DNA from: Mesobacillus jeotgali
Lineage (GTDB): Bacteria; Bacillota; Bacilli; Bacillales; Cytobacillaceae
Length of the DNA stretch: 64,000 nt
NCBI RefSeq assembly: GCF_031759225.1
Contig: NZ_CP134494.1
Location: 1,052,501 to 1,116,500 of the forward strand
Direction: 5' to 3'
Below the pieces are notes generated by a model. That model worked only from the letters and a program-made list of their open reading frames with translations. It was not told the DNA's origin and searched no databases. The translations under genes and the position numbers were made by a program. How positions within the stretch are numbered: position 1 is the first letter of the stretch; every line of letters starts with the position of its first letter. This document shows positions 1 to 64,000 of the stretch, one piece after another.

Positions 1-67
1 AGCCAAGCGGTAAGGCAACGGACTTTGACTCCGTCATGCGTTGGTTCGAATCCAGCTAGCCCAGCCA
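1..67 (+). tRNA. tRNA-Gln (anticodon TTG), 5' end cut by the window
   Basis: The window opens inside the D arm. The anticodon loop carries TTG between pairing arms, the T loop has the canonical GGTTCGAATCC, and the encoded CCA closes at 67. About eight acceptor-arm bases lie outside the window. It is the first visible gene of a five-tRNA cluster on the same strand. Confidence 0.93.
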
Positions 68-72
68 TTTTT

Positions 73-147
73 GCGGAAGTAGTTCAGTGGTAGAATACAA
101 CCTTGCCAAGGTTGGGGTCGCGGGTTCGAATCCCGTCTTCCGCTCCA
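73..147 (+). tRNA. tRNA-Gly (GCC)
   Basis: Acceptor arm GCGGAAG pairs with CTTCCGC. The anticodon loop reads CTTGCCAAG, giving anticodon GCC. The T arm contains GGGTTCGAATCCC and CCA is encoded. It lies five bases after the Gln gene, so both are probably processed from one transcript. Confidence 0.95.
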
Positions 148-156
148 AAAGTATAT

Positions 157-231
157 GGCGGCATAGCCAAGTGGTAAGGCAAAGGTCTGCAAAACCTTTA
201 TTCACCGGTTCAAATCCGGTTGCCGCCTCCA
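157..231 (+). tRNA. tRNA-Cys (GCA)
   Basis: Acceptor arm GGCGGCA pairs with TGCCGCC. The anticodon loop is TCTGCAAAA (GCA), the T loop GGTTCAAATCC, and CCA is encoded at 229-231. Confidence 0.95.
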
Positions 232-273
232 CTAATGATTTAGTGGCAGCAAGAAAGCAAGACATTTTAATAT

Positions 274-358
274 GCCGGTGTGGCGGAATTGGCAGACGCG
301 CACGACTCAAAATCGTGTTCCTTCTGGAGTGTCGGTTCGACCCCGACCACCGGTACCA
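274..358 (+). tRNA. tRNA-Leu (CAA)
   Basis: A class II tRNA of 85 bases with a long variable arm. The anticodon stem CACGA/TCGTG encloses CTCAAAA, giving anticodon CAA for the UUG codon. Acceptor GCCGGTG pairs with CACCGGT with a terminal G-T pair, and CCA is encoded. Confidence 0.93.
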
Positions 359-410
359 CTTTTATTTTAAACAGGATCTCCTGTTTTCTTTATTTCATAG
401 AGATATGTAT

Positions 411-484
411 GCGGGTGTAGTTTAGTGGTAAAACCTCAGCCTTCCAAGCTGATGATGAGGGTTCGATTCCCTTCACCCGCTCCA
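411..484 (+). tRNA. tRNA-Gly (TCC)
   Basis: Acceptor GCGGGTG pairs with CACCCGC. The anticodon loop CTTCCAA gives TCC. The T arm GGGTTCGATTCCC and encoded CCA are present. This is the second glycine tRNA of the cluster and its last gene; a terminator follows. Confidence 0.95.
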
Positions 485-497
485 TACATACGTGACT

Positions 498-541
498 AAC
501 GCAGTATGTCGTTTCCAGAAAACGATATGCTGCGTTTTTTC
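498..541 (+). terminator. Intrinsic terminator of the tRNA cluster
   Basis: A long hairpin begins AACGCAGTATGTCGTTT and its second arm mirrors it with few mismatches (AAACGATATGCTGCGTT). A run of T residues follows directly. It ends the tRNA transcript. Confidence 0.9.
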
Positions 542-578
542 TTTGTCTATGTCATAACTGAATCTTGTTTTTTATAGT

Positions 579-667
579 GTTTGTAAAATAAACGGAAAAA
601 TTTCGCTTAAATTGAAAAAGACCCTAAATTCCTTAAGAATAAGGGTCGTTTTTCCGTTTATTTCATC
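579..667 (-). repeat. Dispersed ~90-bp palindromic element, copy 1
   Basis: Outer arms AAATAAACGGAAAAA and TTTTTCCGTTTATTT face each other. Between them lies a hairpin of GACCC...GGGTC type with a T run. Reverse-complemented, the whole stretch aligns almost end to end with 17615-17705 (about 80% identity by eye, few gaps). It lies between convergent transcription units, so its hairpin could act as a terminator. No coding potential is visible. Confidence 0.75.
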
Positions 668-699
668 CAATTCGTTGTTTTTTGTCTTGTTTTTAACAG

Positions 700-830
700 G
701 TAACCGGAATATCTCCGCTTATTCTAGCTTCATAAGCGTCCTCTATACACAATAGCCGGAATAACTCCGCTTATTGCCCTTTATAACATCCTCTATATAC
801 AATAGCCGGAAATTCTCCGCTTATGATACT
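700..830. repeat. Three-unit array of CCGGAAT...CTCCGCTTAT motifs, period ~52/50 bp
   Basis: The motif CCGGAA-N4-CTCCGCTTAT starts at 704, 756 and 806, i.e. with spacings of 52 and 50 bp. Units two and three also share TCCTCTATA-ACAATAG upstream of the motif. The same TAAGCGG/CCGGAA words return at 17.5 and 28.5 kb. Together with the element at 579-667 it fills the convergent gap between the tRNA cluster and the B3/4 gene; I see no gene in 541-886. Confidence 0.7.
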
Positions 831-872
831 CATCCTCCATGATCATCACCAATGAATGATCATCACACCAAA

Positions 873-896
873 AGAAAAAGGATGCATCAGCATCCC
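873..896 (-). terminator. Terminator of the B3/4-domain gene
   Basis: On the minus strand GGATGC-TGAT-GCATCC is followed by TTTTTC. The gene's own stop codon lies inside the hairpin. Confidence 0.75.
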
Positions 897-1555
897 AAAA
901 TTCTATATGTGCCTGATCCGCCATGGATTTGGATAAACATGTTCATGAGTGACTCAGTCATTTTTTGCTTACTTTCTGGGGAAGAAGAAGGTCTTAAATA
1001 GACGATTTGCAGGGCATTTGTTGTTTTTTCAGTTACGGCTGTCCTTTCCGAATCGACAAATGGGCTGCCAAATGGTCCTTGTTCATCCGCAGAGATCAGC
1101 AGGTTGGCCATGTTATTGGTACGTCCATTCAAACCTGTGTATTCTTCGTTTTCTTTACCTATTTTAATCGTTACATTCCCCATTAGCTTATCACTGTCAT
1201 AAACGCCAATTGGTATTTGATATTCAAGTGAGAAGAAATTATTTAAATCAATCGCACTATGTATAGGTTGGAGATAATTCTGCTTTGCAATCCGGCGGTA
1301 GAGGGCTTCCGCTGAGTGTCTATAGCGGTTTGGATCCTTTCCAGTTGTTTTGAATATTGCACGCCATTCTTTGATGCCTTCGAGATCGGTTACGTTTTTT
1401 TCCAGAAGGTCGAAGTAAATAGATTCCTGGAAAAGCTGGAGCCTGCCTTTTAACATTTGCGGAGACTCGTCAACCTGGATGTCTCTATACTGGATGATCC
1501 CGACTGAAAACCCGGGAACCAGATCACATATTGTCTTGGAAACTTGAATTTCCAT
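887..1555 (-). CDS. B3/4-domain protein (PheT editing-domain-like)
   Basis: A 222-residue soluble protein resembling the B3/B4 domain of the phenylalanyl-tRNA synthetase beta subunit, as a free-standing domain. In PheRS this domain performs editing; free homologues are thought to hydrolyse mischarged aminoacyl-tRNAs, but the substrate of this protein cannot be told from sequence. Visible family features are WRAIFKTTGKDPNRYRHS near residues 75-95 and the C-terminal GPFGSPFVDSERTAV block. The start at 1555 is chosen because GGAGGTGG lies about six bases upstream; an in-frame ATG at 1594 lacks such a site. It is divergent from queG with about 100 bp between, a neighbourhood seen in other Bacillaceae. 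No signal peptide or membrane segment is seen. Confidence 0.8.
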   Translation of the reverse strand: MEIQVSKTICDLVPGFSVGIIQYRDIQVDESPQMLKGRLQLFQESIYFDLLEKNVTDLEGIKEWRAIFKTTGKDPNRYRHSAEALYRRIAKQNYLQPIHSAIDLNNFFSLEYQIPIGVYDSDKLMGNVTIKIGKENEEYTGLNGRTNNMANLLISADEQGPFGSPFVDSERTAVTEKTTNALQIVYLRPSSSPESKQKMTESLMNMFIQIHGGSGTYRILGC

Positions 1556-1660
1556 TGATTCCACCTCCAAATCTGCTTTAAAATAGTTTATCATAAAAGT
1601 AATTTGCTTTTAAATTTATGGATTCCAATATAGATATCAAGCAGAAAGGAGGAAACCCAA

Positions 1661-2818
1661 ATGGATACAGCAAGCCTGAAGAATGACATTATAGCTTACA
1701 GCAAAACGATTGGCATCGATAAAATTGGTTTTGCATCCCCATCTGCCTTTGAAGAGATGAAGGTCAGGTTATACAGGCAGCAGGAACTCCAATATCAATC
1801 CGGGTTCGAGGAAAAAGATATTGAGAAGAGAACAGAGCCTGGCCTGATTTTTGACCGTCCTAAATCCATCATTTCGATTGCTCTCGCTTATCCCTCTAAG
1901 ATGAAGACGAAGGTTGTCAGCAAGAAGGGGGAACGGCGGGGTATCTTTTGCCGTGCTTCATGGGGGACAGACTATCACATGGTCCTCAGGGACAGACTGA
2001 AAAAACTGGAGGATTACATTGCTTTGAAGGTACCTGAAGCCAGGTTCAAGTCGATGGTCGACACAGGCGAACTTGTTGACAGGGCAGTAGCCGAGAGGGC
2101 AGGTATAGGGTGGAGCGGCAAGAACTGTTCAATCATTACACCGGAGTTCGGTTCATATGTTTATTTGGGTGAGATGATCACGAATATTCCGTTTGAACCC
2201 GACACACCAATGGAGGATCGTTGTGGCAGCTGCAATAAATGTGTGGATGTCTGTCCCACAGGCGCACTTGTACAGGGTGGGCAGCTGGATGCTCAAAAAT
2301 GCATTGCATTCGTGACACAGACTAAGGGCTTTTTGGCAGACGAGTTCCGTGAAAAGCTTGGAAACCGCTTGTATGGCTGTGATACTTGCCAAACAGTTTG
2401 TCCTGAGAACAAAGGGAAGGATTTTCACTTCCATGAAGAAATGGAACCAGACCCTGAGATTGCGAAGCCGCTACTTAAACCTTTGCTAAGCATAAGCAAT
2501 CGAGAGTTCAAAGAAAAGTTCGGACATGTATCTGGGTCATGGCGGGGGAAAAAGCCTATCCAGCGTAATGCAATTATTGCTCTTGCACATTATAAGGATG
2601 AAACGGCAATACCTGATTTGACCATGGTAATGAAGAATGACCCAAGACCTGTACTCAGAGGGACCGCAGCATGGGCGCTTGGCAAGATTGGCGGACCTGA
2701 GGCGTTGGAGGCTCTGAAGCTAGCTTCTGCTGTTGAGATGGATGAAGAAGTTCTAAATGAGATCAATAAGGGCATGGAGTTTTACAAAGATAACTCAGAT
2801 TCGAATATAACTGTGTAG
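1661..2818 (+). CDS. queG: Epoxyqueuosine reductase QueG
   Basis: Performs the last step of queuosine synthesis in tRNA, reducing epoxyqueuosine with cobalamin and two 4Fe-4S clusters. The 385 residues contain the N-terminal cobalamin/reductase domain with the conserved VDTGELVDR (Asp134 is the expected catalytic acid). Two ferredoxin-type Cys sets follow: C188, C191, C194, C198 and C214, C240, C243, C247. The tail (about 300-375) is HEAT-like (AIPDLTMVMKNDPRPVLRGT), as in Bacillus QueG/YhbA. AAAGGAGG stands before the ATG. It opens a queG-yhbB-trmL cluster with the same order as B. subtilis yhbA-yhbB-cspR. Two of these three genes act on the tRNA wobble position. Confidence 0.95.
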   Translation: MDTASLKNDIIAYSKTIGIDKIGFASPSAFEEMKVRLYRQQELQYQSGFEEKDIEKRTEPGLIFDRPKSIISIALAYPSKMKTKVVSKKGERRGIFCRASWGTDYHMVLRDRLKKLEDYIALKVPEARFKSMVDTGELVDRAVAERAGIGWSGKNCSIITPEFGSYVYLGEMITNIPFEPDTPMEDRCGSCNKCVDVCPTGALVQGGQLDAQKCIAFVTQTKGFLADEFREKLGNRLYGCDTCQTVCPENKGKDFHFHEEMEPDPEIAKPLLKPLLSISNREFKEKFGHVSGSWRGKKPIQRNAIIALAHYKDETAIPDLTMVMKNDPRPVLRGTAAWALGKIGGPEALEALKLASAVEMDEEVLNEINKGMEFYKDNSDSNITV

Positions 2819-2819
2819 G

Positions 2820-2853
2820 AAGGATGGATTTCGCAAAATCCATTCTTTTTTTA
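2820..2853 (+). terminator. Terminator after queG
   Basis: GGATGGATTT and AAATCCATTC pair around a short loop and are followed by seven T residues. It separates queG from yhbB. Confidence 0.75.
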
Positions 2854-2907
2854 TGCGTGAAAATCTGGAACTCTTCATAAATATGAAAGGTGAAGGGAGA
2901 GATGAAC

Positions 2908-3804
2908 ATGCGTGAACAACTGCAGGAACTTCTGGAACAGCGTGTCCTTCAATGTGTTTCCATGCCGCGAAATCAGCTGCACGAGTGTCCAGCTATAGAG
3001 CTGAAAAAACAAAGCTTTGCCAACAGGTCTGCTGAAATTGTAAAAGCAAAGGCAAATGGCAGGGTTAAAGAGAAGGTTGAAGAGAAGGAAAATGCTGCAG
3101 TGTTATATGAGGTGCACTTTCAATATTTAATTAAGCACCGTGGTTTATTTTACATGGAGGAAGAGGTAGAGAAAAGACAGGCTGAATTTTACAAGGGTGT
3201 GCTTGTGAGGGATGAAAAGCTTAAAGAGAACCAGGGTTCTCATGACGACAGAGAAGGGATATTGCCTGCTTTTGCTCAGAGGGAGGAAGAGCAGGAGAGG
3301 AAGGGTTTCAGATATGACAGGCTGAAGGCCGTTCAATATGCTGAAAGATGGTGGAATGATTTTAACCCTGCCTATAAGAAGTTCGAGGTCGACTGTACCA
3401 ATTATATCTCTCAATGCCTGCATCAGGGCGGAGCGCCGATGCGAGGGTATCCTAACCGCAGCAATGGCTGGTGGATGCAGGATGATAATTGGAGCTTCAG
3501 CTGGTCTGTCGCCAATGCGATGCGCTGGCACATCCCAGGATCCAAGCTGGGCTTGAGGGGAAGAGAAGTGAACAGTGCAGAAAAGCTGAAGCTGGGAGAT
3601 GTCATTTGCTATGATTTTGAGGGGGATGGACGTTTCGACCATACCACCATTGTGACAGGTCATGATGCTGATGGCATGCCGCTGGTCAATGCCCATACGT
3701 ATAACAGCAGAATGAGATACTGGGCGTATGAGGATTCAACTGCCTATACCCCGAATATTAAATACAAGTTTTTTACGATTACAGATGATTCCGAGGATAA
3801 TTAA
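2908..3804 (+). CDS. yhbB: Amidase-domain protein, YhbB-like
   Basis: A 298-residue protein with a charged, Glu/Lys-rich N-terminal half (about 1-140, coiled-coil-like) and a C-terminal cysteine-amidase-like domain of the Amidase_6 type (about 145-295). The putative catalytic Cys is in VDCTNYISQ, and the His in FDHTTIVTGHD; NAHTYNSR near the end is also typical. The family is linked with cell-wall or spore functions, but the substrate is unknown. No clear signal peptide is visible. Of several possible starts (GTG 2890, ATG 2902, ATG 2908) I chose 2908 because AAGGGAG ends about eight bases before it. The neighbours match B. subtilis yhbA-yhbB-cspR. Confidence 0.82.
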   Translation: MREQLQELLEQRVLQCVSMPRNQLHECPAIELKKQSFANRSAEIVKAKANGRVKEKVEEKENAAVLYEVHFQYLIKHRGLFYMEEEVEKRQAEFYKGVLVRDEKLKENQGSHDDREGILPAFAQREEEQERKGFRYDRLKAVQYAERWWNDFNPAYKKFEVDCTNYISQCLHQGGAPMRGYPNRSNGWWMQDDNWSFSWSVANAMRWHIPGSKLGLRGREVNSAEKLKLGDVICYDFEGDGRFDHTTIVTGHDADGMPLVNAHTYNSRMRYWAYEDSTAYTPNIKYKFFTITDDSEDN

Positions 3805-3837
3805 TGGCTTTGCGAACATGCTGCAGCGCCATTTCTT

Positions 3838-3865
3838 TTGTTGTGCAGGAGTGTAGTGGTATAAT
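3838..3865 (+). promoter_or_regulatory. Candidate extended -10 promoter for trmL
   Basis: TGGTATAAT at 3857-3865 forms an extended -10 element; the -35 (TTGTTG at 3838) is weak. It lies about 30 bp upstream of the trmL start, inside the short yhbB-trmL gap. Confidence 0.5.
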
Positions 3866-3894
3866 AGTTGTAGTTTTTATTAGAGGTGAAAGTC

Positions 3895-4374
3895 ATGGCA
3901 TTGCATGTTGTATTATACCAGCCGCTCATTCCAGCAAACACTGGCAATATTGCGCGCACATGTGCTGGTACGGATACCGAGCTTCACTTAATCAGGCCGT
4001 TAGGGTTCTCGACGGATGACAAGATGTTGAAGAGGGCAGGTTTGGATTATTGGGAGCATGTGAAGATTCACTACTATGATTCGCTTGAGGATTTTTATCA
4101 ACAGAACGAGGGTGGAGAATTCTTCTATGTGACCAAATTTGGAAAAAAGGCGCATTCCGATTTTGATTATAGTGCAACCGAAAAGGATTTCTTCTTTATT
4201 TTTGGCAGGGAGACAACAGGATTGCCAAAAGAAGTGATTGAGAGCAATATGGAAACATGCCTGAGGCTGCCTATGAATGAAAATATTCGTTCATTAAATC
4301 TGTCTAATACGGCCGCGATTTTGATTTATGAAGCGCTTAGACAGCAGGACTATCGCGATTTGCGTAAATACTAG
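3895..4374 (+). CDS. trmL: tRNA (cytidine/uridine-34-2'-O)-methyltransferase TrmL
   Basis: A SPOUT-class methyltransferase that 2'-O-methylates the wobble nucleotide of tRNA-Leu isoacceptors using SAM. The 159 residues match the family length. Hallmarks: N-terminal LYQPLIPANTGNIARTCAGT, the knot motif FGRETTGLPKE, and LRLPMNENIRSLNLSNTAAI near the C-terminus. The start at ATG 3895 follows GAGGTG; an upstream in-frame GTG at 3886 overlaps that site. Known as CspR in B. subtilis. Confidence 0.95.
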   Translation: MALHVVLYQPLIPANTGNIARTCAGTDTELHLIRPLGFSTDDKMLKRAGLDYWEHVKIHYYDSLEDFYQQNEGGEFFYVTKFGKKAHSDFDYSATEKDFFFIFGRETTGLPKEVIESNMETCLRLPMNENIRSLNLSNTAAILIYEALRQQDYRDLRKY

Positions 4375-4401
4375 GAGGCCAATTTGCGGCCTCCTTTTTG
4401 G
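4373..4401 (+). terminator. Terminator after trmL
   Basis: AGGAGGCC and GGCCTCCT form a perfect 8-bp stem with a seven-base loop, followed by TTTTT. Confidence 0.92.
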
Positions 4402-4431
4402 TATGGGAAATGAGGAAAGGAGCTGTTACAA

Positions 4432-5181
4432 ATGAACCAGGTAGTTGAAACAATTCTTAACCATCGCTCAGTAAGAAATTTTAAAAATCAGGCACTCGAT
4501 CGTGAGCAGATCGAAGTCATTGTAAAGAGCGCGCAGGCGGCATCCACTTCAAGCTTCATCCAGGCCTATTCGATCATTGGGGTTACGGATCAAAATAAGA
4601 AGGACAAGCTGGCTGAAATTGCCGGGAACCAGGCTTATGTTGCGGCCAATGGACATTTCTTTGTGTTCTGCGCAGATCTCCATCGCCATAAGGTCATAGC
4701 GGAGTTGGAAGGTACAGATCTGGATGACTCGATAGAAAGCACAGAAAAATTCATGGTTGCCTTGATCGATGCAGCACTGGCGGCCCAGAATGCTGCTGTC
4801 GCAGCCGAATCTATGGGGCTAGGCATTTGCTATATTGGCGGGATACGCAATGATCTGGAAGCTGTGAAGGAAGTTTTGAAGACACCTGACCATGTAATCC
4901 CTCTATTCGGCATGGCAGTAGGCTATCCTGACCAGGAAACGGACCTGAAACCGCGCCTGCCGCTCGAGCATGTGTATATGGAAAATGAGTATCAGCAAGA
5001 CCGGGCATTGTTTGAAAAGCAGCTCGACGATTATAATGCGGTTACTTCGCAATACTACCGTGAAAGAACAGGCGGAAAACGTGAGGACACCTGGACTGGC
5101 CAGATGGCAAAAATGCTTGGGCGGAAATCGAGGATGTACATGAAGGGGTTTGTAGAAAAACAGAATCTGAATAAAAAATAA
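4432..5181 (+). CDS. nfrA: NADPH-dependent FMN oxidoreductase NfrA-like
   Basis: A flavin reductase/nitroreductase of the NfsA/NfrA group, 249 residues like B. subtilis NfrA1. It uses NADPH to reduce FMN, nitroaromatics and other electrophiles in the cytosol. Hallmarks are NHRSVRNF at residues 11-18 (FMN phosphate binding), QAASTSSFIQAYSIIG, AAESMGLGICYIGGIRN and the C-terminal SQYYRERTGGKREDTW. GAGGAAAGGAG precedes the ATG. It has its own terminator and looks monocistronic. Confidence 0.93.
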   Translation: MNQVVETILNHRSVRNFKNQALDREQIEVIVKSAQAASTSSFIQAYSIIGVTDQNKKDKLAEIAGNQAYVAANGHFFVFCADLHRHKVIAELEGTDLDDSIESTEKFMVALIDAALAAQNAAVAAESMGLGICYIGGIRNDLEAVKEVLKTPDHVIPLFGMAVGYPDQETDLKPRLPLEHVYMENEYQQDRALFEKQLDDYNAVTSQYYRERTGGKREDTWTGQMAKMLGRKSRMYMKGFVEKQNLNKK

Positions 5182-5192
5182 TGATAGAAAAG

Positions 5193-5226
5193 TAAAAAGC
5201 TGCCAATCGGCAGCTTTTTATTTTTT
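5193..5226 (+). terminator. Bidirectional terminator between nfrA and a small minus-strand gene
   Basis: AAAAAGCTGCC-AATC-GGCAGCTTTTT is symmetrical, with an A run before and a T run after, so it can act on both strands. The stop codon of the minus-strand small gene (5218-5220) lies in its T-rich arm. Confidence 0.88.
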
Positions 5227-5313
5227 CGTGATCCCCGGCTTATCATCGTAACCTGAAGTGAAGATTGCAGCCAAGAATGCTACTGTAACGCCAATTATAA
5301 GAATGAGTTTCAT
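5218..5313 (-). CDS. Small membrane-anchored hypothetical protein (31 aa)
   Basis: A 31-residue frame starting MKLILIIGVTVAFLAAIF, a single hydrophobic helix, followed by the polar tail TSGYDDKPGITKK. GGGAGG lies nine bases before the ATG. It ends within the shared terminator. Function is unknown; short one-helix proteins of this type are often missed by annotation. The site, the codon pattern and the helix-plus-tail organisation make it credible. Confidence 0.65.
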   Translation of the reverse strand: MKLILIIGVTVAFLAAIFTSGYDDKPGITKK

Positions 5314-5518
5314 GTATGTAAGCCTCCCTGTTTTGTCGTTTTGTCCATATAGAATTCATTATATCCTATTATATCGCAACTGTGAAGGATGGGCTTATTT
5401 TTTCATTGAAGACTTAAAAAAGGACAATCATCCAAGCGGAACGTTTACGCATGTTCAAATTGTTTGCTGCATAGAATTTATTAATCGTCTCTTGATAACG
5501 CTAGATGGGGAGGTCCAT

Positions 5519-7414
5519 ATGGATATTTTAAAAAAGATTGAAATGTATCGCCAGGGTGAAGAAAAGCTGAAATGGGAAGGGACGTTCAGGGAGTATCTTG
5601 AAATTGTGAAGGAACAGCCATGGGTTGCTCAATCGGCACATTCGCGTGTATATAATATGATCAAGGACGCAGGGATTGAAAATGATAAAAGCAAAAAGCG
5701 CTATTCCTTCTTCAATTCACAGTTATTCGGACTTGAAGAAGCATTGGAAAGACTAGTTGAGGAGTATTTTCATCCAGCTGCGAAAAGGCTCGATGTCAGA
5801 AAACGGATTCTATTGCTGATGGGACCAGTAAGCGGCGGTAAATCGACTCTGGTGACAATGCTGAAAAGGGGGCTGGAGGCGTATTCGCATACAGATAGAG
5901 GAGCAATTTATGCGATCAAAGGCTGCCCAATGCATGAAGACCCACTTCATATGATTCCACATCATTTGCGCAAAGATTTTTATGATGAATATGGCATCCG
6001 GATTGAAGGGAATTTATCGCCACTTAATATGATGAGGCTTGAACAGGAATATGGCGGCAGGATTGAAGATGTCATAGTGGAAAGAATTTTCTTCTCTGAA
6101 GATAAGCGGACAGGGATTGGCACATTCAGTCCTTCAGATCCGAAATCCCAGGATATTGCCGATTTGACAGGAAGCATCGATTTCTCCACAATTGCGGAAT
6201 ATGGTTCTGAATCTGATCCGCGTGCCTACCGTTTTGATGGAGAATTGAATAAGGCAAACCGCGGGATGATGGAGTTCCAGGAAATGCTGAAGTGTGATGA
6301 GAAATTCCTCTGGCATTTGCTGAGCCTGACGCAGGAGGGCAATTTCAAAGCAGGACGTTTCGCGCTTATCAGTGCCGACGAACTGATTGTTGCACACACG
6401 AACGAAACGGAATACCGCTCATTCATCTCCAATAAAAAGAATGAAGCCCTGCATTCACGGATTATCGTGATGCCGATTCCTTATAATTTAAAAGTGTCCG
6501 AAGAAGAGAAAATCTATGACAAGATGATTAGGGAAAGCGATGTAAACGATGTCCATATCGCGCCGCATACTCTGAGGGTGGCTGCGATGTTCACGATACT
6601 GACTCGCCTGAAGGATCCGAAAAAAGGCGATATTGACCTGATCAAGAAGATGAGGCTTTATGATGGCGAGAGTGTCGAAGGATACAATAGAGCTGATGTT
6701 GAGGAATTGAAAAAAGAGCATCAGGATGAAGGTATGAGTGGTATTGACCCTCGTTATGTCATTAATCGGATTTCCTCCACAATCATCAGGAAGGAAGTCA
6801 AAACGATTAATGCATTAGACGTCCTGAGATCACTAAAGGAAGGTCTTGATCAGCATCCATCAATTACGGCCGAGACAAGAGAGCGCTATTTGAACTATAT
6901 TTCGATTGCCCGGAAAGAGTATGACGATATCGCCAAGAAGGAAGTACAAAAGGCATTTGTTTACTCTTATGAAGAGTCAGCCAAAACGCTTATGGATAAT
7001 TACCTTGATAATGTTGAGGCGTATTGCAATAAGGCGAAAATGCGTGATCAGCTGACTGGTGAGGAAATCAATCCGGATGAGAAACTGATGCGCTCGATCG
7101 AAGAGCAGATCGGTATCTCCGAAAATGCGAAGAAAGCCTTCCGTGAAGAGATTTTGATCAGGATCTCTGCCTATGCGCGTAAAGGCAAGAGGTTCGATTA
7201 CAACTCTCATGATCGCCTGCGTGAAGCAATCCAGAAAAAGCTCTTTGCTGACCTGAAGGATGTCGTCAAAATCACGACATCTACAAAGACACCTGATGAG
7301 ACGCAGTTGAAGAAAATCAATAACGTAGTTGCGAGATTGATTGATGAGCATGGGTATAACTCTACCTCAGCAAATGAATTGCTGCGATATGTTGGAAGTC
7401 TGTTAAATAGATAG
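5519..7414 (+). CDS. prkA: PrkA AAA+ serine protein kinase/protease
   Basis: A 631-residue cytosolic PrkA, the same length as B. subtilis PrkA. The N-terminal AAA+ domain carries the Walker A motif GPVSGGKST at residues 102-110. The C-terminal region contains the kinase-like PrkA domain. In B. subtilis it belongs to the mother-cell sporulation programme, has been described as a kinase and an ATP-dependent protease, and is functionally tied to YhbH. The start at 5519 follows GGGGAGG; the frame stays open further upstream but without a site or similarity. It is followed by its own terminator, a small gene, and yhbH. Confidence 0.95.
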   Translation: MDILKKIEMYRQGEEKLKWEGTFREYLEIVKEQPWVAQSAHSRVYNMIKDAGIENDKSKKRYSFFNSQLFGLEEALERLVEEYFHPAAKRLDVRKRILLLMGPVSGGKSTLVTMLKRGLEAYSHTDRGAIYAIKGCPMHEDPLHMIPHHLRKDFYDEYGIRIEGNLSPLNMMRLEQEYGGRIEDVIVERIFFSEDKRTGIGTFSPSDPKSQDIADLTGSIDFSTIAEYGSESDPRAYRFDGELNKANRGMMEFQEMLKCDEKFLWHLLSLTQEGNFKAGRFALISADELIVAHTNETEYRSFISNKKNEALHSRIIVMPIPYNLKVSEEEKIYDKMIRESDVNDVHIAPHTLRVAAMFTILTRLKDPKKGDIDLIKKMRLYDGESVEGYNRADVEELKKEHQDEGMSGIDPRYVINRISSTIIRKEVKTINALDVLRSLKEGLDQHPSITAETRERYLNYISIARKEYDDIAKKEVQKAFVYSYEESAKTLMDNYLDNVEAYCNKAKMRDQLTGEEINPDEKLMRSIEEQIGISENAKKAFREEILIRISAYARKGKRFDYNSHDRLREAIQKKLFADLKDVVKITTSTKTPDETQLKKINNVVARLIDEHGYNSTSANELLRYVGSLLNR

Positions 7415-7421
7415 TCAGAGT

Positions 7422-7447
7422 GAGGACCTGCAGATTGCAGGTCCTTT
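7422..7447 (+). terminator. Terminator after prkA
   Basis: GGACCTGC-AGATT-GCAGGTCC is a perfect stem, but it is followed only by TTT, so termination may be partial. Confidence 0.7.
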
Positions 7448-7499
7448 AAAGTTTATAAAACGCTGATAGCGGGAATAGTACAGGCAAGAGGTGATTGAA

Positions 7500-7682
7500 A
7501 TGGCTAAAAATGAATTGCCAAAAAACTATGTCCCCAAAAATAGTTCCATGGCTCGCAATGAAGAAGAAATTGATAATCTTGGAAAGCAAATGGAACACCG
7601 AAGAACAGGTGAAGTGTTGAAAGAGGATTATGATAAAGTACCAGATCCAATCCAATTTGATACATCGAATGAAAAGAAATAA
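7500..7682 (+). CDS. Small hydrophilic hypothetical protein between prkA and yhbH
   Basis: A 60-residue, strongly charged protein beginning MAKNELPKNYVPKNSS and ending in DTSNEKK, without any hydrophobic segment. GAGGTG stands seven bases before the ATG. Composition and size resemble small spore or stress proteins, but no family is recognised. It sits between two sporulation-associated genes, so a sporulation role is a guess. It has its own terminator. Confidence 0.7.
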   Translation: MAKNELPKNYVPKNSSMARNEEEIDNLGKQMEHRRTGEVLKEDYDKVPDPIQFDTSNEKK

Positions 7683-7713
7683 CCTTTGCTGAATATGCAG
7701 AGGTTATTTTTTT
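7680..7713 (+). terminator. Terminator of the small gene
   Basis: AATAACCT and AGGTTATT pair around a loop and are followed by a run of T residues. Confidence 0.82.
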
Positions 7714-7784
7714 TGCAGAAATGACGATATGCTCCAACATGATTGGAGCTTGCTACTGGCTTTCGAAGTTAACTCAGTGGTCAT

Positions 7785-8540
7785 TCAGACAGGTTCAACG
7801 GTAAAAGAGGGAAAGCTGTCCGAACTCGGTGCAGCTTCGGACAGATTCAGCGGTAACGGAGTGAAAGCTGTCCGAACTCGGTTCAACTTCGGACAGGTTC
7901 AGCGGTCACGGAGGAAAAGCTGTCCGAACTCAGTTCAACTTCGGACAGGTTCAGCGGTCACGGAGGGAAAGCTGTCCGAACTCGGTGCAGCTTCGGACAG
8001 GTTCAGCGGGTACAGAGGAAAAGCTGTCCGAACTCGATGAAACTTCGGACAGGTTTCAGCGTTCACGGAGGGAAAGCTGTCCGAACTCGATGCAACTTCG
8101 GACAGGTTCAGCGGGTACAGAGGAAAAGCTGTCCGAACTCAGTTCAACTTCGGACAGGTTCAGCGTTCACGGAAGGAAAGCAGTCCGAACTCGGTTCAAC
8201 TTCGGACAGGTTCAGCGGATACAGAGGAAAAGCTGTCCGAACTCAGTTCAACTTCGGACAGGTTCAGCGGGTACAGAGGGAAAGCTGTCCGAACTCGATG
8301 CAGCTTCGGACAGGTTCAGCGGGTACAGAGGAAAAGCTGTCCGAACTCGATGCAACTTCGGACAGGTTTCAGCGTTCACGGAGGGAAAGCTGTCCGAACT
8401 CGATGCAACTTCGGACAGGTTCAGCGGTCACGGAAGGAAAGCTGTCCGAACTCGATGCAGCTTCGGACAGGTTCAGCGGGTACAGAAGAAAAGCTGTCCG
8501 AACGCAGTTCAACTTCGAAACAGTTTCACCGGATACAGAG
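7785..8540. repeat. Tandem 52-bp palindrome array A (14 units)
   Basis: The word GCTGTCC (once GCAGTCC) starts at 7815, 7867, 7919, 7971, 8023, 8076, 8128, 8180, 8232, 8284, 8336, 8389, 8441 and 8493: steps of 52 with two of 53. Each unit holds the inverted pair TTCGGACAG / CTGTCCGAA around 23 bases, leaving an 11-bp linker. Loop variants (TCAGCGGTCACGG, TCAGCGGGTACAG, TCAGCGTTCACGG) shuffle along the array, so it is not one clean amplification. Open frames through it are by-products of a repeat without stops. It lies between two plus-strand genes; 8541-8834 contains the yhbH leader and no gene. Confidence 0.95.
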
Positions 8541-8834
8541 GTAGAGTCGTCCATGCCTGCCATATCTACCGCTGGGGAGGACAATATTGTAACTATCCGT
8601 GGAAAAGAACATATACAAAAGGACAATAATGCGCAAAAGGTTTACAAGATAAAATGGGCTTGTCCAGTCATAGGAGAAAAGGTTAATTGTCAAAATTATT
8701 TGTAAATTATTTTGTCTTCCTGCATAAGATAGAGTAATTACAATTCCCACAAGGGTAAAGTCCATCGGGTTATTGTATGAAGATATGGTGAATTGTGTTA
8801 CTGTCAAAATGAAAATTCAAAGGAGGGGTTGAAA

Positions 8835-10004
8835 ATGACCGATGAAAGCAGTCACCAGTTTGTGATTTCCCAGGAAGATTGGTCCCTCCACCGCAAAGGA
8901 CATGATGACCAGCAGCGCCATCAGGAAAAGGTGCAGGAAGCAATCAAGAGCAATCTGCCTGATTTGATCACTGAAGAGAATATTATCATGTCCAACGGCA
9001 GGGATGTCGTCAAGATTCCGATAAGGTCACTGGATGAATACAAAATCCGTTATAACTATGATAAGAACAAACACGTCGGCCAGGGGAACGGAGACAGTAA
9101 GGTAGGTGATGTCGTCGCCCGTGATGGCTCAGGGCAGCAGCAAGGTCCGGGAAAAGGGCAAGGCGCAGGGGACCAGGCCGGTGAAGATTATTATGAAGCA
9201 GAAGTATCGATGATGGAAATTGAAGAAGCGTTATTTAAGGAGCTGGAGCTTCCAAATCTGAAGAAGAAGGAAGAACAGGAGCATCTCGTTGAAAATATTG
9301 AATTCAACGATATCAGGAAGACTGGATTGATGGGCAATATTGACAAGAAGCGGACGATGATGTCTGCTTACAAGCGGAATGCGATGACCGGCAAGCCGTC
9401 CTTCCACCCTATTTACAAGGAGGACTTGAAGTTCAAGACCTGGAATGAGGTCGTGAAGCCAGATTCAAAGGCCGTTGTACTTGCGATGATGGATACGAGC
9501 GGAAGCATGGGACTGTGGGAAAAATACATGGCGAGAAGCTTTTTCTTCTGGATGACTCGCTTCCTTCGTTCCAAGTATGAAACAGTCGAAATTGAATTCA
9601 TCGCTCACCATACAGAAGCAAAGGTAGTTTCCGAGGAAGACTTTTTCTCAAAAGGGGAAAGCGGAGGTACAATCTGTTCGTCCGCGTATCGAAAAGCATT
9701 AGAACTTATTGATTTAAAATATAACCCTAGCAAGTTTAATATTTATCCGTTCCATTTTTCCGATGGTGATAACCTGACCTCTGACAATGCCCGCTGTGTG
9801 AAGCTAGTAGAAGAGCTGATGAAGGTCTCCAATATGTTTGGCTATGGAGAAGTCAATCAGTACAACCGCCACTCGACCCTAATGTCCGCGTATAAAAACA
9901 TTAAAGACGAAAACTTCCGTTACTATATCCTCAAGCAGAAAGCCGATGTATTCCACTCGATGAAAAGTTTTTTTAAAAAGGAAGAAAACAAATTGTATGC
10001 TTAA
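8835..10004 (+). CDS. yhbH: YhbH, DUF444 / von Willebrand A-like sporulation protein
   Basis: A 389-residue cytosolic member of the UPF0229/DUF444 family. The C-terminal half is VWA-like with the metal-site motif MMDTSGSMG (about residues 220-228). The N-terminal half has a Gly/Gln-rich linker near residues 100-120. In B. subtilis yhbH is a sporulation gene acting with PrkA; homologues pair with PrkA in many bacteria. The start follows AGGAGGGG. Separation from prkA by a small gene, a terminator and the repeat array suggests its own promoter, which I could not assign with confidence. Confidence 0.92.
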
Positions 10005-10009
10005 TTTAA

Positions 10010-10041
10010 AAATCGGCAGGATGAATCTCCTGCCGATTTTC
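10010..10041 (+). terminator. Terminator after yhbH
   Basis: AAATCGGCAGG and CCTGCCGATTT pair perfectly around eight bases and run into TTTT. The A run before it could let it serve the convergent gene too. Confidence 0.9.
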
Positions 10042-10084
10042 CTATTCCACCCACTTTTCGGGGGAAGACTCCTATAATACCAAT

Positions 10085-10888
10085 CTATTGTTTATCAATT
10101 CCAATTGCCTGGCTGCCCATTTGAACCCATGCTTTTTCAAATGATGTCCGCGGTACAGCTTTATACCCGCCGCTGGCAAGAGGGTCGTTAACGTAAATGG
10201 AATCCTCGTCATATCCGACAATCAAGACACTGTGTTCTCTATAAGTAATCTTTACATCACCGCTATTTGTCTTCCAAACGGTAAACTCCGATTCGGGAAG
10301 AGGCGCGAAGGTGGAGTTGATGATGACCCATACCGGAGATCCAGAGTCAATCAATTCATAAACTGCATCAATGGATTGTCCAGTAATATCCATGATTTTA
10401 CCGGGCAGATAGCTCTCTGCAAGCTTTGCTACAGGACCATGGTATACGCCATATCCAGACTTTTTGAAGGTATAGATGTCCCCCACAAAGCCATCATACG
10501 GATTGCCACGAATATAATTTGCGTCTCGGAAAGGAATTTTATGTATTTGCTTTGCCAGGGTCATTTTATCGGCTGAGATTCCTTCATATTGTAAAAGCAT
10601 CGTTAAGCTGGTCACTTCACAACCGCGCTGTAATTCTGGGAGCTGACTGACGTGCGGGACCCCCTCGATCATTTTTTTCTCCTCAGTATTGATGAAATTC
10701 TCCAGGGCTTTTTTATCAGCAGTAGTTTTGGTCACAGAATGTTCTTCCGTTCGGGTGATTTTAGGTGCAACTGATGATTGTGTTTCTGCCGTTGGATTTT
10801 CAATCGATCGTAAATTCTCCGCTCCCAAGTAGGTAGCCAGGAAAATGCCTCCAAGGGATAGTGTTCTAATAAGTAATTTTTTATTCAA
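10085..10888 (-). CDS. C39-like cysteine peptidase, membrane-anchored (YvpB-like)
   Basis: A 267-residue extracytoplasmic protein with an N-terminal signal/anchor helix (LLIRTLSLGGIFLATYLG), a polar spacer, and a C39-type papain-like domain from about residue 70. The putative catalytic Cys is in RGCEVTSLTMLLQY, the His in REHSVLIVGYD, followed by NDPLASGG. The family is related to C39 peptidases, but many members have no proven substrate. A TTG at 10888 is taken as start because AGGAG lies eight bases upstream; the ATG at 10906 would overlap that site and add six residues. It is divergent from the betaine transporter. Confidence 0.8.
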   Translation of the reverse strand: MNKKLLIRTLSLGGIFLATYLGAENLRSIENPTAETQSSVAPKITRTEEHSVTKTTADKKALENFINTEEKKMIEGVPHVSQLPELQRGCEVTSLTMLLQYEGISADKMTLAKQIHKIPFRDANYIRGNPYDGFVGDIYTFKKSGYGVYHGPVAKLAESYLPGKIMDITGQSIDAVYELIDSGSPVWVIINSTFAPLPESEFTVWKTNSGDVKITYREHSVLIVGYDEDSIYVNDPLASGGYKAVPRTSFEKAWVQMGSQAIGIDKQ

Positions 10889-10906
10889 AATATCTTCTCC
10901 TAACAT

Positions 10907-11237
10907 TTCTCCTTCATGTAGGCCATCAATACAAGTTTAACCAAAATTCGACAAGGATTCAATAGACTAATAGAATGATATTGGAAATCTGTTGGTAAAA
11001 AGGCAGGCTGCCTGTCAGTACTGAAAAATGATAATCGATAAATTGAGGTTTTTGGGAAAAATATAGGGGAATTTAATAGTTGATTCTGTAGGGAAGCCCA
11101 ATGTAAAAATGGATCTAAGACATTCATTTTTTTGGATGTATTGGGTAATACTATCTCTGTTATGAGTACATTCTTTCAAAAAAACAAAAATTTGTGTTAG
11201 GGTATTAAGTGCAAAAGTTGTAGAAGGGAGTTTTTTG
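10907..11237. other. Intergenic gap between divergent genes, no gene seen
   Basis: About 330 bases of AT-rich DNA between the peptidase gene and the betaine transporter. It must hold both promoters. GGGTAT near 11199 resembles a sigma-B -10, but I see no convincing matching -35. No repeat or RNA structure was recognised. Confidence 0.5.
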
Positions 11238-12755
11238 ATGAAAAAGGATTCATCTGTTTTTTTCATATCGACAGGAATTTTGTTATTGATGGTTCTTTTC
11301 GGTGTGTTTGTTCCAGATAAACTTGAATCAGTTACAGCAAATATCCAGGCATTCATTACTGATACTTTTGGCTGGTATTATTTAATTCTTGTATCTGCAA
11401 TTGTCATTGTTTGTCTGTATTTCTTGATCAGTCCACTGGGAAAGATCAGACTTGGGAAGCAGGATGACCGGCCTGAATTTGCCACCCTTACTTGGTATGC
11501 AATGCTCTTTAGTGCCGGTATGGGAATAGGGCTGGTTTTCTGGGGCACTGCTGAACCAATCAGCCATTATATGGTCTCAACACCAACCGGAGTGGAGGCA
11601 GGATCTGACCAGGCTATCCGGGATTCAATGAGATTCACGTTTTTCCACTGGGGCATCCATGCATGGGCCATTTATGGAATAGTTGCACTGGTTCTGGCTT
11701 ACTTCAATTTCAGACATGGTAAACCAGGATTGATTAGTGCGACCCTTGGACCGATTTTAGGCGACAAGACAAATGGGGCAGCTGGAAAAGTAATTGACGT
11801 GATTTCGGTTGTCGCAACTGTAATCGGTGTGGCAACAACTTTAGGATTTGGAGCTGTACAAATAAACGGGGGGCTTTCTTACCTGTTTGGAATACCTACT
11901 GGTTTTGTAACTCAATTGTTTATTGTCCTGATCGTAACAGTATTGTTCATGATATCTGCCTGGACAGGACTTGGAAAAGGCATCAAGATTTTAAGTAATG
12001 TAAACATGATACTTGCCGCATTATTGTTAGTGGCAATGCTGTTTTTGGGACCAACCCAGTTTATCCTGAACCTCTTTACCAACACAATTGGTACATACCT
12101 TCAAAATTTGCCAGCGATGAGTTTCCGGATTGCGCCATTAAATGAAGAAGTCCGTTCATGGATCAATGGCTGGACTATCTTCTACTGGGCATGGTGGATT
12201 GCCTGGGCGCCATTTGTAGGGATTTTTATAGCTCGAGTTTCTAAAGGCCGTACAATCAGGGAATTTGTATTTGGTGTATTGCTAGTGCCTTCTTTGATTG
12301 GCTTTTTATGGTTCTCTGCTTTCGGAGGTTCAGCAATCACGCTTGAGCACGAAGGAATTGCGAAAATTTCCGAACTAGCGACCGAAGAAGCACTCTTTGG
12401 AGTTTTTGCCAACTATCCTCTAAGTTCATTATTGTCCATCCTGGCAATGATCCTTATCGGTACATTCTTTATCACATCGGCAGATTCAGGCACATTTGTT
12501 TTAGGGATGATGACGACCAATGGATCACTGACACCAGGGAATAGAATCAAATTCACATGGGGAATCATGCTGGCTGCTATTTCTCTGGTACTCCTTTATT
12601 CTGGGGGGCTGCAGGCTCTGCAAAATACAATGATCGTGGCTGCACTGCCATTCTCCATCATTATGGCCTTAATGGCACTAAGCCTAATAAAAGCCTTAAG
12701 TCGAGAAGCGAAAGAACTAGGAATCGGAAAAATTCCTAAACGTAAGCCTCAATAG
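11238..12755 (+). CDS. opuD: BCCT-family glycine betaine transporter, OpuD-like
   Basis: A 505-residue secondary transporter with 12 predicted membrane helices that takes up glycine betaine or related osmolytes with Na+. Signature blocks are GMGIGLVFWGTAEPISHY (around residue 95) and FYWAWWIAWAPFVGIFIARV, the aromatic betaine-binding region of BCCT proteins. Length and sequence closely follow B. subtilis OpuD. The start at ATG 11238 follows GAAGGGAG. Expression is probably osmotic-stress controlled; the sequence does not prove it. Confidence 0.9.
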   Translation: MKKDSSVFFISTGILLLMVLFGVFVPDKLESVTANIQAFITDTFGWYYLILVSAIVIVCLYFLISPLGKIRLGKQDDRPEFATLTWYAMLFSAGMGIGLVFWGTAEPISHYMVSTPTGVEAGSDQAIRDSMRFTFFHWGIHAWAIYGIVALVLAYFNFRHGKPGLISATLGPILGDKTNGAAGKVIDVISVVATVIGVATTLGFGAVQINGGLSYLFGIPTGFVTQLFIVLIVTVLFMISAWTGLGKGIKILSNVNMILAALLLVAMLFLGPTQFILNLFTNTIGTYLQNLPAMSFRIAPLNEEVRSWINGWTIFYWAWWIAWAPFVGIFIARVSKGRTIREFVFGVLLVPSLIGFLWFSAFGGSAITLEHEGIAKISELATEEALFGVFANYPLSSLLSILAMILIGTFFITSADSGTFVLGMMTTNGSLTPGNRIKFTWGIMLAAISLVLLYSGGLQALQNTMIVAALPFSIIMALMALSLIKALSREAKELGIGKIPKRKPQ

Positions 12756-12764
12756 TTTGTAAGT

Positions 12765-12803
12765 AAGGAGTCATCCCTATTCAATTAGTGATGGCTCTTT
12801 TTT
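12765..12803 (+). terminator. Terminator after the betaine transporter
   Basis: GAGTCATC and GATGGCTC pair with one G-T wobble around a long loop, followed by TTTTTT. Confidence 0.75.
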
Positions 12804-12899
12804 CATTCAGGCTGGTTATAATGTATATCTAATTGTTCGAAAGTATTTGAACTTTTGTAAAGCTGTGGCAATTTATGAACGTTTTGTTCTTTTTTTTAA

Positions 12900-12913
12900 T
12901 GTAAATGTTTTCA
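12900..12913 (+). promoter_or_regulatory. Candidate cre (CcpA) site upstream of deoR
   Basis: TGTAAATGTTTTCA differs from the cre consensus TGWAARCGYTWWCW at one central position. It lies about 60 bp before the deoR start, consistent with carbon catabolite control of deoxyribonucleoside use. Confidence 0.55.
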
Positions 12914-12973
12914 TTCGAATTTTTTGCTAAAATGATTGTAATGAATTTAAGTCATTACCAAGGGTGATTACGA

Positions 12974-13912
12974 ATGGAAAAAGATAAATTATTGAAAGTA
13001 ATCGAAGCAGCAAAGCTATATTACTTGCTTGATTATAATCAGAATGATATTGCGAAAGAGCTGGGAGTTTCAAGGCCCACAGTATCCAGGTTCCTCCAAA
13101 TTGCAAAACAGGAGGGGATTGTCGATATCAAAATCATGGATCCGACAGAGGATGTAGAAAATTTGTCGGCACAGCTTGAGCAAAAGTTTGGCTTGAAAAA
13201 GGCAATAGTGACTCATATCCCTCAATATGAGGACAGTGTGATTAAAACGTATCTCGGGGAGAAAGCTGCCGCATTTCTGAATGAAGTAGTAGAGCATGAT
13301 GATATTATTGGTGTTACATGGGGAACGACGCTTTATCATGTTGCTTTGGAGCTTAAACAGAAACCGTGCAAGAATGTAAAGGTCGTCCAGCTGAAGGGCG
13401 GCGTAAGCCATTCTGAAACGAATACGTATGCAAATGAGATACTTTATTTATTCGGCAAAGCCTTCAATAGTGCGCCACATCATCTGCCGCTGCCTGCAAT
13501 CGTTGACCATGTCGTGGTCAAACAAGCGATGGAGGCGGACAGGCATATTAAAAAAATCTTGGAAATGGGGAAGCAATCGAACATTGCGGTCTATACAATC
13601 GGACCAATCAAGTCTGAATCTTTATTGTTCCAGTTAGGATACTTTACAGAAGAAGACTTGCAAGTCATTTATTCCCAAGCCGTCGGTGATATTTGTTCAC
13701 GGTTCTTTGATAAAGAAGGAAAGGTTTGCAACGAAAACCTTAATGCGAGAACCCTGGGCATCGAACTTGAAGAATTAAAGAAGAAGAAGTATTCAGTTTT
13801 AGTTGCGGGCGGGGCACAAAAAATAGATGGTATTTATGGAGCTTTGAAGGGGAAATATACAAATGTGCTTGTAACGGACCAATTTACTGCAAAGTTTTTG
13901 TTAGATAAGTAA
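12974..13912 (+). CDS. deoR: Deoxyribonucleoside regulator DeoR (SorC family)
   Basis: A 312-residue repressor closely resembling B. subtilis DeoR. The N-terminal helix-turn-helix is at about residues 20-45 (YNQNDIAKELGVSRPTVSRFLQ). The C-terminal sugar-binding domain has GVTWGTTLYHVA, VVQLKGG and GDICSRFF, and would bind deoxyribose-5-phosphate as inducer. In B. subtilis deoR controls deoC(dra)-nupC-pdp. Here only nupC follows, and no deoC or pdp is present in the window. It has its own terminator, with cre-like DNA upstream. Confidence 0.92.
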   Translation: MEKDKLLKVIEAAKLYYLLDYNQNDIAKELGVSRPTVSRFLQIAKQEGIVDIKIMDPTEDVENLSAQLEQKFGLKKAIVTHIPQYEDSVIKTYLGEKAAAFLNEVVEHDDIIGVTWGTTLYHVALELKQKPCKNVKVVQLKGGVSHSETNTYANEILYLFGKAFNSAPHHLPLPAIVDHVVVKQAMEADRHIKKILEMGKQSNIAVYTIGPIKSESLLFQLGYFTEEDLQVIYSQAVGDICSRFFDKEGKVCNENLNARTLGIELEELKKKKYSVLVAGGAQKIDGIYGALKGKYTNVLVTDQFTAKFLLDK

Positions 13913-13950
13913 GTGATAGGGGAATAGAGGAAAAGCCATATGAAACAAAC

Positions 13951-13989
13951 AAATACCCGATAGGTTTGAGACCTTGCGGGTATTTTTGT
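13951..13989 (+). terminator. Terminator after deoR
   Basis: AAATACCCG and CGGGTATTT close a hairpin with an inner AGGT/ACCT pair and are followed by T residues. Confidence 0.85.
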
Positions 13990-14016
13990 CGAAAAGATGA
14001 AAAGGGATAAATTTCA

Positions 14017-14102
14017 TTTTACATTTGTTTAAAAACTTATTTACAAAAGTTCTTTATCTCTGATATATTTGCTATAGAAAGTTCAAGTTAAACAAATGTA
14101 AA
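14017..14102 (+). promoter_or_regulatory. nupC promoter with large inverted DeoR-type operator
   Basis: TTTTACATTTGTTTAA at 14017-14032 is repeated inverted as TTAAACAAATGTAAA at 14088-14102. Between them lies a promoter: -35 TTTACA at 14040-14045, an 18-bp spacer, and -10 TATATT at 14064-14069. One arm sits just upstream of -35 and the other just downstream of the expected start. This suits a repressor acting by looping or double occupancy, as described for B. subtilis DeoR. Assignment to DeoR is inference from the adjacent gene. Confidence 0.7.
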
Positions 14103-14110
14103 CGTTTTAA
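14097..14110 (+). promoter_or_regulatory. Candidate cre site 1 upstream of nupC
   Basis: TGTAAACGTTTTAA matches the cre consensus except at one position. It overlaps the end of the downstream DeoR-type arm. Confidence 0.6.
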
Positions 14111-14131
14111 TGAAATTTTTTTCGTAGCATT

Positions 14132-14145
14132 TGTAAACGTTAACA
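14132..14145 (+). promoter_or_regulatory. cre site 2 upstream of nupC
   Basis: TGTAAACGTTAACA is a full match to TGWAARCGYTWWCW, centred about 60 bases after the expected transcription start and about 45 before the start codon. CcpA bound here would block elongation. Confidence 0.8.
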
Positions 14146-14182
14146 ACATTTCCACAAATATCACAACAAGAGGTGGGTCACA

Positions 14183-15397
14183 ATGAATATCTTATGGGGT
14201 TTGATGGGGATTGCTGTTGTTCTGGGAATTGCTTTTCTTTTCTCAAATAATAAGAAATCCATCAATTTACGGACAGTCCTAGGCGGATTGGCAATCCAGT
14301 TCATCTTTGCTTTTGGTGTACTGAAATGGGAAACAGGGAAGGTTGCCCTGGAAAAGCTCTCACTTGGAGTCAATGAAATCGTAAACTATACAGATGCTGG
14401 TGTGCAATTCCTGTTCGGCGGATTGTTCCAGGCTGAGAATATTGGCTTCGTGTTCGCTTTCCAAGTATTAACTGTTGTTATTTTCTTTTCATCTTTAATT
14501 TCAGTTCTTTATTATCTTGGAATCATGCAAGTGATCATCAAGATCCTTGGCGGAGCGCTTTCTAAATTACTGGGAACGAGCAAGGCAGAATCACTATCAG
14601 CTGCAGCCAACATTTTCGTAGGCCAGACAGAAGCACCGCTTGTTGTTAAGCCTTACATCGCGAAAATGACTCAATCAGAGCTTTTTGCAATCATGGTCGG
14701 GGGCTTGGCTTCTGTAGCAGGTTCTGTTTTGATAGGTTACTCATTATTAGGTGTTCCATTGGAATACTTGCTTGCGGCAAGCTTCATGGCTGCTCCAGCA
14801 GGTTTGGTACTTGCTAAAATCATGATTCCGGAAACAGAGAAGTCAGAGTCAACTGATGAACTCAAGATGGAAAAAGACACAGAATCAGCAAACGTAATTG
14901 ATGCCGCAGCTAGAGGTGCAAGCACAGGTCTTCAGTTAGCGTTGAATATTGGTGCAATGTTGCTTGCATTCATCGCATTGATTGCCTTGATCAACGGAAT
15001 TATTGGATTCATTGCAGGATTTTTCGGAGCCGATAACCTGACTCTTGAAGTAATCCTTGGCTATGTATTCGCTCCACTTGCATTCGCTATCGGTGTTCCT
15101 TGGGATGAAGCAGTAAAGGCTGGCGGATTCATCGGTCAAAAGTTAATCCTGAATGAGTTTGTAGCCTATTCTTCATTCGGACCACAAATCGAACAATTAT
15201 CTGCTAAAACAGTAGCAATCATCAGTTTTGCACTTTGCGGATTCGCAAACGTCTCATCCATGGGAATCCTGCTTGGCGGACTTGGAAGCCTCGCTCCGAA
15301 TCGCCGTGCTGACATCGCGAGAATGGGTGTAAGATCGATCATTGCTGGTATGCTTGCGTCATTATTGAGCGCTGCTATGGCAGGTATGCTTCTATAA
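14183..15397 (+). CDS. nupC: Nucleoside permease NupC
   Basis: A 404-residue concentrative nucleoside transporter importing (deoxy)ribonucleosides with protons or sodium. Hydrophobic segments run through the whole protein. Family blocks include NIFVGQTEAPLVVKPYI near residue 150, and FALCGFANVSSMGILLGGLG near residue 355. A hydrophilic, Glu/Lys-rich loop around 210-235 (ETEKSESTDELKMEKDTE) is longer than I would expect. AAGAGGTGGG precedes the ATG. The upstream operator and cre sites link it to DeoR and CcpA. Confidence 0.93.
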   Translation: MNILWGLMGIAVVLGIAFLFSNNKKSINLRTVLGGLAIQFIFAFGVLKWETGKVALEKLSLGVNEIVNYTDAGVQFLFGGLFQAENIGFVFAFQVLTVVIFFSSLISVLYYLGIMQVIIKILGGALSKLLGTSKAESLSAAANIFVGQTEAPLVVKPYIAKMTQSELFAIMVGGLASVAGSVLIGYSLLGVPLEYLLAASFMAAPAGLVLAKIMIPETEKSESTDELKMEKDTESANVIDAAARGASTGLQLALNIGAMLLAFIALIALINGIIGFIAGFFGADNLTLEVILGYVFAPLAFAIGVPWDEAVKAGGFIGQKLILNEFVAYSSFGPQIEQLSAKTVAIISFALCGFANVSSMGILLGGLGSLAPNRRADIARMGVRSIIAGMLASLLSAAMAGMLL

Positions 15398-15400
15398 AAT

Positions 15401-15438
15401 GAGGAAAAGAGAGGGACTTGCTCCTTCTCTTTTTTTGC
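15401..15438 (+). terminator. Terminator after nupC
   Basis: AAAGAGAGG and CCTTCTCTTT pair imperfectly and are followed by a T run. Confidence 0.75.
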
Positions 15439-15479
15439 TTTGAGTTATAATAGAGTAAATTGAACGGAAAGCTGTGATG

Positions 15480-16247
15480 ATGAATGTGTGTTTGATTTTA
15501 TTTGCCTACAATGCACATCCAAAGTATAAGCTGATCGTTGCCGCTAACAGGGATGAAGCATATGCTCGGGAAACCGCGCCAGCTCACTTTTGGGAAGAAA
15601 CACCTGAACTGCTTGCAGGCCGTGATCTTGAAAAAATGGGAACATGGATGGGCGTGACTGCTTCAGGCAGGTTTGCCGCCCTGACAAATTATCGTGATCC
15701 AGGTGAACAAACCGCTGGAAAAAAAACACGTGGGGAGCTTGTGGCGGATTTTTTAAAAGGGACAGACAATCCGCGTCCGTATTTACTGGAGCTGACCAAT
15801 CGCCATCATGAATATCCGGGTTATAATCTTTTGGCAGGGAATACGGAAGAGCTCTATTATTATTCCAACCGCGGAGGCCCGCTGCAAAAGGTGGAACCAG
15901 GTGTCCATGGGGTCAGCAACCACTTGCTTAATACTGACTGGCCAAAGGTAGAACGCGGAAAAGCAGGACTTGCCAGCATCATTTCAAAAGAACAGCCTGA
16001 TCTGGTTAACATGTTATTTGAGCATTTGGAAAATACGGACCCTGCTCCGGATCACTTGCTGCCATCGACGGGGGTGTCGCTGGAATGGGAACGACTACTG
16101 TCTTCGATGTTCATAAAAAGTGAAGGATACGGGACGAGAAGCTCGACCGTCATATTAATGAACGAGAGCGAAATCCATTTTCATGAACGTGTTCATACAA
16201 ATAACCAGAGTTCGACCCAGCAATTTACAATCACACTTGAAAAATAA
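15480..16247 (+). CDS. NRDE-family protein (TANGO2-like)
   Basis: A 255-residue cytosolic protein of the NRDE family, named for the NRDE motif present here as VAANRDEAYAR near residue 25. Other conserved blocks are WMGVTASGRFAALTNYRDP and GVHGVSNHLLNTDWPKVERGK. The fold is Ntn-hydrolase-like with the N-terminal Cys after Met usually important; here the start reads MNVCLILFAY. TANGO2 has been linked to haem and lipid handling; the bacterial role is unknown. Three start codons lie together (GTG 15474, ATG 15477, ATG 15480). 15480 is chosen for spacing from GGAAAG. Confidence 0.82.
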   Translation: MNVCLILFAYNAHPKYKLIVAANRDEAYARETAPAHFWEETPELLAGRDLEKMGTWMGVTASGRFAALTNYRDPGEQTAGKKTRGELVADFLKGTDNPRPYLLELTNRHHEYPGYNLLAGNTEELYYYSNRGGPLQKVEPGVHGVSNHLLNTDWPKVERGKAGLASIISKEQPDLVNMLFEHLENTDPAPDHLLPSTGVSLEWERLLSSMFIKSEGYGTRSSTVILMNESEIHFHERVHTNNQSSTQQFTITLEK

Positions 16248-16248
16248 T

Positions 16249-16282
16249 CAGACAACCACGTTTGCGGTTGTCTGGTTTTTAT
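16249..16282. terminator. Bidirectional terminator between the NRDE gene and the nitronate monooxygenase-like gene
   Basis: CAGACAACC-ACGTTTGC-GGTTGTCTG has a T-rich run on the plus side and A/T-rich DNA on the other, between two convergent stop codons. Confidence 0.88.
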
Positions 16283-17248
16283 TTAGGCTAAGTTAAGAGA
16301 GGCTGTTTTATATTCCAACCTTAAGTTCTCAATGATTGTACGGACAGGTAATATGTCTTTTATTTCACTTACTCTGGCACCAGCGAATACCAGGCCATTT
16401 TCTACATCGCCGTCCTTGGATGTGAGCAGAGAGTCCAGTGTGCAAAATTGATAGGAGCAATTTTTCAGGCAATCCCTGCATTTTTTGATTCTGAGTTTAT
16501 CTGAGGTGGTGATTAGCTTGGTGAAATGATTGGCTATGGCACGCCCCTGCAAACCTACTGTTGTTTTCACCAGCAGTGTGTCTTTTTCAGTGGCTGAAAC
16601 GTATTTATCCTTGAAACTTTGCGGAGCGTCACATTCCTCACTGGCAACAAACCTTGTGCCCATTTGGACGCCAGAAGCTCCAAGGGACAAAGCCTTCGCG
16701 ATATCAGCGCCCGTCATGATACCACCGGCAGCGATCACCGGGATGGACACAGACTCAACAATATCAGGAAGAATCTCAAAAAGGGGCTTATCAGTCCCAA
16801 GATGCCCTCCTGCCTCGAATCCTTCCACTACCACAGCAGCAGCACCCAGGCGTTCGGAAATTCTGGCTAGTTTGGCAGAGGAAACAATTGAAATGACTGG
16901 GATGTTCGCTTGCTTCCCCCAGGAATACATATCCCTTGAGATTCCCGCTCCAGAAATAATGAAATCAACTTTTTCATTTAAAGCTGCTTTCATTTTTTCT
17001 GCAAAATCATTCATCGCAAACAATACGTTTACACCAATGTACCCATTACCCTGTGTCAGCTCCCTGGCTTTCCGGATATGCATCACCATCTCTTCAACCG
17101 AGATCCCTGTTCCGGATATGATGCCAATTCCGCCAGCATTGGCAACCGCTGATGCCAAACCGCTAAGCGAGATACCGACCCCCATTCCACCTTGCATAAT
17201 TGGGACACTTGGTGCCATATGGCCAATTTTAAGCTTTGGGAAATCCAT
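16283..17248 (-). CDS. Nitronate monooxygenase / 2-nitropropane dioxygenase-like flavoenzyme
   Basis: A 321-residue TIM-barrel FMN protein of the NPD/FabK group. Visible features: PIMQGGMGVGISLSGLASAV at the N-terminus, GFEAGGHLG (phosphate/flavin region, about 140-150), IPVIAAGGIMTGADIAKAL and LGASGVQMGTRFVASEE. Near residue 255 it carries a Cys cluster, KKCRDCLKNCSYQFC, which could bind a metal or Fe-S cluster. Members oxidise nitronates such as propionate-3-nitronate; FabK members are enoyl-ACP reductases. With the Cys cluster the exact substrate is uncertain. It is monocistronic on the minus strand. Confidence 0.82.
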   Translation of the reverse strand: MDFPKLKIGHMAPSVPIMQGGMGVGISLSGLASAVANAGGIGIISGTGISVEEMVMHIRKARELTQGNGYIGVNVLFAMNDFAEKMKAALNEKVDFIISGAGISRDMYSWGKQANIPVISIVSSAKLARISERLGAAAVVVEGFEAGGHLGTDKPLFEILPDIVESVSIPVIAAGGIMTGADIAKALSLGASGVQMGTRFVASEECDAPQSFKDKYVSATEKDTLLVKTTVGLQGRAIANHFTKLITTSDKLRIKKCRDCLKNCSYQFCTLDSLLTSKDGDVENGLVFAGARVSEIKDILPVRTIIENLRLEYKTASLNLA

Positions 17249-17369
17249 ACTAAAAACCCCTTTCTGAATTTATTCCTTTGCAGTTTAACATGGAGAGATT
17301 TAAAAAGATGTGATTTTTAGCACCTGATACTATATTTAGGTATAAATATTTGGTGATGATTTCTTGGAT

Positions 17370-17400
17370 GAAAAAAGACGCAGAAACTGATTCTGCGTAC
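17370..17400 (-). terminator. Minus-strand terminator in the 17.3 kb gap
   Basis: On the minus strand ACGCAGAA-TCAG-TTTCTGCGT is followed by CTTTTTT. It lies about 340 bp beyond the aldo/keto reductase stop and just upstream of the nitronate monooxygenase-like gene, so it would insulate that gene from read-through. Confidence 0.75.
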
Positions 17401-17504
17401 TCATCCTTGTATAATTATCAGCCCAGTTAATCATTCATTGTTGATTTTAGTGTGGGAATGAAATTCATAAGAAGAAGAATTTTTGGCAGAGGATGCTTTT
17501 GATG

Positions 17505-17580
17505 CAGAGATAAGCGGAAGATTCCCGACTATTATATGTAGATGGTGTTTTTGGAGCAGAAATAAGCGTACATATTCCGG
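17505..17580. repeat. Two-unit TAAGCG...TTCC motif pair, 52 bp apart
   Basis: TAAGCG starts at 17511 and 17563, exactly 52 bp apart, each followed by TTCC within 15 bases. The words match the arrays at 0.7 and 28.5 kb. Apart from this pair, the terminator and the 90-bp element, the gap 17249-17738 shows nothing gene-like. Confidence 0.6.
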
Positions 17581-17614
17581 TTAACTCCTATAAATAAGAC
17601 AAATCAAACGATTT

Positions 17615-17705
17615 GAATGAAATAGACGGAAAACCGACCCTTATTTTGAAGGAAAATAGGGGTCGGTTCCAATTTAAGCGGAATTTGTCCGTTTATTATT
17701 CAAAC
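17615..17705 (+). repeat. Dispersed ~90-bp palindromic element, copy 2
   Basis: It aligns with the reverse complement of 579-667. Shared features in order are GAAATARACGGAAAA, CGACCCTTATT, AAGGAA, a TAGGG-type second arm, CAATTTAAGCG, and TCCGTTTATT. The centre folds as ACCGACCC...GGGTCGGT. On the minus strand a TTTT run follows the hairpin, so it could terminate the aldo/keto reductase transcript. Confidence 0.75.
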
Positions 17706-17738
17706 AGTGAAATCAACATACCGTAATTACAGAGCCTT

Positions 17739-18569
17739 TTAGAAATCGAAATTATCCGGATCAGGGCCTACTCGCTCATCCTTATTAAGGCTATTCAAAC
17801 GGTCCATATCTTCGGCCGTAAGCTCAAAATCGAAAATATCTGCATTTTGGATAATTCGGTGTTCCTTGATCGATTTAGGAATCGTGACCACTTCGTTTTG
17901 TAAATCCCAGCGGAGAATCACTTGTGCTGGTGATTTTTCGTGTTTTTCAGCGATTTCGACGATCGTTGGTTCTGATAAAAGCTCCCCTTGCTTCAAAGGA
18001 GACCATGCTTCCATTTGAATTCCTTCGGCTTTGCAGAATTGGAGCAGCTCTGTCTGGGCCAGATGAGGATGATACTCGACTTGGTTGACCATTGGCTTGA
18101 TTTCAGCATCGGCCATCAAGTCTTTAAGATGGTGAACATGGAAGTTGCTAACACCGATTGCGCGCACTCGGCCGTCTTTGTATAGTTTTTCAAGAGCCTT
18201 CCACGTTTCCTTATATTTGCCCGCAACTGGCCAGTGTATCAAGTAAAGATCAAGGTAGTCAAGGCCCAGCTTGTCCATGCTTGCTTCAAATGCCTGAAGC
18301 GTTGTTTCATACCCCTGGTCAGCATTCCAGACCTTTGTCGTAATAAACAATTCCTCACGCGGAATACCAGCTTCCTTGATCGCCTGTCCCACGCCTTCCT
18401 CGTTCTTGTAAACCGCCGCGGTGTCGATGCTCTTGTAGCCATTTCCAAGCGCCGCTTTAACAGATTCTACAACTTCAGATCCTTCCTGAACCTTGAACAC
18501 ACCAAGCCCAAACCATGGCATTTTGACACCATTATGTAATGTCGTTGTATCCTGGAGATTTTGTGGCAT
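17739..18569 (-). CDS. Aldo/keto reductase (AKR5-like, glyoxal/methylglyoxal reductase type)
   Basis: A 276-residue NADPH-dependent aldehyde/ketone reductase with the (beta/alpha)8 fold. The catalytic tetrad is visible: Asp and Tyr in SIDTAAVYKNEEGVG, Lys in TTKVW, His in YLIHWPV. NADP-binding residues lie in IPKSIKEHRIIQN. It resembles B. subtilis YvgN/YtbE, which reduce glyoxals. The start at 18569 follows AAAGGAGG; seven extra codons upstream lack a site. A paralog of similar length lies at 54055-54879. Confidence 0.92.
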   Translation of the reverse strand: MPQNLQDTTTLHNGVKMPWFGLGVFKVQEGSEVVESVKAALGNGYKSIDTAAVYKNEEGVGQAIKEAGIPREELFITTKVWNADQGYETTLQAFEASMDKLGLDYLDLYLIHWPVAGKYKETWKALEKLYKDGRVRAIGVSNFHVHHLKDLMADAEIKPMVNQVEYHPHLAQTELLQFCKAEGIQMEAWSPLKQGELLSEPTIVEIAEKHEKSPAQVILRWDLQNEVVTIPKSIKEHRIIQNADIFDFELTAEDMDRLNSLNKDERVGPDPDNFDF

Positions 18570-18690
18570 ATCATACGCCTCCTTTATCAATTCAATTGCA
18601 TAGTTATTTTCTCATATTTTTTATTTGGTAAAAAGTAATTGGACTTTCCTATAGGAGCTATTTTTAAAAGATGGCTCATCCTGTTAGGTT

Positions 18691-18990
18691 CTTGACAGCT
18701 TCGTTTCATTTAACGGAAAAGCTGTCAAGAAAACGCCGGAATCGTGACAGCTTTGGCCCAATCAACGGAAAAGCTGTCAAGAAAACGCCGGAATCGTGAC
18801 AGCTTTGGCCCGATTAACAGAAAAGCTGTCAAGAAAACGCCGGAATCGTGACAGCTTTGGCCCAATCAACGGAAAAGCTGTCAAGAAAACGCCGGAATCG
18901 TGACAGCTTTGGCCCGATTAACGGAAAAGCTGTCAAGAAAACGCCGGAATCGTGACAGCTTTGGCCCGATTAACAGAAAAGCTGTCAAAA
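18691..18990. repeat. Tandem 52-bp palindrome array B (about 6 units)
   Basis: GCTGTC occurs at 18721, 18773, 18825, 18877, 18929 and 18981, always 52 bp apart. Each unit has GACAGCTTT facing AAAGCTGTC across 15 bases, a 33-bp hairpin, then a 19-bp linker containing AACGCCGGAATCG. Loops vary at a few bases only (CAATCAACGG, CGATTAACGG, CGATTAACAG). The array lies between the divergent aldo/keto reductase and thioredoxin genes, 85 bp before the latter. No other feature is visible in 18570-19074. Confidence 0.95.
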
Positions 18991-19074
18991 AAGGACTTTT
19001 ATTTTTAAAATCAGGGTAAATTCAAGATATATAGGTAATGGAAATTGCTTAAAAGTGAAAGGAGAACGAAGTCT

Positions 19075-19302
19075 ATGATCATCAAAGTGTTGGGTCCTGG
19101 ATGCGAAAAGTGCAAAAGTCTTGAAGAGAGTATTAATGCTGCTGTAAGTGAAGCGGGAGTCGCAGCGGTAGTTGAACTGGTGGAAGACAAGAAGGAAATC
19201 GCAAAGTATAAGGTGAAGAGTACTCCAACTTTGGTCATTGATGAAAAAGTTGTTTCTGCGGGAAAACAATTGTCGGCGCAGGAAGTGAAGGGGTTATTTT
19301 AA
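19075..19302 (+). CDS. Small thioredoxin-family protein (CxxC)
   Basis: A 75-residue minimal thioredoxin fold like the redox-active disulfide protein 2 / MTH895 group. The active site is GCEKCKS (C10, C13), and STPTLVIDEKVV contains the expected cis-proline. It should act as a cytosolic thiol-disulfide exchanger; the partner is unknown. The start follows AAAGGAG at ten bases. It is monocistronic, between repeat array B and a bidirectional terminator. Confidence 0.88.
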   Translation: MIIKVLGPGCEKCKSLEESINAAVSEAGVAAVVELVEDKKEIAKYKVKSTPTLVIDEKVVSAGKQLSAQEVKGLF

Positions 19303-19304
19303 AT

Positions 19305-19341
19305 CAGAACAGGCCTTCACACGGCCTGTTCTGATCTTTTA
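19305..19341. terminator. Bidirectional terminator, thioredoxin / membrane protein
   Basis: TCAGAACAGGCC-TTCACAC-GGCCTGTTCTGA is a perfect 12-bp stem. The stop codon of the convergent minus-strand gene lies within it. Confidence 0.9.
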
Positions 19342-19982
19342 TCAAGGAAAGCCTTAGTCGCCCATAATGAAATCAGTAAAATTAATTCGAAGCCATTCGT
19401 GGCGGCGTCACTATCAATTGGAATTGGCACAGCACTGCCGATTCCCATCAATATGACACCGACGGCCATCCATTTCCACTTCAATTTTTTCCAGAGGATA
19501 ACCCCTGCAATCAGCAAAGCAACGGTTACGCCAATGATCATGATTGGAGGCCCATGTGAACCAGTTGATTCATAGCTTAATACTCCGTAATTGCGGGCGG
19601 GCTCAAGCTCCAAGCCGAGGGTGTTTTGTATAAGTTCCGCGATAACCATTGCAAGGGTGAAGGCTCCTGTCAGGATAAGTCCTGTGCGTTCCTTTAGCCA
19701 GTGAATCCCTGTCTTCCTGACTGCTGCTGCTGAAAATAAAATCAGCAGTGGGGTAAAGAATGCGTGAAACCAGTAACGCATCCCATTTAAGCCTTCTAAA
19801 AAGGGGCCTTCTCCAATTATGCTCCCCATCGAAAGGACAAGATTGTCATATATCAAGCCGAAGGTAACGAGCAAAAGAACATTCAGCCACGAAAAAAATC
19901 CATACTGGACGGATAATTTTAGTCCCCACAGGAATAAAAACAAGTAGGCGAGGGAATATAATCCGTAGATATAAGGGTCCAT
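19317..19982 (-). CDS. Integral membrane protein of unknown function
   Basis: A 221-residue polytopic protein with about seven hydrophobic segments: an N-terminal YLFLFLWGL segment, LNVLLLVTFGLIYDNLVL, HAFFTPLLILFSAAAV, TGAFTLAMVIAELI, IMIIGVTVALLIAGVI and two more near the end. No signature motif is recognised and no function is claimed. GGAGG stands eleven bases before the ATG. It converges with the thioredoxin gene and diverges from degV. Confidence 0.75.
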   Translation of the reverse strand: MDPYIYGLYSLAYLFLFLWGLKLSVQYGFFSWLNVLLLVTFGLIYDNLVLSMGSIIGEGPFLEGLNGMRYWFHAFFTPLLILFSAAAVRKTGIHWLKERTGLILTGAFTLAMVIAELIQNTLGLELEPARNYGVLSYESTGSHGPPIMIIGVTVALLIAGVILWKKLKWKWMAVGVILMGIGSAVPIPIDSDAATNGFELILLISLWATKAFLDKRSEQAV

Positions 19983-20187
19983 GAGTCACTTACCTCCAGT
20001 CAGGTTTGTTACCATTCTTCCCTTTTAAAGGAATGAGAAACATGTGTCCATGTTATTAACTTTTTCATTGTTTTTAACAAATAAATCGTATTCTTAAAAA
20101 TTACTAATAGTCTTATAAGGCATCTTCATATATCATGAGAAATGTAAGCATATACACCGATATTTTTGACGAAGAACAGGAGAAATC

Positions 20188-21033
20188 ATGACGACATTAA
20201 ATGAAATTGCATGGGTAACCGACAGCACATCTGGACTTACTGAAGAATTCATAAAAAATAACCATATATACGTTGTGCCTTTAAGTATTATTTTTGGTGA
20301 GGAATCATATCTGGAAGGTGTAGACATCACTGCAGAGGATTTCTATCCAAAGCTGGCAGCATCAAAAGTCCTTCCTAAAACATCCCAGCCTGCGATCGGG
20401 GAGTTTGTGGAACTTTACCAGAAGCTAAAGGAGCAGTACAAGCATGCGATTGCCATCCACGCTTCGAGCGCACTCACAGGAACCTTCCAATCATCTGTCG
20501 CAGCATCAAGCATGGTCGATTTCAAAGTCGATGTAATTGACTCTAAAATAGGTTCCTACCCATTGGGGCGCATGGTTGAAAAGGGCGTTGAACTGCAGAA
20601 GGAAGGCAAGTCGTATGCAGAAATTGTTTCATATTTAAAAACGCTTCCTGATAAGGCCAATTTATACATGGCACCGGGCAGTTTAGAGCAGCTGCATAAG
20701 GGCGGCCGTTTATCGACCACTCAGGTGATTATCGGCAGCTTGATCAAATTAAAGCTGATTGTCAGGTTCGATGATGGCAAGGTAGTTCTTTTTGATAAAA
20801 TCAGGACAGAAAAAAAGGTCAAAGAGCGCCTGTTTCAAATTTTTGAAGAGTCTTCAGTCAATGTGAAGGAAGCCAGTGTCATCCATGGCAACGTAAAGGA
20901 ATTGGCTGAGGATTGGTGTGCTGAACTTCAACAGCGTTTTCCTGAAGTATCTTTCACAACCACTACATTCAGCCCGGTTGCCGGTACCCATACAGGGCAG
21001 GGAACCATCGGCCTCGCCTGGATCAATGAATAG
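20188..21033 (+). CDS. DegV-family fatty-acid-binding protein
   Basis: A 281-residue DegV protein. The family binds long-chain fatty acids, and FakB members present them to the FakA kinase. Hallmarks: TDSTSGLTEEFIK at residues 11-23, VPLSIIFGEESYLEGVDIT, KTSQPAIGEFVELY, SSALTGTFQSS and the C-terminal HTGQGTIGLAW with the conserved His. AGGAG precedes the ATG. No fakA is nearby; which lipid it binds cannot be read from the sequence. Confidence 0.92.
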   Translation: MTTLNEIAWVTDSTSGLTEEFIKNNHIYVVPLSIIFGEESYLEGVDITAEDFYPKLAASKVLPKTSQPAIGEFVELYQKLKEQYKHAIAIHASSALTGTFQSSVAASSMVDFKVDVIDSKIGSYPLGRMVEKGVELQKEGKSYAEIVSYLKTLPDKANLYMAPGSLEQLHKGGRLSTTQVIIGSLIKLKLIVRFDDGKVVLFDKIRTEKKVKERLFQIFEESSVNVKEASVIHGNVKELAEDWCAELQQRFPEVSFTTTTFSPVAGTHTGQGTIGLAWINE

Positions 21034-21039
21034 TAAGTA

Positions 21040-21078
21040 AAAAGGAATCAGTCTAAGCGAAGGCTGATTCCTTTTTTA
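21040..21078 (+). terminator. Terminator after the degV-family gene
   Basis: AAGGAATCAG and CTGATTCCTT pair with an inner loop, followed by TTTTT. Confidence 0.9.
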
Positions 21079-21130
21079 TGGCCAGGTTCCTGTGTACACT
21101 GGAAATAACAAACCTACAGGGGGAATACAT

Positions 21131-22039
21131 ATGCTGAAGATTGGCGTCATTGGTTTAGGGGATATTGCGCAAAAAGCCTATCTGCCAATTTTTGCGGAGA
21201 AGGGGGATATTGAGTTCCATCTTTTCACGCGCGATTTTGCAAGGCTGAAAAATCTAGGTGCCAAGTACAGGTTTTCCCATCTTCATTTAAGTCTGGATGA
21301 GCTGATTGAGAGTGGGATTAAGGGAGCTTTTGTACACAGTGCAACTGAATCACATTATGACATTGTAAAACAACTGCTCTTGTCTGGAATCCATGTGTAT
21401 GTCGACAAACCGATTGCCTATGAGTATGAAAAAGCCAGGGAGTTGACAGAGCTAGCTGAGGAAAAAGGCTTGATATTGATGACTGGCTTTAACCGAAGAT
21501 ATGCACCGGCTTATAAACAACTGGCGGAGTTGAAGGAACCAAATATGGTGATCATGCAGAAAAACAGGAAGAGCCTGCCCGGGGAAATCCGCCATTTCAT
21601 TCTCGATGACTTCATCCATGTGGTGGATACACTAAGATTTTTATTTCCCTATCAAATCAAGCGCGTCAATGTGACTGGAAAGAAAAACGGTGCTTTTTTG
21701 CATCATGTAGTCATTCAGCTGCAGGCGGAAGAGGGCATTGCAATCGGCATCATGAACCGTGACAGCGGTGTGGTCGAGGAAAGGGTTGAGGTCTTCCAAC
21801 CAAATGAAAAGCGGACAGCCTTGAATGTATCCGAGCTTTTATTGCAAGAAAATAAGTCTGAAACAAAGCTGGGAGGAAGCGATTGGGAGCCAACCCTTCA
21901 CAAGCGCGGCTTCGAGCAGATTGTTTTTGACTTTATCCAGGCCGTCAGCAACGATAAAGAACCTTTAATAACAGCGAAGGATTCTCTGGAGACGCAAAAA
22001 ATTTGCGAGGGAATCGTGAAAGAATTAGAGACACTTTAA
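21131..22039 (+). CDS. Gfo/Idh/MocA-family NAD(P)-dependent oxidoreductase
   Basis: A 302-residue Rossmann-fold dehydrogenase. The dinucleotide motif is GVIGLGDIAQKAYLP at the N-terminus. The second hallmark is the catalytic EKP-like motif, here VYVDKPIAYEY (Asp in place of Glu). GFNRRYAPAYKQL follows. Substrates in this family are sugars, inositols and related polyols; the actual one is unknown. AGGGGG precedes the ATG. It converges with pbuG and shares a terminator with it. Confidence 0.88.
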   Translation: MLKIGVIGLGDIAQKAYLPIFAEKGDIEFHLFTRDFARLKNLGAKYRFSHLHLSLDELIESGIKGAFVHSATESHYDIVKQLLLSGIHVYVDKPIAYEYEKARELTELAEEKGLILMTGFNRRYAPAYKQLAELKEPNMVIMQKNRKSLPGEIRHFILDDFIHVVDTLRFLFPYQIKRVNVTGKKNGAFLHHVVIQLQAEEGIAIGIMNRDSGVVEERVEVFQPNEKRTALNVSELLLQENKSETKLGGSDWEPTLHKRGFEQIVFDFIQAVSNDKEPLITAKDSLETQKICEGIVKELETL

Positions 22040-22040
22040 A

Positions 22041-22086
22041 AAAGACAAGCCCCGAACTCTTACATAGAGTGTCGGGGCTTATTTTA
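22041..22086. terminator. Bidirectional terminator, oxidoreductase / pbuG
   Basis: AAGCCCCGA and TCGGGGCTT form the base of the stem, with ACTCT/AGAGT continuing it; A and T runs lie on the two sides. Confidence 0.88.
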
Positions 22087-23376
22087 AATATATACTAAAT
22101 AACTAATAAACAAGAAGCCAAGTACATACATGATCGGATGGACTTCTCTCTGGTTACCCATGCCGACCATCATTAATGGGTAAAGAATGAAGCCGAGAGC
22201 GATTCCTGTTGCGACACTTGAAGTGAGCGGCATCATGATGATTGTCACGAATGATGGGATAATCACAGAAAGGTTGTTCCAGTTGATTTTACTGATTTCA
22301 GTTGCCATCAATGCACCGACGATGATAAGTGCCGGGGCGGTTACTTCAGGTGTGATAACAGACAGGATCGGCGAGAAGAGCATCGCCACCCCGAAACAAG
22401 CCGCAATAATCACTGAAGTGAAACCTGTCCGCCCGCCGACAGCGATGCCTGCCGATGACTCGACGAATGATGCCGTTGTGGAGGTGCCAAGTACTGCACC
22501 GGCTACCGCAGAACCCGCATCCGCAAGAAGTGCGCGGCCTGCATTGGGAATTTTATTGTCCTTCAAAAGACCAGCCTGGCTGGCTACCGCAATAAGGGCT
22601 CCGGCAGTATCAAAGAACGCGACAAACAAGAATGTGAAAATGACGGCAAGGACATCTGGAGCGAAAATATCTCCCAAATGGTTAAAGACGACACCAAATG
22701 TGGGTGAAATATCAGGAATAGACCCGACGATTGCTGTTGGCTTTTCAATCAAGCCAGTGAATATGCCAATGATGGTGGCAATCACCATTCCATAAAAGAT
22801 GCCGCCGCTGATTCCGCGAACCATCATGATCACACTGATGATGAAGCCGAACAGGGCAAGCAGGACTGGGCCTGATGTCAGGTCGCCGATTGAGACGAAT
22901 GTTGCTTCGCTGCCAATGATGATCCCCGCATTTTTCAAACCGATGAAGGCGACGAAAAAGCCGATTCCTCCAGCAATTGCATGCTTAAGATCCTGAGGGA
23001 TGACATTGATGATTTTTTCGCGGATTTTCAATAGACTGAGGATGACGAAAAGAATACCAGCGATGAATACACCGGTAAGGGCGACTTGCCACTCAACTCC
23101 CATGCCGATACAGACGGTGAAAGTGAAAAATGAATTCAAGCCCATGCTTGGAGCAATTCCAATCGGGAAATTTGCCAGCAGGCCGATCAGCAGCGAGCCA
23201 ATAATCGCAGACAAAGCAGTAGCTGTAAAAACAGCCCCCTTATCCATTCCAGCCTGGCTGAGGATTAAAGGATTGACGACAAGAATGTACGCCATCGACA
23301 AAAATGTCGTGATGCCGGCAAGTGTTTCCTGTTTATAATTTGTATTTCGTTCAGCGAACTGGAAAAAGTTTTTCAT
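22084..23376 (-). CDS. pbuG: NCS2 hypoxanthine/guanine permease PbuG
   Basis: A 430-residue NCS2 (AzgA-type) purine:H+ symporter with about 12-14 membrane segments. Conserved blocks are GITTFLSMAYILVVNP, IGIAPSMGLNSFFTF and FFDTAGALIAVASQAGLL. The true start, ATG 23376, follows AGGAGGAC; the open frame continues upstream into leader RNA. The leader carries a guanine-class riboswitch and a terminator, so high guanine/hypoxanthine should switch the gene off. A paralog lies at 45984-47285. Confidence 0.95.
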   Translation of the reverse strand: MKNFFQFAERNTNYKQETLAGITTFLSMAYILVVNPLILSQAGMDKGAVFTATALSAIIGSLLIGLLANFPIGIAPSMGLNSFFTFTVCIGMGVEWQVALTGVFIAGILFVILSLLKIREKIINVIPQDLKHAIAGGIGFFVAFIGLKNAGIIIGSEATFVSIGDLTSGPVLLALFGFIISVIMMVRGISGGIFYGMVIATIIGIFTGLIEKPTAIVGSIPDISPTFGVVFNHLGDIFAPDVLAVIFTFLFVAFFDTAGALIAVASQAGLLKDNKIPNAGRALLADAGSAVAGAVLGTSTTASFVESSAGIAVGGRTGFTSVIIAACFGVAMLFSPILSVITPEVTAPALIIVGALMATEISKINWNNLSVIIPSFVTIIMMPLTSSVATGIALGFILYPLMMVGMGNQREVHPIMYVLGFLFISYLVYI

Positions 23377-23413
23377 GTGTGCTGTCCTCCTGGTTGTTTG
23401 ATTTATGCTGAAA

Positions 23414-23448
23414 ACAAAAAAACTCCGGCAGTTCATGCTGCCGGAGTA
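23414..23448 (-). terminator. Riboswitch-controlled terminator before pbuG
   Basis: On the minus strand ACTCCGGCAG-CATGAA-CTGCCGGAGT is followed by a run of seven T residues, 38 bases before the start codon. It is the expression platform of the purine riboswitch. Confidence 0.92.
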
Positions 23449-23495
23449 CCACAAAGGACAAATAGATGCCAAAAAGAATAGCAAATATTAAAGTC

Positions 23496-23566
23496 CCTTG
23501 TAGTCACGCCTTTTACGGTAGCATGGTAGAAACGTCCGAGCCATATTCTCGAACATATACAAGGAA
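23496..23566 (-). promoter_or_regulatory. Purine (guanine-class) riboswitch aptamer
   Basis: Read on the minus strand: P1 arms CCTTG/CAAGG, the ATATGG-CTCGGACGTTTCTACC core, the second helix AAAGGCGTGACTAC, and the loop-loop partner CCGTAA. J3/1 reads ACTA, so the specificity base (position 74 in xpt numbering) is C, which indicates guanine/hypoxanthine rather than adenine. It lies directly upstream of the terminator and pbuG. Confidence 0.95.
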
Positions 23567-23595
23567 AGATTATAGATTTAAATAATACTAGAGAT

Positions 23596-23623
23596 AGTAT
23601 CACGTGATTCATGGCCAGGTCAA
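23596..23623 (-). promoter_or_regulatory. Candidate promoter of the pbuG leader
   Basis: On the minus strand TTGACC, a 16-bp spacer and GATACT. The expected start lies about 20 bases before the aptamer. Confidence 0.5.
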
Positions 23624-23689
23624 TTGCAATTCATAAAGTTTATCTATTTGTTGTTTTCTGATTATTAGGTTGGCGGAAGTTATTTTGTA

Positions 23690-24366
23690 CCAACTTAAGA
23701 CATGTTTGAGAGGAAAACATGAAAAGCTGTCAAAAGAAGAGCCAACTTAAGACAGGTTTGAGGGAAAAACGAGAAAAGCTGTCAAAAGAAGAGCCAACTT
23801 AAGACAGGTTTGAGAGGAAAACAAGAAAAGCTGTCAAAAGAAGAGCCAACTTAAGACAGGTTTGAGGGGAAAACGAGAAAAGCTGTCAAAAGAAGAGCAA
23901 ACTTTTGACAGGTTTGATGAAGAAACAAGAAAAGCTGTCAAAAGAAGAGGCAACTTAAGACAGGTTTGAGGAGAAAGCGAGAAAAGCTGTCAAAAGAAGA
24001 GCAAACTTTTGACAGGTTTTATGGAGAAACGAGAAAAGCTGTCAAAAGCAGGGCTAACTTAAGACAGGTTTGAGGGGAAAACGAGAAAAGCTGTCAAAAG
24101 AAGAGCGAACTTTTGACAGGTATGATGGAGAAACAAGAAAAGCTGTCAAAAGAAGAGCTAACTTAAGACAGGTTTGAGGGGAAAACAAGAAAAGCTGTCA
24201 AAAGAAGAGCCAACTTAAGACAGGTTTGAGGGGAAAGCGAGAAAAGCTGTCAAAAGAAGAGCAAACTTTTGACAGGTTTTATGGAGAAACGAGAAAAGCT
24301 GTCAAAAGCAGGGCCCAACTTAAGACAGGTTTGAGGAGAAAGCGAGAAAAGCTGTCAAAAGAAAAG
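23690..24366. repeat. Tandem 52-bp palindrome array C (13 units)
   Basis: GCTGTC starts at 23726, 23778, 23830, 23882, 23934, 23986, 24038, 24090, 24142, 24194, 24246, 24298 and 24351: twelve steps, eleven of 52 and one of 53. Each unit is GACAGG...AAAAGCTGTC spanning 33 bp plus a linker. Two left-arm types mix irregularly: AACTTAAGACAGG and AACTTTTGACAGG. The second extends pairing to CTTTTGACAG/CTGTCAAAAG. The array fills the gap between divergent pbuG and the 24.6 kb gene. Apart from it, the pbuG leader and the next gene's promoter region, 23377-24575 shows nothing else. Confidence 0.95.
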
Positions 24367-24575
24367 AGTATCGCTGTGTGCGATATCATTATAAGTGGTT
24401 CGGGGAATCGCCTCGTATGTATCCCTATTAGGGTATCGGAAATCCCTTTGTTAACGAGTTTTTGACAAATTTTTGACGAGAATATGTGAATAAAAAATGA
24501 ACTAAATATCAAAACCCCCCTGTTTGGATATTAACTTACTATAATGATAGTGTAATCCAAATGGAGGTGCCAATA

Positions 24576-24896
24576 ATGAACGTAACGACGATTATTGAAT
24601 TGGAAAATCGTGAAGTTGAGAAGATGGCTGGCGCAAAATTAGTATTTATACAGGAACAGATTGATGCAAATATCGTGGAAACATGCGTTGATTGTTTTAA
24701 ATATGAAGGTTCTGAAGATTGCCTGGATACAGATGATGCGATGCAAAAGGTGTTTAATACACTGAAAGCGGAAGGGTTGATACCTGAAGCAGTAGAAGAT
24801 TTTTCTTATGAGATGCCGTCTTGCGAGAGATTGAGAAAAGATGTGTATGAAGAACAGGACATGCCGCAAAAAGTGATTCTGAGCTTTGCTATATAA
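24576..24896 (+). CDS. Hypothetical protein with a Cys-rich centre
   Basis: A 106-residue acidic cytosolic protein, not recognised. The middle reads ETCVDCFKYEGSEDCLDTD, a CxxC plus a further Cys, which could bind metal or react as a thiol; a fourth Cys follows in MPSCERLR. No signal or membrane helix is seen. GGAGGTG precedes the ATG at 24576, and TATAAT lies at 24540-24545 without a good -35. It has its own terminator. Confidence 0.72.
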   Translation: MNVTTIIELENREVEKMAGAKLVFIQEQIDANIVETCVDCFKYEGSEDCLDTDDAMQKVFNTLKAEGLIPEAVEDFSYEMPSCERLRKDVYEEQDMPQKVILSFAI

Positions 24897-24898
24897 TA

Positions 24899-24937
24899 CT
24901 TAAAAAAGGAGTTCTTTCTTGGAGCTCCTTTTTTAAG
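24899..24937 (+). terminator. Terminator after the hypothetical gene
   Basis: AAAAAAGGAG and CTCCTTTTTT pair around GTTC...GAGC, followed by T residues. Confidence 0.88.
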
Positions 24938-25022
24938 TTGATTTCAAACACTTTTTACGAAAAACGTGACTTTTATCAAAGAGAAGACATGCAGAAATTT
25001 ATATAATGGAGTTGACATAAAA

Positions 25023-25036
25023 TGAAAACGCTTTCA
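25023..25036 (+). promoter_or_regulatory. Perfect cre (CcpA) site in the oxidoreductase operon leader
   Basis: TGAAAACGCTTTCA matches TGWAARCGYTWWCW at every position. A TATAAT at 25002-25007 lies just upstream, so the site would sit around +10 to +25 of the transcript, a classic roadblock/repression position. The start codon taken for the first gene (25055) lies downstream of it. Confidence 0.8.
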
Positions 25037-25054
25037 ACAGGGAGGAGGGAACCG

Positions 25055-25732
25055 GTGAAAAAAGGAGCGGACATCACCATCATTACAGGCCATTTCGGCA
25101 GCGGTAAAACGGAGATATCCATTAATCTAGCTTTGGAGGCAAAGAAAACGAATGCCAGGACGGCAGTGGCAGACCTGGACATTGTGAATCCATATTATCG
25201 TGCGCGGGACGCCCGCGAAATTTTTGACCAGAATGGAATAGAACTGATTGCACCGGCTGAAAGGCTTGCTGCTGCAGATTTGCCGATTGTTCCTGGAGAT
25301 ATGGGCAGGGTGATTTATGACCCGGAATATAAGCTGATCGTCGATGCTGGCGGGGATAAAGATGGAGCAACAGCTTTAGGGCAATTTTATAACGATTGGA
25401 AAGATATGAAGCTTGAGGTGTTGTTTATCTTGAACGCCAACCGGCCTTATGTCAGTACTCTGGAGGGGGCGGTGGAGACATTGCAAAAAATCGAGGCAGC
25501 CTCGAGGCTGAAAATCACAGGAATCATCAATAACTCCAATGTAGGATCGGAGACGACCATTCAGGATGTTGAAAAGGGGCTGGCGTTAAGCAAGGAGCTG
25601 GCAGATCAATTGGGTATTCCTTTGTTGACCACGATGGTGCCCGAGCATCTATCAGCTGAAATTGCCGGAATCGAGACGGAATCCCCGGTGAAAGTAGTTA
25701 CGAGGTATTTAAAATTGCCATGGGAAATGTAA
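25055..25732 (+). CDS. P-loop ATPase (MinD/CobQ-like) at the head of the 2-oxoacid oxidoreductase operon
   Basis: A 225-residue SIMIBI-type ATPase. The deviant Walker A is ITGHFGSGKTEISINLAL near residue 10, and the NPYYRARD and LIVDAGGDKDGA stretches follow, the latter the Walker B region. It ends by overlapping the ferredoxin reading region. Such ATPases sit beside ferredoxin oxidoreductases in some anaerobes and could act in cluster or cofactor loading, but this is inference. GTG 25055 is chosen because GGAGGAGGG lies six bases before it. An in-frame ATG at 25022 overlaps the cre site and would add 11 residues. Confidence 0.75.
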   Translation: MKKGADITIITGHFGSGKTEISINLALEAKKTNARTAVADLDIVNPYYRARDAREIFDQNGIELIAPAERLAAADLPIVPGDMGRVIYDPEYKLIVDAGGDKDGATALGQFYNDWKDMKLEVLFILNANRPYVSTLEGAVETLQKIEAASRLKITGIINNSNVGSETTIQDVEKGLALSKELADQLGIPLLTTMVPEHLSAEIAGIETESPVKVVTRYLKLPWEM

Positions 25733-25746
25733 AGGAGGCAAAAGTG

Positions 25747-25977
25747 GTGGAGCAGAGAGTTGTTTTTAACGAGGAAACCTGCAAATCATGCAAGCTGTGC
25801 GTGAATGCTTGTCCAACCAATGTGATTTATCTTGCTGATTACTTGAATGAAAAAGGCTACCGGCCGGCAGTTGTGACAGACCAGGAAAATTGCATCAGCT
25901 GCGGCAAATGTGCCCAAATGTGTCCGGATTCGGTCATCACTGTCTATAGGCCAGAAAAGGTAAGGAAATCTGTTTAG
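25747..25977 (+). CDS. 2x[4Fe-4S] ferredoxin subunit (delta) of 2-oxoacid:ferredoxin oxidoreductase
   Basis: A 76-residue ferredoxin with two complete CxxCxxCxxxCP motifs: CKSCKLCVNACPTNV and CISCGKCAQMCPDSV. It would carry electrons for the following subunits, as VorD/KorD does. GTG 25747 lies eight bases after AAAGGAGG; GTG 25744 and ATG 25720 are alternatives. The gene is tightly packed between the ATPase and the alpha subunit. Confidence 0.9.
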   Translation: MEQRVVFNEETCKSCKLCVNACPTNVIYLADYLNEKGYRPAVVTDQENCISCGKCAQMCPDSVITVYRPEKVRKSV

Positions 25978-25993
25978 CGAAGGAGTTTTGACA

Positions 25994-27058
25994 ATGGGGA
26001 AAGTACTTATGAAGGGCAACGAAGTCATCGCGGAAGCTGCTGTCCATGCGGGCTGCAAGTATTTTTTCGGCTATCCGATCACACCGCAGAGTGAGCTCGT
26101 TGCCTATATGGCCAGAAGGCTTCCCGAGGTTGGCGGGTTATTTTTACAGGCGGAAAGTGAAGTTGCAGCGATCAATATGGTATATGGAGCGGCCGGAACC
26201 GGTGTGCGCGTAATGACATCATCATCGAGCCCGGGTTTCAGCCTGAAGCAGGAAGGAATCTCTTATCTGGTTGGTGCAGAACTGCCGGCCCTGATTGTGA
26301 ATGTTGTCCGTGGAGGTCCTGGACTTGGCAATATCCAGCCTGCGCAATCGGACTATTTCCAGGTGACAAAAGGAGGAGGCCATGGTGATTATCATACGCC
26401 TGTACTGGCTCCGTCCACATTACAGGAAATCATTGACCTGACAGAAGCGGCGTTTGATATCGCTGACCGCTACCGGACGCCCGTCATCCTGCTAGGAGAC
26501 GGCATGCTCGGACAGATGATGGAACCTGTTGAGTTCAAAGAGCTAAGTGAAAGAGAGCCGGAACAGAAGGAATGGGCTACGACCGGTACCCGCGGTGATG
26601 GAAAACCTAGAATTATCTCATCCCTTGAATTGAATGCCGATGCGCTTGAAAAACGGAATGAACTTTTACAGAAAAAATTCGCCTTGATCAAGCAAAATGA
26701 ATCCAGATACGAAACATTTGAAACCGAAGATGCTGATTATATCGTAACTGCTTACGGAACAGCAGCAAGGATTGCCATGAATGCAATCAATAAAGTACGG
26801 AAGGACGGACTGAAAATCGGAATGATCCGGCCGATCACGCTCTGGCCATTCCCTGAGCAGCCGTTCATTGAAACACGTGACAGGGTAAAGGGCTATCTAT
26901 CAGTAGAGATGAGTGCAGGCCAAATGGTTGAGGATGTCAGGCTTGCTGTCGAGGGCCGGGCCCCGGTTTCATTCTTTGGCCGTACTGGCGGGGTCGTACC
27001 TACGCAGGAGGAAATCTATGACCAAATAATCAAACTGGCAGGGGGTGTCGAGGTATGA
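25994..27058 (+). CDS. korA: 2-oxoacid:ferredoxin oxidoreductase, alpha subunit (VorB/KorA type)
   Basis: A 354-residue subunit carrying the pyrimidine-binding half of the thiamine diphosphate site. Visible features: [20 protein letters not shown] at the start, [13 protein letters not shown] (about 26-38), [19 protein letters not shown] with the conserved Glu, and [15 protein letters not shown]. Its C-terminal domain begins around residue 235. The enzyme cleaves a 2-oxoacid oxidatively to acyl-CoA and CO2 and reduces ferredoxin. Whether it uses branched-chain oxoacids (Vor), 2-oxoglutarate (Kor) or another is not decided by sequence. AAGGAG precedes the ATG. Confidence 0.9.
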
Positions 27059-27060
27059 TA

Positions 27061-27813
27061 ATGAAGACCGTGTTTGAGAAAACATCCGGATTGACGGATA
27101 ACCAGACGCACTATTGTCCCGGCTGTACGCACGGAATCATCCACAGGATGGTAGGCGAAGTACTCGAGGAAATGGGGATTCTGGAGGATACAGTTGGAGT
27201 CGCTTCTGTTGGATGCTCTGTCCTGTCCTATGAATATTTCAATTGTGATATGACCCAAGCTGCCCATGGCAGAGCCCCGGCTGTCGCAACAGGCATCAAG
27301 CGCGTTTTGCCTGACCGCTTTGTTTTTACCTACCAGGGAGATGGCGACCTTGCCTCAATTGGAATTGCCGAGGCTGTCCATGCTGCTGCAAGAGGTGAAA
27401 ACATCACTGTCATTTTTGTGAATAATGCGATTTATGGAATGACTGGAGGACAAATGGCGCCGACAACATTGGTTGGCCAGAAAACGGCCACGACTCCATT
27501 CGGCCGGGATGGGAGCATCCAGGGTTTGCCGATCAGGGTGAGCGAAATGCTGTCAACCCTTGATGGAACAGCCTATATTGAAAGAGTTTCAACGCATGAT
27601 GTACCGAACATCCTCAAAGCGAAGAAAGCAATCCGCAAAGCATTTGAAACACAGAAGCAAGGACTCGGTTTCTCTATGGTCGAAGTCCTTTCCAGTTGTC
27701 CGACAAACTGGGGACTTGATCCAAATGAATCGCTGGATTGGATAAAGGATAATATGGTACCTGCCTATCCTCTTGGTGTGTATAAGGATGCACAGAAGGG
27801 GGATGTTCGTTGA
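27061..27813 (+). CDS. korB: 2-oxoacid:ferredoxin oxidoreductase, beta subunit (ThDP-binding)
   Basis: A 250-residue subunit with the ThDP/Mg motif [20 protein letters not shown]...FVNN (about residues 93-125) and the N-terminal CPGCTHG, whose Cys residues usually help ligate the Fe-S cluster in this family. The start at 27061 follows GAGGT with seven bases; ATG 27055 is possible. The initiation region overlaps the alpha stop codon, indicating translational coupling. Confidence 0.92.
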
Positions 27814-28358
27814 TGGAGGAAATATTGATTGCCGGCTTTGGCGGCCAGGGAGTCATGTCGATGGGCCAGTTGATTGCTTATGCTGGGATGAAGGAAGGAA
27901 AGTTTGTATCATGGCTGCCTTCATACGGTCCCGAGCAGCGAGGGGGAACTGCAAACTGTGCAGTCGTTGTCAGCGAGGAACAGGTAGGTTCTCCGCTCGT
28001 TTCCAGACCGACGACAGCGATCGTGCTGAATAACCCTTCATATGAAAAATTTGAACCGATGGTCAGAGCTGGCGGGTTATTAATAGTGAACTCATCTTTG
28101 ATTTCAAAAGGATCAGAAAGAACTGATATAAGAGTTTTAAATATTGATGCAACCGACAAGGCGAACGAGCTAGGGAATCCAAAAGTCGCAAATATGATCC
28201 TGCTTGGAGCGTTCCTGGAGGAAACAGGCATACTGTCTGATGACTCCATTTTGGAAGCATTGAAAAAAGTGCTTTCTCCGGAAAAGCACTCTCTTTTGGA
28301 AATCAATCGCCAGGCACTCGAACTCGGCCGGTCTTTAGCCAACATAGCGGCAATATAG
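27813..28358 (+). CDS. 2-oxoacid:ferredoxin oxidoreductase, gamma subunit
   Basis: A 181-residue gamma-type subunit. Hallmarks are ILIAGFGGQGVMSMGQLIAYAG at the N-terminus and SYGPEQRGGTANCAVVVS near residue 45. Its start overlaps the beta stop (TGATG). With the preceding ferredoxin, alpha and beta genes it completes a four-subunit complex such as VorDABC, uncommon in aerobic bacilli. Confidence 0.92.
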   Translation: MEEILIAGFGGQGVMSMGQLIAYAGMKEGKFVSWLPSYGPEQRGGTANCAVVVSEEQVGSPLVSRPTTAIVLNNPSYEKFEPMVRAGGLLIVNSSLISKGSERTDIRVLNIDATDKANELGNPKVANMILLGAFLEETGILSDDSILEALKKVLSPEKHSLLEINRQALELGRSLANIAAI

Positions 28359-28420
28359 GACAGAGTACTAGCTGAGCATAAACAAATACATCAGGTTAAT
28401 CTGGATTTCCCTTAACGATC

Positions 28421-28459
28421 AAAGCAGCAGTCCAAATGAATTCGGACTGCTTTTTTATA
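28421..28459 (+). terminator. Terminator of the 2-oxoacid oxidoreductase operon
   Basis: AGCAGTCC-N10-GGACTGCT, followed by TTTTTT. Confidence 0.9.
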
Positions 28460-28645
28460 TAATAACCGGAGATTTCCGGTTAGACTGCAAAATCGAGCCG
28501 AGTTGGGGGTGTATAAGCGGAGGTTTTCCGGCTAAGCAAAGAAAAATCACGGGAATTTGCGCTTTTTGATTATTAGTCAGAATCTTTCCGCCTATTTAAG
28601 CTATATTCAATGCTATTTCGTAATAAGCGAAATTTCTCCGCTTAT
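28460..28645. repeat. Degenerate ~51-bp array of TAAGCGG/TTCCGG motifs
   Basis: TAACCGG at 28463, TAAGCGG at 28514, a weaker copy near 28573 and TAAGCG at 28624 are each followed by TTTCCG or TTCTCCG within 15 bases. Most steps are 51 bp and one is longer. The words match 700-830. The array sits between convergent genes; the rest of 28359-28778 shows no gene. Confidence 0.6.
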
Positions 28646-28778
28646 TTTCAGCACAACTTGATGGTCTGGCTCCGCACCACTTTACTGAGCTTTTTGCATG
28701 CTTATTCAATTGCTAATGTTCATGCAAAAACCAGTTTGTATTTCTTAAAACCAACACTTCATTCATGATGTGAAACCC

Positions 28779-29306
28779 TTACTCCAAGAGCTCTAAAATC
28801 AACGGAACGGCTGCTTGGAGGGAAGGGGCTTTCTTATCGGCAGCTGTTTCTTCCGTCCCGATGAAGACTGTTTTGCAGCCAGCTTTTTTGCCGGCTTCGA
28901 TATCACGTTCGTGATCGCCGACCATGACACTTCCTGTCAATTCAAGATTATGCCTGCTGGCAAGGTCAATCAGCATTCCGGGGTTGGGTTTGCGGCATTC
29001 GCACCCTTCCTTCGGTTTGTGGGGACAGTAAGCAACCTCCTTGATATGGCCGCCATGCTCCTTGATCATCTTAATCATATGTACATGGATTTCCTGAAGG
29101 CGCTTTTCCTTTAGGAATCCAAGGCCAACGCCACCCTGATTGGTGACGACGAATATCTCATAGCCAGCCCTGCTCAATTCTGCAACGGCTTCTGCTGCCC
29201 CTTCTAGAAGGTATAAGTCTTCCGGCCGGTTGACGAATTTAACCCGGTGGGACAGTACTTCATTAAGGACCCCGTCCCTGTCCAGGAAAATGGCTTTTTT
29301 CTTCAT
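28779..29306 (-). CDS. HAD-IIIA phosphatase, GmhB-like
   Basis: A 175-residue HAD phosphatase. Motif I is FLDRDGVLNEV, motif II is FVVTNQGGVG, and the zinc-binding insertion CPHKPKEGCECRKPNPG is typical for GmhB and histidinol-phosphate phosphatases; motif IV is MVGDHERDI. It probably dephosphorylates a sugar 1,7-bisphosphate or related metabolite. No heptose pathway genes are nearby, so the substrate is open. It follows the glycosylase gene on the same strand by 11 bp, suggesting co-transcription. Confidence 0.88.
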   Translation of the reverse strand: MKKKAIFLDRDGVLNEVLSHRVKFVNRPEDLYLLEGAAEAVAELSRAGYEIFVVTNQGGVGLGFLKEKRLQEIHVHMIKMIKEHGGHIKEVAYCPHKPKEGCECRKPNPGMLIDLASRHNLELTGSVMVGDHERDIEAGKKAGCKTVFIGTEETAADKKAPSLQAAVPLILELLE

Positions 29307-29317
29307 TTTGATCCCCC

Positions 29318-29947
29318 TCAGTTCAGGATGATTTTTTCAGCATTCTGGTGCCGGGAAACATAGCGGTTACCGGTGATCCAGTAGCGCCATGGATAGTCTC
29401 TTGCTTCCCCGGAGTTATCGATTCCAATTCTCTTGCCTGATGAAATGCTTTCAGGCACGAACCCTCCGGTGATGTATAGCGGTTTCTCTGTTAAGGGATG
29501 CCCATAATCCGACATCTTTATGCCCATTGCTTTTGTCAGCTTCCCGGGACCATTGGTGAGATTGGGGGATACCTCCATGCCTCGCCGCCTGACCATTAGA
29601 TCTTGGCCTTCAAGTGGTTCCACTGCCCTAATCAGCACAGCCTCTGGATTGCCTTCTTTTCCACTGACTACATTGAATAGAATATGGGTATGCATGACAT
29701 AAGTATAAGCAAGTCCGGCCCGGTGGAACATGACCTCCGTCCTCTTTGTCCTGCGATTATTATAACTATGTGCTGCCTGATCCATCGGGCCAATATAGGC
29801 TTCCGTCTCCACGATTATCCCTGCAGTTGTTCCTTCTTCAGATTCTTTCACCAAAGTGCATCCAAGCAAGGAAACAGCCAATTCAAGGGTAGGCTGTTGA
29901 TAAAATTCAATGCCAAGTGCCTGAAATTTCCCCATATGTTCTGACAT
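29318..29947 (-). CDS. 3-methyladenine DNA glycosylase (AAG/MPG family)
   Basis: A 209-residue repair glycosylase that excises alkylated and deaminated purines. Family blocks: VETEAYIGPMDQAAHSYNNRRTKR (catalytic Glu in VETEAY), VMHTHILFNVVSG, VLIRAVEPLEG and LTNGPGKLTKAMGI. AGGAGG precedes the ATG at 29947. It is read ahead of the HAD gene. Confidence 0.93.
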   Translation of the reverse strand: MSEHMGKFQALGIEFYQQPTLELAVSLLGCTLVKESEEGTTAGIIVETEAYIGPMDQAAHSYNNRRTKRTEVMFHRAGLAYTYVMHTHILFNVVSGKEGNPEAVLIRAVEPLEGQDLMVRRRGMEVSPNLTNGPGKLTKAMGIKMSDYGHPLTEKPLYITGGFVPESISSGKRIGIDNSGEARDYPWRYWITGNRYVSRHQNAEKIILN

Positions 29948-30116
29948 AATACCTCCTGCTAACTGTTTTTAACCTTTATACCCTCCAGATGAAGGAGTCA
30001 CCCATTAATTTTGCCCAAAAGTACTAATGAAAAAAATTAGCGGAGAAACCAAAGATGGTATATAGTATTTTTAAAGCTAATGTTTTATTTTTTACCTTAG
30101 AGGGAGTATCAATAAT

Positions 30117-31148
30117 ATGTGGAAAAAATGGCTATTGATTGCAGTGATTGCTGTAATAATTTTTTTCCTTGTACCATATAGCCTTCCGCTCATTTTTGCT
30201 ATGCTAACAGCAGTCATGCTCGAAGGATTGGTTCAATGGATTATCAAAAGATTTTCATTTAAGCGTCTACAGGCTGTGATTGGTATCTTTATCGGCTATG
30301 TGGTCTTCCTTGGTGTGATTGGATATAATCTTGTCTCAATGATTGCTCATCAGGCGGTATCCTTATCTGAGCGAACTCCTACATTCGTCAGGGATATTTA
30401 CAGGACGGCCATACTTCCAATGATGGGCAAGTGGGAATTTTATTCCAAAAACTTCCCTGATGAAGTCACAGACCAAATCGAGACGACGATTGAAACGAAT
30501 ATTAATACACTTGATTCTCTTTTACAGCAATTCATAGCCGGCACAATCAACTTACTGACGGCCATACCAGGATTCATGATTGAATTTCTTGTTTATCTTA
30601 TTGCGTTATTCTTGTTCAGTCTTGAACTTCCTAATATAAAAATGAAGCTGGAGTCTCACTTAAGAGAAGAGACCAGGCAGAAGGTCTTCCTTGTTGGAAG
30701 CCAGTTAAACAAGGCGGGTATAGGCTTTTTAAAAGCCCAGGTGATCTTGAGTGCCGTCACCTTTATCATGGCTATGGCGGGCCTGAGCATTCTGGGTGTT
30801 AAATATACAGGACTGCTGTCATTATTGATTGTCATTGTCGATATTCTGCCGATCCTTGGAACAGGGTCTGTTCTTGTGCCCTGGGCTGTCATTGCCATTT
30901 TACAGGATAATCATTTTTTAGGAATCGGATTGATCATCCTGTTCCTGGTCATTACTGTTGTCCGCAGGGTGATCGAGCCAAAGATTTACTCAACCAACCT
31001 GGGCATATCACCGCTTGCCTCATTGGTCAGCATGTATATTGGACTCAAGCTTTTCGGGATTGCCGGTATTTTTATCGGTCCGATCATCGTGATTATTTAC
31101 GACACTTTAAGAAAAGCGAATGTGATTCGACTCAACTTCAGGATTTAA
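30117..31148 (+). CDS. AI-2E-family permease, YtvI-like
   Basis: A 343-residue membrane protein with about eight helices, starting KWLLIAVIAVIIFFLVPYSLPLIFAML, with an extracytoplasmic region near residues 85-150 and the C-terminal IEPKIYSTNLGISPLASLVSMYIGLKLFG typical of AI-2E/PerM transporters. It resembles the sporulation protein YtvI, but paralogs are hard to tell apart. AGAGGGAG precedes the ATG. Confidence 0.85.
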   Translation: MWKKWLLIAVIAVIIFFLVPYSLPLIFAMLTAVMLEGLVQWIIKRFSFKRLQAVIGIFIGYVVFLGVIGYNLVSMIAHQAVSLSERTPTFVRDIYRTAILPMMGKWEFYSKNFPDEVTDQIETTIETNINTLDSLLQQFIAGTINLLTAIPGFMIEFLVYLIALFLFSLELPNIKMKLESHLREETRQKVFLVGSQLNKAGIGFLKAQVILSAVTFIMAMAGLSILGVKYTGLLSLLIVIVDILPILGTGSVLVPWAVIAILQDNHFLGIGLIILFLVITVVRRVIEPKIYSTNLGISPLASLVSMYIGLKLFGIAGIFIGPIIVIIYDTLRKANVIRLNFRI

Positions 31149-31226
31149 TTTCTAAGCCGTTTTTTTGGATAGCAGAACATGATTAAGCATAAATTATGTT
31201 TGTTACCAAGAAGGAGGAACTCAGCA

Positions 31227-31406
31227 ATGAATGTAGGCCGGGCGAAAGAAATCGTTGAGTCAGCAGATATGATCAATGTGACGTATGATGGAACGCCAGT
31301 CATTATCCAGCATGTAGATGAGAAAAGCAAAATGGCGAGGATTTATTCTAAATCGGAACCTGATGTAGAAAGGGACGTTCCAGTCTTGAATTTAATAGAG
31401 GAATAG
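31227..31406 (+). CDS. sspH: Small acid-soluble spore protein H, copy 1
   Basis: A 59-residue protein of the SspH family: MNVGRAKEIVESADMINVTY, IIQHVD and a C-terminal VPVLNLIEE. It should be a minor spore-core protein made late in the forespore. AAGGAGG lies nine bases before the ATG. A paralog is at 49958-50140. Confidence 0.92.
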   Translation: MNVGRAKEIVESADMINVTYDGTPVIIQHVDEKSKMARIYSKSEPDVERDVPVLNLIEE

Positions 31407-31407
31407 G

Positions 31408-31442
31408 AAAACGGGAGAATATTACGTCTCCCGTTTTTCTGT
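31408..31442. terminator. Terminator after sspH, overlapping the convergent kinase stop
   Basis: AAAACGGGAGA and TCTCCCGTTTT pair around ATATTACG, followed by T residues; the minus-strand kinase ends inside it. Confidence 0.88.
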
Positions 31443-32696
31443 ATCATAAAGCGGCAATGTGATCTTAAATATGGTGCCTTCGTTAAGTTTGCTTTTTACA
31501 TCCATCGTACCGCCCATTTCCTGAATGATGTTATTCACGACCATCATCCCGAGTCCAGTACCTTTTTCGGCCTTTGTTGAAAAATAAGGCTCGCCAATTT
31601 TGGCTAATTGCTGCGGTGACATGCCGCATCCAGTATCTTCAATGGTTATCGATACATGATTGTTTGCCATCTCCCGGCAGCTGATCACAAGATCACCGCC
31701 GTTTGGCATTGCTTCAATACCATTTTTGATGATATTGAGTATGCATTGATGGAATTTGACAGTTTCTCCGGAGATGTTCATTCCTGCCATTAAATCCTTT
31801 TTTATATTTACCGAGAAATGATTGGCGTAAGGCAGGATTAATTCAAGAGCTTTTTCTACTTCTTCTTTAACACTGATCAATGATGCCTTATTCGATTGTG
31901 GCTTTGCGAAATTAAGGTAATCTTTGATAATTGTTTCTGCACGGTCCAGTTCATCAATGGCTGTATTCAAATAATAAAGCCTCTTTTCCTCATCAATGCT
32001 TGGATCTTTCAACATTTGCAAAAAACCACGTGTGACCGTAAGCGGATTACGGACCTCATGACTGACACTCGCAGCCAATTGGGACACGACTTCAATCTTA
32101 TCAGATTTTAATACAGCTTTATGTAAAAGTTGGTTCTGTCTCATGATCTCAATATAATAAGTAACAATAAAAATCCCGCCTGAAAGGGCCAGGCCGTATA
32201 GGAGCATGAATTGAAACTTTGACAGGTCGTCAAACACCGCCGCCTTCATCAGGAAAATGAGGACCGTATAGGAAAGGGCGATTGCCACAACAGTATATAA
32301 CTTCCTGGAAAGCGGGAAAGACCTGAACTTTCCGGACAGGTAAATGGTTAAAATGGTGATCGTTAGCATATTGAAAAAATTGATCCACACACCGTTACCA
32401 CCAAAGGGTATCCTTGCGGCTGCAACTATGATGAAAAGCAGGATGCTTACGACCGGACCTCCATACAAGCCACCGACGACAACAGGGATCAATCGGAGGT
32501 CAAAGATGAAATCAGCACTGCCAATCACCGTGAAAGACATACAAAAGAGGATCTGAATTCCACCTAGGACAATAACGAAGAGTTTGGCGTGCTTCCTATA
32601 TAAATTTGTATATTTGTTAATGAGAATGTATTGGAACACAAATGTAGAAAACAGGATGAAGATCAGATTCAATACAAGAATGGTTAATTGGTCCAT
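31422..32696 (-). CDS. KinB-like sensor histidine kinase (5TM-LYT type input)
   Basis: A 424-residue kinase with six N-terminal hydrophobic segments (about 5-195) resembling the LytS/KinB membrane input domain. The HisKA H-box is AASVSHEVRNPLTVTRGFL near residue 215, and an HATPase domain with NIIKNGIEA (N box), DTGCGMS (G1) and GTGLGMMVV (G2). KinB-type kinases feed the sporulation phosphorelay; that role here is inference. ACAGGAG precedes the ATG. No cognate regulator is adjacent; the divergent operon at 33-43 kb encodes receivers it could address. Confidence 0.88.
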   Translation of the reverse strand: MDQLTILVLNLIFILFSTFVFQYILINKYTNLYRKHAKLFVIVLGGIQILFCMSFTVIGSADFIFDLRLIPVVVGGLYGGPVVSILLFIIVAAARIPFGGNGVWINFFNMLTITILTIYLSGKFRSFPLSRKLYTVVAIALSYTVLIFLMKAAVFDDLSKFQFMLLYGLALSGGIFIVTYYIEIMRQNQLLHKAVLKSDKIEVVSQLAASVSHEVRNPLTVTRGFLQMLKDPSIDEEKRLYYLNTAIDELDRAETIIKDYLNFAKPQSNKASLISVKEEVEKALELILPYANHFSVNIKKDLMAGMNISGETVKFHQCILNIIKNGIEAMPNGGDLVISCREMANNHVSITIEDTGCGMSPQQLAKIGEPYFSTKAEKGTGLGMMVVNNIIQEMGGTMDVKSKLNEGTIFKITLPLYDTEKRET

Positions 32697-33000
32697 AGTT
32701 TAATCTCCTGTCAACAAGGAGCAACGTACTCCATCAAAAATAAATTCGCTGAAAAGACAAATTATTCAAATATATTACTTTTACTTTAACATAAAAGTTG
32801 TCTGCCGTTTCTATTTTTTGCTGTTTCGACTAGGAAACTTGGTTTTTGATCCTTGTTGAGAAGCACCAAGTTTAAAAGGATTGAAAACAAGAAAGTTTTA
32901 CTAGCAAACCAAAGGATGATTTATAATCATCTATGTGCTAGATTAAAATTAAAATTAGTATAAACAAAACTTGTTGCCACTTAATATTGAGGTGTGGAAA
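32697..33000. other. Divergent regulatory gap with a perfect 8-bp inverted repeat
   Basis: Between the kinase and the cyclase operon. AAACTTGG at 32835-32842 is mirrored by CCAAGTTT at 32866-32873, 23 bases apart, about 50 bp upstream of the candidate -10 of the operon. It may be an operator. No coding region is seen. Confidence 0.5.
32898..32927 (+). promoter_or_regulatory. Candidate promoter of the cyclase/synthase operon
   Basis: TTACTA at 32898, an 18-bp spacer and a perfect TATAAT at 32922-32927; expected transcription start about 65 bases before the first gene. Confidence 0.5.
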
Positions 33001-34617
33001 TTGGCGATTGAAAAATACCAGAATCTCCTGTTTGAAAAGATGAAAGCACAGATTTCCGAATGGTTTGATTTGAACAATACAGATGTAATCAAAAACGAAG
33101 ATGTTTATAGCTTTTTGCATTCATTGAAAGGTACGGCAGGAACAATCCAGTTAGGCGGGCTCTATCATCTTGCCTCAAAGCTTCTGGATCAGCTTGAATT
33201 GAAATCACAGGAACAATGGGAAAAGTGCGAGCTGAGGGAATTTCTGTTCGAACTCGTCAGCCTGAGTTATCAGTACGAACATTTCAAGGAAACAGACTTG
33301 AAAATAGCTGAACCATCGGATACTGAACTTCCTGTCGTACAAATGGTTTGTGAGGATATCTCGATGCTGATCCTCATGAAAGAAGCACTGGAGGAGAATG
33401 GCTGGATGGTGATGACGAGTTCAGACCCGGAGAAAGCACTCTCACTCTATTATGACCTTCAACCAGATTGTCTGGTCATCGATATCGACTTTACTGAAAT
33501 AGACGGGTTTCAGATTTTAGAGAACATCCAGCAGCATAATCATAAACAATTTGTTCCGAAAGTGATCCTCAGCACTGAAAATAACCGTCTAACGAGAATC
33601 AAGGCATATGAAATGGGAGCTGATGACTTTATTGGCAAGCCTGTTAACTTGGAAGAATTCGGTGTCCGGATCAAGAGGCAATTGCAGAGAAAGCAAATCT
33701 TTGACGAATCTGTCCTGATTGATGAATTGACAAAGGTGTATAATAGAAGATTTCTATTCGATTTACTTGAGCGTTATTTAAAAGAGCTGGAGCGGTCAAA
33801 TAGTGTATTCTCGATCGCCCTTTTGGACCTCGATTATTTTAAAAATATAAATGACTCATATGGTCATCTCACCGGTGATAAAGTGCTCGAAGCTTTTGCT
33901 GACTTTTTGAAAAAAAACCTTAGAGGCAGCGATATTATCTTCCGATATGGAGGAGAGGAATTTGTCATCCTGCTTCCAAGGACAAACTGCCAAGAAGCAA
34001 TCGACGTGATCAACCGGATTTTGGATCAATTTAGGTCAATGGAGTTTGACGAACAAGGCAAAACTTTTCATCTCAGCTTTTCGGCAGGGGTCTATATGGT
34101 AGATAATCCGGCCGAAGCAAGCCAGGATATCCTGAAAATGGCCGACCATGCCCTTTACGAAGCAAAGGGAAAAGGACGTTCAAGAGTCCAGGGGGCCAAT
34201 GTATCCGATCAGCCCGCAAATAACATTCTCCATGTATCTGTCATTGATGATGATGCGATTATCCGTACGCTACTGGTCAGGGTCCTCCAAACGATTGATA
34301 CCGAAAAAGTAGAGTTAAATATCAAATCCTTTGAAAATGGAGAGAAGTTTTTTGAATCAGAGCGTCTCACCGAGAAGGGCAAGCATTTTCTCATTCTCGA
34401 TGGTGTCATGCCTGTCATGGATGGAATCGAGGTTTTGGACAAGGTTAAAAATAGTCCTCAATCCAGCGGGGTCCATGTCCTGATGCTAACTGGCAGAAAG
34501 TCGGAATATGATATCGCTCGGGCATTGAAGCTTGGTGCTGATGATTATGTGACAAAGCCTTTCAGCATAACGGAACTGCAGGCAAGAATCCAAAGGCTGA
34601 TCAAAAGGATGTTTTAG
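33001..34617 (+). CDS. HPt-REC-GGDEF-REC response regulator / diguanylate cyclase
   Basis: A 538-residue cytosolic protein with four modules. HPt at about 1-105 has H40 in FLHSLKGTAGT. REC1 at about 112-230 has acidic E118/D119, D161 and K213. GGDEF at about 238-395 carries GGEEF at 317-321 and an RxxD inhibitory site at R308-D311, so active synthesis with product feedback is expected. REC2 at about 410-538 has D416-418, D467 and K519. Two receivers plus HPt imply a phosphorelay controlling c-di-GMP output. TTG 33001 is chosen because GAGGTG lies six bases upstream; an earlier in-frame TTG at 32971 has no site. It is the first gene of a six-gene coupled operon. Confidence 0.9.
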   Translation: MAIEKYQNLLFEKMKAQISEWFDLNNTDVIKNEDVYSFLHSLKGTAGTIQLGGLYHLASKLLDQLELKSQEQWEKCELREFLFELVSLSYQYEHFKETDLKIAEPSDTELPVVQMVCEDISMLILMKEALEENGWMVMTSSDPEKALSLYYDLQPDCLVIDIDFTEIDGFQILENIQQHNHKQFVPKVILSTENNRLTRIKAYEMGADDFIGKPVNLEEFGVRIKRQLQRKQIFDESVLIDELTKVYNRRFLFDLLERYLKELERSNSVFSIALLDLDYFKNINDSYGHLTGDKVLEAFADFLKKNLRGSDIIFRYGGEEFVILLPRTNCQEAIDVINRILDQFRSMEFDEQGKTFHLSFSAGVYMVDNPAEASQDILKMADHALYEAKGKGRSRVQGANVSDQPANNILHVSVIDDDAIIRTLLVRVLQTIDTEKVELNIKSFENGEKFFESERLTEKGKHFLILDGVMPVMDGIEVLDKVKNSPQSSGVHVLMLTGRKSEYDIARALKLGADDYVTKPFSITELQARIQRLIKRMF

Positions 34618-35664
34618 ATGATACACGATGATATCAAGTTTTTACTGACGGTCTTTGAGTGGCTGATGGGCATCCTTTTGTTATTGCTATTCTACCTGAT
34701 CGCCAGGAAGGCCGCGGAGATTCGGCTTCGAAAAAAAGTCGAGGAAAATAAAACCAAGATGAATGATAAGCTCCTTCATTCCATCCTGACGGGAGATTTC
34801 CTGCGGTCATTACAGGCAGATACGAAAGCGAAAAAGCTGGCTATGGAAGAACTCCTCAGCCATTATTCGGACATCCTCGAAGGAACTGAAGAGAAGCAGA
34901 ACCTGAATCTGCTGGCCGAAACCAGGCTGGGCGAGGGGTATCGAAGGGCTTTGTCAAGCTACAGATGGAGCACCAGAATGAATGCCCTTTTTCATATTGA
35001 GGCATTTCATATGGAAAGCGTAAAGGAAGACATTCAAGCCATGCTGAAGCGAAGAAGGGTGACGAAAGAGGAAAAAATAAAGGGATTGTCTTTTCTGGCT
35101 CAAATTCAGGATAAAGAAATATACAGATTAGTAACGGAAGAATATAAAGAACTTTCCTATCTGGAGTACAGAAACATCCTCTCCAGGCTTGATGAAAAAA
35201 GCCTGGAACAATTCATGCTCGGGTATCATTCCAGTCAGCTTCAATTAAAATTCGCCATCATTGATCTTGTAGGGTTGAAAAAGAACCTCGCCTACCTTAA
35301 CTTTGTTGAATCTACTTTTTCCAACAGCAGTGGAGAGGAGCGGGTTCGGGCCTTGAAGGCTCTTGCAGCAATTGGCCATACCAACAATGCGAAAAATTTC
35401 CTCCCTTTATTGAGTTCGCCGAATTGGGAAGAACGGATGCTATCTGCTAGATTAGCTGGTGAAATGAAGTGTGATGAAGCCATTCATGGACTGGTACAGC
35501 TTCTCCAGGATCCATCATGGTGGGTGCGTTCCCAGGCAGGTCAATCCATCACTCGTTTCCCGCAAGGCAAAAAGATCCTTCAGCAGGTCATTGATTCAAG
35601 CAGCGATTCCTTTGCGAAAGACATGGCATGGGAATGGATGAATAAAGGAGTCTATCAATCATGA
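34618..35664 (+). CDS. Membrane-anchored HEAT-repeat protein of the glycan operon
   Basis: A 348-residue protein with one N-terminal membrane helix (LTVFEWLMGILLLLLFYLIA), then a cytosolic alpha-solenoid of HEAT-like repeats: about 85-140, 150-200 and more clearly 225-340 (RALKALAAIGHTNNAKNFLP, MLSARLAGEMKCDEAIHGLV, WWVRSQAGQSI). It starts directly after the cyclase stop codon and its own stop overlaps the synthase start (ATGA). It is probably a scaffold at the membrane joining synthase and regulators; no enzymatic motif is seen. Confidence 0.85.
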   Translation: MIHDDIKFLLTVFEWLMGILLLLLFYLIARKAAEIRLRKKVEENKTKMNDKLLHSILTGDFLRSLQADTKAKKLAMEELLSHYSDILEGTEEKQNLNLLAETRLGEGYRRALSSYRWSTRMNALFHIEAFHMESVKEDIQAMLKRRRVTKEEKIKGLSFLAQIQDKEIYRLVTEEYKELSYLEYRNILSRLDEKSLEQFMLGYHSSQLQLKFAIIDLVGLKKNLAYLNFVESTFSNSSGEERVRALKALAAIGHTNNAKNFLPLLSSPNWEERMLSARLAGEMKCDEAIHGLVQLLQDPSWWVRSQAGQSITRFPQGKKILQQVIDSSSDSFAKDMAWEWMNKGVYQS

Positions 35665-37064
35665 ATCTGCAGGACATCGGTGTTTATTTTTCATGGTTCA
35701 TTTTAATCTATATGATTGTCGTCATCACCTTCTATTCTGTTGTCATGCTTATATCCGTCATTCAGCTAAGAAAAGAATACAGGCTGGATCGGGAGAAGTC
35801 TTTTGGCGATTATGCTGAGGATATCTATACAAAGCCAGTTTCCATCATTGTGCCTGCTTTTAACGAGGAGGCTGGGATTGTCCACAGTATCCGCTCACTG
35901 CTCAGTATTAACTACCCGGTATTTGAAATTATTGTAGTGAACGATGGTTCCTCTGATAGGACAGTGGACGTCCTGATTGAGCAGTATGAGATGAAGGAAA
36001 TCAAGAAAGTGATCCGCAGGCAGGTTCACTCTAAACACATAAAAAAAGTTTATCAGTCTCAAATACTTCCTAATCTGTACCTGGTTGACAAGGATAATGG
36101 GGGAAAAGCAGATGCACTGAACACCGGACTGAACTTTTCACATTATCCATATGTTTGTTCCCTGGATGGTGATTCAGTCCTTGAAAGAGATGCGTTCTTA
36201 AAGGTGATGAAGCCAATCATCGAGTCAAACGAAGAAGTTATTGCCTCTGGCGGAAGCATCCGTATTGCCAATGGATGTGAAATAAGGAATGGCGAAGTTC
36301 TTAAAATTGGATTATCCAAAAATCCACTGGTGATCATGCAGGTAATCGAATATTTGCGGGCCTTTTTGATGGGAAGGATTGGCCTGAGCAGACATAATTT
36401 GCTGCTGATCATCTCAGGTGCCTTTGGTGTCTTCTCCAAGCACTGGGTGGTACAGGCTGGAGGATACCGATCCGATACGGTCGGGGAGGATATGGAGCTT
36501 GTAGTCCGGATCCATCGGCTACTGAAAGAAACAAAGCAAAAGAAACGGATTGTGTATGTGCCGGACCCGGTTTGCTGGACGGAGGTTCCGGAAAGCACGA
36601 AATATTTGAAGCGGCAAAGGCGAAGATGGCATAGAGGGCTGTTTGAAAGCCTGTGGATCCACAGGAAGCTGACTTTCAACCCGAAATATGGATTGATTGG
36701 ATTCGTTTCCTTTCCTTATTTCTGGATAGTGGAATTCCTCGGGCCCATCGTCGAGCTTTCAGGTTATATTTATATCGTCATTTCCTTGTTTGCAGGAGGA
36801 ATTTATCTTGAGTTTGCGATATTAATATTCCTGTTGTCCTGTTTGTATGGATCGATCTTTTCAGCATTCGCGATTTTGCTGGAAGAATGGAGCCTTAGAA
36901 AATATCCCAGAATATCTGATTTGCTTAAGCTATTCCTCTATTCATTAACAGAAACGATTTGGTATCGGCCTCTCACAGTGTTCTGGCGCTGCCAGGGTGT
37001 CTGGCAAATGATCCGGGGCGAAAGCGGCTGGGGTGAAATGAAAAGAAAAGGTGTATCACAATGA
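35661..37064 (+). CDS. Processive GT2 glycosyltransferase (cellulose/hyaluronan-synthase-like)
   Basis: A 467-residue membrane synthase. Helices lie at about 8-35 and 340-440, with the GT-A domain between. All processive GT2 motifs are present: D95 in VVNDGSSD, DGD at 169-171, GED at 275-277, and QRRRW at 319-323. It would polymerise a sugar nucleotide and export the chain. No PilZ domain is fused, so c-di-GMP control would need a partner. The start overlaps the HEAT stop; the stop overlaps the next start. The sugar made cannot be predicted. Confidence 0.9.
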   Translation: MNLQDIGVYFSWFILIYMIVVITFYSVVMLISVIQLRKEYRLDREKSFGDYAEDIYTKPVSIIVPAFNEEAGIVHSIRSLLSINYPVFEIIVVNDGSSDRTVDVLIEQYEMKEIKKVIRRQVHSKHIKKVYQSQILPNLYLVDKDNGGKADALNTGLNFSHYPYVCSLDGDSVLERDAFLKVMKPIIESNEEVIASGGSIRIANGCEIRNGEVLKIGLSKNPLVIMQVIEYLRAFLMGRIGLSRHNLLLIISGAFGVFSKHWVVQAGGYRSDTVGEDMELVVRIHRLLKETKQKKRIVYVPDPVCWTEVPESTKYLKRQRRRWHRGLFESLWIHRKLTFNPKYGLIGFVSFPYFWIVEFLGPIVELSGYIYIVISLFAGGIYLEFAILIFLLSCLYGSIFSAFAILLEEWSLRKYPRISDLLKLFLYSLTETIWYRPLTVFWRCQGVWQMIRGESGWGEMKRKGVSQ

Positions 37065-40000
37065 AATCAATTTTCGACAAGCACTCTCATGTATTCGTCC
37101 TGGGCTTTGTTTTTTTAACAGTATCTGTCCTCTCAAGCCCTTTTTGGCTCTGGCAATTGAAACCGGAAGAAACATTGGATATTTTGATAGTCGATAAAAC
37201 CGTACCGGATAAGGACTATCGGGAACATAAAGGACTAACCTGGGTTTTGAACAATGAAAAGTATATAAAGTCTGATGGCAGCCCTTATTCGGCTGCTTCA
37301 GACTATATCGGATTCAAGCATTTGAATCATGACACTTTTTCCGGAGAAACAATTCCTGAAAATCTGGACCAATATAATGTCATTTATCTAGCAGATCTGT
37401 ATGGAGTGTATGAAGAAGAGTTCCACGGTGAAAATGAAACCGGCAAAAGGTCGAAACAGCTGTATGGCGGATTGCAGCTTGAAGATGTCAAAGTGTTAGA
37501 GAGAGAGCTGCTAGAGGGGAATAAGACTTTGATTTCAGAATTCAACACCTTCGGGAGCCCGACTGAAGAATCGGCAAGGAAGGAAATGACCAATCTGCTA
37601 AATGTCCGCTGGAGTGGCTGGACGGGCCGATATTTCACGAAGCTTGAAGGAAATGAAGTCCCACGTTGGATCATCACTCAATATGAATCGCAGAACAAGG
37701 AATGGGATTTTTCCGGTCCGGGATTAGTATTTGTCAATGAAGAAGATTATGTGGCTGTTCTTGACCAAACAAAGCTTTCAGGTAAAGGACTGGATTTCAA
37801 GCTAACCGAAAATGGGAAGGAGCATTTCAGCTCTGACCTTGATACAAGCTACACCTATTGGTTCGATATCGTTGAGCCATTGGATGTTAATGAGGTGATG
37901 GCCAGTTATCACTTGCCTATCAAGGATGAGGCCAGAACTGAAATGGCGGGTTACGGGATTCCAGACCAGTTTCCTGCTGTGATTTATCACCAAAATCAAA
38001 AATATTCAGCCTATTATTTTGCCGGAGATTATGCAGATGAGGCAGAGGTTCCGGATATCTACCAAACTAAAGGGTTAACTTCCTGGAAAAAAGCCGTCGA
38101 AGGAAAACGGTCTTTTTACTGGTCAGCCTATGTACCGATGATAAAAGAGATTCTTTCAAATGGCTTACATGAATCATCCGGGAAGGCAGCAGACCTTGAA
38201 GTTGCCACTGCTGGGGAAATCCGGTATTACAGCAGCAACTCGGCTGATTCGATTCAAATCCAAAAGAATGGTAAATGGGAGGACATCCTGATAAAAGGCG
38301 CTAACATCGGAATGGGCAAGCCGGGGGCCTTTCCTGGTGAAGCGGCTATTACCAAGGAGGAGTACTTCCGCTGGTTCAAGTTGATTGGCAGTATGAATGC
38401 GAATGCGATCCGGATTTACACTTTGCATCCTCCTGAATTCTATCAAGCTTTCTACGAATATAATCAGCTGGCAAAAGAACCTTTATATTTGTTCCATGGT
38501 GCATGGGTGAATGAAGAAATCATTGTCGAAACCCAGAATGCTTTTTCCAAGGAAGTAGTGAAGGATTTCAAGCGCGAGCTTAAGCAAATGGTGGATATTG
38601 TTCATGGAAATGCAGATATAGCACCAAGCCCCGGCCATGCATCCGGAAAATATGAATACGATATTTCCCCATACGTTCTGGGATTCATCATAGGAATAGA
38701 GTGGGATCCAGGAGCTGTCCTGAGCACGAACACTATCAATAATGGGATGGAGCCATTCTCTGGGACTTATTTCAGGACGGAAAATGCAGAGCCTTTTGAA
38801 AACTGGCTTGCAGCTATGATGGAATATACAGCTGGCTACGAAACACAGCACTATCGGTGGCAGCACAGTATCAGCTTCACGAATTGGGTTACGACCGATT
38901 TACTGGAGCATCCGAGTGAACCGCTTGAAACGGAAGACATGGTTTCAGTGAATCCAAACCATATACAAAAAAATAAAGAGTTCAAAGCCGGAATGTTTGC
39001 CTCGTATCATGTTTACCCCTACTATCCGGACTTTTTGAACTATGATGAAAGCTATCAGAATTACAAGGATCAGCAGGGAAGAACGAATCATTATGCCGGT
39101 TATTTGAGAGATTTGATCCAAGCCCATGAAATGCCAGTCCTGATCGCGGAATTCGGTGTCCCTTCGTCAAGAGGCCAGACCCATAAAAATGATTCTGGAA
39201 TGAACCAGGGCTCTTTGAATGAGCAGCAGCAGGGTGAAATGAACAGTTCCATGTTCAATTCAATGGTTGATGAAGGTGCTGCTGGAGGGCTAGTGTTCGC
39301 ATGGCAGGATGAATGGTTCAAACGGACATGGAACACGATGGATTATGATAATCCAAACCGCCGGCCGTTTTGGTCTAATCGCCAAACGAATGAACAAAAT
39401 TTTGGACTATTGAGCTTCGAGCCGGGCAAAAAAAGCTTGCCTATGCTTGTGGATGGAAGAAAAGGTGACTGGGAAAAGAAAAGGATTAAGCCTCTAAGTG
39501 ATTCGAACACCGGGGCAATCAAGAGTGTGTTTGCAACCTCTGATGAATCATCCGTCTATTTCAGGCTTGACCTTGAGGATGCTTTTGACTGGGAAGAGCA
39601 ATTCGCCTACCTCTTCCTTGATACCATTCCAGGACAGGGGCAGCACCGCGTCCTACTGGATGATGGTCAGGAAATGGACTCTGAACAAGGCATTGATTTT
39701 ATCATAGAACTTAAAGGGCCAGAGAAGTCAAGAATCCTTGTCGACAGTTATTATGACTTGTTCTACTATCAGTACGGGAAAACGTTGAAAATGATTCCCG
39801 AGGTAAAAAAGGCTGACGAAAAAAACAATGGGATGTTTCATCCAATTCGACTTGCGCTCAACAAGGAGATGGTTCTTCCTGAAAGTGGAAGGAAAGTGCC
39901 ATTTCAGTCATATGAGACAGGCAAACTGGAGTTAGGGACTGGAAATCCGGAAGATGAAAGTTTTGATTCGCTGACCGATATAAGTATTAGCGACGATAAT

Positions 40001-40312
40001 AGGACCGTGGAAATCAGGATTCCATGGCAGCTTTTGAATGTTAAGGATCCAAGTACGAAAGAGATCATCGCCAATCTTTACGAAACAGGCTTGTCTGGAA
40101 GTGAATACATCGATGGAATCGGTGTGGCTGCAGCATTGGTTTCAACAGGAGAAAATATTACTGTACTGCCCGAGAGTCAATCCAAAATAGACAGCATGTT
40201 CTTCTACGAATGGAAGGGTTGGGAAGAACCGCGGTATTATGAACGGCTGAAAAAATCCTATAACATCATGAAAGAAACTTTTGAAAAAGCAGGGGACGAG
40301 GAAAACAATTGA
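37061..40312 (+). CDS. Large membrane-anchored glycoside hydrolase-like protein
   Basis: A 1083-residue extracytoplasmic protein with an N-terminal membrane anchor (HVFVLGFVFLTVSVLSS). Residues about 40-380 form an unrecognised domain. About 408-800 looks like a clan GH-A TIM barrel: IKGANIGMG, MNANAIRIYTLHPPEF, GIEWDP with E547 as likely acid/base, and VLIAEFGVPSS with E697 as likely nucleophile. About 815-1060 is beta-rich and resembles carbohydrate-binding/DOMON-type modules. It follows the synthase with an ATGA overlap. The arrangement recalls cellulose-type systems, where a hydrolase trims the exported polymer. The exact GH family was not recognised. Confidence 0.78.
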   Translation: MKSIFDKHSHVFVLGFVFLTVSVLSSPFWLWQLKPEETLDILIVDKTVPDKDYREHKGLTWVLNNEKYIKSDGSPYSAASDYIGFKHLNHDTFSGETIPENLDQYNVIYLADLYGVYEEEFHGENETGKRSKQLYGGLQLEDVKVLERELLEGNKTLISEFNTFGSPTEESARKEMTNLLNVRWSGWTGRYFTKLEGNEVPRWIITQYESQNKEWDFSGPGLVFVNEEDYVAVLDQTKLSGKGLDFKLTENGKEHFSSDLDTSYTYWFDIVEPLDVNEVMASYHLPIKDEARTEMAGYGIPDQFPAVIYHQNQKYSAYYFAGDYADEAEVPDIYQTKGLTSWKKAVEGKRSFYWSAYVPMIKEILSNGLHESSGKAADLEVATAGEIRYYSSNSADSIQIQKNGKWEDILIKGANIGMGKPGAFPGEAAITKEEYFRWFKLIGSMNANAIRIYTLHPPEFYQAFYEYNQLAKEPLYLFHGAWVNEEIIVETQNAFSKEVVKDFKRELKQMVDIVHGNADIAPSPGHASGKYEYDISPYVLGFIIGIEWDPGAVLSTNTINNGMEPFSGTYFRTENAEPFENWLAAMMEYTAGYETQHYRWQHSISFTNWVTTDLLEHPSEPLETEDMVSVNPNHIQKNKEFKAGMFASYHVYPYYPDFLNYDESYQNYKDQQGRTNHYAGYLRDLIQAHEMPVLIAEFGVPSSRGQTHKNDSGMNQGSLNEQQQGEMNSSMFNSMVDEGAAGGLVFAWQDEWFKRTWNTMDYDNPNRRPFWSNRQTNEQNFGLLSFEPGKKSLPMLVDGRKGDWEKKRIKPLSDSNTGAIKSVFATSDESSVYFRLDLEDAFDWEEQFAYLFLDTIPGQGQHRVLLDDGQEMDSEQGIDFIIELKGPEKSRILVDSYYDLFYYQYGKTLKMIPEVKKADEKNNGMFHPIRLALNKEMVLPESGRKVPFQSYETGKLELGTGNPEDESFDSLTDISISDDNRTVEIRIPWQLLNVKDPSTKEIIANLYETGLSGSEYIDGIGVAAALVSTGENITVLPESQSKIDSMFFYEWKGWEEPRYYERLKKSYNIMKETFEKAGDEENN

Positions 40313-40692
40313 TGAAAAGAATTTTGCTGGCTGAGGATGAAGAAATTTTAAGAATGCTGATTACTGATACACTTGAAGATGAAGATTTTCAGGTGGTTGA
40401 AGCTGGAGACGGCCAGGAAGCGCTGGATCTTTTGAAGGATGGAAAATATGATTTGATTGTGCTTGATTATATGATGCCGGTATATTCAGGTCTCGAAGTC
40501 ATCGTCAAAATAAGGCAGGAAGGCATCAATAAGGATGTCCCGATCATGATGCTTTCAGCGAAAAGCCAGCTTTCAGAACAGGAACAAGTGATTGCAGCAG
40601 GGGCTGATTATTTTATGGCCAAGCCATTCAGCCCGCTTGAACTATTGGGAAAAGTGAGAGACATACTTAATGAAAAAAATACAATTCAATAA
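40312..40692 (+). CDS. Single-domain response regulator (CheY-like)
   Basis: A 126-residue lone receiver. Acidic pocket in LLAEDEE, phospho-acceptor Asp in IVLDYMMPVYSG, Thr/Ser switch in MMLSAKS and the conserved Lys in MAKPFSP. No output domain, so it acts by protein contact, possibly shuttling phosphate to the HPt of the first gene. TGATG overlap with the upstream stop. Confidence 0.92.
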   Translation: MKRILLAEDEEILRMLITDTLEDEDFQVVEAGDGQEALDLLKDGKYDLIVLDYMMPVYSGLEVIVKIRQEGINKDVPIMMLSAKSQLSEQEQVIAAGADYFMAKPFSPLELLGKVRDILNEKNTIQ

Positions 40693-43114
40693 GAATAGCA
40701 TAGTCCGTCGATACATTTTCCTGATGGGGGTTTTCATTGGCGCATTCTTGCTGCTGGCTGGACTCCTGCTGTATTCTTTTTACGAGCTGAATGAAGAATA
40801 TACTTCTAAGAACAGACAGCTTGAAGACAAAGAACGTCTAGTTCAGGATATGGAAGAAGCTTTTCTACAGGCCTTCATGGATGTCCGCGGTTATTTTGCC
40901 TATGGTTCGGAAAATTTGAAGGATAACGCTCTTGAGCAGGAGCCGCAGATCCTGGATTCTATGAAAGAGCTTGAAGAAATGGAAGAAGACTTTAAAGATC
41001 AGTCATTTCTAAATGAGGTTGACAAGTTCAGAGAATATTATTTTACAGAAGCTCTGCCTGTAAATCTTGGAGAATTTGAAAAAGGGAATATTGAGGCCGT
41101 CAAAGCCGCTGCGAATGAAGGAGCAACAAATAAAATCGAGGCCTTCATGGCAGACATCAACGAATATAATGAGGCAATCAATGACCAAATCGATGCAAAT
41201 TTTGATGAACTTAAGAAAATCCAGTCCTATGTCCAATTCGGTTTTGTTGTGTTTGTGCTCGCCTTTCTGATTGTCCTGCTGCGGATCACAAGGCTGATGT
41301 TCAGCGAGATTGCCAGGCCGCTTGCAGGGTTTGCGGCAGCTGCCAATGAGATTGCCTATGGCAGGGAAGCGGTTATAGAAGTCGAAAAAGACCGTAATGA
41401 TGAACTTGGAGTACTATCGATCGCCTTCAATCGCATGCTAGAGGGAATCCAGGAAAACGAACAAAATCTGCTTGCGCAAAACGAAGAGCTAGTGGCCCAG
41501 CAGGATGAGCTTCATGCGCAGCAGCTGGAACTTCAGGAGGCTCTTGAAATTGTAAAAAACAATGAGCAGAAGCTTAGCAGCAGGAATGAGCTGATAAACA
41601 AATTGGCTAATTCTCTTGATAAGCAAGAGGTTATGGAAAGTGCCGTCCTGAATATGTGCCCGATCATCGGTGCCGAAAAAGGGATCATCGCATTTATCGA
41701 AGACTCATCATACGCTTCATATGGGATATCACCTGGAGGAGTCGGACAGTTCCTTAACAATCTTCTATTCAGTGGAGTGGTTGACCGTCTGAAGATGGAC
41801 CGAAAGCCTTTTGCCATGAAAAGGCAAGCAGCGGAAGAAGAGAAAGGTTTCCATACGGAAAACCTCCTTTCATTTGACTTGTATATCCCGATCTTTTTAT
41901 CAGGGAAGAAACTGATTGCCGTTATGGCATTCAGCCGCAATGATGCGCCTTTTGATAACCGGCTGATGGAAGAGTATGAGGCAATGGCCAAAAATGTCGG
42001 CATTGCGATGGACAAGGTTAACTTATATCAAGCATCTGAAGAAGCCAGACGCTTGAACCAGGATATCCTTGACACAATTCAGGAGGGTGTCCAGTTAGTC
42101 AATACGGAGGGGAAAATTCTCCAGGTCAATAAAAAGTTCTGTGAGCTATTCCGCTGCCCGGAAAAGCTTCGAGAAATGGATGGGTGTTCATGGGCCGACT
42201 GGATTGTCCTTTTGGAGGATTCGATTGAAGAGGCTGGTGAGTTCATTAATTTCCTGAAATCAGAAGTTGCCAGTCAGGAAAAATATTCTTCTAACGAGGA
42301 GCAATTCATTTATAAAAATAAAGAAGGTAAGGTATTCAAGGTATATTGTGAAGGACTTTTCGATGGAAATACGAAGTTGGGCACAATATTCGTACATCGC
42401 AATATAACAAAAGAATTCGAGGTAGACAGGATCAAATCCGAATTTGTCAGCACCGTCAGCCATGAACTCCGAACACCGCTGGCCAGCATTCTTGGCTTTA
42501 CCGAATTAATGTTAAACCGAGAGTTAAAACTCGACCGCCAGAAAAAATATTTATCAACTATTCACAATGAAGCAGGAAGGCTGACTGATTTAATCAATGA
42601 TTTTCTTGATATACAGCGCATGGAATCAGGAAAGCAGGAGTACGAGAAAAAACAGCTGGCCATGCTGCTAATCATCAAGAAGGTAATCGAGCTTCAGAAG
42701 GTCCATTCAGAAAGCCATGAATTAAGCCTTGAGTTCCTGGGTGGCCGTGATTTTGTCATCGGGGATGCCGGAAAATTAGAGCAGGCACTGACAAACCTGA
42801 TCCATAATGCAATAAAATATTCACCGGAAGGCGGCAGGGTCGGGGTGGTTGTTTTTGAAAAAGACGGCCGGGTTAAGATAGAAATCCAGGATGAAGGCCT
42901 GGGGATCCCTCCTGAAGCCCTTGATAGGCTGTTCGAAAAGTTCTATCGAGTGGATAATTCTGATCGCAGGTCCATTGGAGGGACAGGCCTGGGGCTTGCC
43001 ATTGTGAAGGAAATCATCCATGATCACGGTGGAGATATAAGCGTTAAATCACAATTTGGAAAAGGAAGTACTTTCACCATCTCTCTCCCTGTTTCAGACA
43101 GCCAGACGGTTTAA
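40670..43114 (+). CDS. Multi-domain sensor histidine kinase (sensor-HAMP-GAF-PAS-HisKA-HATPase)
   Basis: An 814-residue kinase. TM1 at about 13-38 and TM2 at about 188-208 bracket a helical extracytoplasmic sensor of CHASE3-like look. HAMP and coiled coil run to about 305, then GAF (about 305-455) and PAS (about 465-590). The H-box is FVSTVSHELRTPLASILGF near residue 605. HATPase motifs are NLIHNAIKYSPEGG, DEGLGIPPE and GTGLGLAIV. It overlaps the receiver gene by 23 bp and ends the operon; it is the probable phosphate source for the three receivers. Confidence 0.92.
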   Translation: MKKIQFNKNSIVRRYIFLMGVFIGAFLLLAGLLLYSFYELNEEYTSKNRQLEDKERLVQDMEEAFLQAFMDVRGYFAYGSENLKDNALEQEPQILDSMKELEEMEEDFKDQSFLNEVDKFREYYFTEALPVNLGEFEKGNIEAVKAAANEGATNKIEAFMADINEYNEAINDQIDANFDELKKIQSYVQFGFVVFVLAFLIVLLRITRLMFSEIARPLAGFAAAANEIAYGREAVIEVEKDRNDELGVLSIAFNRMLEGIQENEQNLLAQNEELVAQQDELHAQQLELQEALEIVKNNEQKLSSRNELINKLANSLDKQEVMESAVLNMCPIIGAEKGIIAFIEDSSYASYGISPGGVGQFLNNLLFSGVVDRLKMDRKPFAMKRQAAEEEKGFHTENLLSFDLYIPIFLSGKKLIAVMAFSRNDAPFDNRLMEEYEAMAKNVGIAMDKVNLYQASEEARRLNQDILDTIQEGVQLVNTEGKILQVNKKFCELFRCPEKLREMDGCSWADWIVLLEDSIEEAGEFINFLKSEVASQEKYSSNEEQFIYKNKEGKVFKVYCEGLFDGNTKLGTIFVHRNITKEFEVDRIKSEFVSTVSHELRTPLASILGFTELMLNRELKLDRQKKYLSTIHNEAGRLTDLINDFLDIQRMESGKQEYEKKQLAMLLIIKKVIELQKVHSESHELSLEFLGGRDFVIGDAGKLEQALTNLIHNAIKYSPEGGRVGVVVFEKDGRVKIEIQDEGLGIPPEALDRLFEKFYRVDNSDRRSIGGTGLGLAIVKEIIHDHGGDISVKSQFGKGSTFTISLPVSDSQTV

Positions 43115-43137
43115 GCTGAATGCAGGGGGAAAGAGTA

Positions 43138-43166
43138 AAGGCGGCAGAAATGCCGTCTTTTCTGTT
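43138..43166 (+). terminator. Terminator of the cyclase/synthase operon
   Basis: GGCGGCA-GAAA-TGCCGTC, followed by TTTTC; a short hairpin of moderate strength 25 bases after the kinase stop. Confidence 0.65.
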
Positions 43167-43267
43167 GCGGCAGGCAGGTTAAAAGGGATTGCAGGCGAAA
43201 TAGTGGATGTACGCTGAGGGCAGGAGATATACTATTTGTACTGAAACAAAGCAGAGGAGGAATCTCT

Positions 43268-43546
43268 ATGGCAAAAACCTCATTAACCTTATTCACAAGG
43301 CCAATGTGAACAGACTGCCAGGACGCGAAGGAGTTTCTTTCGCAGAATAAGGTAGAGTATGAAGAAATCAATGTCCAGGGAGAACCTGAACAGGAGAAAA
43401 AGCTTAAAGAAGTGACGGGTACTGCGATTGTTCCTGCATTTATTTTCACAAGCAAGAAGCTCTATTTCTTGAAGGACAAAAAGGTTTTGATCGGATTTGA
43501 AAATAACAGGAGGGAAATAGAGAAACTGGTTGAGCAATTGAAGTGA
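43268..43546 (+). CDS. Glutaredoxin-like selenoprotein candidate (in-frame UGA at the active site)
   Basis: Reading from ATG 43268 (AGAGGAGG, eight bases upstream) gives 92 residues if the TGA at 43307-43309 is read through. The sequence around it is LFTRPM-(TGA)-TDCQDAKEF, placing TGA exactly at the first Cys of a glutaredoxin CxxC. The frame then stays open for 78 codons to TGA 43544-43546 with proper fold features, including TAIVPAFIF with the cis-proline at residue 56. Selenocysteine (UxxC) explains this better than decay: no other stop or frameshift occurs, and a hairpin follows the UGA. The alternative is a single-mutation pseudogene. If real, it is a cytosolic selenol reductant. It has its own terminator. 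Confidence 0.7.
43325..43343 (+). promoter_or_regulatory. Putative bacterial SECIS hairpin
   Basis: GCGAAGG-AGTTT-CTTTCGC forms a 7-bp stem (one G-U) with a five-base loop containing GU. Fifteen bases separate it from the UGA, and the apical loop starts 22 bases after the UGA, within the range known for bacterial SECIS elements. Confidence 0.55.
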
Positions 43547-43562
43547 ATGAGAGGCAGGCTCA

Positions 43563-43597
43563 GGGTGTCCATGTATTTTTTGGACACCTTTTTATAT
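43563..43597 (+). terminator. Terminator after the glutaredoxin gene
   Basis: GGTGTCCA and TGGACACC pair perfectly, followed by TTTTT. Confidence 0.92.
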
Positions 43598-43693
43598 TGG
43601 AGTCAAAATTTTCACTAGCATGGAACCATCCAGAGCAACATAAATTATAATATATAAATCTATGAGAAGGAGGACAAATATTTTAATTCCGAG

Positions 43694-43722
43694 TTGACTT
43701 ATCAGAATACATGTAATATATT
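43694..43722 (+). promoter_or_regulatory. Promoter of tcyP
   Basis: TTGACT at 43694, a 17-bp spacer, TATATT at 43717. TTTTAATTCC just upstream resembles part of a CymR-type box (AATTCC), which would fit cysteine-responsive control, but the full box is not convincing. Confidence 0.7.
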
Positions 43723-43754
43723 ATTCGAGAAAGATACTTAGGAGGGGAAAATCA

Positions 43755-45143
43755 GTGACCACTGGATTAGTGATTCTAAATATTGCAATCATGCTGGGCA
43801 TTATTGCTGTTTTATTTTACTTACAAAAGAAACATGTATCATTTTCTAAAAGAGTATTCATTGCATTAGGAATCGGGATTATCTTCGGTTTCGCGCTGCA
43901 ATTCATTTATGGAGCAGGTTCTGAAATCCTTGCCAAGAGTACCGATTGGTTCTCGATTGTCGGAAGCGGATATGTAAAGTTCTTACAAATGATCGTAATG
44001 CCACTCGTATTTATATCCATTTTGGCAGCCTTCACGAAGCTAAAGCTGACAAATAACATTGGTAAAATCTCTACATTGATTCTCGGCTTGCTGGTTGGCT
44101 CGACGGCTGTAGCGGCTGCTGTGGGGATTGCTACTGCAGTCGGTTTCGACCTTGAAGCGGTGCAAATTACTCAGGGTGAGGCAGAACAGGCACGTGCAGA
44201 GAAGCTAGAGGAAACGTATGGAGGAATCGAAGGGCGTACAATGCCGCAGCAAATTCTGGACCTTTTGCCTGCGAACCCCTTCCTTGACTTCACTGGTGCA
44301 AGGCCAACTTCAACGATTTCAGTTGTGATTTTTGCAGCGTTCCTTGGGATTGCCTACCTTGGAGTCAGAAGAAAATCACCTGACCAGGCAGAGCTTTTTG
44401 CCAAGATTGTGGACGCATTCTATGCCGTCATCATGAGGGTTGTTACGCTGATCCTGAGACTGACTCCATATGGTGTCCTGGCGATCATGACGAAGACTGT
44501 AGCCTTAAGTGATTTCGATGCAATACTGAAATTAGGTAAGTTCGTAGTCGCTTCTTACGTTGCGCTAGCGATCATGTTCATCATTCATTTGTTATTATTG
44601 ACCATTGCCGGTTTGAATCCGGTCACTTATGTGAAGAAAGCATTTCCGGTGCTTGCGTTTGCCTTCACCTCAAGAACGAGTGCCGGGGCACTGCCATTGA
44701 ACGTTAAAACACAGCGCTCGCTTGGAGTTCCAGAAGGAATCGCAAACTTTGCCGGATCCTTCGGCCTATCGATCGGACAAAACGGCTGTGCAGGGATTTA
44801 TCCAGCGATGCTCGCAGTCATGATTGCACCGTCAGTTGGTATTGACCCGCTGACACCGTCGTTCATCGCAACCGTCATTGCAATCGTAGCGATCAGTTCC
44901 TTCGGAGTTGCCGGAGTCGGAGGGGGCGCCACATTCGCTGCACTTCTCGTTCTATCAGCATTGAATCTGCCAGTGGCACTTGCCGGATTGCTGATTTCAA
45001 TTGAACCACTAATTGATATGGGACGTACCGCAGTAAATGTAAGCGGCTCGATGACTTCAGGCATCCTGACAAGCAGAATCACAAAAGAAATCGATTCATC
45101 CGTCTATACAGATATGAATCAAAAGATCGAAGCAGAAGCTTAA
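43755..45143 (+). CDS. tcyP: L-cystine transporter TcyP
   Basis: A 462-residue member of the dicarboxylate/amino acid:cation symporter family, close to B. subtilis TcyP in length and sequence. It imports cystine. Segments include FLQMIVMPLVFISILAAF, SRTSAGALPLNVKTQR, the GQNGCAGIYPAMLAVMIAP region and GVGGGATFAALLVLSAL. The start is GTG 43755 after AGGAGGGG. The gene lies next to the thiol/selenol glutaredoxin candidate, so both touch thiol metabolism, though each has its own signals. Confidence 0.93.
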   Translation: MTTGLVILNIAIMLGIIAVLFYLQKKHVSFSKRVFIALGIGIIFGFALQFIYGAGSEILAKSTDWFSIVGSGYVKFLQMIVMPLVFISILAAFTKLKLTNNIGKISTLILGLLVGSTAVAAAVGIATAVGFDLEAVQITQGEAEQARAEKLEETYGGIEGRTMPQQILDLLPANPFLDFTGARPTSTISVVIFAAFLGIAYLGVRRKSPDQAELFAKIVDAFYAVIMRVVTLILRLTPYGVLAIMTKTVALSDFDAILKLGKFVVASYVALAIMFIIHLLLLTIAGLNPVTYVKKAFPVLAFAFTSRTSAGALPLNVKTQRSLGVPEGIANFAGSFGLSIGQNGCAGIYPAMLAVMIAPSVGIDPLTPSFIATVIAIVAISSFGVAGVGGGATFAALLVLSALNLPVALAGLLISIEPLIDMGRTAVNVSGSMTSGILTSRITKEIDSSVYTDMNQKIEAEA

Positions 45144-45191
45144 TTAGAAAAGTGCAAGCACTACAGGGCGTATAATTGAGATAAAGAAACA

Positions 45192-45230
45192 GCAGAAGCC
45201 AGCCAAGGGATAACTTTGGCTGGCTTTTTT
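45192..45230 (+). terminator. Terminator after tcyP
   Basis: AAGCCAGCCAA and TTGGCTGGCTT pair around GGGATAAC-type loop bases, followed by TTTTT. Confidence 0.92.
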
Positions 45231-45255
45231 GCATTGACTTATATCCGGAAGAAAA

Positions 45256-45831
45256 TCAATGAACAATATCCTTTTTAATCACACACAAAGATGTCAACAA
45301 ACCCACACAGGCGATCGTAAGCAGGGAATAGATGAATTTTTCCATGCCAATCACCTTTAACCCCGACATAACCACAATTCCATCAATGAGGAAAATCAAG
45401 ATCCCAACATTAACAGGAAAAAACTTTTGAACCAATTGAGCTAATAAATCAGTCCCGCCAGTGCTCGTTTCATAGCGGAGCATCAAGCCAATTCCGCAGC
45501 CGACCAATACTCCTCCGAGGATTGCGCTTGGGATTATGCCAAGATGGATTCCTTTTTCAACAGGTGCGAACAAATCGATGAAGAAGCTTGAGACCAATAA
45601 ACCATTCAGGCTGTGAAAAAAGTATTTCCGTTCCAGTATCCATGCCAAAACGTAAAGAGGGATACTCAGGAGGATCATCGTAAGACCCGTGGGAAACCCG
45701 TGAAAATAATGAATGATCAATCCAATCCCAATCATGCCGCCGTCCAGGAGTTGGTGAGGGACCAAAAATCCATTCACGCCAACTCCAAGCAGTATGCTTC
45801 CTACAAGTACAGCAAGAATTTTACCCAGCAT
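45256..45831 (-). CDS. YitT-family membrane protein
   Basis: A 191-residue protein with five to six membrane helices. It fits the YitT N-terminal region (VGSILLGVGVNGFLVPHQLLDGGMIGIGLI, GGVLVGCGIGLMLRYETSTGGTDLLAQLV). The typical YitT protein is about 280 residues with a C-terminal soluble domain, which is absent here, so it is a short form. Function unknown. The ribosome-binding site (GGTGAT) is weak. Confidence 0.82.
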   Translation of the reverse strand: MLGKILAVLVGSILLGVGVNGFLVPHQLLDGGMIGIGLIIHYFHGFPTGLTMILLSIPLYVLAWILERKYFFHSLNGLLVSSFFIDLFAPVEKGIHLGIIPSAILGGVLVGCGIGLMLRYETSTGGTDLLAQLVQKFFPVNVGILIFLIDGIVVMSGLKVIGMEKFIYSLLTIACVGLLTSLCVIKKDIVH

Positions 45832-45938
45832 TCGAGATCACCAGCCTTGTCCCTTCTCCCATTATTTTTATGTAGAAAGACAAGCGTTAGAACTCGGAAT
45901 ATAAGCGTTATATTCATGAAGGAACCATCAGGGGGATA

Positions 45939-45975
45939 AAAAAACAGAACCCGCCATTTGGCAGGTCCTGTTGTA
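45939..45975 (-). terminator. Terminator of the second purine permease gene
   Basis: On the minus strand ACAGGACCTGCC and GGCGGGTTCTGT pair with G-T wobbles, followed by TTTTTTT. Upstream on the same strand lies a stray AATATAAGCG motif (near 45897) like those in the repeat arrays. Confidence 0.85.
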
Positions 45976-45983
45976 GCAATATC

Positions 45984-47285
45984 TTAGTGTGGCAGGAATG
46001 CAAGCTGATAAAAGAACAGCACTGCGAAAACATAGAGCAGCGGGTGGACTTCACGCCATTGCCCTTTTACAACTTTTAGTAAAGGATAAGAAATAAAGCC
46101 AAGTGCGATTCCTGTTGCAATGCTTGATGTAAGCGGCATACTCAGGATGATCAGGAAAGCAGGGAAGGCTTCATCTATTTCATCCCAGCTGATTTGAGAG
46201 ATGCTTCCCATCATCAGGCTTCCAACAATGATCAATGCAGGAGCAGTTATAGCTGACAATCCGGAAACTGCACTTACAAGCGGACCGAAGAAAGCAGCGA
46301 CGATGAACAGCCCAGCTACCGTCAGTGAGGTTAGCCCGGTACGTCCTCCTGCTGCAACACCTGAAGACGACTCAATATAAGCTGTCGTCGGGCTTGTCCC
46401 GAACATGGCACCAGCAGCAGTGGCGATCGAATCGGAAAGCAAAGCTTCCCTAGCGCGAGGCATCGTATTTCCTTTCATCAATCCAGCTTGGTGAGCGACG
46501 CCGATCATTGTGCCAGTAGTATCAAAAATGGTCACAAGGATAAAAGAAAACACTACAGCGTATAAGCTGTTCTGAATAACATCCATCAAGGCTGTCCAAG
46601 GATTCAGCACAATCATTCCTTCAGGAAGAGATGGCATCGACATAAACCCTTGATTAAATTCAAGTTGGCCGGTAAAGAAGGCAATGATCGCGGTAACGAC
46701 CATTCCAAGGAACAGAGCCCCATTAACCTTTAGCACCATTAAGACAAGCGTAATCGCAAGGCCAACAAGAGCAAGCAAGGCAGATGGAGAATGCAAGTCA
46801 CCAAGTCCAACAAGGTTTGAAGGGTGGCTGGTGATGATTCCTGTCAGGCGCAAGCCGATAAAAGCAATGAACAGCCCGATCCCGGCAGTGATACCGTGCT
46901 TTAGGTTGGGTGGGATTGCTTCGATTAATTTTTCGCGGAAAGGAGTCAAAGACAAGATAACAAATATTAAACCTGCGATGAAAACTGCAGCGAAAGCAGT
47001 TTCATACGAAATGTTTTGATGGTTGCCAACAACAGAGTAGGCAAAGTAAGCGTTAAGCCCCATACCCGGAGCAATCGCGATAGGGTAATTAGCAAATAAA
47101 GCCATCCAAAGCGTACCGATCACAGCAGCGATGATTGTCGCCGTGAAAACTTGTTCGAAAGGAACACCGGCATCAGCGAGGATGATAGGATTGACGACCA
47201 CGATATAGACCATCGTAAAGAAGGTCGTTAAACCAGCCATCATTTCTGTTTTTACATTCGTGTTGTTCTCTTTTAATTTAAACAT
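45984..47285 (-). CDS. NCS2 purine permease (PbuG/PbuO-like), second copy
   Basis: A 433-residue AzgA-type purine:H+ symporter, clearly paralogous to PbuG at 22084-23376: GLTTFFTMVYIVVVNPIILADAG, IAIAPGMGLNAYFAYSV, TIFDTTGTMIGVAHQAGLM. The start at 47285 follows GGAGG at seven bases. Unlike pbuG, the upstream DNA holds no purine aptamer, but two PurR-box-like sequences flank the promoter. This suggests repressor rather than riboswitch control. Confidence 0.92.
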   Translation of the reverse strand: MFKLKENNTNVKTEMMAGLTTFFTMVYIVVVNPIILADAGVPFEQVFTATIIAAVIGTLWMALFANYPIAIAPGMGLNAYFAYSVVGNHQNISYETAFAAVFIAGLIFVILSLTPFREKLIEAIPPNLKHGITAGIGLFIAFIGLRLTGIITSHPSNLVGLGDLHSPSALLALVGLAITLVLMVLKVNGALFLGMVVTAIIAFFTGQLEFNQGFMSMPSLPEGMIVLNPWTALMDVIQNSLYAVVFSFILVTIFDTTGTMIGVAHQAGLMKGNTMPRAREALLSDSIATAAGAMFGTSPTTAYIESSSGVAAGGRTGLTSLTVAGLFIVAAFFGPLVSAVSGLSAITAPALIIVGSLMMGSISQISWDEIDEAFPAFLIILSMPLTSSIATGIALGFISYPLLKVVKGQWREVHPLLYVFAVLFFYQLAFLPH

Positions 47286-47298
47286 GAGTTCCTCCAAA

Positions 47299-47357
47299 AA
47301 ATACGAACGATTTTTAAACACAATAAATATAATATTCGTTTTTAGAGAGTTTTACAA
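47299..47357 (-). promoter_or_regulatory. Promoter and PurR-like box pair of the second purine permease
   Basis: On the minus strand -35 TTGTAA (47352-47357), a 17-bp spacer and -10 TATTAT (47329-47334). AAAAACGAATATT (47331-47343) and, inverted, AAATACGAACGAT (47299-47311) each match the PurBox AWWWCCGAACWWT with about two mismatches, in the usual divergent orientation around the promoter. Confidence 0.6.
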
Positions 47358-47480
47358 GGGGGAAATTAAAGAAAATCAAATAATAACAGACGGGAGGGTT
47401 TATACTGGTAAGCATGCATTATGTTCCCCTTAAAGATGGGGATTGATTCGAAAGATAACCTTAAGCACCGGTTTTCTTCT

Positions 47481-47830
47481 TCATAAGGGTACCGTTCGAA
47501 GTAAAAGATACCCTTATGTGAGGATTCTCTTCTCCATAAGGGTACCGTTCGAGGTGAAAGATACCCTTATGCGAGTTTTTTTTCTTCATAAGGGTACCGT
47601 TCGAGGTGAAAGATACCCTTATGTGAGGATTCTCTTCTCCATAAGGGTACCGTTCGAGGTGAAAGATACCCTTATGCGAGGATTCTCTTCTTCATAAGGG
47701 TACCGTTCGAGGTGAAAGATACCCTTATGTGAGGATTCTCTTCTCCATAAGGGTACCGTTCGAGGTGAAAGATACCCTTATGAGAGGATTTTCCTCTTCG
47801 TAAGGGTCCCGTTCGACGGTAACGATCCCC
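47481..47830. repeat. Tandem 52/53-bp palindrome array D
   Basis: CATAAGGGTA begins at 47482, 47535, 47587, 47640, 47693 and 47746, with steps of 53, 52, 53, 53 and 53; a decayed seventh unit follows. Each unit pairs CATAAGGGTA with TACCCTTATG across 17 bases (CCGTTCGAGGTGAAAGA), then a linker GTGAGGATTCTCTTCTC or a shorter variant. Arms contain KpnI-like GGTACC. The array lies between two minus-strand genes. The rest of 47286-47988 holds the permease promoter and decayed repeat remnants (CCCTAAGGGTACC near 47850). Confidence 0.93.
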
Positions 47831-47988
47831 TAATGCATCAATATTAATCCCCTAAGGGTACCAATCAAGCCGAAAGGTAATATTTTGGAATTCCCCATTT
47901 ACAGAGTGAGGACATTTAAGCCGTATTTCTCCCGAAAAAAACTGCAGACATACCCCTTTTCCAGGTTTCGTCTACAGTATATAATGTG

Positions 47989-49809
47989 TCATCTTTTTTT
48001 AAAATAATCCTTCGTTAACGCCAAGCCTGCAATGTACAGCGCAAGTGCGAAATAGGCTGGAAGCAGGTGGATAAAATCAATATAACCGATATAGAAATGG
48101 GTGAGAAGCCCTGCTGCAAATGCTGGAATTCCACCGAACAAGAAGGTTCTCCACACCCACGCTGAACCTTCATGGAATCCCCACAGCGAGAGCGTCAGCA
48201 CTAGCAGCCCAACGCTGAAGAGTGCGCTGCCGAATCCGGCACGGTCATGTGCGATGACGGGGATCAGCTTCTCGTTCAATTGATTCATTTGATCTGGTGT
48301 CATGCAAATATAGGTCAGGTCGGTATCGACAAAGACAGTTGTAGCGCCAATTGTCGATATCACAATACCGCCAATCACGAACGAGAAGCCAAGGATGACA
48401 AAAAGAAGCTGGCCATATACTGCTTTTTTCCAAGAAGGACTGTTTTCGCGATTTTTTGAAGAAGGCGATTGATTGGCTGGGCGTGTCTTTCTGTACCCCA
48501 CGATATAAAAAGGCAACAGGAGGAGCCAGAATAAACCGTGTAGCCAGTCAAAATAACCAAATCCAAGAAAAAGCAAGATGCCAAGGAAGCCAGTAATGGC
48601 CCCGATGTTGAATGCTCTTCTTGCCCAGTGAAGTCCGTATCGTATTCCGTGGCGGGCCAGCTGCATGTAGATGAATCCCCCGGAAATCATTGTTCCTGCG
48701 AGAGTCATCCTGTCATGTGACATGAATTTAAAAAGATTGGGGTTGTAGGCCATCAACTCAAGCCGGGTCATTTGCATGAAGGCTTCATCATAGAAGAGGA
48801 TGACCTTCGTGAAACTGAAAAATAAGACCACTGCTCCTCCAAGCAGGATGAATAATCCAAACAGCCAATACCAGATCCAGCCAGGAAGCACTTTGCGCTC
48901 TTCTCCCAGATCGTCCATGAGGGCCTCATTGATTCTTTTAGGCAACCCCGGCCCCGAGGCAACATAGCCGCCGGAAAGGAAGACTAGCTCGGCACCGGCT
49001 TCAAACAGGGCAAGTGCATCAGCAGGCTGGACAACTCCCCCTGAGGTAATGACAGGTAAATCGAATTCTTTTTTCATCCGCATTACGGCATCAACCATCC
49101 CGGCCGTCTGCTGGAGAGGCAAGACCTGTTCCCCGTCAGTTACGATAGAGTCTTCTTCAATCATGAAGCCATCTGCAAGCTGGCCTGCTGCATGCAGCTT
49201 CGGGAGATGATCAGCTACTATCGAATGGCTGATTGCTATAAGAACAGCTTTGTTTTCCAAGAGTGATTTTATATATGAAAGATCATCGATGCTATGTATT
49301 TGATCAAGTTCGATTATGAAAGCATCGCCCGTATCCTTCAAATGCTCGGCAATGTGAAGCGGTTCCTCTAGCCGAATTAAAATCGGGACTGTCCGTGTAT
49401 TTGTTATTTTGCTTTTCGTGGCAATAAGTCCAATTGTCTCGGTCTCTTCTGGCAGGACCAGGGCATCTTTTGTTTTTGAAAGGCCTGCAGCTGTTCCTGG
49501 CCCTCTCGGTAGTTTGGTGATCGGACCAACTTCAATTGCCCCAAATCCAAGACTCCCGAAAACATTGATTCCTGATAATTTTGGGTCAATCTTTCCGCTT
49601 AATCCGACCGGACTGTCAAAATGAAGCCCAAAAAGGGTACGCGATAATTTTTCCGAGGGAGACATATGCCCAAGGAATTCGATAAATGGCCTCCCTCCAG
49701 GAATTTGAGAAAGGAAGGACATCCCTCGGTGGATGAATTCCCGTCCTGCGTTTCCAGGTAAAAGAGGCAGCCATGGTTTAAATAATGGGTGATAGGACCA
49801 ATCAGGCAT
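47989..49809 (-). CDS. Dihydroorotate dehydrogenase-like domain fused to a polytopic membrane domain
   Basis: A 606-residue fusion. Residues about 45-305 form a DHODH-like flavin TIM barrel: FGLHFDSPVGLSGKIDPK, GFGAIEVGPITKLPRGPG, LPVITSGGVVQPADALALFEAGAELVFLSGG. The usual catalytic-loop Cys/Ser and substrate-binding Asn clusters are poorly kept, so orotate synthesis is doubtful. About 315-600 carries seven or eight membrane helices with a polar insert near 435-455. Similar long proteins occur in bacilli annotated as DHODH. It starts after GGAGG. Its substrate is unknown; a membrane-bound flavin redox role is inference. Confidence 0.75.
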   Translation of the reverse strand: MPDWSYHPLFKPWLPLLPGNAGREFIHRGMSFLSQIPGGRPFIEFLGHMSPSEKLSRTLFGLHFDSPVGLSGKIDPKLSGINVFGSLGFGAIEVGPITKLPRGPGTAAGLSKTKDALVLPEETETIGLIATKSKITNTRTVPILIRLEEPLHIAEHLKDTGDAFIIELDQIHSIDDLSYIKSLLENKAVLIAISHSIVADHLPKLHAAGQLADGFMIEEDSIVTDGEQVLPLQQTAGMVDAVMRMKKEFDLPVITSGGVVQPADALALFEAGAELVFLSGGYVASGPGLPKRINEALMDDLGEERKVLPGWIWYWLFGLFILLGGAVVLFFSFTKVILFYDEAFMQMTRLELMAYNPNLFKFMSHDRMTLAGTMISGGFIYMQLARHGIRYGLHWARRAFNIGAITGFLGILLFLGFGYFDWLHGLFWLLLLPFYIVGYRKTRPANQSPSSKNRENSPSWKKAVYGQLLFVILGFSFVIGGIVISTIGATTVFVDTDLTYICMTPDQMNQLNEKLIPVIAHDRAGFGSALFSVGLLVLTLSLWGFHEGSAWVWRTFLFGGIPAFAAGLLTHFYIGYIDFIHLLPAYFALALYIAGLALTKDYFKKR

Positions 49810-49957
49810 AATGACCTCCAGTATTTATGGCATTACTTTTATTCTATCGTAAATAATCATGTTCGTGGCAGTTAGCTCATTTAATTTTCAGGGGCGAATA
49901 AAAAGAAAAGCTTCTAGCTAAAATAGTGGAGAAAAAATGATTGCGGAGGTAACAGAA

Positions 49958-50140
49958 ATGGATTTGAATCGTATAAAGCAAATACTGTCTTCGTCGGCAG
50001 AAATCGATGTTGTATATAATGGTGCATCTGTGTGGATTGATCATTTAAATGAGGACGGACGCACTGCTACTGTCCATTTGCGCGGGCCGCTGGAAGAAAG
50101 GACAACTGTTGAAATCTCAGAGCTGCAGGAGAGATCGTAA
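49958..50140 (+). CDS. sspH: Small acid-soluble spore protein H, copy 2
   Basis: A 60-residue SspH-type protein: MDLNRIKQILSSSAEIDVVY, VWIDHLNEDGRTATV and ERTTVEISEL. It is diverged from the copy at 31227 but collinear with it. GGAGGTAAC precedes the ATG. It is followed by a terminator. Confidence 0.9.
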   Translation: MDLNRIKQILSSSAEIDVVYNGASVWIDHLNEDGRTATVHLRGPLEERTTVEISELQERS

Positions 50141-50173
50141 GCATATATCCTGAAAAAAGACTATAGGACCCTA

Positions 50174-50213
50174 ATGACCGCCGGAGTGCAAAATAGTGTA
50201 CGGCGGTTTTTCT
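50174..50213 (+). terminator. Terminator after sspH copy 2
   Basis: GACCGCCG and CGGCGGTT pair around a 16-base loop, followed by TTTTTC. Confidence 0.85.
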
Positions 50214-50298
50214 CTATGGCACAATATTTATAATACCTATAGTGGTTTATCCGCTTTGAAAGAGAGGTATTCTTTTAAAATCGAAAGGAGAGATGAAA

Positions 50299-50682
50299 AT
50301 GTTCCATCATACAATTGAAGTGGACAAGTCAATGAATGAAGCAGTATCTGCACTTGAAGCAAGTTTGAAAGAGGAGAAGTTCGGTGTCCTTTGGTCCCTG
50401 AATATGAAGGAAACTTTAGCTGGTAAAGGCGTGGAGCTTGACGGTGACTATATCATCCTTGAAGTATGCAATCCGCATGAGGCGAAAAGAGTACTTGAAA
50501 AGAATCCGATCGTAAGCTATTTTCTCCCTTGTAAAATTGTCGTGTACAAAGAGAACGATAAGACCAAGGTCGGCTTGCCTAAGCCAACTGAACTGATTAA
50601 ATTTGTTGAAAATGATGAACTGCAAACCATTGCGGCAGACATTGAAAAACGGCTGATCGGTGCAATAGACAATATTAAATAG
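50299..50682 (+). CDS. DUF302-family protein
   Basis: A 127-residue cytosolic protein of the DUF302 family: HHTIEVDKSMNEAVSALEASL, FGVLWSLNMKETLAGKGVEL, YIILEVCNPHEAKRVLE and FLPCKIVVYKE, with the conserved CNP and PC motifs. Function unknown. ATG 50299 lies eight bases after AAGGAG. The terminator that follows is interrupted by the insertion sequence. Confidence 0.9.
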   Translation: MFHHTIEVDKSMNEAVSALEASLKEEKFGVLWSLNMKETLAGKGVELDGDYIILEVCNPHEAKRVLEKNPIVSYFLPCKIVVYKENDKTKVGLPKPTELIKFVENDELQTIAADIEKRLIGAIDNIK

Positions 50683-50790
50683 AACAAGGAAGCCCAAGGA
50701 AAATTTGGACTAACCTAATCATTTGAGACAATATAAAACACCTCCTAAATGTTAAACTGTAAACAGAACATTTATCGGAGGTGTTTTTGC

Positions 50791-51108
50791 GTGGGCAAAA
50801 ACGTATATTCAGGAGAAATCAAATGGGCGGTAGTTAAGGCAAAGATCGAAGGAAAATTAACGAACAAAGAGATTATGGAGAAGTATGGGATTAAGAATAC
50901 CACTCAGATTAAAACTTGGATGAAATGGTATCGAGATGGCCAGATGCATCGATTTGACCAGCCAATCGGAAAGCAGTACTCATATGGACACGGTCCTGAA
51001 TTTTCCACTAAAGACGAGCGACTAAATAATCAGCTAACCCATTTGAAAATGGAGAATGAAATTTTAAAAAAGTATTTGGCGATGAAAAAGGAGTGGATAA
51101 AAGAGTAG
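50791..51108 (+). CDS. IS150-type transposase OrfA
   Basis: A 105-residue DNA-binding protein: N-terminal helix-turn-helix (GEIKWAVVKAKIEGKLTNKE, then IMEKYGIKN) and a C-terminal leucine-zipper-like helix (LNNQLTHLKMENEILKKYLA). GTG 50791 lies after CGGAGGTG. It ends inside the OrfB frame, and an AAAAAG slip site lies at 51085-51090. Confidence 0.92.
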   Translation: MGKNVYSGEIKWAVVKAKIEGKLTNKEIMEKYGIKNTTQIKTWMKWYRDGQMHRFDQPIGKQYSYGHGPEFSTKDERLNNQLTHLKMENEILKKYLAMKKEWIKE

Positions 51109-51953
51109 TAATCGAACTGGTTGAACTATTAGGTAAGAAATATACTGTTAAAGCAATTCTGGGCGTTTTAAGCGTTCCCCGTTCTACTTACTATCGCTGG
51201 CTTAAAGGTATAAGGGAACATAAAAATGTACATGAAGACCTCATTATTCAGATCTGCAAAGACACGAAATACAGAAATGGACACCGCAAAATAAAGGCCA
51301 TCTTAAAACATGAACATAAGATTAACCTGAACCGGAATACAGTCCAAAGAATCATGCAGAAGCATCATCTACAATGCAAAGTGAAACCAAAGAGAAAGTG
51401 GAAGTCGCAGGGAGAAAGTGAAGTGATTGCCCCAAACCTTCTTAACAGGGATTTTTCCGCTTCGAAACCGAACGAAAAGTGGGTAACCGACATTACCTAT
51501 ATTCAGTATGGAAGCATCACTTTGTATCTCTCTACAATCTTGGATTTGTACAATAATGAGATTGTTACTTATAAACTTTATAACCACCAACAGGCGCCCC
51601 TTGTAATCGATACATTAAAGGAAGCATTGGAGAAGCGCAACCAGCCAGAAGATGTCATTATTCATAGCGATCAAGGCAGTGTCTATACTTCCTATGCCTT
51701 TCAGAATCTCGTGAAAGAACGCAATTTGGTAAGCAGTATGTCCAGACGGGGAAACTGTTGGAATAATGCGGTGATTGAATCGTTTCATTCAAATTTAAAG
51801 AGTGAGGAATTTCAATACTGTAAGTTTAATTCCTTGCCCAATATTGAAGTCGTCAAGAAAGTGGATAACTTTATAAAACATTATAACGAGGAAAGAATAC
51901 AAGAAAAATTAGGCTACCTTACTCCCAAAGAGTATGGAAGAAAGGCAGCCTAA
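51093..51953 (+). CDS. IS150-type transposase OrfB (DDE integrase)
   Basis: A 286-residue rve-type catalytic region with the DDE triad: Asp in KWVTDITYIQYG, Asp in IIHSDQGSVYTS, Glu in NAVIESFHSNLK. The N-terminal HTH_21 part (HRKIKAILKHEHKINLNRNT) is present. The frame is -1 relative to OrfA, so an OrfAB fusion by programmed frameshifting at AAAAAG is expected, as known for IS3 elements. Confidence 0.95.
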   Translation: MDKRVVIELVELLGKKYTVKAILGVLSVPRSTYYRWLKGIREHKNVHEDLIIQICKDTKYRNGHRKIKAILKHEHKINLNRNTVQRIMQKHHLQCKVKPKRKWKSQGESEVIAPNLLNRDFSASKPNEKWVTDITYIQYGSITLYLSTILDLYNNEIVTYKLYNHQQAPLVIDTLKEALEKRNQPEDVIIHSDQGSVYTSYAFQNLVKERNLVSSMSRRGNCWNNAVIESFHSNLKSEEFQYCKFNSLPNIEVVKKVDNFIKHYNEERIQEKLGYLTPKEYGRKAA

Positions 51954-52054
51954 AGGGTGTTTTATGTTTGTCTCATTTAGCTAGGTAAGTTCAATTCCTT
52001 GGGCTTTTTATAAGGTCGTACATAATGTAGTCAACAAACGACTAAATATCTTTT

Positions 52055-53053
52055 TTAAAAAATAGCATTCAGTATAAAGTAGGAAATAGCCGCAACAGTG
52101 GCTGAGATTGGCAATGTAATCACCCATGTAATGATCATGCGCTGAGCTGTTGTCCATTTCACGCCTTTAACTCGATGCGCAGAGCCCACACCAAGAATGG
52201 AGGAAGAAATGACATGCGTAGTACTTACAGGCAAGTGAATGTAAGTTGCTCCAAAGATGATCAGGGCACCTGTAAGATCTGCTGCCACACCGTTCACTGG
52301 ACGGATTTTCATGATATTTCCGCCTACAGTTTTGATGATTTTCCAGCCGCCAACTGATGTTCCAAGACCCATGGCAAGAGCACATGAAAATTGAACCCAG
52401 AATGGAATGTCACTTGTAGTGAGATAATTATTCGCAATCAATGCCATGGTTATGATCCCCATGGCTTTTTGTGCATCATTCGTTCCGTGTGTAAAAGACT
52501 GCAATGCCGCGGTAGCAACCTGGAAATAACGGAAATTCCGGTTCGTTCTTGTGAGGTTGTTATTCCTGAATAAAATCTTAAAAATACTATAAACAATGAA
52601 TCCTACTGCAAATGCAAGAAGCGGTGAAATGATCAATGCTTGAAGAATCTTCAAGAAACCATTGTAATTCAGGGCATCAAATCCTGCGGCTGCTAGAGCA
52701 GCACCGGCAATAGAACCGATAATTGCGTGTGAAGAGCTGCTTGGTATTCCATAATACCAAGTCAATAAATTCCAAAAAATTGCAGCAATCAATGCGGCCA
52801 AAATCACGATGGATCCATTTTCCAGTGTAAAAGGATCTACAATATCTTTAGTAATGGTTTTGGCTACTCCAGTAAAAGTCATGGCACCAACAAAATTCAT
52901 GATGGCAGCCATGATAATAGCGTGGCGAGGTTTAAGAGCTTTTGTTGATACAGAAGTGGCGATCGCGTTTGCTGTATCGTGAAAACCATTAATGAAGTCA
53001 AATGCAAGAGCCCCAATAACAATCAATACTGTTACGATAAAAACTACATCCAT
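52055..53053 (-). CDS. pit: PiT-family inorganic phosphate transporter
   Basis: A 332-residue low-affinity phosphate:H+ (or Na+) symporter with about ten helices. PiT signature repeats are GFHDTANAIATSVSTKAL near residue 23 and GTNDAQKAMGII near residue 195. The gene lies 12 bp behind the DUF47 gene on the same strand, the standard pit partnership. Confidence 0.93.
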   Translation of the reverse strand: MDVVFIVTVLIVIGALAFDFINGFHDTANAIATSVSTKALKPRHAIIMAAIMNFVGAMTFTGVAKTITKDIVDPFTLENGSIVILAALIAAIFWNLLTWYYGIPSSSSHAIIGSIAGAALAAAGFDALNYNGFLKILQALIISPLLAFAVGFIVYSIFKILFRNNNLTRTNRNFRYFQVATAALQSFTHGTNDAQKAMGIITMALIANNYLTTSDIPFWVQFSCALAMGLGTSVGGWKIIKTVGGNIMKIRPVNGVAADLTGALIIFGATYIHLPVSTTHVISSSILGVGSAHRVKGVKWTTAQRMIITWVITLPISATVAAISYFILNAIF

Positions 53054-53065
53054 TTCTCAGGCTCC

Positions 53066-53683
53066 TTACGCGTTTTTCATGACGATGCTTTCAAGTGTGT
53101 TTGCAACATCTTGGCAGCTGTCTGCGATTTCTTCAAGACCTTCATAAATCTCCTTGTACTGAATGATCCTGATCGGGTCTTTTTCGACCGAGAATAGGTG
53201 TTTGATGGATTGGCGAAGTACACCATCACACTTTGACTCCAGGTCTTTAATGCGGATTGCATGATCCCTTACCTGCTTAAGTTTTTTAGTAGTCAATAGC
53301 TGGACGGCTTGCTCAATCTCAAAGGAAGCACTTTTGATTGCTGCCACGAACTCCATCATGAAGTTGTCTGCTTTTGTGATCGAATACATGTCAAACAGGT
53401 TCGCGCAATGTTCCATGCCATCAAGTACATCATCCATTGTCATTGAAAGGGCAAGGATATCTTCTCTTTCTATAGGAGTAATAAAGGCATTGTTCAGTTC
53501 CATGATCACTTCATGGATCAGATTGTCACCCTTCGTCTCCATATCCTTCATTTTTTCCGTGAAGATTTTTAAGTCGCTTGCATTGTTCAGTTTGTAATCA
53601 GCAAAATACTCACTGCTCTCTTTAAGATTCACGGAAATGTCCGTGAGCAAAATTGCAAACTTGTCTTTTTTGCGGAAAACCAT
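53066..53683 (-). CDS. DUF47 / PhoU-like phosphate transport regulator
   Basis: A 205-residue all-helical protein of the PhoU-like DUF47 family, with the acidic helix motifs METKGDNLIHEVIMEL, IEREDILALSMTMDDVLDGME and IKDLESKCDGVLRQSIKHLF that would bind metal. It probably modulates the downstream Pit transporter. GGAGG lies before the ATG; the frame open further upstream has only a TTG and no site. First gene of the two-gene operon. Confidence 0.9.
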   Translation of the reverse strand: MVFRKKDKFAILLTDISVNLKESSEYFADYKLNNASDLKIFTEKMKDMETKGDNLIHEVIMELNNAFITPIEREDILALSMTMDDVLDGMEHCANLFDMYSITKADNFMMEFVAAIKSASFEIEQAVQLLTTKKLKQVRDHAIRIKDLESKCDGVLRQSIKHLFSVEKDPIRIIQYKEIYEGLEEIADSCQDVANTLESIVMKNA

Positions 53684-54054
53684 AATATAACCTCCACATT
53701 TAACCTTTTTCATTTTTATAAGCGAAATTAATTTTAGCTTATTATTGTCGAAATAAGAAGATGTTTGATGAAAAAAATTCATGATTGTTGTTATCTCCAA
53801 GGAAAAGCATAGTGTTTCATTCCCGTTATCATGGATTTACATCCCAACTTTCAAAGGAACGAGCCCATTTTGAAAAAATGGATTGTCCGGCTGTTTAGGA
53901 CAATTTTTTGCCGGGAACTTAAACATTAATCAAAAAGAAAACTTCGGCCGATGAGCCGTTTATATAGATTTAGCGGCTGTCTGGATGGCAGCCGTTTTGA
54001 TTTGTCTTCAACCTTGCTGAGGGATACAATGGATGTAAAAGGAGGGAGATCACG
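53684..54054. other. Divergent gap with an isolated plus-strand terminator-like hairpin
   Basis: CGGCTG-TCTGGATGG-CAGCCG followed by TTTT lies at about 53975-53999. No plus-strand gene precedes it for 2 kb except the insertion sequence, and it stands just upstream of the next promoter. It may insulate the reductase from read-through or be the remnant of an attenuator. CGGCCGATGAGCCG and other short inverted words lie near it. No reading frame is seen. Confidence 0.5.
54002..54030 (+). promoter_or_regulatory. Promoter of the second aldo/keto reductase
   Basis: TTGTCT, a 17-bp spacer, TACAAT at 54025-54030; the start codon follows 25 bases later. Confidence 0.6.
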
Positions 54055-54879
54055 GTGAGTATTTTTGATACGGTGGAATTACATAACGGTGTGAAAATCC
54101 CGGCTTTTGGCCTTGGGGTCTATAAGGTTGAGGATGGGCAACAAATTGAGGAAACAATCCAGACGGCGCTTGACCTTGGATATCGGCTCATAGATACAGC
54201 TTCTTTTTACCAGAATGAAGAAGGTGTTGGACGAGCGATCCGCAATAGCAGTATTCCGAGGGAAGAGTTATTTATCACTACGAAGGTATGGAATTCTGAA
54301 CAGGGGTATGAAAATACGCTGAAAGCCTTCGATGAAAGCATGGACAGGTTAGGGCTGGATTATTTGGATTTATATCTCGTCCACTGGCCAGTAAAAGGCA
54401 AATATCTGGACACATGGCGTGCTCTTGAGCAGCTGTACAGGGAAGGCAGGGTGAAGGCAATTGGTGTCAGCAATTTTAAAATACACCACTTGCAGGATCT
54501 TCTAAGCCATGGCAAAGAAAAGCCAGTAATCAATCAAGTCGAACTCCACCCGCTGCTGTCGCAAGTCGAATTGCGCAATTTCTGCCAGGAACATGACATC
54601 AAAGTAGAGGCTTGGTCCCCGTTGTCCAGAGGCAGGTTTCTTGATGAACCTGTTCTAGGGAAGATTGCGCAACATCACGCCAAGACACCGGCTCAGGTTA
54701 TACTAAAATGGCATCTGCAAAATCAAATTATCCCGATCCCTAAATCTGTCACACCATCAAGGTTAAAGGAAAATGCAGAGCTATTTGATTTTAAGCTCGA
54801 CCAAAGAGAAATGGAAGAGATCAATGGACTTAATAAGGATCAGCGTTTTGGAGCCGATCCTGACCATATTGATTTTTGA
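54055..54879 (+). CDS. Aldo/keto reductase (YvgN/YtbE-like), second copy
   Basis: A 274-residue NADPH-dependent reductase. Tetrad residues: Asp and Tyr in LIDTASFYQNEEGVG, Lys in TTKVW, His in LVHWPVKG; IPIPKSVTPSRLKEN binds NADP. It is collinear with the protein at 17739-18569, sharing ELFITTKVWN, and GADPDHIDF against GPDPDNFDF at the C-terminus. The GTG start follows GGAGGGAG. Likely substrates are glyoxals and other reactive aldehydes. Confidence 0.92.
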   Translation: MSIFDTVELHNGVKIPAFGLGVYKVEDGQQIEETIQTALDLGYRLIDTASFYQNEEGVGRAIRNSSIPREELFITTKVWNSEQGYENTLKAFDESMDRLGLDYLDLYLVHWPVKGKYLDTWRALEQLYREGRVKAIGVSNFKIHHLQDLLSHGKEKPVINQVELHPLLSQVELRNFCQEHDIKVEAWSPLSRGRFLDEPVLGKIAQHHAKTPAQVILKWHLQNQIIPIPKSVTPSRLKENAELFDFKLDQREMEEINGLNKDQRFGADPDHIDF

Positions 54880-55313
54880 GGTGCAGCTGGCAAACCAAAT
54901 GCTAAACAATAAATTTTTTAAGACGGACTGAATTGCAATCAGTCCGTTTTTTATTTGTGAAAATGGATACATTAAAAGAAAGAGAAAAACTGCATGCTGA
55001 AAGCTGTTAGAGGATTAATTGAATCCTGGTAGGTTTTAAAATAATCCAGGGGTGGTAATGTAGGTGTACAAGCAGAAAACAACATGATTTCACATCGTAG
55101 ACTCTGCTTGTTAGACTGCAGAACAACCTGGTTTAACACCATGGTTTCTGAGGTAAGATAAGGTTAGAGCAAGCTGGTTAGCTCCCGGGAAGCAAATCAA
55201 ATCAGCATAGGCTAAATTTATTTCACTGCAGTTTGAACTCTTTAAAGGGTGTGAAACCCCTTAGCACTATTACTACTTGTAAAATACATCTACTTTTAAG
55301 GAGGAATTACATT
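54880..55313 (+). other. Long leader/gap before glsB with internal pairing, no gene
   Basis: Besides the reductase terminator this 430-base gap has no credible frame. Several pairing words stand in order: CCTGG/CCAGG (about 55026 and 55048), ACAAGCAGA facing TCTGCTTGT about 45 bases later, and ACCTGGTTT/CCATGGTTT direct words. It may be a structured leader of glsB or a small RNA. No sigma-B promoter could be assigned with confidence. Confidence 0.4.
54920..54953 (+). terminator. Terminator after the second aldo/keto reductase
   Basis: ACGGACTGA-TTGCA-TCAGTCCGT type stem with TTTTTT after it. Confidence 0.9.
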
Positions 55314-55571
55314 ATGATGAGTTTTCTTTGGGCATTAATTATTGGTGGTATTATTGGATGGTTAGCAGGATTGATCTTGGGCAGAGATATTCCTGGCGGT
55401 ATTATCGGTAACATCATCGCTGGTTTCGTAGGTGCTTGGATTGGACAAGCAATCTTAGGAGACTGGGGACCTGTAGTTGCTGACTTTGCGATTATTCCGG
55501 CATTGATCGGTGCGATTGCATTAGTATTCATCGTCAGCCTTGTAATGAAGAGCATGCGTAAAGCTGACTAA
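55314..55571 (+). CDS. GlsB/YeaQ/YmgE-family membrane protein (transglycosylase-associated)
   Basis: An 85-residue protein with three membrane helices: FLWALIIGGIIGWLAGLILG, GGIIGNIIAGFVGAWIGQAI and IIPALIGAIALVFIVSLVM. The GWLAG and GxxGxxxG-rich helices are diagnostic. It is a general-stress membrane protein of unknown mechanism. AGGAGG lies nine bases before the ATG at 55314. Confidence 0.92.
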   Translation: MMSFLWALIIGGIIGWLAGLILGRDIPGGIIGNIIAGFVGAWIGQAILGDWGPVVADFAIIPALIGAIALVFIVSLVMKSMRKAD

Positions 55572-55580
55572 TAGTAATAA

Positions 55581-55614
55581 TAAAAAATCCTTCCAAAACG
55601 GAAGGATTTTTTTG
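55581..55614. terminator. Bidirectional terminator, glsB / RluA
   Basis: AAAATCCTTCC and GGAAGGATTTT pair perfectly, with A and T runs on the two sides, between convergent genes. Confidence 0.92.
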
Positions 55615-55623
55615 TGGAATTTT

Positions 55624-56544
55624 TTAAATCTCATAAGGATCGATGTTAAGAAATATGGGCGGTTGGTCGATAAAAGGTGCGTGGCATATTATTTTTTCCT
55701 GTGTGAACGGGTGGGTGAATTCCATTTTCACACCATGCAGTGCTTGCCTGTGAAATGTATCGCTTCCGCCGTATAGTGCATCTCCAGCAAGCGGGTGCCC
55801 AATTGAGCTGAAGTGCACACGAATTTGGTGAGTCCTGCCGGTGTCGAGTGAACATTGTACAAGCGTAAGGTTTTCATGCTTTATTTTGTCCAATACTTTG
55901 AAGTGAGTGATGGCCTGCTGGCCTGTCTCCGATACTCTTCTTCTGGTTGGGTGATGACGGTCCCGGCCGATTGGTTTATTGATTGTCCCTTTTTTCTGAT
56001 GGATGATTCCGTCGGCTAAAGCCAAATAGGTTCTTTTGATATTCCGTTCCTCCAGCATTTTATCAAGAATGGCTGTAATGAGCGGATTTTTGGCAAAAAG
56101 TACGGCACCAGTTGTCTCGCGGTCAAGCCTGTGGATATGTCGCGGCCGGTTGCCTTCACCATTGGACAGCATATGGAAAGCAGCTGCGTTCGCAAGGGTA
56201 CCGCCCTGGCCGCTTACATTTGGATGGGTATCCATGCCCGCTGGCTTGTTGAAGACAATCAGATAGTCATCTTCATAGATGATATCTGCATTCAAGTATT
56301 CAGGGCTGACAGTCTGCTCTTCTTCAGTAAAAAGCTTCATGCTTAAGCGGTCACTCTTTTTGAGGGGGATTGTCCAATCTGGAACTTGGCCGTTGATCAG
56401 GACGTTCTTTTCCATCCTAAATAGATGGACCATTTTTTTCGGTGCTTTCCAAAAGTCCTTGAAAAGTGTTTCAAGAGTGTGGCTTTCCCATTCAGCGGGG
56501 ATGACGAGTTCACACCATTCGCCTTTTTTAGTAGTGTGTATCAT
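55624..56544 (-). CDS. yhcT: RluA-family pseudouridine synthase, YhcT-like
   Basis: A 306-residue pseudouridine synthase. The catalytic motif is HIHRLDRETTGAVLF with the Asp in RLD; other blocks are NKPAGMDTHPN, KRTYLALADG and DTGRTHQIRVHFSSIGHPLAGDALYGG. It isomerises uridines in rRNA or tRNA. Synteny with yhcU, yhcX and pgcA supports the yhcT assignment. Confidence 0.9.
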   Translation of the reverse strand: MIHTTKKGEWCELVIPAEWESHTLETLFKDFWKAPKKMVHLFRMEKNVLINGQVPDWTIPLKKSDRLSMKLFTEEEQTVSPEYLNADIIYEDDYLIVFNKPAGMDTHPNVSGQGGTLANAAAFHMLSNGEGNRPRHIHRLDRETTGAVLFAKNPLITAILDKMLEERNIKRTYLALADGIIHQKKGTINKPIGRDRHHPTRRRVSETGQQAITHFKVLDKIKHENLTLVQCSLDTGRTHQIRVHFSSIGHPLAGDALYGGSDTFHRQALHGVKMEFTHPFTQEKIICHAPFIDQPPIFLNIDPYEI

Positions 56545-56743
56545 ACTGATCTCCTGACTTGATTGATTTTTTTATTGGATTAGGTGAAGTACTTCAAAAA
56601 AACCACGTTTTCATACGAGAGAATCTGTCAACTTTTACCGCATGCATGGGCATAATTACCACCCAGTTAATTGGAATGAATATGTTATTCTAGGTATATA
56701 TATTACGAATAGATTACAAGGGTAAATAAAGGTGGGTCGATCA

Positions 56744-57142
56744 TTGAAAATTGTATTTGCGTCTACACCCGGACAAGAAGAGAAAGTAGTAGAACTGGCA
56801 AAGTATTTTTACACTGATATTTTTCCATTATACTTTACGGACGAAGATATTCATGAATTTGAAAGGCTTGAAGTATTACATACGAGACCCGAACAGTTCG
56901 AGAGATTCAGTACACTTGGCGATGCATTCCAGGTGATCACGAGCATGCAGACATTGATCTCTATTCTGGAGTCTGGCCATATTCCTGAAAAATATCAGTC
57001 GATGTTCCGTAAAAATGTCCAGACATTGACAGACTACGGAATTTGTTTCCCGTTTAATTACAGTCAATTCTCTGATTCGAGGCATGTTCATCTTGATTAT
57101 ATCAGTACTTACACAAAAGCCGCCAATAGACTGCTGTTATAA
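56744..57142 (+). CDS. yhcU: YhcU-family protein (DUF5365)
   Basis: A 132-residue cytosolic protein starting KIVFASTPGQEEKVVELAKY, as in B. subtilis YhcU. Function is unknown. TTG 56744 is chosen because AGGTGGG lies seven bases upstream; GTG 56732 would overlap that site. It is divergent from yhcT and convergent with the thioredoxin-like gene. Confidence 0.83.
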   Translation: MKIVFASTPGQEEKVVELAKYFYTDIFPLYFTDEDIHEFERLEVLHTRPEQFERFSTLGDAFQVITSMQTLISILESGHIPEKYQSMFRKNVQTLTDYGICFPFNYSQFSDSRHVHLDYISTYTKAANRLLL

Positions 57143-57169
57143 TCCAAAACTACTATCAAAAACAAATTA

Positions 57170-57198
57170 AAACGCCTGCGATTCGCAGGCGTTTTTGT
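57170..57198. terminator. Bidirectional terminator, yhcU / thioredoxin-like gene
   Basis: AACGCCTGCG-AT-CGCAGGCGTT with TTTTT following. Confidence 0.9.
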
Positions 57199-57200
57199 AT

Positions 57201-57671
57201 TTACTTCAATGTGTTCTCGTTGAACCAATCTTCGAAAGTTGCTTCCTCCTGATAGCCGACGATTCGGTTGACTTCTTTTCCATCCTTGTACTGGACGATG
57301 GTTGGAGTTGATTCGATTCCGTAGTCATTCCAGCCCTGTTCGAATTCAAGAAGATTGTATTGAATAAGATCCACATCCATCTCCTGTGCTAGTGGTGCCA
57401 CAATTGGTGTGGTACGGACACAGTGAGGGCATGTTGGACTGTAAAAGTAAACCGTAACATCCTCGCCGTTTTCAAGCTTCTTATCCAGCTCATCAGGCAG
57501 GACGATGTTTTGATAGTTTGGGTCATCCAGCTGTTTGACCGTCTCTGGGTGAAGCGTGTCCTTGCCGTATGGATTTCCTTCGGCTTGTTCCTCGTTTTGT
57601 GCTTTATTCAGGAAAAATAATGCTGCAAATAAACCAATGATGATTACTAGAAAAATAATGACCTTTTTCAA
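57201..57671 (-). CDS. Membrane-anchored thioredoxin-like thiol-disulfide oxidoreductase (Bdb partner)
   Basis: A 156-residue extracytoplasmic thioredoxin with an N-terminal anchor (VIIFLVIIIGLFAALFFL) and the active site SPTCPHCVRT near residue 80; ESTPTIVQY carries the cis-proline. It starts one base after the bdbC stop and reads in the same direction, so both are made together. It should introduce or isomerise disulfides in exported proteins with BdbC reoxidising it. Confidence 0.9.
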   Translation of the reverse strand: MKKVIIFLVIIIGLFAALFFLNKAQNEEQAEGNPYGKDTLHPETVKQLDDPNYQNIVLPDELDKKLENGEDVTVYFYSPTCPHCVRTTPIVAPLAQEMDVDLIQYNLLEFEQGWNDYGIESTPTIVQYKDGKEVNRIVGYQEEATFEDWFNENTLK

Positions 57672-57672
57672 T

Positions 57673-58110
57673 TTACGCTTCCTCCTTAGATTTCTGCCAG
57701 ATCAACAGGCTTAATGTAAAAATGATGATAAATGCAGTTAAAGCCAGGAATGGGATCGTGATAAAACCAAGCCAGTTGATATATTGGCCAGTACAAGGCA
57801 CCCGGCCGCAAGTAACAGCATTGTCGGCCATGAATGGCACCTTCTGCAATGAATAATGGTAGAGGGAAATCAATCCGCCTACAGCCGACATAATCATCGT
57901 ATAAAAGGAGATTTTATAATCTTTTTTTACAACAGCGATTCCGAGTATCAAGGCAAAAGGATACATCAGGATTCGCTGGTACCAGCATAACAGGCAGGGC
58001 TCATACTGTCGGATTTCCGAGAAATACAAACTGCCGAACATGGCAATGATCGATGTAGCCCAAGCCGCAAATAAAAACGACTCCCTCGAATCTTTTTTCG
58101 TCTTTTCCAA
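57673..58110 (-). CDS. bdbC: DsbB-type quinone-linked disulfide oxidoreductase BdbC
   Basis: A 145-residue four-helix membrane protein. The two periplasm-type Cys pairs are CLLCWYQR near residue 40 and CGRVPC near residue 102, the DsbB hallmarks. It transfers electrons from the partner thioredoxin to quinones. First gene of a two-gene operon. Confidence 0.93.
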   Translation of the reverse strand: MEKTKKDSRESFLFAAWATSIIAMFGSLYFSEIRQYEPCLLCWYQRILMYPFALILGIAVVKKDYKISFYTMIMSAVGGLISLYHYSLQKVPFMADNAVTCGRVPCTGQYINWLGFITIPFLALTAFIIIFTLSLLIWQKSKEEA

Positions 58111-58349
58111 GCTAATCTCCCCTAAGCTATGTAATTTCTATTTAAACAATCTTTATAAAGAAAACACTTATCTCTCATTACATCTTAAGGAATGTAATAA
58201 AATATTTCAATTAACATTATGTGAATTTATTTTTCCCAATAGAAAAGGGGAAGATAAATAAACAGTATTATTAGATGGCCATTTTGGGTATAGGGATATG
58301 CTGAGTAAATTTACATACGTAATTTTTTATTGAGAGGATGCAGATTTGT

Positions 58350-59888
58350 ATGAGTGAATTGGATTTGTCCAAATTTGAAAAAAGAATGATCATCCGCAAC
58401 ACGAGGCAAGAGGATATTGATGAAATCATCAAAATGCAGAACAGCTGCTTTCCTGGGATGGACCCATGGAAGCGGGACCAGCTGGAGAGCCATCTTGAAA
58501 TCTTCCCTGAAGGCCAATTTGTCGCTGAATATGATGGGAAAGTGGTAGGTTCTTGTTCGAGCCTGATTATAAACTTTGATGAATACGATGACCGCCATAG
58601 CTGGGATGATGTCACAGATGAAGGATACATCACGAACCATAATCATGATGGCTACAATTTATATGGAATTGAAGTGATGACCCATCCTGAATTCAGGAGA
58701 ATGAAGGTTGGTTACCGGTTATACGAAGCGAGGAAGGATCTTGCGAGGCAGATGAACCTGAAGAGTATCATCATTGGCGGAAGAATTCCGAATTACCACT
58801 TGCACGCTGAGGAAATGTCGCCTCGTGAATATGTGCGGCAGGTCGCATCGCATAAAATCTATGATCCCGTACTCTCATTCCAGCTGAGGAACGATTTTAC
58901 ACTAATGAGGATCAATCCAAACTATCTTCCGGATGATCTTCAGTCCAACAAGTATGCTACCTTGATGGAATGGAATAATGTCGACTATCAGCCAAAGTCA
59001 AAGCGTTTTTATAAAACAAGCAATCCTGTACGGATATGCGTTGTCCAGTATATGATGAGACAAATCAAGTCATTTGATGATTTTGCTCATCAGTGTGAAT
59101 ACTTTACGGATGTCGCATCGGATGCTGGATCTGATTTTGCCGTGTTCCCGGAAATCTTCACGACCCAGCTGATGTCCTTCATGGATGAGAAGTCCCCATC
59201 GCTCGCAGTCCGCAGGGTGACAGAATATACAGAGCAGTACATCGAGCTCTTCACCGACCTGGCTGTCCGCTACAATGTGAACATCATCGGTGGTTCTCAT
59301 TTGGTAAAAGAAGATGATGATGAGATTTACAATATTTCCTATCTATTCCGCCGCGATGGTACAATCGATAAGCAATATAAGCTCCATATCACGCCAAATG
59401 AGCGCAGGTGGTGGGGCATCAGCCGCGGCGATGAGCTGAAGGTGTTCGATACTGACTGTGGCAAAATCGCTATCCAAATTTGTTATGATATCGAGTTCCC
59501 TGAGCTTGCAAGGATTGCCACGGATAGGGGAGCCAAAATCATTTTCACGCCATTCTGTACCGAAGATCGCCAGGGTTATCTGCGGGTGCGATATTGTGCC
59601 CAGGCAAGAGCGGTCGAGAACCAGGTATACACAGTCATTTCAGGTACTGTCGGCAACCTGCCGCAAACAGAGAACATGGATATCCAGTATGCACAATCAG
59701 GAATCTTCGCGCCATCGGATTTTGAATTCGCGAGGGACGGAATCGTCGGCGAAACAAACCCGAACATTGAAATGGTCATGATCGGGGATGTCGACCTGGA
59801 AATCCTGCGCCGCCAGCGCCAGGACGGTACAGTCCGCCAGCTGAAAGACCGCAGACATGATATTTATCGTATACAGTATAAGAAGTAG
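58350..59888 (+). CDS. yhcX: GNAT acetyltransferase - carbon-nitrogen hydrolase fusion, YhcX-like
   Basis: A 512-residue two-domain protein like B. subtilis YhcX (513). Residues about 10-190 are a GNAT domain (EGQFVAEYDGKVVGSCSSLI, MTHPEFRRMKVGYRLYEARK). Residues about 215-495 are a nitrilase-superfamily amidase with the Glu-Lys-Cys triad: Glu in AVFPEIF, Lys in YKLHITPNERRWWG, Cys in IAIQICYDIEFPE. The fusion suggests coupled acylation and amide hydrolysis; the substrate is unknown. ATG 58350 is chosen; ATG 58338 overlaps GAGAGG. Confidence 0.92.
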   Translation: MSELDLSKFEKRMIIRNTRQEDIDEIIKMQNSCFPGMDPWKRDQLESHLEIFPEGQFVAEYDGKVVGSCSSLIINFDEYDDRHSWDDVTDEGYITNHNHDGYNLYGIEVMTHPEFRRMKVGYRLYEARKDLARQMNLKSIIIGGRIPNYHLHAEEMSPREYVRQVASHKIYDPVLSFQLRNDFTLMRINPNYLPDDLQSNKYATLMEWNNVDYQPKSKRFYKTSNPVRICVVQYMMRQIKSFDDFAHQCEYFTDVASDAGSDFAVFPEIFTTQLMSFMDEKSPSLAVRRVTEYTEQYIELFTDLAVRYNVNIIGGSHLVKEDDDEIYNISYLFRRDGTIDKQYKLHITPNERRWWGISRGDELKVFDTDCGKIAIQICYDIEFPELARIATDRGAKIIFTPFCTEDRQGYLRVRYCAQARAVENQVYTVISGTVGNLPQTENMDIQYAQSGIFAPSDFEFARDGIVGETNPNIEMVMIGDVDLEILRRQRQDGTVRQLKDRRHDIYRIQYKK

Positions 59889-59898
59889 GATTGCGTAC

Positions 59899-59939
59899 AC
59901 CACCTGGGGTAAATGCTCGATGCCCCAGGTCTTTTTTGA
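59899..59939 (+). terminator. Terminator after yhcX
   Basis: ACCTGGGGTA and a GCCCCAGGT arm pair around a loop, followed by CTTTTTT. Confidence 0.88.
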
Positions 59940-59995
59940 TCATGATGAAAAGAGTGAACAGGTATTAACTCCTAATTTTTCCTTTAATAGGATGA

Positions 59996-60100
59996 AGGTG
60001 CAATTATGCCTTTTCTTCGTGCAATTATCACCTTTATTGGTGCAATTATCACTATGTATCGTGCAATTACCTGTGTTGTCCGTGCAATTATCTCCAATGA
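59996..60100. repeat. 21-bp tandem array of GTGCAATTA (5 units)
   Basis: GTGCAATTA starts at 59998, 60019, 60040, 60061 and 60082, exactly 21 bp apart. The nine-base word is constant while the 12-base spacers differ in sequence (CTTTTCTTC, CCTTTATT, CTATGTATC, CTGTGTTGTC). Constant box plus variable spacer at two helical turns resembles an array of protein-binding sites. Confidence 0.85.
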
Positions 60101-60179
60101 GTAAGAGAATAATTTTTCCAATTGGCTGATCGGTTGTCTTTGTTCTCGTTTTTCAAGACAAATGCGCCTGCTTAGACTA

Positions 60180-60660
60180 GATGACGGACACTTCTGTCCG
60201 TGAAGAGCTAGATGACGGACACTTTCTCGCCTTTTTCACGAATTTCTGTCCGTCATGTGCTAGATGACGGACACTTTCTCGCCTTTTTCACGAATTTCTG
60301 TCCGTCACAAGCTAGATGGCGGACACTTTCTCGCCTTTTTCACGAATTTCTGTCCGTCATGTGCTAGATGACGGACACTTTCTCGCCTTTTTCACGAATT
60401 TCTGTCCGTCACGAGCTAGATGACGGACACTTTCTCGCCTTTTTCACGAATTTCTGTCCGTCACGAGCTAATTGACGGACACTTTCTCGCCTTTTTCACG
60501 AATTTCTGTCCGTCACGAGCTAGATGACGGACACTTCCACGCAGTTTTCATGGATTCCTGTCCGTCATTTGCTAAGTGACGGACACTTTCTCGCCTTTTT
60601 TACGAATTTCTGTCCGTCACGAGCTAGATGACGGACACATTCCTGTGGTTTTCATGAATT
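60180..60660. repeat. Tandem 52-bp palindrome array E (9-10 units)
   Basis: GACGGACA (once GGCGGACA) starts at 60214, 60266, 60318, 60370, 60422, 60474, 60526, 60578 and 60630, all 52 bp apart, preceded by a shortened unit at 60183. Each unit pairs TGACGGACA with TGTCCGTCA. Inside, GACAC...CTGTC spans 33 bp, as in arrays A-C. The loop CTTTCTCGCCTTTTTCACG is constant in most units and diverged in those at 60526 and 60630. The gap 59889-60734 holds only this array, the 21-bp array, a terminator and the pgcA leader. Confidence 0.95.
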
Positions 60661-60734
60661 TAATTATCAATCATACCCCATCTTGTTTTATAATTAGCTG
60701 TAAGATTCAAATCTTATTTTCAGGAGGTCATTTC

Positions 60735-62480
60735 ATGGATTGGAAGATGAAAGCCGATAAGTGGCTTGGTTTTGCCGGATTGGATCCGGAGCTGAAAACC
60801 GAACTTGATTCACTAAAGGATAATGAGAAAGCTTTAGAGGAAGTATTTTATAAAAACCTGGAGTTCGGGACTGGCGGCATGCGCGGTGAGATTGGCGCTG
60901 GTACCAACCGGATGAACTTATATACTGTCCGCAAGGCATCTGCAGGCCTGGCAGCATACATAGAAGAGCAAGGGAATGAAGCGAAACAGCGTGGTATGGC
61001 AATTGCCTATGATTCCCGCCATAAATCACCTGAATTTGCTATGGAAGCAGCGAAGACATTGGCAACCCGCGGCATCCAGACATATGTCTTTGAAGAGTTA
61101 AGGCCAACACCGGAGCTGTCTTTCGCAGTCCGCTACCTGCATGCATACGCTGGAATCGTCATTACCGCCAGCCATAACCCGCCTGAATACAATGGCTATA
61201 AAGTATATGGTCCTGACGGCGGGCAGCTGCCGCCTGACAGTGCGGATGAAGTGATCGAAAAGGTAAATGAAATCGAGAATGAACTGTCAATTCAAGTCAT
61301 GGACGAGCATGAACTGAAGGAAAAAGGCTTGATCAAGATGATTGGTTCCGAAGTGGACCGCGCGTATCTTGAGAAGCTGATGACGATTTCCGAAAATCCG
61401 ACACTCTCAGATGAAGCTGATGTAAAGGTGGTATTCACACCATTGCATGGTACTGCCAATATGCCAGTACGCAATATCCTCACGAACCTGAAATACCAGA
61501 ATGTCACGGTCGTGAAAGAGCAGGAGCTGCCGGATCCAGAGTTTTCAACGGTGAAAAGTCCGAATCCGGAGGAGCATGCTGCATTTGAGCTGGCAATCCG
61601 TGAAGGAAAGAAAATAGATGCAGATGTACTGATTGCTACAGATCCTGATGCCGACCGTCTTGGTATTGCTGTAAAAGACCCAGATGGGGAATATGTTGTG
61701 CTGACTGGAAACCAGACGGGAGCGCTGCTTCTGCACTATATCCTGACGCAAAAGCAGGAAAAACAGACACTCCCAGCCAATGGGGCTGTATTCAAGACAA
61801 TCGTTACTTCAGAACTTGGACGTAAAATCGCTTCTTCTTTCGGGATCGAGACCATTGATGTCCTGACAGGCTTCAAGTTCATTGCTGAAAAAATCAAGCA
61901 ATATGAAGAGTCAGGGGAGTATAAGTTCCTGTTTGGCTATGAAGAAAGCTATGGATACTTAATCGGGGATTTTGCCCGTGATAAAGACGCAGTCCAGGCT
62001 GCAATGCTAGCTGTCGAGGTTTGTGCATATTACAAAAAGAAGGGCATGTCTCTATACGATGCGCTCCTTAGCGTTTATGAAGAATTCGGTTATTATCAGG
62101 AAGGGCTGCGTTCCTTGACGCTAAAAGGAAAAGAAGGCGCAGAGCTGATACAGAAAACCCTCGGAGTCTTCCGCCAGGACCCTCTTAAGCAGCTTGGTGA
62201 ATTGAAAGTTACAGCAGTGGAAGATTATTTAACAGGCGTAAGAGTGAATGAAAACAACGAGGAAGAAAAAATCCAGCTTCCTTCTTCAAACGTTATCAAA
62301 TACTATCTCGAGGATGGTACTTGGGTGTGCCTTCGCCCGTCTGGAACGGAACCAAAGATCAAGTTTTATTTTGGTGTGAACGACAAGAGCCTGTCTGAAA
62401 GCAAGCAGAAACTGCAGAAAATCGAGCAGGATTTCATGCAGGAAGTTGAAATGAAAATGGAAGCAGCAAAGAACCAGTAA
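60735..62480 (+). CDS. pgcA: Alpha-phosphoglucomutase PgcA (phospho-sugar mutase)
   Basis: A 581-residue cytosolic mutase interconverting glucose-6-phosphate and glucose-1-phosphate, the precursor of UDP-glucose for lipoteichoic acid anchors and glycans; length equals B. subtilis PgcA (YhxB). The phosphoserine loop is [17 protein letters not shown], the Mg site [11 protein letters not shown], the sugar loop GYEESYGY, the phosphate-binding loop [12 protein letters not shown]. The start follows AGGAGG at seven bases. It could supply sugar nucleotides to the GT2 synthase at 35.7 kb. Confidence 0.95.
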
Positions 62481-62519
62481 TTACAGCCTCAGAACTGCAG
62501 CAAGAAAGGAAGTAATCAT

Positions 62520-63242
62520 ATGTTAAAAGAACAAGTCGCAATCGTCACAGGTGCATCAAGAGGAATCGGCAAGGAAATCGCTGTGAAATTGGCTGAGCAG
62601 GGAATGAAGCTCGCAATCGCAGGCAGCTCAGACGAAATCAATCAGACAGCGGAAGAAATGAAACAAAAAGGTTTTTCTGATGTCATTGCCGTCCAGACTG
62701 ATATCAGCGATGAACAGCAGGTAAAGAACCTTGTTGAAAAAACAATGGAGGCGTTCGGGCAGGTTGATGTACTTGTCAACAATGCTGGAATCGGCTTTTT
62801 CAAGCTCGCAGAAGAAGTAACGGTTGAAGAATGGAGAAAGCTATTTGAAGTGAACGTTCAAGGTGTATTCCTTGGCGCAAAAGCCGTTCTTCCTCATATG
62901 AAAGAGCGTAAATCGGGTACCATCATCACGATCTCTTCAGATGTTGGAAGATATACCATTCCAAACGGAAGCGCTTATACAGCTTCAAAGTACGCTGTCC
63001 AGGGTTTCAGCGGAGCACTCGCTCAGGAAGTCAGGGAATACGGAATTCGTGTTGGCACCATCAACCCAGGAATGGTTGATACCTATTTTGCTGAATCAAA
63101 ACAGGGGCTTCCGGAAAAGCATGATTGGCTGAAGGTGGAGGACATCGCGAACGCAGTTGTTTATATGGCTTCCGCGCCAAAACATATGCTGATTGATGAA
63201 ATCGTCATTCACCCGCTTGTGCAGAATTACCCGATTGCCTGA
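62520..63242 (+). CDS. Short-chain dehydrogenase/reductase (FabG-like)
   Basis: A 240-residue classical SDR. Cofactor motif TGASRGIGKE at about 10-19, NNAGIGF, catalytic Ser in TISSDVGRY and the YxxxK in YTASKYAVQG. The family reduces 3-ketoacyl groups, sugars or small ketones; the substrate is open. It starts 39 bp after pgcA with AAAGGAAG and probably shares its transcript. Confidence 0.9.
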   Translation: MLKEQVAIVTGASRGIGKEIAVKLAEQGMKLAIAGSSDEINQTAEEMKQKGFSDVIAVQTDISDEQQVKNLVEKTMEAFGQVDVLVNNAGIGFFKLAEEVTVEEWRKLFEVNVQGVFLGAKAVLPHMKERKSGTIITISSDVGRYTIPNGSAYTASKYAVQGFSGALAQEVREYGIRVGTINPGMVDTYFAESKQGLPEKHDWLKVEDIANAVVYMASAPKHMLIDEIVIHPLVQNYPIA

Positions 63243-63310
63243 TCATGGGGAGCGGTACAGAGAGAAACGGGAACTAATTATTACCAGTGAAAATCAGCAT
63301 AAAAAATAAT

Positions 63311-63350
63311 AAACACGGCACCTTAATATAGGTGGCCGTGTTATTTTTTT
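63311..63350 (+). terminator. Terminator after the SDR gene
   Basis: AACACGGC and GCCGTGTT with an inner ACCT/AGGT pair, then TTTTTTT; also positioned to serve convergent yhdB. Confidence 0.9.
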
Positions 63351-63365
63351 GGTGGAATTCTCTTG

Positions 63366-63620
63366 TTAAATCGAGCCGGTTACAGCGGTTTCCAGGTAGT
63401 CATCGCCGGCGGCTTCATTTGCGTGGTCGATATATCTGAGCAGGGAATACAGGCGTTTTTCAATGACAGTGTAATCTTTTTCAAAGTTGTAAGCGTGGAG
63501 AAAATGTTCTATCTTCTTGGCCAGAAACTGGTCCTCGGTCCTGACCATAAGGATAAGCAGGTTATCCCATTGAGATCGGTGCGTGTAATATAAGGCCCGA
63601 TCGTAATCCATTTTGTTCAT
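63366..63620 (-). CDS. yhdB: YhdB-family protein
   Basis: An 84-residue cytosolic protein, MNKMDYDRALYYTHRSQWDN, LLILMVRTEDQF, similar in size and sequence to B. subtilis YhdB. Function unknown. AAGGAGG precedes the ATG. Synteny (yhdB next to yhdC) supports the name. Confidence 0.82.
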   Translation of the reverse strand: MNKMDYDRALYYTHRSQWDNLLILMVRTEDQFLAKKIEHFLHAYNFEKDYTVIEKRLYSLLRYIDHANEAAGDDYLETAVTGSI

Positions 63621-63801
63621 ATCCCATCCTCCTTATGAGGAGTTGATAATATTATATGGATTTGATGGCGGAACTTCCTCAGAAAATGTTGGACAACCCT
63701 GTTTACAGGGACTTTCAAGTTTTACCTGTATAATTGCGCACCGCAATGACTACATATCGAGGCGGGAATCACAAAGCTGGCAGCCCAAAAGGAGTGTAAT
63801 C

Positions 63802-64000
63802 ATGAAAAAGTATTTTGCCTCAATGGCTGTGTTGTTGTTTTTGTTACTGGGCATCCAAAGAGTCGATATTCATGCACAAAGGCCTGATTATGAAAAATAT
63901 GGCAGGATAGCAACTGCAGTGGTCAAGGAGGATTTTCCCGGAGAAGCTGTCCAGGATTATAAGTATATGGGCAGGAAGCAAATAGACGATCGGCAGGTAC
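63802..64000 (+). CDS. yhdC: YhdC-like secreted protein (DUF3889), cut by the window end
   Basis: The first 66 codons of a secreted protein: KKYFASMAVLLFLLLGIQ is a signal peptide, with likely cleavage near IHAQ. The mature part begins RPDYEKYGRIATAVVKEDF and continues with VQDYKYMGRKQ, as in the DUF3889 family. AAAGGAG lies before the ATG. The remainder (family members are about 105-110 residues) is outside the window. Confidence 0.8.
   Translation, partial: MKKYFASMAVLLFLLLGIQRVDIHAQRPDYEKYGRIATAVVKEDFPGEAVQDYKYMGRKQIDDRQV

What the first reader, a model, noticed from the sequence alone, without database searches (positions are those of the whole stretch)
7785..60660. A family of locus-specific tandem palindrome arrays with one shared 52-bp geometry
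Seen directly: arrays at 7.8, 18.7, 23.7 and 60.2 kb repeat at 52 bp (rarely 53) over 6-14 units, and the one at 47.5 kb at 52/53 bp. Unit sequences differ between loci. Yet in A, B, C and E the GACA...TGTC inverted pair spans exactly 33 bp and the linker fills up to 52. 52 bp is five B-DNA turns (10.4 bp/turn), so every palindrome of an array faces the same side of the helix. Arms are kept while loops and linkers drift from locus to locus. That points to selection on geometry: an architectural protein, a nucleoid or partition-like site, phased cruciforms, or a concerted-evolution mechanism that copies units locally. Not CRISPR, since there are no unique spacers. I know of no published description; this is the best candidate for a new system here.
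Basis: partly seen in the sequence, partly recalled or inferred. Interest (0 to 1): 0.93.

Follow-up and report, generated by a model that had tools for sequence, protein, structure and literature searches.

The report
Nuclease genes with matching repeat arrays
The 52-letter repeats scattered through this bacterium belong to a published but unexplained class, and each repeat family appears to sit directly behind the gene of its own nuclease-like protein, which gives these repeats a first candidate partner and makes their purpose testable.

Summary
In detail: five arrays, period 52 (D: 53), GACA...TGTC span 33 and gap 19 in A, B, C, E. The repeats themselves are published: Subirana and Messeguer (2019, 2021) described constant-size 52-nt and 20-21-nt repeats of unknown function in Bacillus. 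New here is an apparent partner: a 302-aa protein with a NERD nuclease-type domain (motif kept in 97 of 99), zinc-ribbon cysteines and a winged-helix-like end. The genome has seven such paralogues; all seven carry a 51-53-bp array 5-62 bp behind the stop codon, each of a different sequence family. Of 99 such genes sampled in Bacilli 91 have an array there, against 12 (52-type) of 228 random ORFs. Periods fall at 41-42, 51-53 and 61-62 bp: 4, 5, 6 helical turns. Genus members with the F1 protein hold 50-363 F1 units (16 of 16); two without it hold none. A second NERD subfamily is flanked by 20-21-bp arrays. Array orientation follows replication. Most likely each protein binds its own dyads on one helix face, and its nuclease drives array growth and spread, in logic like RAYT/REP. 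Binding and cutting are inferred, not shown.

The parts
7784..8541 (+). Array A, 14.5 units of 52 bp between prkA and the DUF444 gene; GGACAG/CTGTCC half-sites, family not clearly assigned (k-mer scores 20 against 18)
18710..18992 (+). Array B, 5.5 units of 52 bp between two minus-strand genes; NH1 (F1) family; orthologous array in 12 of 16 relatives
23690..24363 (+). Array C, 12.9 units of 52 bp upstream of a purine-riboswitch permease gene; NH1 (F1) family
47450..47862 (+). Array D, period 53, about 7 units, ACCCTTATG/CATAAGGGT arms; NH7 (F3) family
60192..60642 (-). Array E, 8.7 units of 52 bp, TGTCCGTCA/TGACGGACA arms; not assigned to any home family; purine-rich strand is the lagging one, against the rule
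59998..60069 (.). Short 21-bp tandem repeat (3.4 copies) beside array E; size class of the second NERD subfamily, link not tested for this one

Best explanation
A two-part genetic system. Part one is a single-copy gene for a NERD-type nuclease with a zinc-ribbon-like segment and a winged-helix-like C-terminus. Part two is a tandem array of dyad sites with a period of 4, 5 or 6 helical turns: one home array directly behind the gene, plus dispersed arrays of the same sequence family. SHOWN by computation: the pairing of gene and array; one array family per paralogue in the own genome; joint absence of the F1 protein and F1 units; strict spacing; constrained half-sites; quantised periods; replication orientation; conserved place of the NH1 gene. 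INFERRED: (i) the C-terminal domain binds the dyads, all on one DNA face (about 0.8); (ii) the nuclease nicks or cuts in or near the array and repair during replication adds, removes and homogenises units and rarely seeds a new locus (about 0.5); (iii) upkeep is largely self-driven, as proposed for REP/RAYT systems, rather than for a host task (about 0.5).
For: 7 of 7 own-genome paralogues have a 51-53-bp array 5-62 bp downstream, each of another family. Over 99 such genes found by protein search, 91 have an array there; of 228 random ORFs of the own genome 12 have a 52-type array and 22 any of the size classes. Periods 41-42 (9), 51-53 (78), 61-62 (5) of 92, clustered on the protein tree (9 changes, shuffled mean 20.4, 0 of 200 as low). 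F1 protein at 78% identity or more in 16 of 21 genus genomes, which hold 50-363 F1 units; G008 and G014, with 44% paralogues only, hold 0. In 398 Bacilli genomes all 8 with the GACA geometry are among the 27 with the protein. Fixed-coordinate samples: 51-53-bp repeats in 4 of 5 genomes with the protein and 0 of 8 without. Nearest array = nearest protein in 264 of 310 comparisons between genomes (chance 130). Arm mismatch within arrays 2.1% against 9.9% elsewhere. Nuclease motif E42, D74, D/E87, K89 in 99, 99, 97, 99 of 99; fold of residues 3-179 like PD-(D/E)xK nucleases at middling Z.
Against: No binding or cutting has been measured. 8 of 99 genes have no array in reach. G002 (10 units) and G011 (1 unit) have only a 65-66% homologue, and G009 (14 units, 66% complete) gave no protein. 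G010 showed no 51-53-bp array in its 100-kb sample. 19 of 43 dispersed arrays of the own genome are not clearly assigned to one home family, array E among them, and the reversed control of that scoring reached 16. The 300 bp upstream of the genes hold only a weak excess of home-array words (2.87 against 1.30), so autoregulation is not evident. Nothing shows that the nuclease acts on arrays rather than elsewhere.
Confidence: 0.65

Rival explanations
1. Chromosome-organising sites: the proteins coat phased arrays and bridge or anchor the nucleoid for the host, as Subirana and Messeguer suggested for an unknown protein.
For: Arrays occur all along the chromosome, whole-turn phasing, replication orientation, constrained half-sites.
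Against: Nuclease motif kept in 97 of 99 proteins, not needed for a scaffold; array sites are gained and lost between close species; G008 and G014 lack the F1 family altogether; several parallel families in one genome.
Confidence: 0.15
2. Defence: the nuclease is part of an immune system and the arrays are self-marks, decoys or regulators for it.
For: NERD domains occur in defence proteins; weak matches of this protein to PglW and to MAD6 models.
Against: Those matches are far below the family cut-offs and cover the NERD part; the NH1 gene sits among housekeeping-type genes in 17 of 17 loci; arrays have no unique spacers. Phage sensitivity was not testable here.
Confidence: 0.08
3. RNA system: arrays are transcribed, and the protein acts on the repeated hairpin RNA, for example through its own 3' end.
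For: 52-nt repeats are seen in RNA-seq of B. coagulans (PMC8625621, passages); home arrays lie 3' of the gene.
Against: Orientation follows replication, not genes; the purine-rich strand of the home array is sense to the gene in some cases and antisense in others; F1 pairing is weak, with a G.G pair in 90 of 140; second-subfamily arrays lie upstream or on both sides.
Confidence: 0.06
4. Neutral satellites: arrays grow by slippage alone and the gene linkage is incidental.
For: Copy number varies at orthologous loci and arrays decay to relics.
Against: Half-sites vary 2.1% against 9.9% elsewhere within arrays; spacing is fixed; 91 of 99 genes with arrays against 12 of 228 random ORFs; periods go with protein clades.
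Confidence: 0.02

Closest known systems
Constant-size 52-nt and 20-21-nt tandem repeats of Bacillus (Subirana and Messeguer; PMC6749651, PMC8161180)
   Same: Same repeat class: period 51-53, several families per genome, short signals and their reverse, non-coding, variable between relatives; the same genomes also hold 20-21-bp repeats
   Different: They report no partner protein and no sequence conservation; in the passages and parts seen there is nothing on a 33/19 dyad rule, replication orientation, 41 and 62 bp relatives or a linked gene
REP elements with RAYT transposases
   Same: Single-copy nuclease-type gene next to its cognate palindromic repeats, many dispersed non-autonomous copies, vertical gene (RAYT side from search listings and starts of abstracts, and recall)
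   Different: Partner is a PD-(D/E)xK-type NERD protein, not a Y1 HUH transposase; duplex-type dyads in long arrays phased to whole helical turns
CRISPR arrays
   Same: Repeat array beside a nuclease-type gene
   Different: No unique spacers; units differ by drift; arrays at very many loci; no cas gene was seen among the flank proteins inspected
Plasmid centromeres such as sopC (recalled)
   Same: Tandem units, each with a dyad site for a DNA-binding protein
   Different: Estimated 200 or more arrays along one chromosome; linked protein is nuclease-like
NERD domain proteins (PF08378)
   Same: The linked protein carries this domain (47.9 and 58.4 bits against a cut-off of 22.1)
   Different: This subfamily adds a zinc-ribbon-like segment and a winged-helix-like end; I found no paper that ties NERD to repeats

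Membership tests
Subirana-Messeguer 52-nt repeats | Period 51-53 with at least 4 copies | tested here: met
   All five window arrays
Subirana-Messeguer 52-nt repeats | Several sequence families of one size in one genome | tested here: met
   Seven home families in the own genome
Subirana-Messeguer 52-nt repeats | Short signals and their reverse in the same unit | tested here: met
   GACAG and CTGTC
Subirana-Messeguer 52-nt repeats | Non-coding | tested here: met
   Of the arrays examined none lies inside a called gene once spurious ORFs within arrays are set aside; rough ORF caller
REP/RAYT | Y1 HUH (PF01797) transposase as partner | tested here: not met
   Absent from G006, G014 and G015 of 21 genus genomes, two of them with 223 and 208 F1 units; the linked gene is NERD
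REP/RAYT | Partner gene adjacent to its own repeats | tested here: met
   91 of 99 genes
REP/RAYT | Dispersed copies of the same repeat family | tested here: met
   24 of 43 dispersed arrays clearly match one home family by the scoring rule, 23 of them also above the reversed control
CRISPR | Unique spacers between repeats | tested here: not met
   Spacers repeat with small drift within arrays
NERD / PD-(D/E)xK nuclease | Conserved catalytic-type residues | tested here: met
   E42, D74, D/E87, K89 in 99, 99, 97, 99 of 99
NERD / PD-(D/E)xK nuclease | Nuclease activity | not testable with these tools
   Needs protein
NERD / PD-(D/E)xK nuclease | PD-(D/E)xK fold | tested here: inconclusive
Partition centromere | parA/parB-type genes with the array | not tested
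   No such search was made

The most novel reading that the evidence does not exclude
Both enigmatic size classes of bacterial satellite DNA (52 and 20-21 nt), with 41- and 62-bp cousins, are the cognate arrays of one superfamily of NERD nucleases. Each protein sets its repeat's sequence by its DNA-binding domain and its repeat's length to a whole number of helical turns, and its nuclease makes the arrays grow and spread: a new kind of nuclease-and-array element, unrelated to CRISPR and RAYT.
Probability: 0.55. Interest if true: 0.93.

Novelty: categorically new. Interest (0 to 1): 0.87.

Why it matters
The repeats were published as enigmatic: constant size, variable sequence, no known partner. 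A gene-by-gene pairing with a NERD protein family makes that question directly testable: one purified protein, one 52-bp unit, and a sister paralogue's unit as control. If the inference holds, it adds another way, beside CRISPR and RAYT/REP, in which a nuclease and a repeat array keep each other. It also offers a ready set of paralogues that may differ in DNA specificity, and a natural series of array spacings at whole helical turns. The repeats alone are already known; the label 'categorically new' is for the protein-array system.

Tried and rejected
Y1 transposase as partner: rejected, absent from three genus genomes, two of them rich in F1 units. Hairpin or cruciform selection: not clearly supported. 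Phage carriage: one hit in the viral collection, not followed. Rfam: in the window only tRNAs and a purine riboswitch reach the gathering scores, nothing on the arrays. Autoregulatory dyad upstream of the genes: only a weak excess. PDB by sequence: no match at E up to 1. PADLOC and NCBIfam: only weak matches to NERD parts of other proteins, three proteins tried. The fold of residues 180-302 was barely tested and was not searched alone.

Limits. The ten distant NERD genes fetched as negative controls turned out to carry 20-21-bp arrays upstream in 9 of 10, so they are no control for array linkage; the random ORFs are, in the own genome only. TRF counts contain repeated loci and are not used. 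One search registered 140 of 149 arrays by GACA-N25-TGTC in the consensus, so conservation of those eight letters between arrays is by construction; mismatch within arrays is not, though a slight bias to low arm mismatch remains. L330 and L332, counted at period 61, show 21-bp sub-units. In one search at most 5 candidates per genome were scored. Genomes were chosen partly for having one long contig.

Literature. That the protein-array link is not in print rests in one open-access library that misses most subscription papers. PMC8161180: outline, parts 1-3 of 5 and the figures-and-tables section seen, plus a word search. PMC8625621, PMC6749651 and PMC10910872: passages only. The RAYT papers: listing and starts of abstracts only. 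Names such as rhodanese-like, dihydrolipoamide succinyltransferase-like, winged helix and sopC are my reading or recall and come from no call.
Full report
OBSERVATION. A, B, C and E have period 52 with GACA...TGTC spanning 33 bp and a 19-bp gap; D has period 53 and other arms. The window lies at 1052501-1116500 of a 4.63-Mb one-contig genome. In 20 evenly spaced 20-kb stretches plus the window, 18 of 26 tandem repeats with at least 3 copies have period 52-53, 7 have 20-21 and 1 has 33. In the 400 kb alone, 19 of 29 repeats with at least 2.5 copies have 51-53, which scales to about 220 in the genome (my arithmetic).

GEOMETRY AND CONSTRAINT. Spacing is strict: 233 of 244 spans are 33 and 229 of 245 gaps are 19 in 39 own-genome loci, of which one had been chosen by a loose form of the geometry. 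Within arrays the eight GACA/TGTC positions differ from the array consensus in 2.1% of units and the other positions in 9.9% on average, up to 21% in spacer centres (140 of 149 arrays). Positions not used for registration are low too: TT at -4/-3, T at +6, A at +36 (1.7-2.8%). A half-site thus reads roughly TTNNGACAGNTTT, which looks like a duplex-DNA recognition site. Against simple hairpin selection: the pair just outside the arms is G.G in 90 of 140 consensuses. Within units, arm pairs 0 to 4 show 24 double changes against 9.7 expected, 12 of them compensatory where a third would be by chance; the eight neighbouring pairs (-4 to -1 and 5 to 8) show 10 against 14.5, 3 compensatory. So weak pairing constraint is not excluded.

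ORIENTATION. GC skew flips between the stretches at 2.17-2.19 and 2.40-2.42 Mb. An asymmetric F1 pattern gives 65 + and 45 - matches in the own genome; all 65 + lie at 0.04-2.20 Mb, and the 35 of 45 - that were listed lie at 3.41-4.47 Mb. In G018 30 of 32 fit the same rule (two + at 4.69 Mb do not), and in G010 17 of the 18 listed of 27 (the termini of these two genomes were not measured). The purine-rich strand is the leading strand in 40 of 43 arrays (terminus set at 2.3 Mb), also between two genes that point the other way. Arrays are 62.7% purine on that strand against 53.0% in their flanks, so general strand composition explains it in part at most. Exceptions are D (48%), E (39%) and the array at 2147180 (48%).

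TURNOVER. Locus B holds an array in 12 of 16 relatives, 2.3-20.3 copies; G019, G002, G001 and G014 show none. At locus A, G012, G016 and G007 keep degenerate units, while G006 aligns only in the flanks. Relics and expanded arrays share locus-specific units, so arrays grow, shrink and decay in place.

KNOWN CLASS. Subirana and Messeguer (PMC8161180; PMC6749651) described 52-nt and 20-21-nt constant-size, variable-sequence repeats in Bacillus (1886 of 4029 repeats at 51-53 nt in 176 genomes), noted short signals and their reverse, and proposed an unknown polymerising protein or small RNA. The words orientation, leading strand, palindrom and symmetr do not occur in the 2021 text. Of the 27 consensus units in their Table 1, 5 contain TGTC-N19-GACA; among 2000 shuffles 1978 gave 0 and 22 gave 1. 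In a draw of 398 Bacilli genomes, 8 carry the five-arm geometry, and the reversed control is 0 in the table. One viral contig carries it.

THE PARTNER. Among 329 flank proteins of arrays in 97 named loci, the largest family (9 loci, 9 records) is a 302-aa protein with the array 8-103 bp behind its stop codon in 9 of 9; these loci had been picked by the F1 geometry. Pfam finds NERD. Searching by the protein gave matches in 20 of 21 genus genomes. In the own genome 7 group-I paralogues were found, and all 7 have a 51-53-bp array 5-62 bp downstream, each of a different family: F1; a CGGACAAAA type; a CCCGAAAA type; F2 TAGACATTT; TAGAATTTTTCTATGTGACC; CACCAAT/ATTGGTGACC; F3 ACCCTTATG. Of 101 group-I genes examined, 99 have at least 200 bp downstream; 91 of these have an array at the 3' side and 8 none, while 4 of the 101 have a 52- or 41-type array upstream. 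Of 228 random ORFs of the own genome, 12 have a 52-type array downstream and 22 any of the size classes. Smallest periods of 92 home arrays: 41 (8), 42 (1), 51 (8), 52 (65), 53 (5), 61 (3), 62 (2). On the protein tree the period labels need 9 changes, against 20.4 when shuffled, none of 200 as low; near-copies help this, and several joins rest on long branches.

CO-OCCURRENCE. The F1 protein (78% identity or more) is in 16 of 21 genus genomes, which hold 50-363 F1 units on the + count. G002 (10) and G011 (1) have only a 65-66% homologue; G008 and G014 (0) only 44% paralogues; G009 (14 units, 66% complete) gave none. In the class draw the protein (E up to 1e-25) is in 27 of 398 genomes, among them all 8 with the GACA geometry; a phylum draw at E up to 1e-20 found 5 of 398, all in the same class. 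Samples at fixed coordinates (100 kb each, own genome 400 kb): 51-53-bp repeats in 4 of 5 genomes with group I, G010 being the miss, and in 0 of 8 without it; 20-22-bp repeats in 6 of 9 genomes with group II and 0 of 4 without. Nearest array equals nearest protein in 264 of 310 comparisons between genomes (chance 130; not independent). Of 43 dispersed own-genome arrays 24 match one home family clearly by the scoring rule, 23 of them also above the reversed control; most of the rest lie between NH1, NH2 and NH3.

THE SECOND CLASS. Distant NERD paralogues of about 330 aa carry 20-21-bp arrays upstream in 10 of 11. In 30 class-wide loci of that subfamily (two already counted), 20 have 20-21 (or 40-41) bp arrays on at least one side, some with the same unit on both sides; 10 have none of that size. 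The subfamily is in 66 of 398 Bacilli genomes. Both published size classes thus go with NERD genes.

MECHANISM. Shown: pairing, family specificity, spacing, constraint, orientation, conserved gene place. Inferred: the protein binds each dyad on one helix face, since periods step by whole turns; its nuclease drives growth, homogenisation and rare spread of units during replication, since catalytic residues are kept while the gene stays put and arrays turn over. Selection may act on the element more than on the host. Host roles in nucleoid order, RNA or defence stay open. The repeats are published; the partner protein, the dyad rule, the whole-turn periods and the replication orientation I found in no paper that my searches returned.

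Noticed in passing
L294-L303, L334-L363 (own genome G000:C1:4409317-4410303): A second NERD subfamily (about 330 aa) is flanked by 20-21-bp tandem arrays, the other published size class.
   Followed up: partly
window 23481-23582 (-): Purine riboswitch (RF00167) upstream of the permease gene, 108 bp from array C.
   Followed up: no
window 704-824: Imperfect repeat of period 50, 2.4 copies, with CTTATTCGACC/CATAAGCATCC-like parts; might be a decayed array.
   Followed up: no
G214, G224, G235 and other loci (L283-L286, L288, L289): NERD genes of distant Bacilli have 41-42-bp arrays downstream, and L290 and L291 have 62-bp ones.
   Followed up: partly
own genome, NERD genes at 214900, 661170, 1907364, 2759698, 3273667: Five of the seven group-I genes lie on the lagging strand.
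   Followed up: no
L038, L083, L124 and others (JAGGQZ01 records): A record titled Chryseobacterium sp. ISL-80 carries F1 arrays and the NERD gene typical of these bacilli, so its name looks wrong.
   Followed up: no
L230, L232, L233: A 55-56-bp tandem repeat lies 124-128 bp upstream of the NH1 gene in G013, G010 and G020.
   Followed up: no
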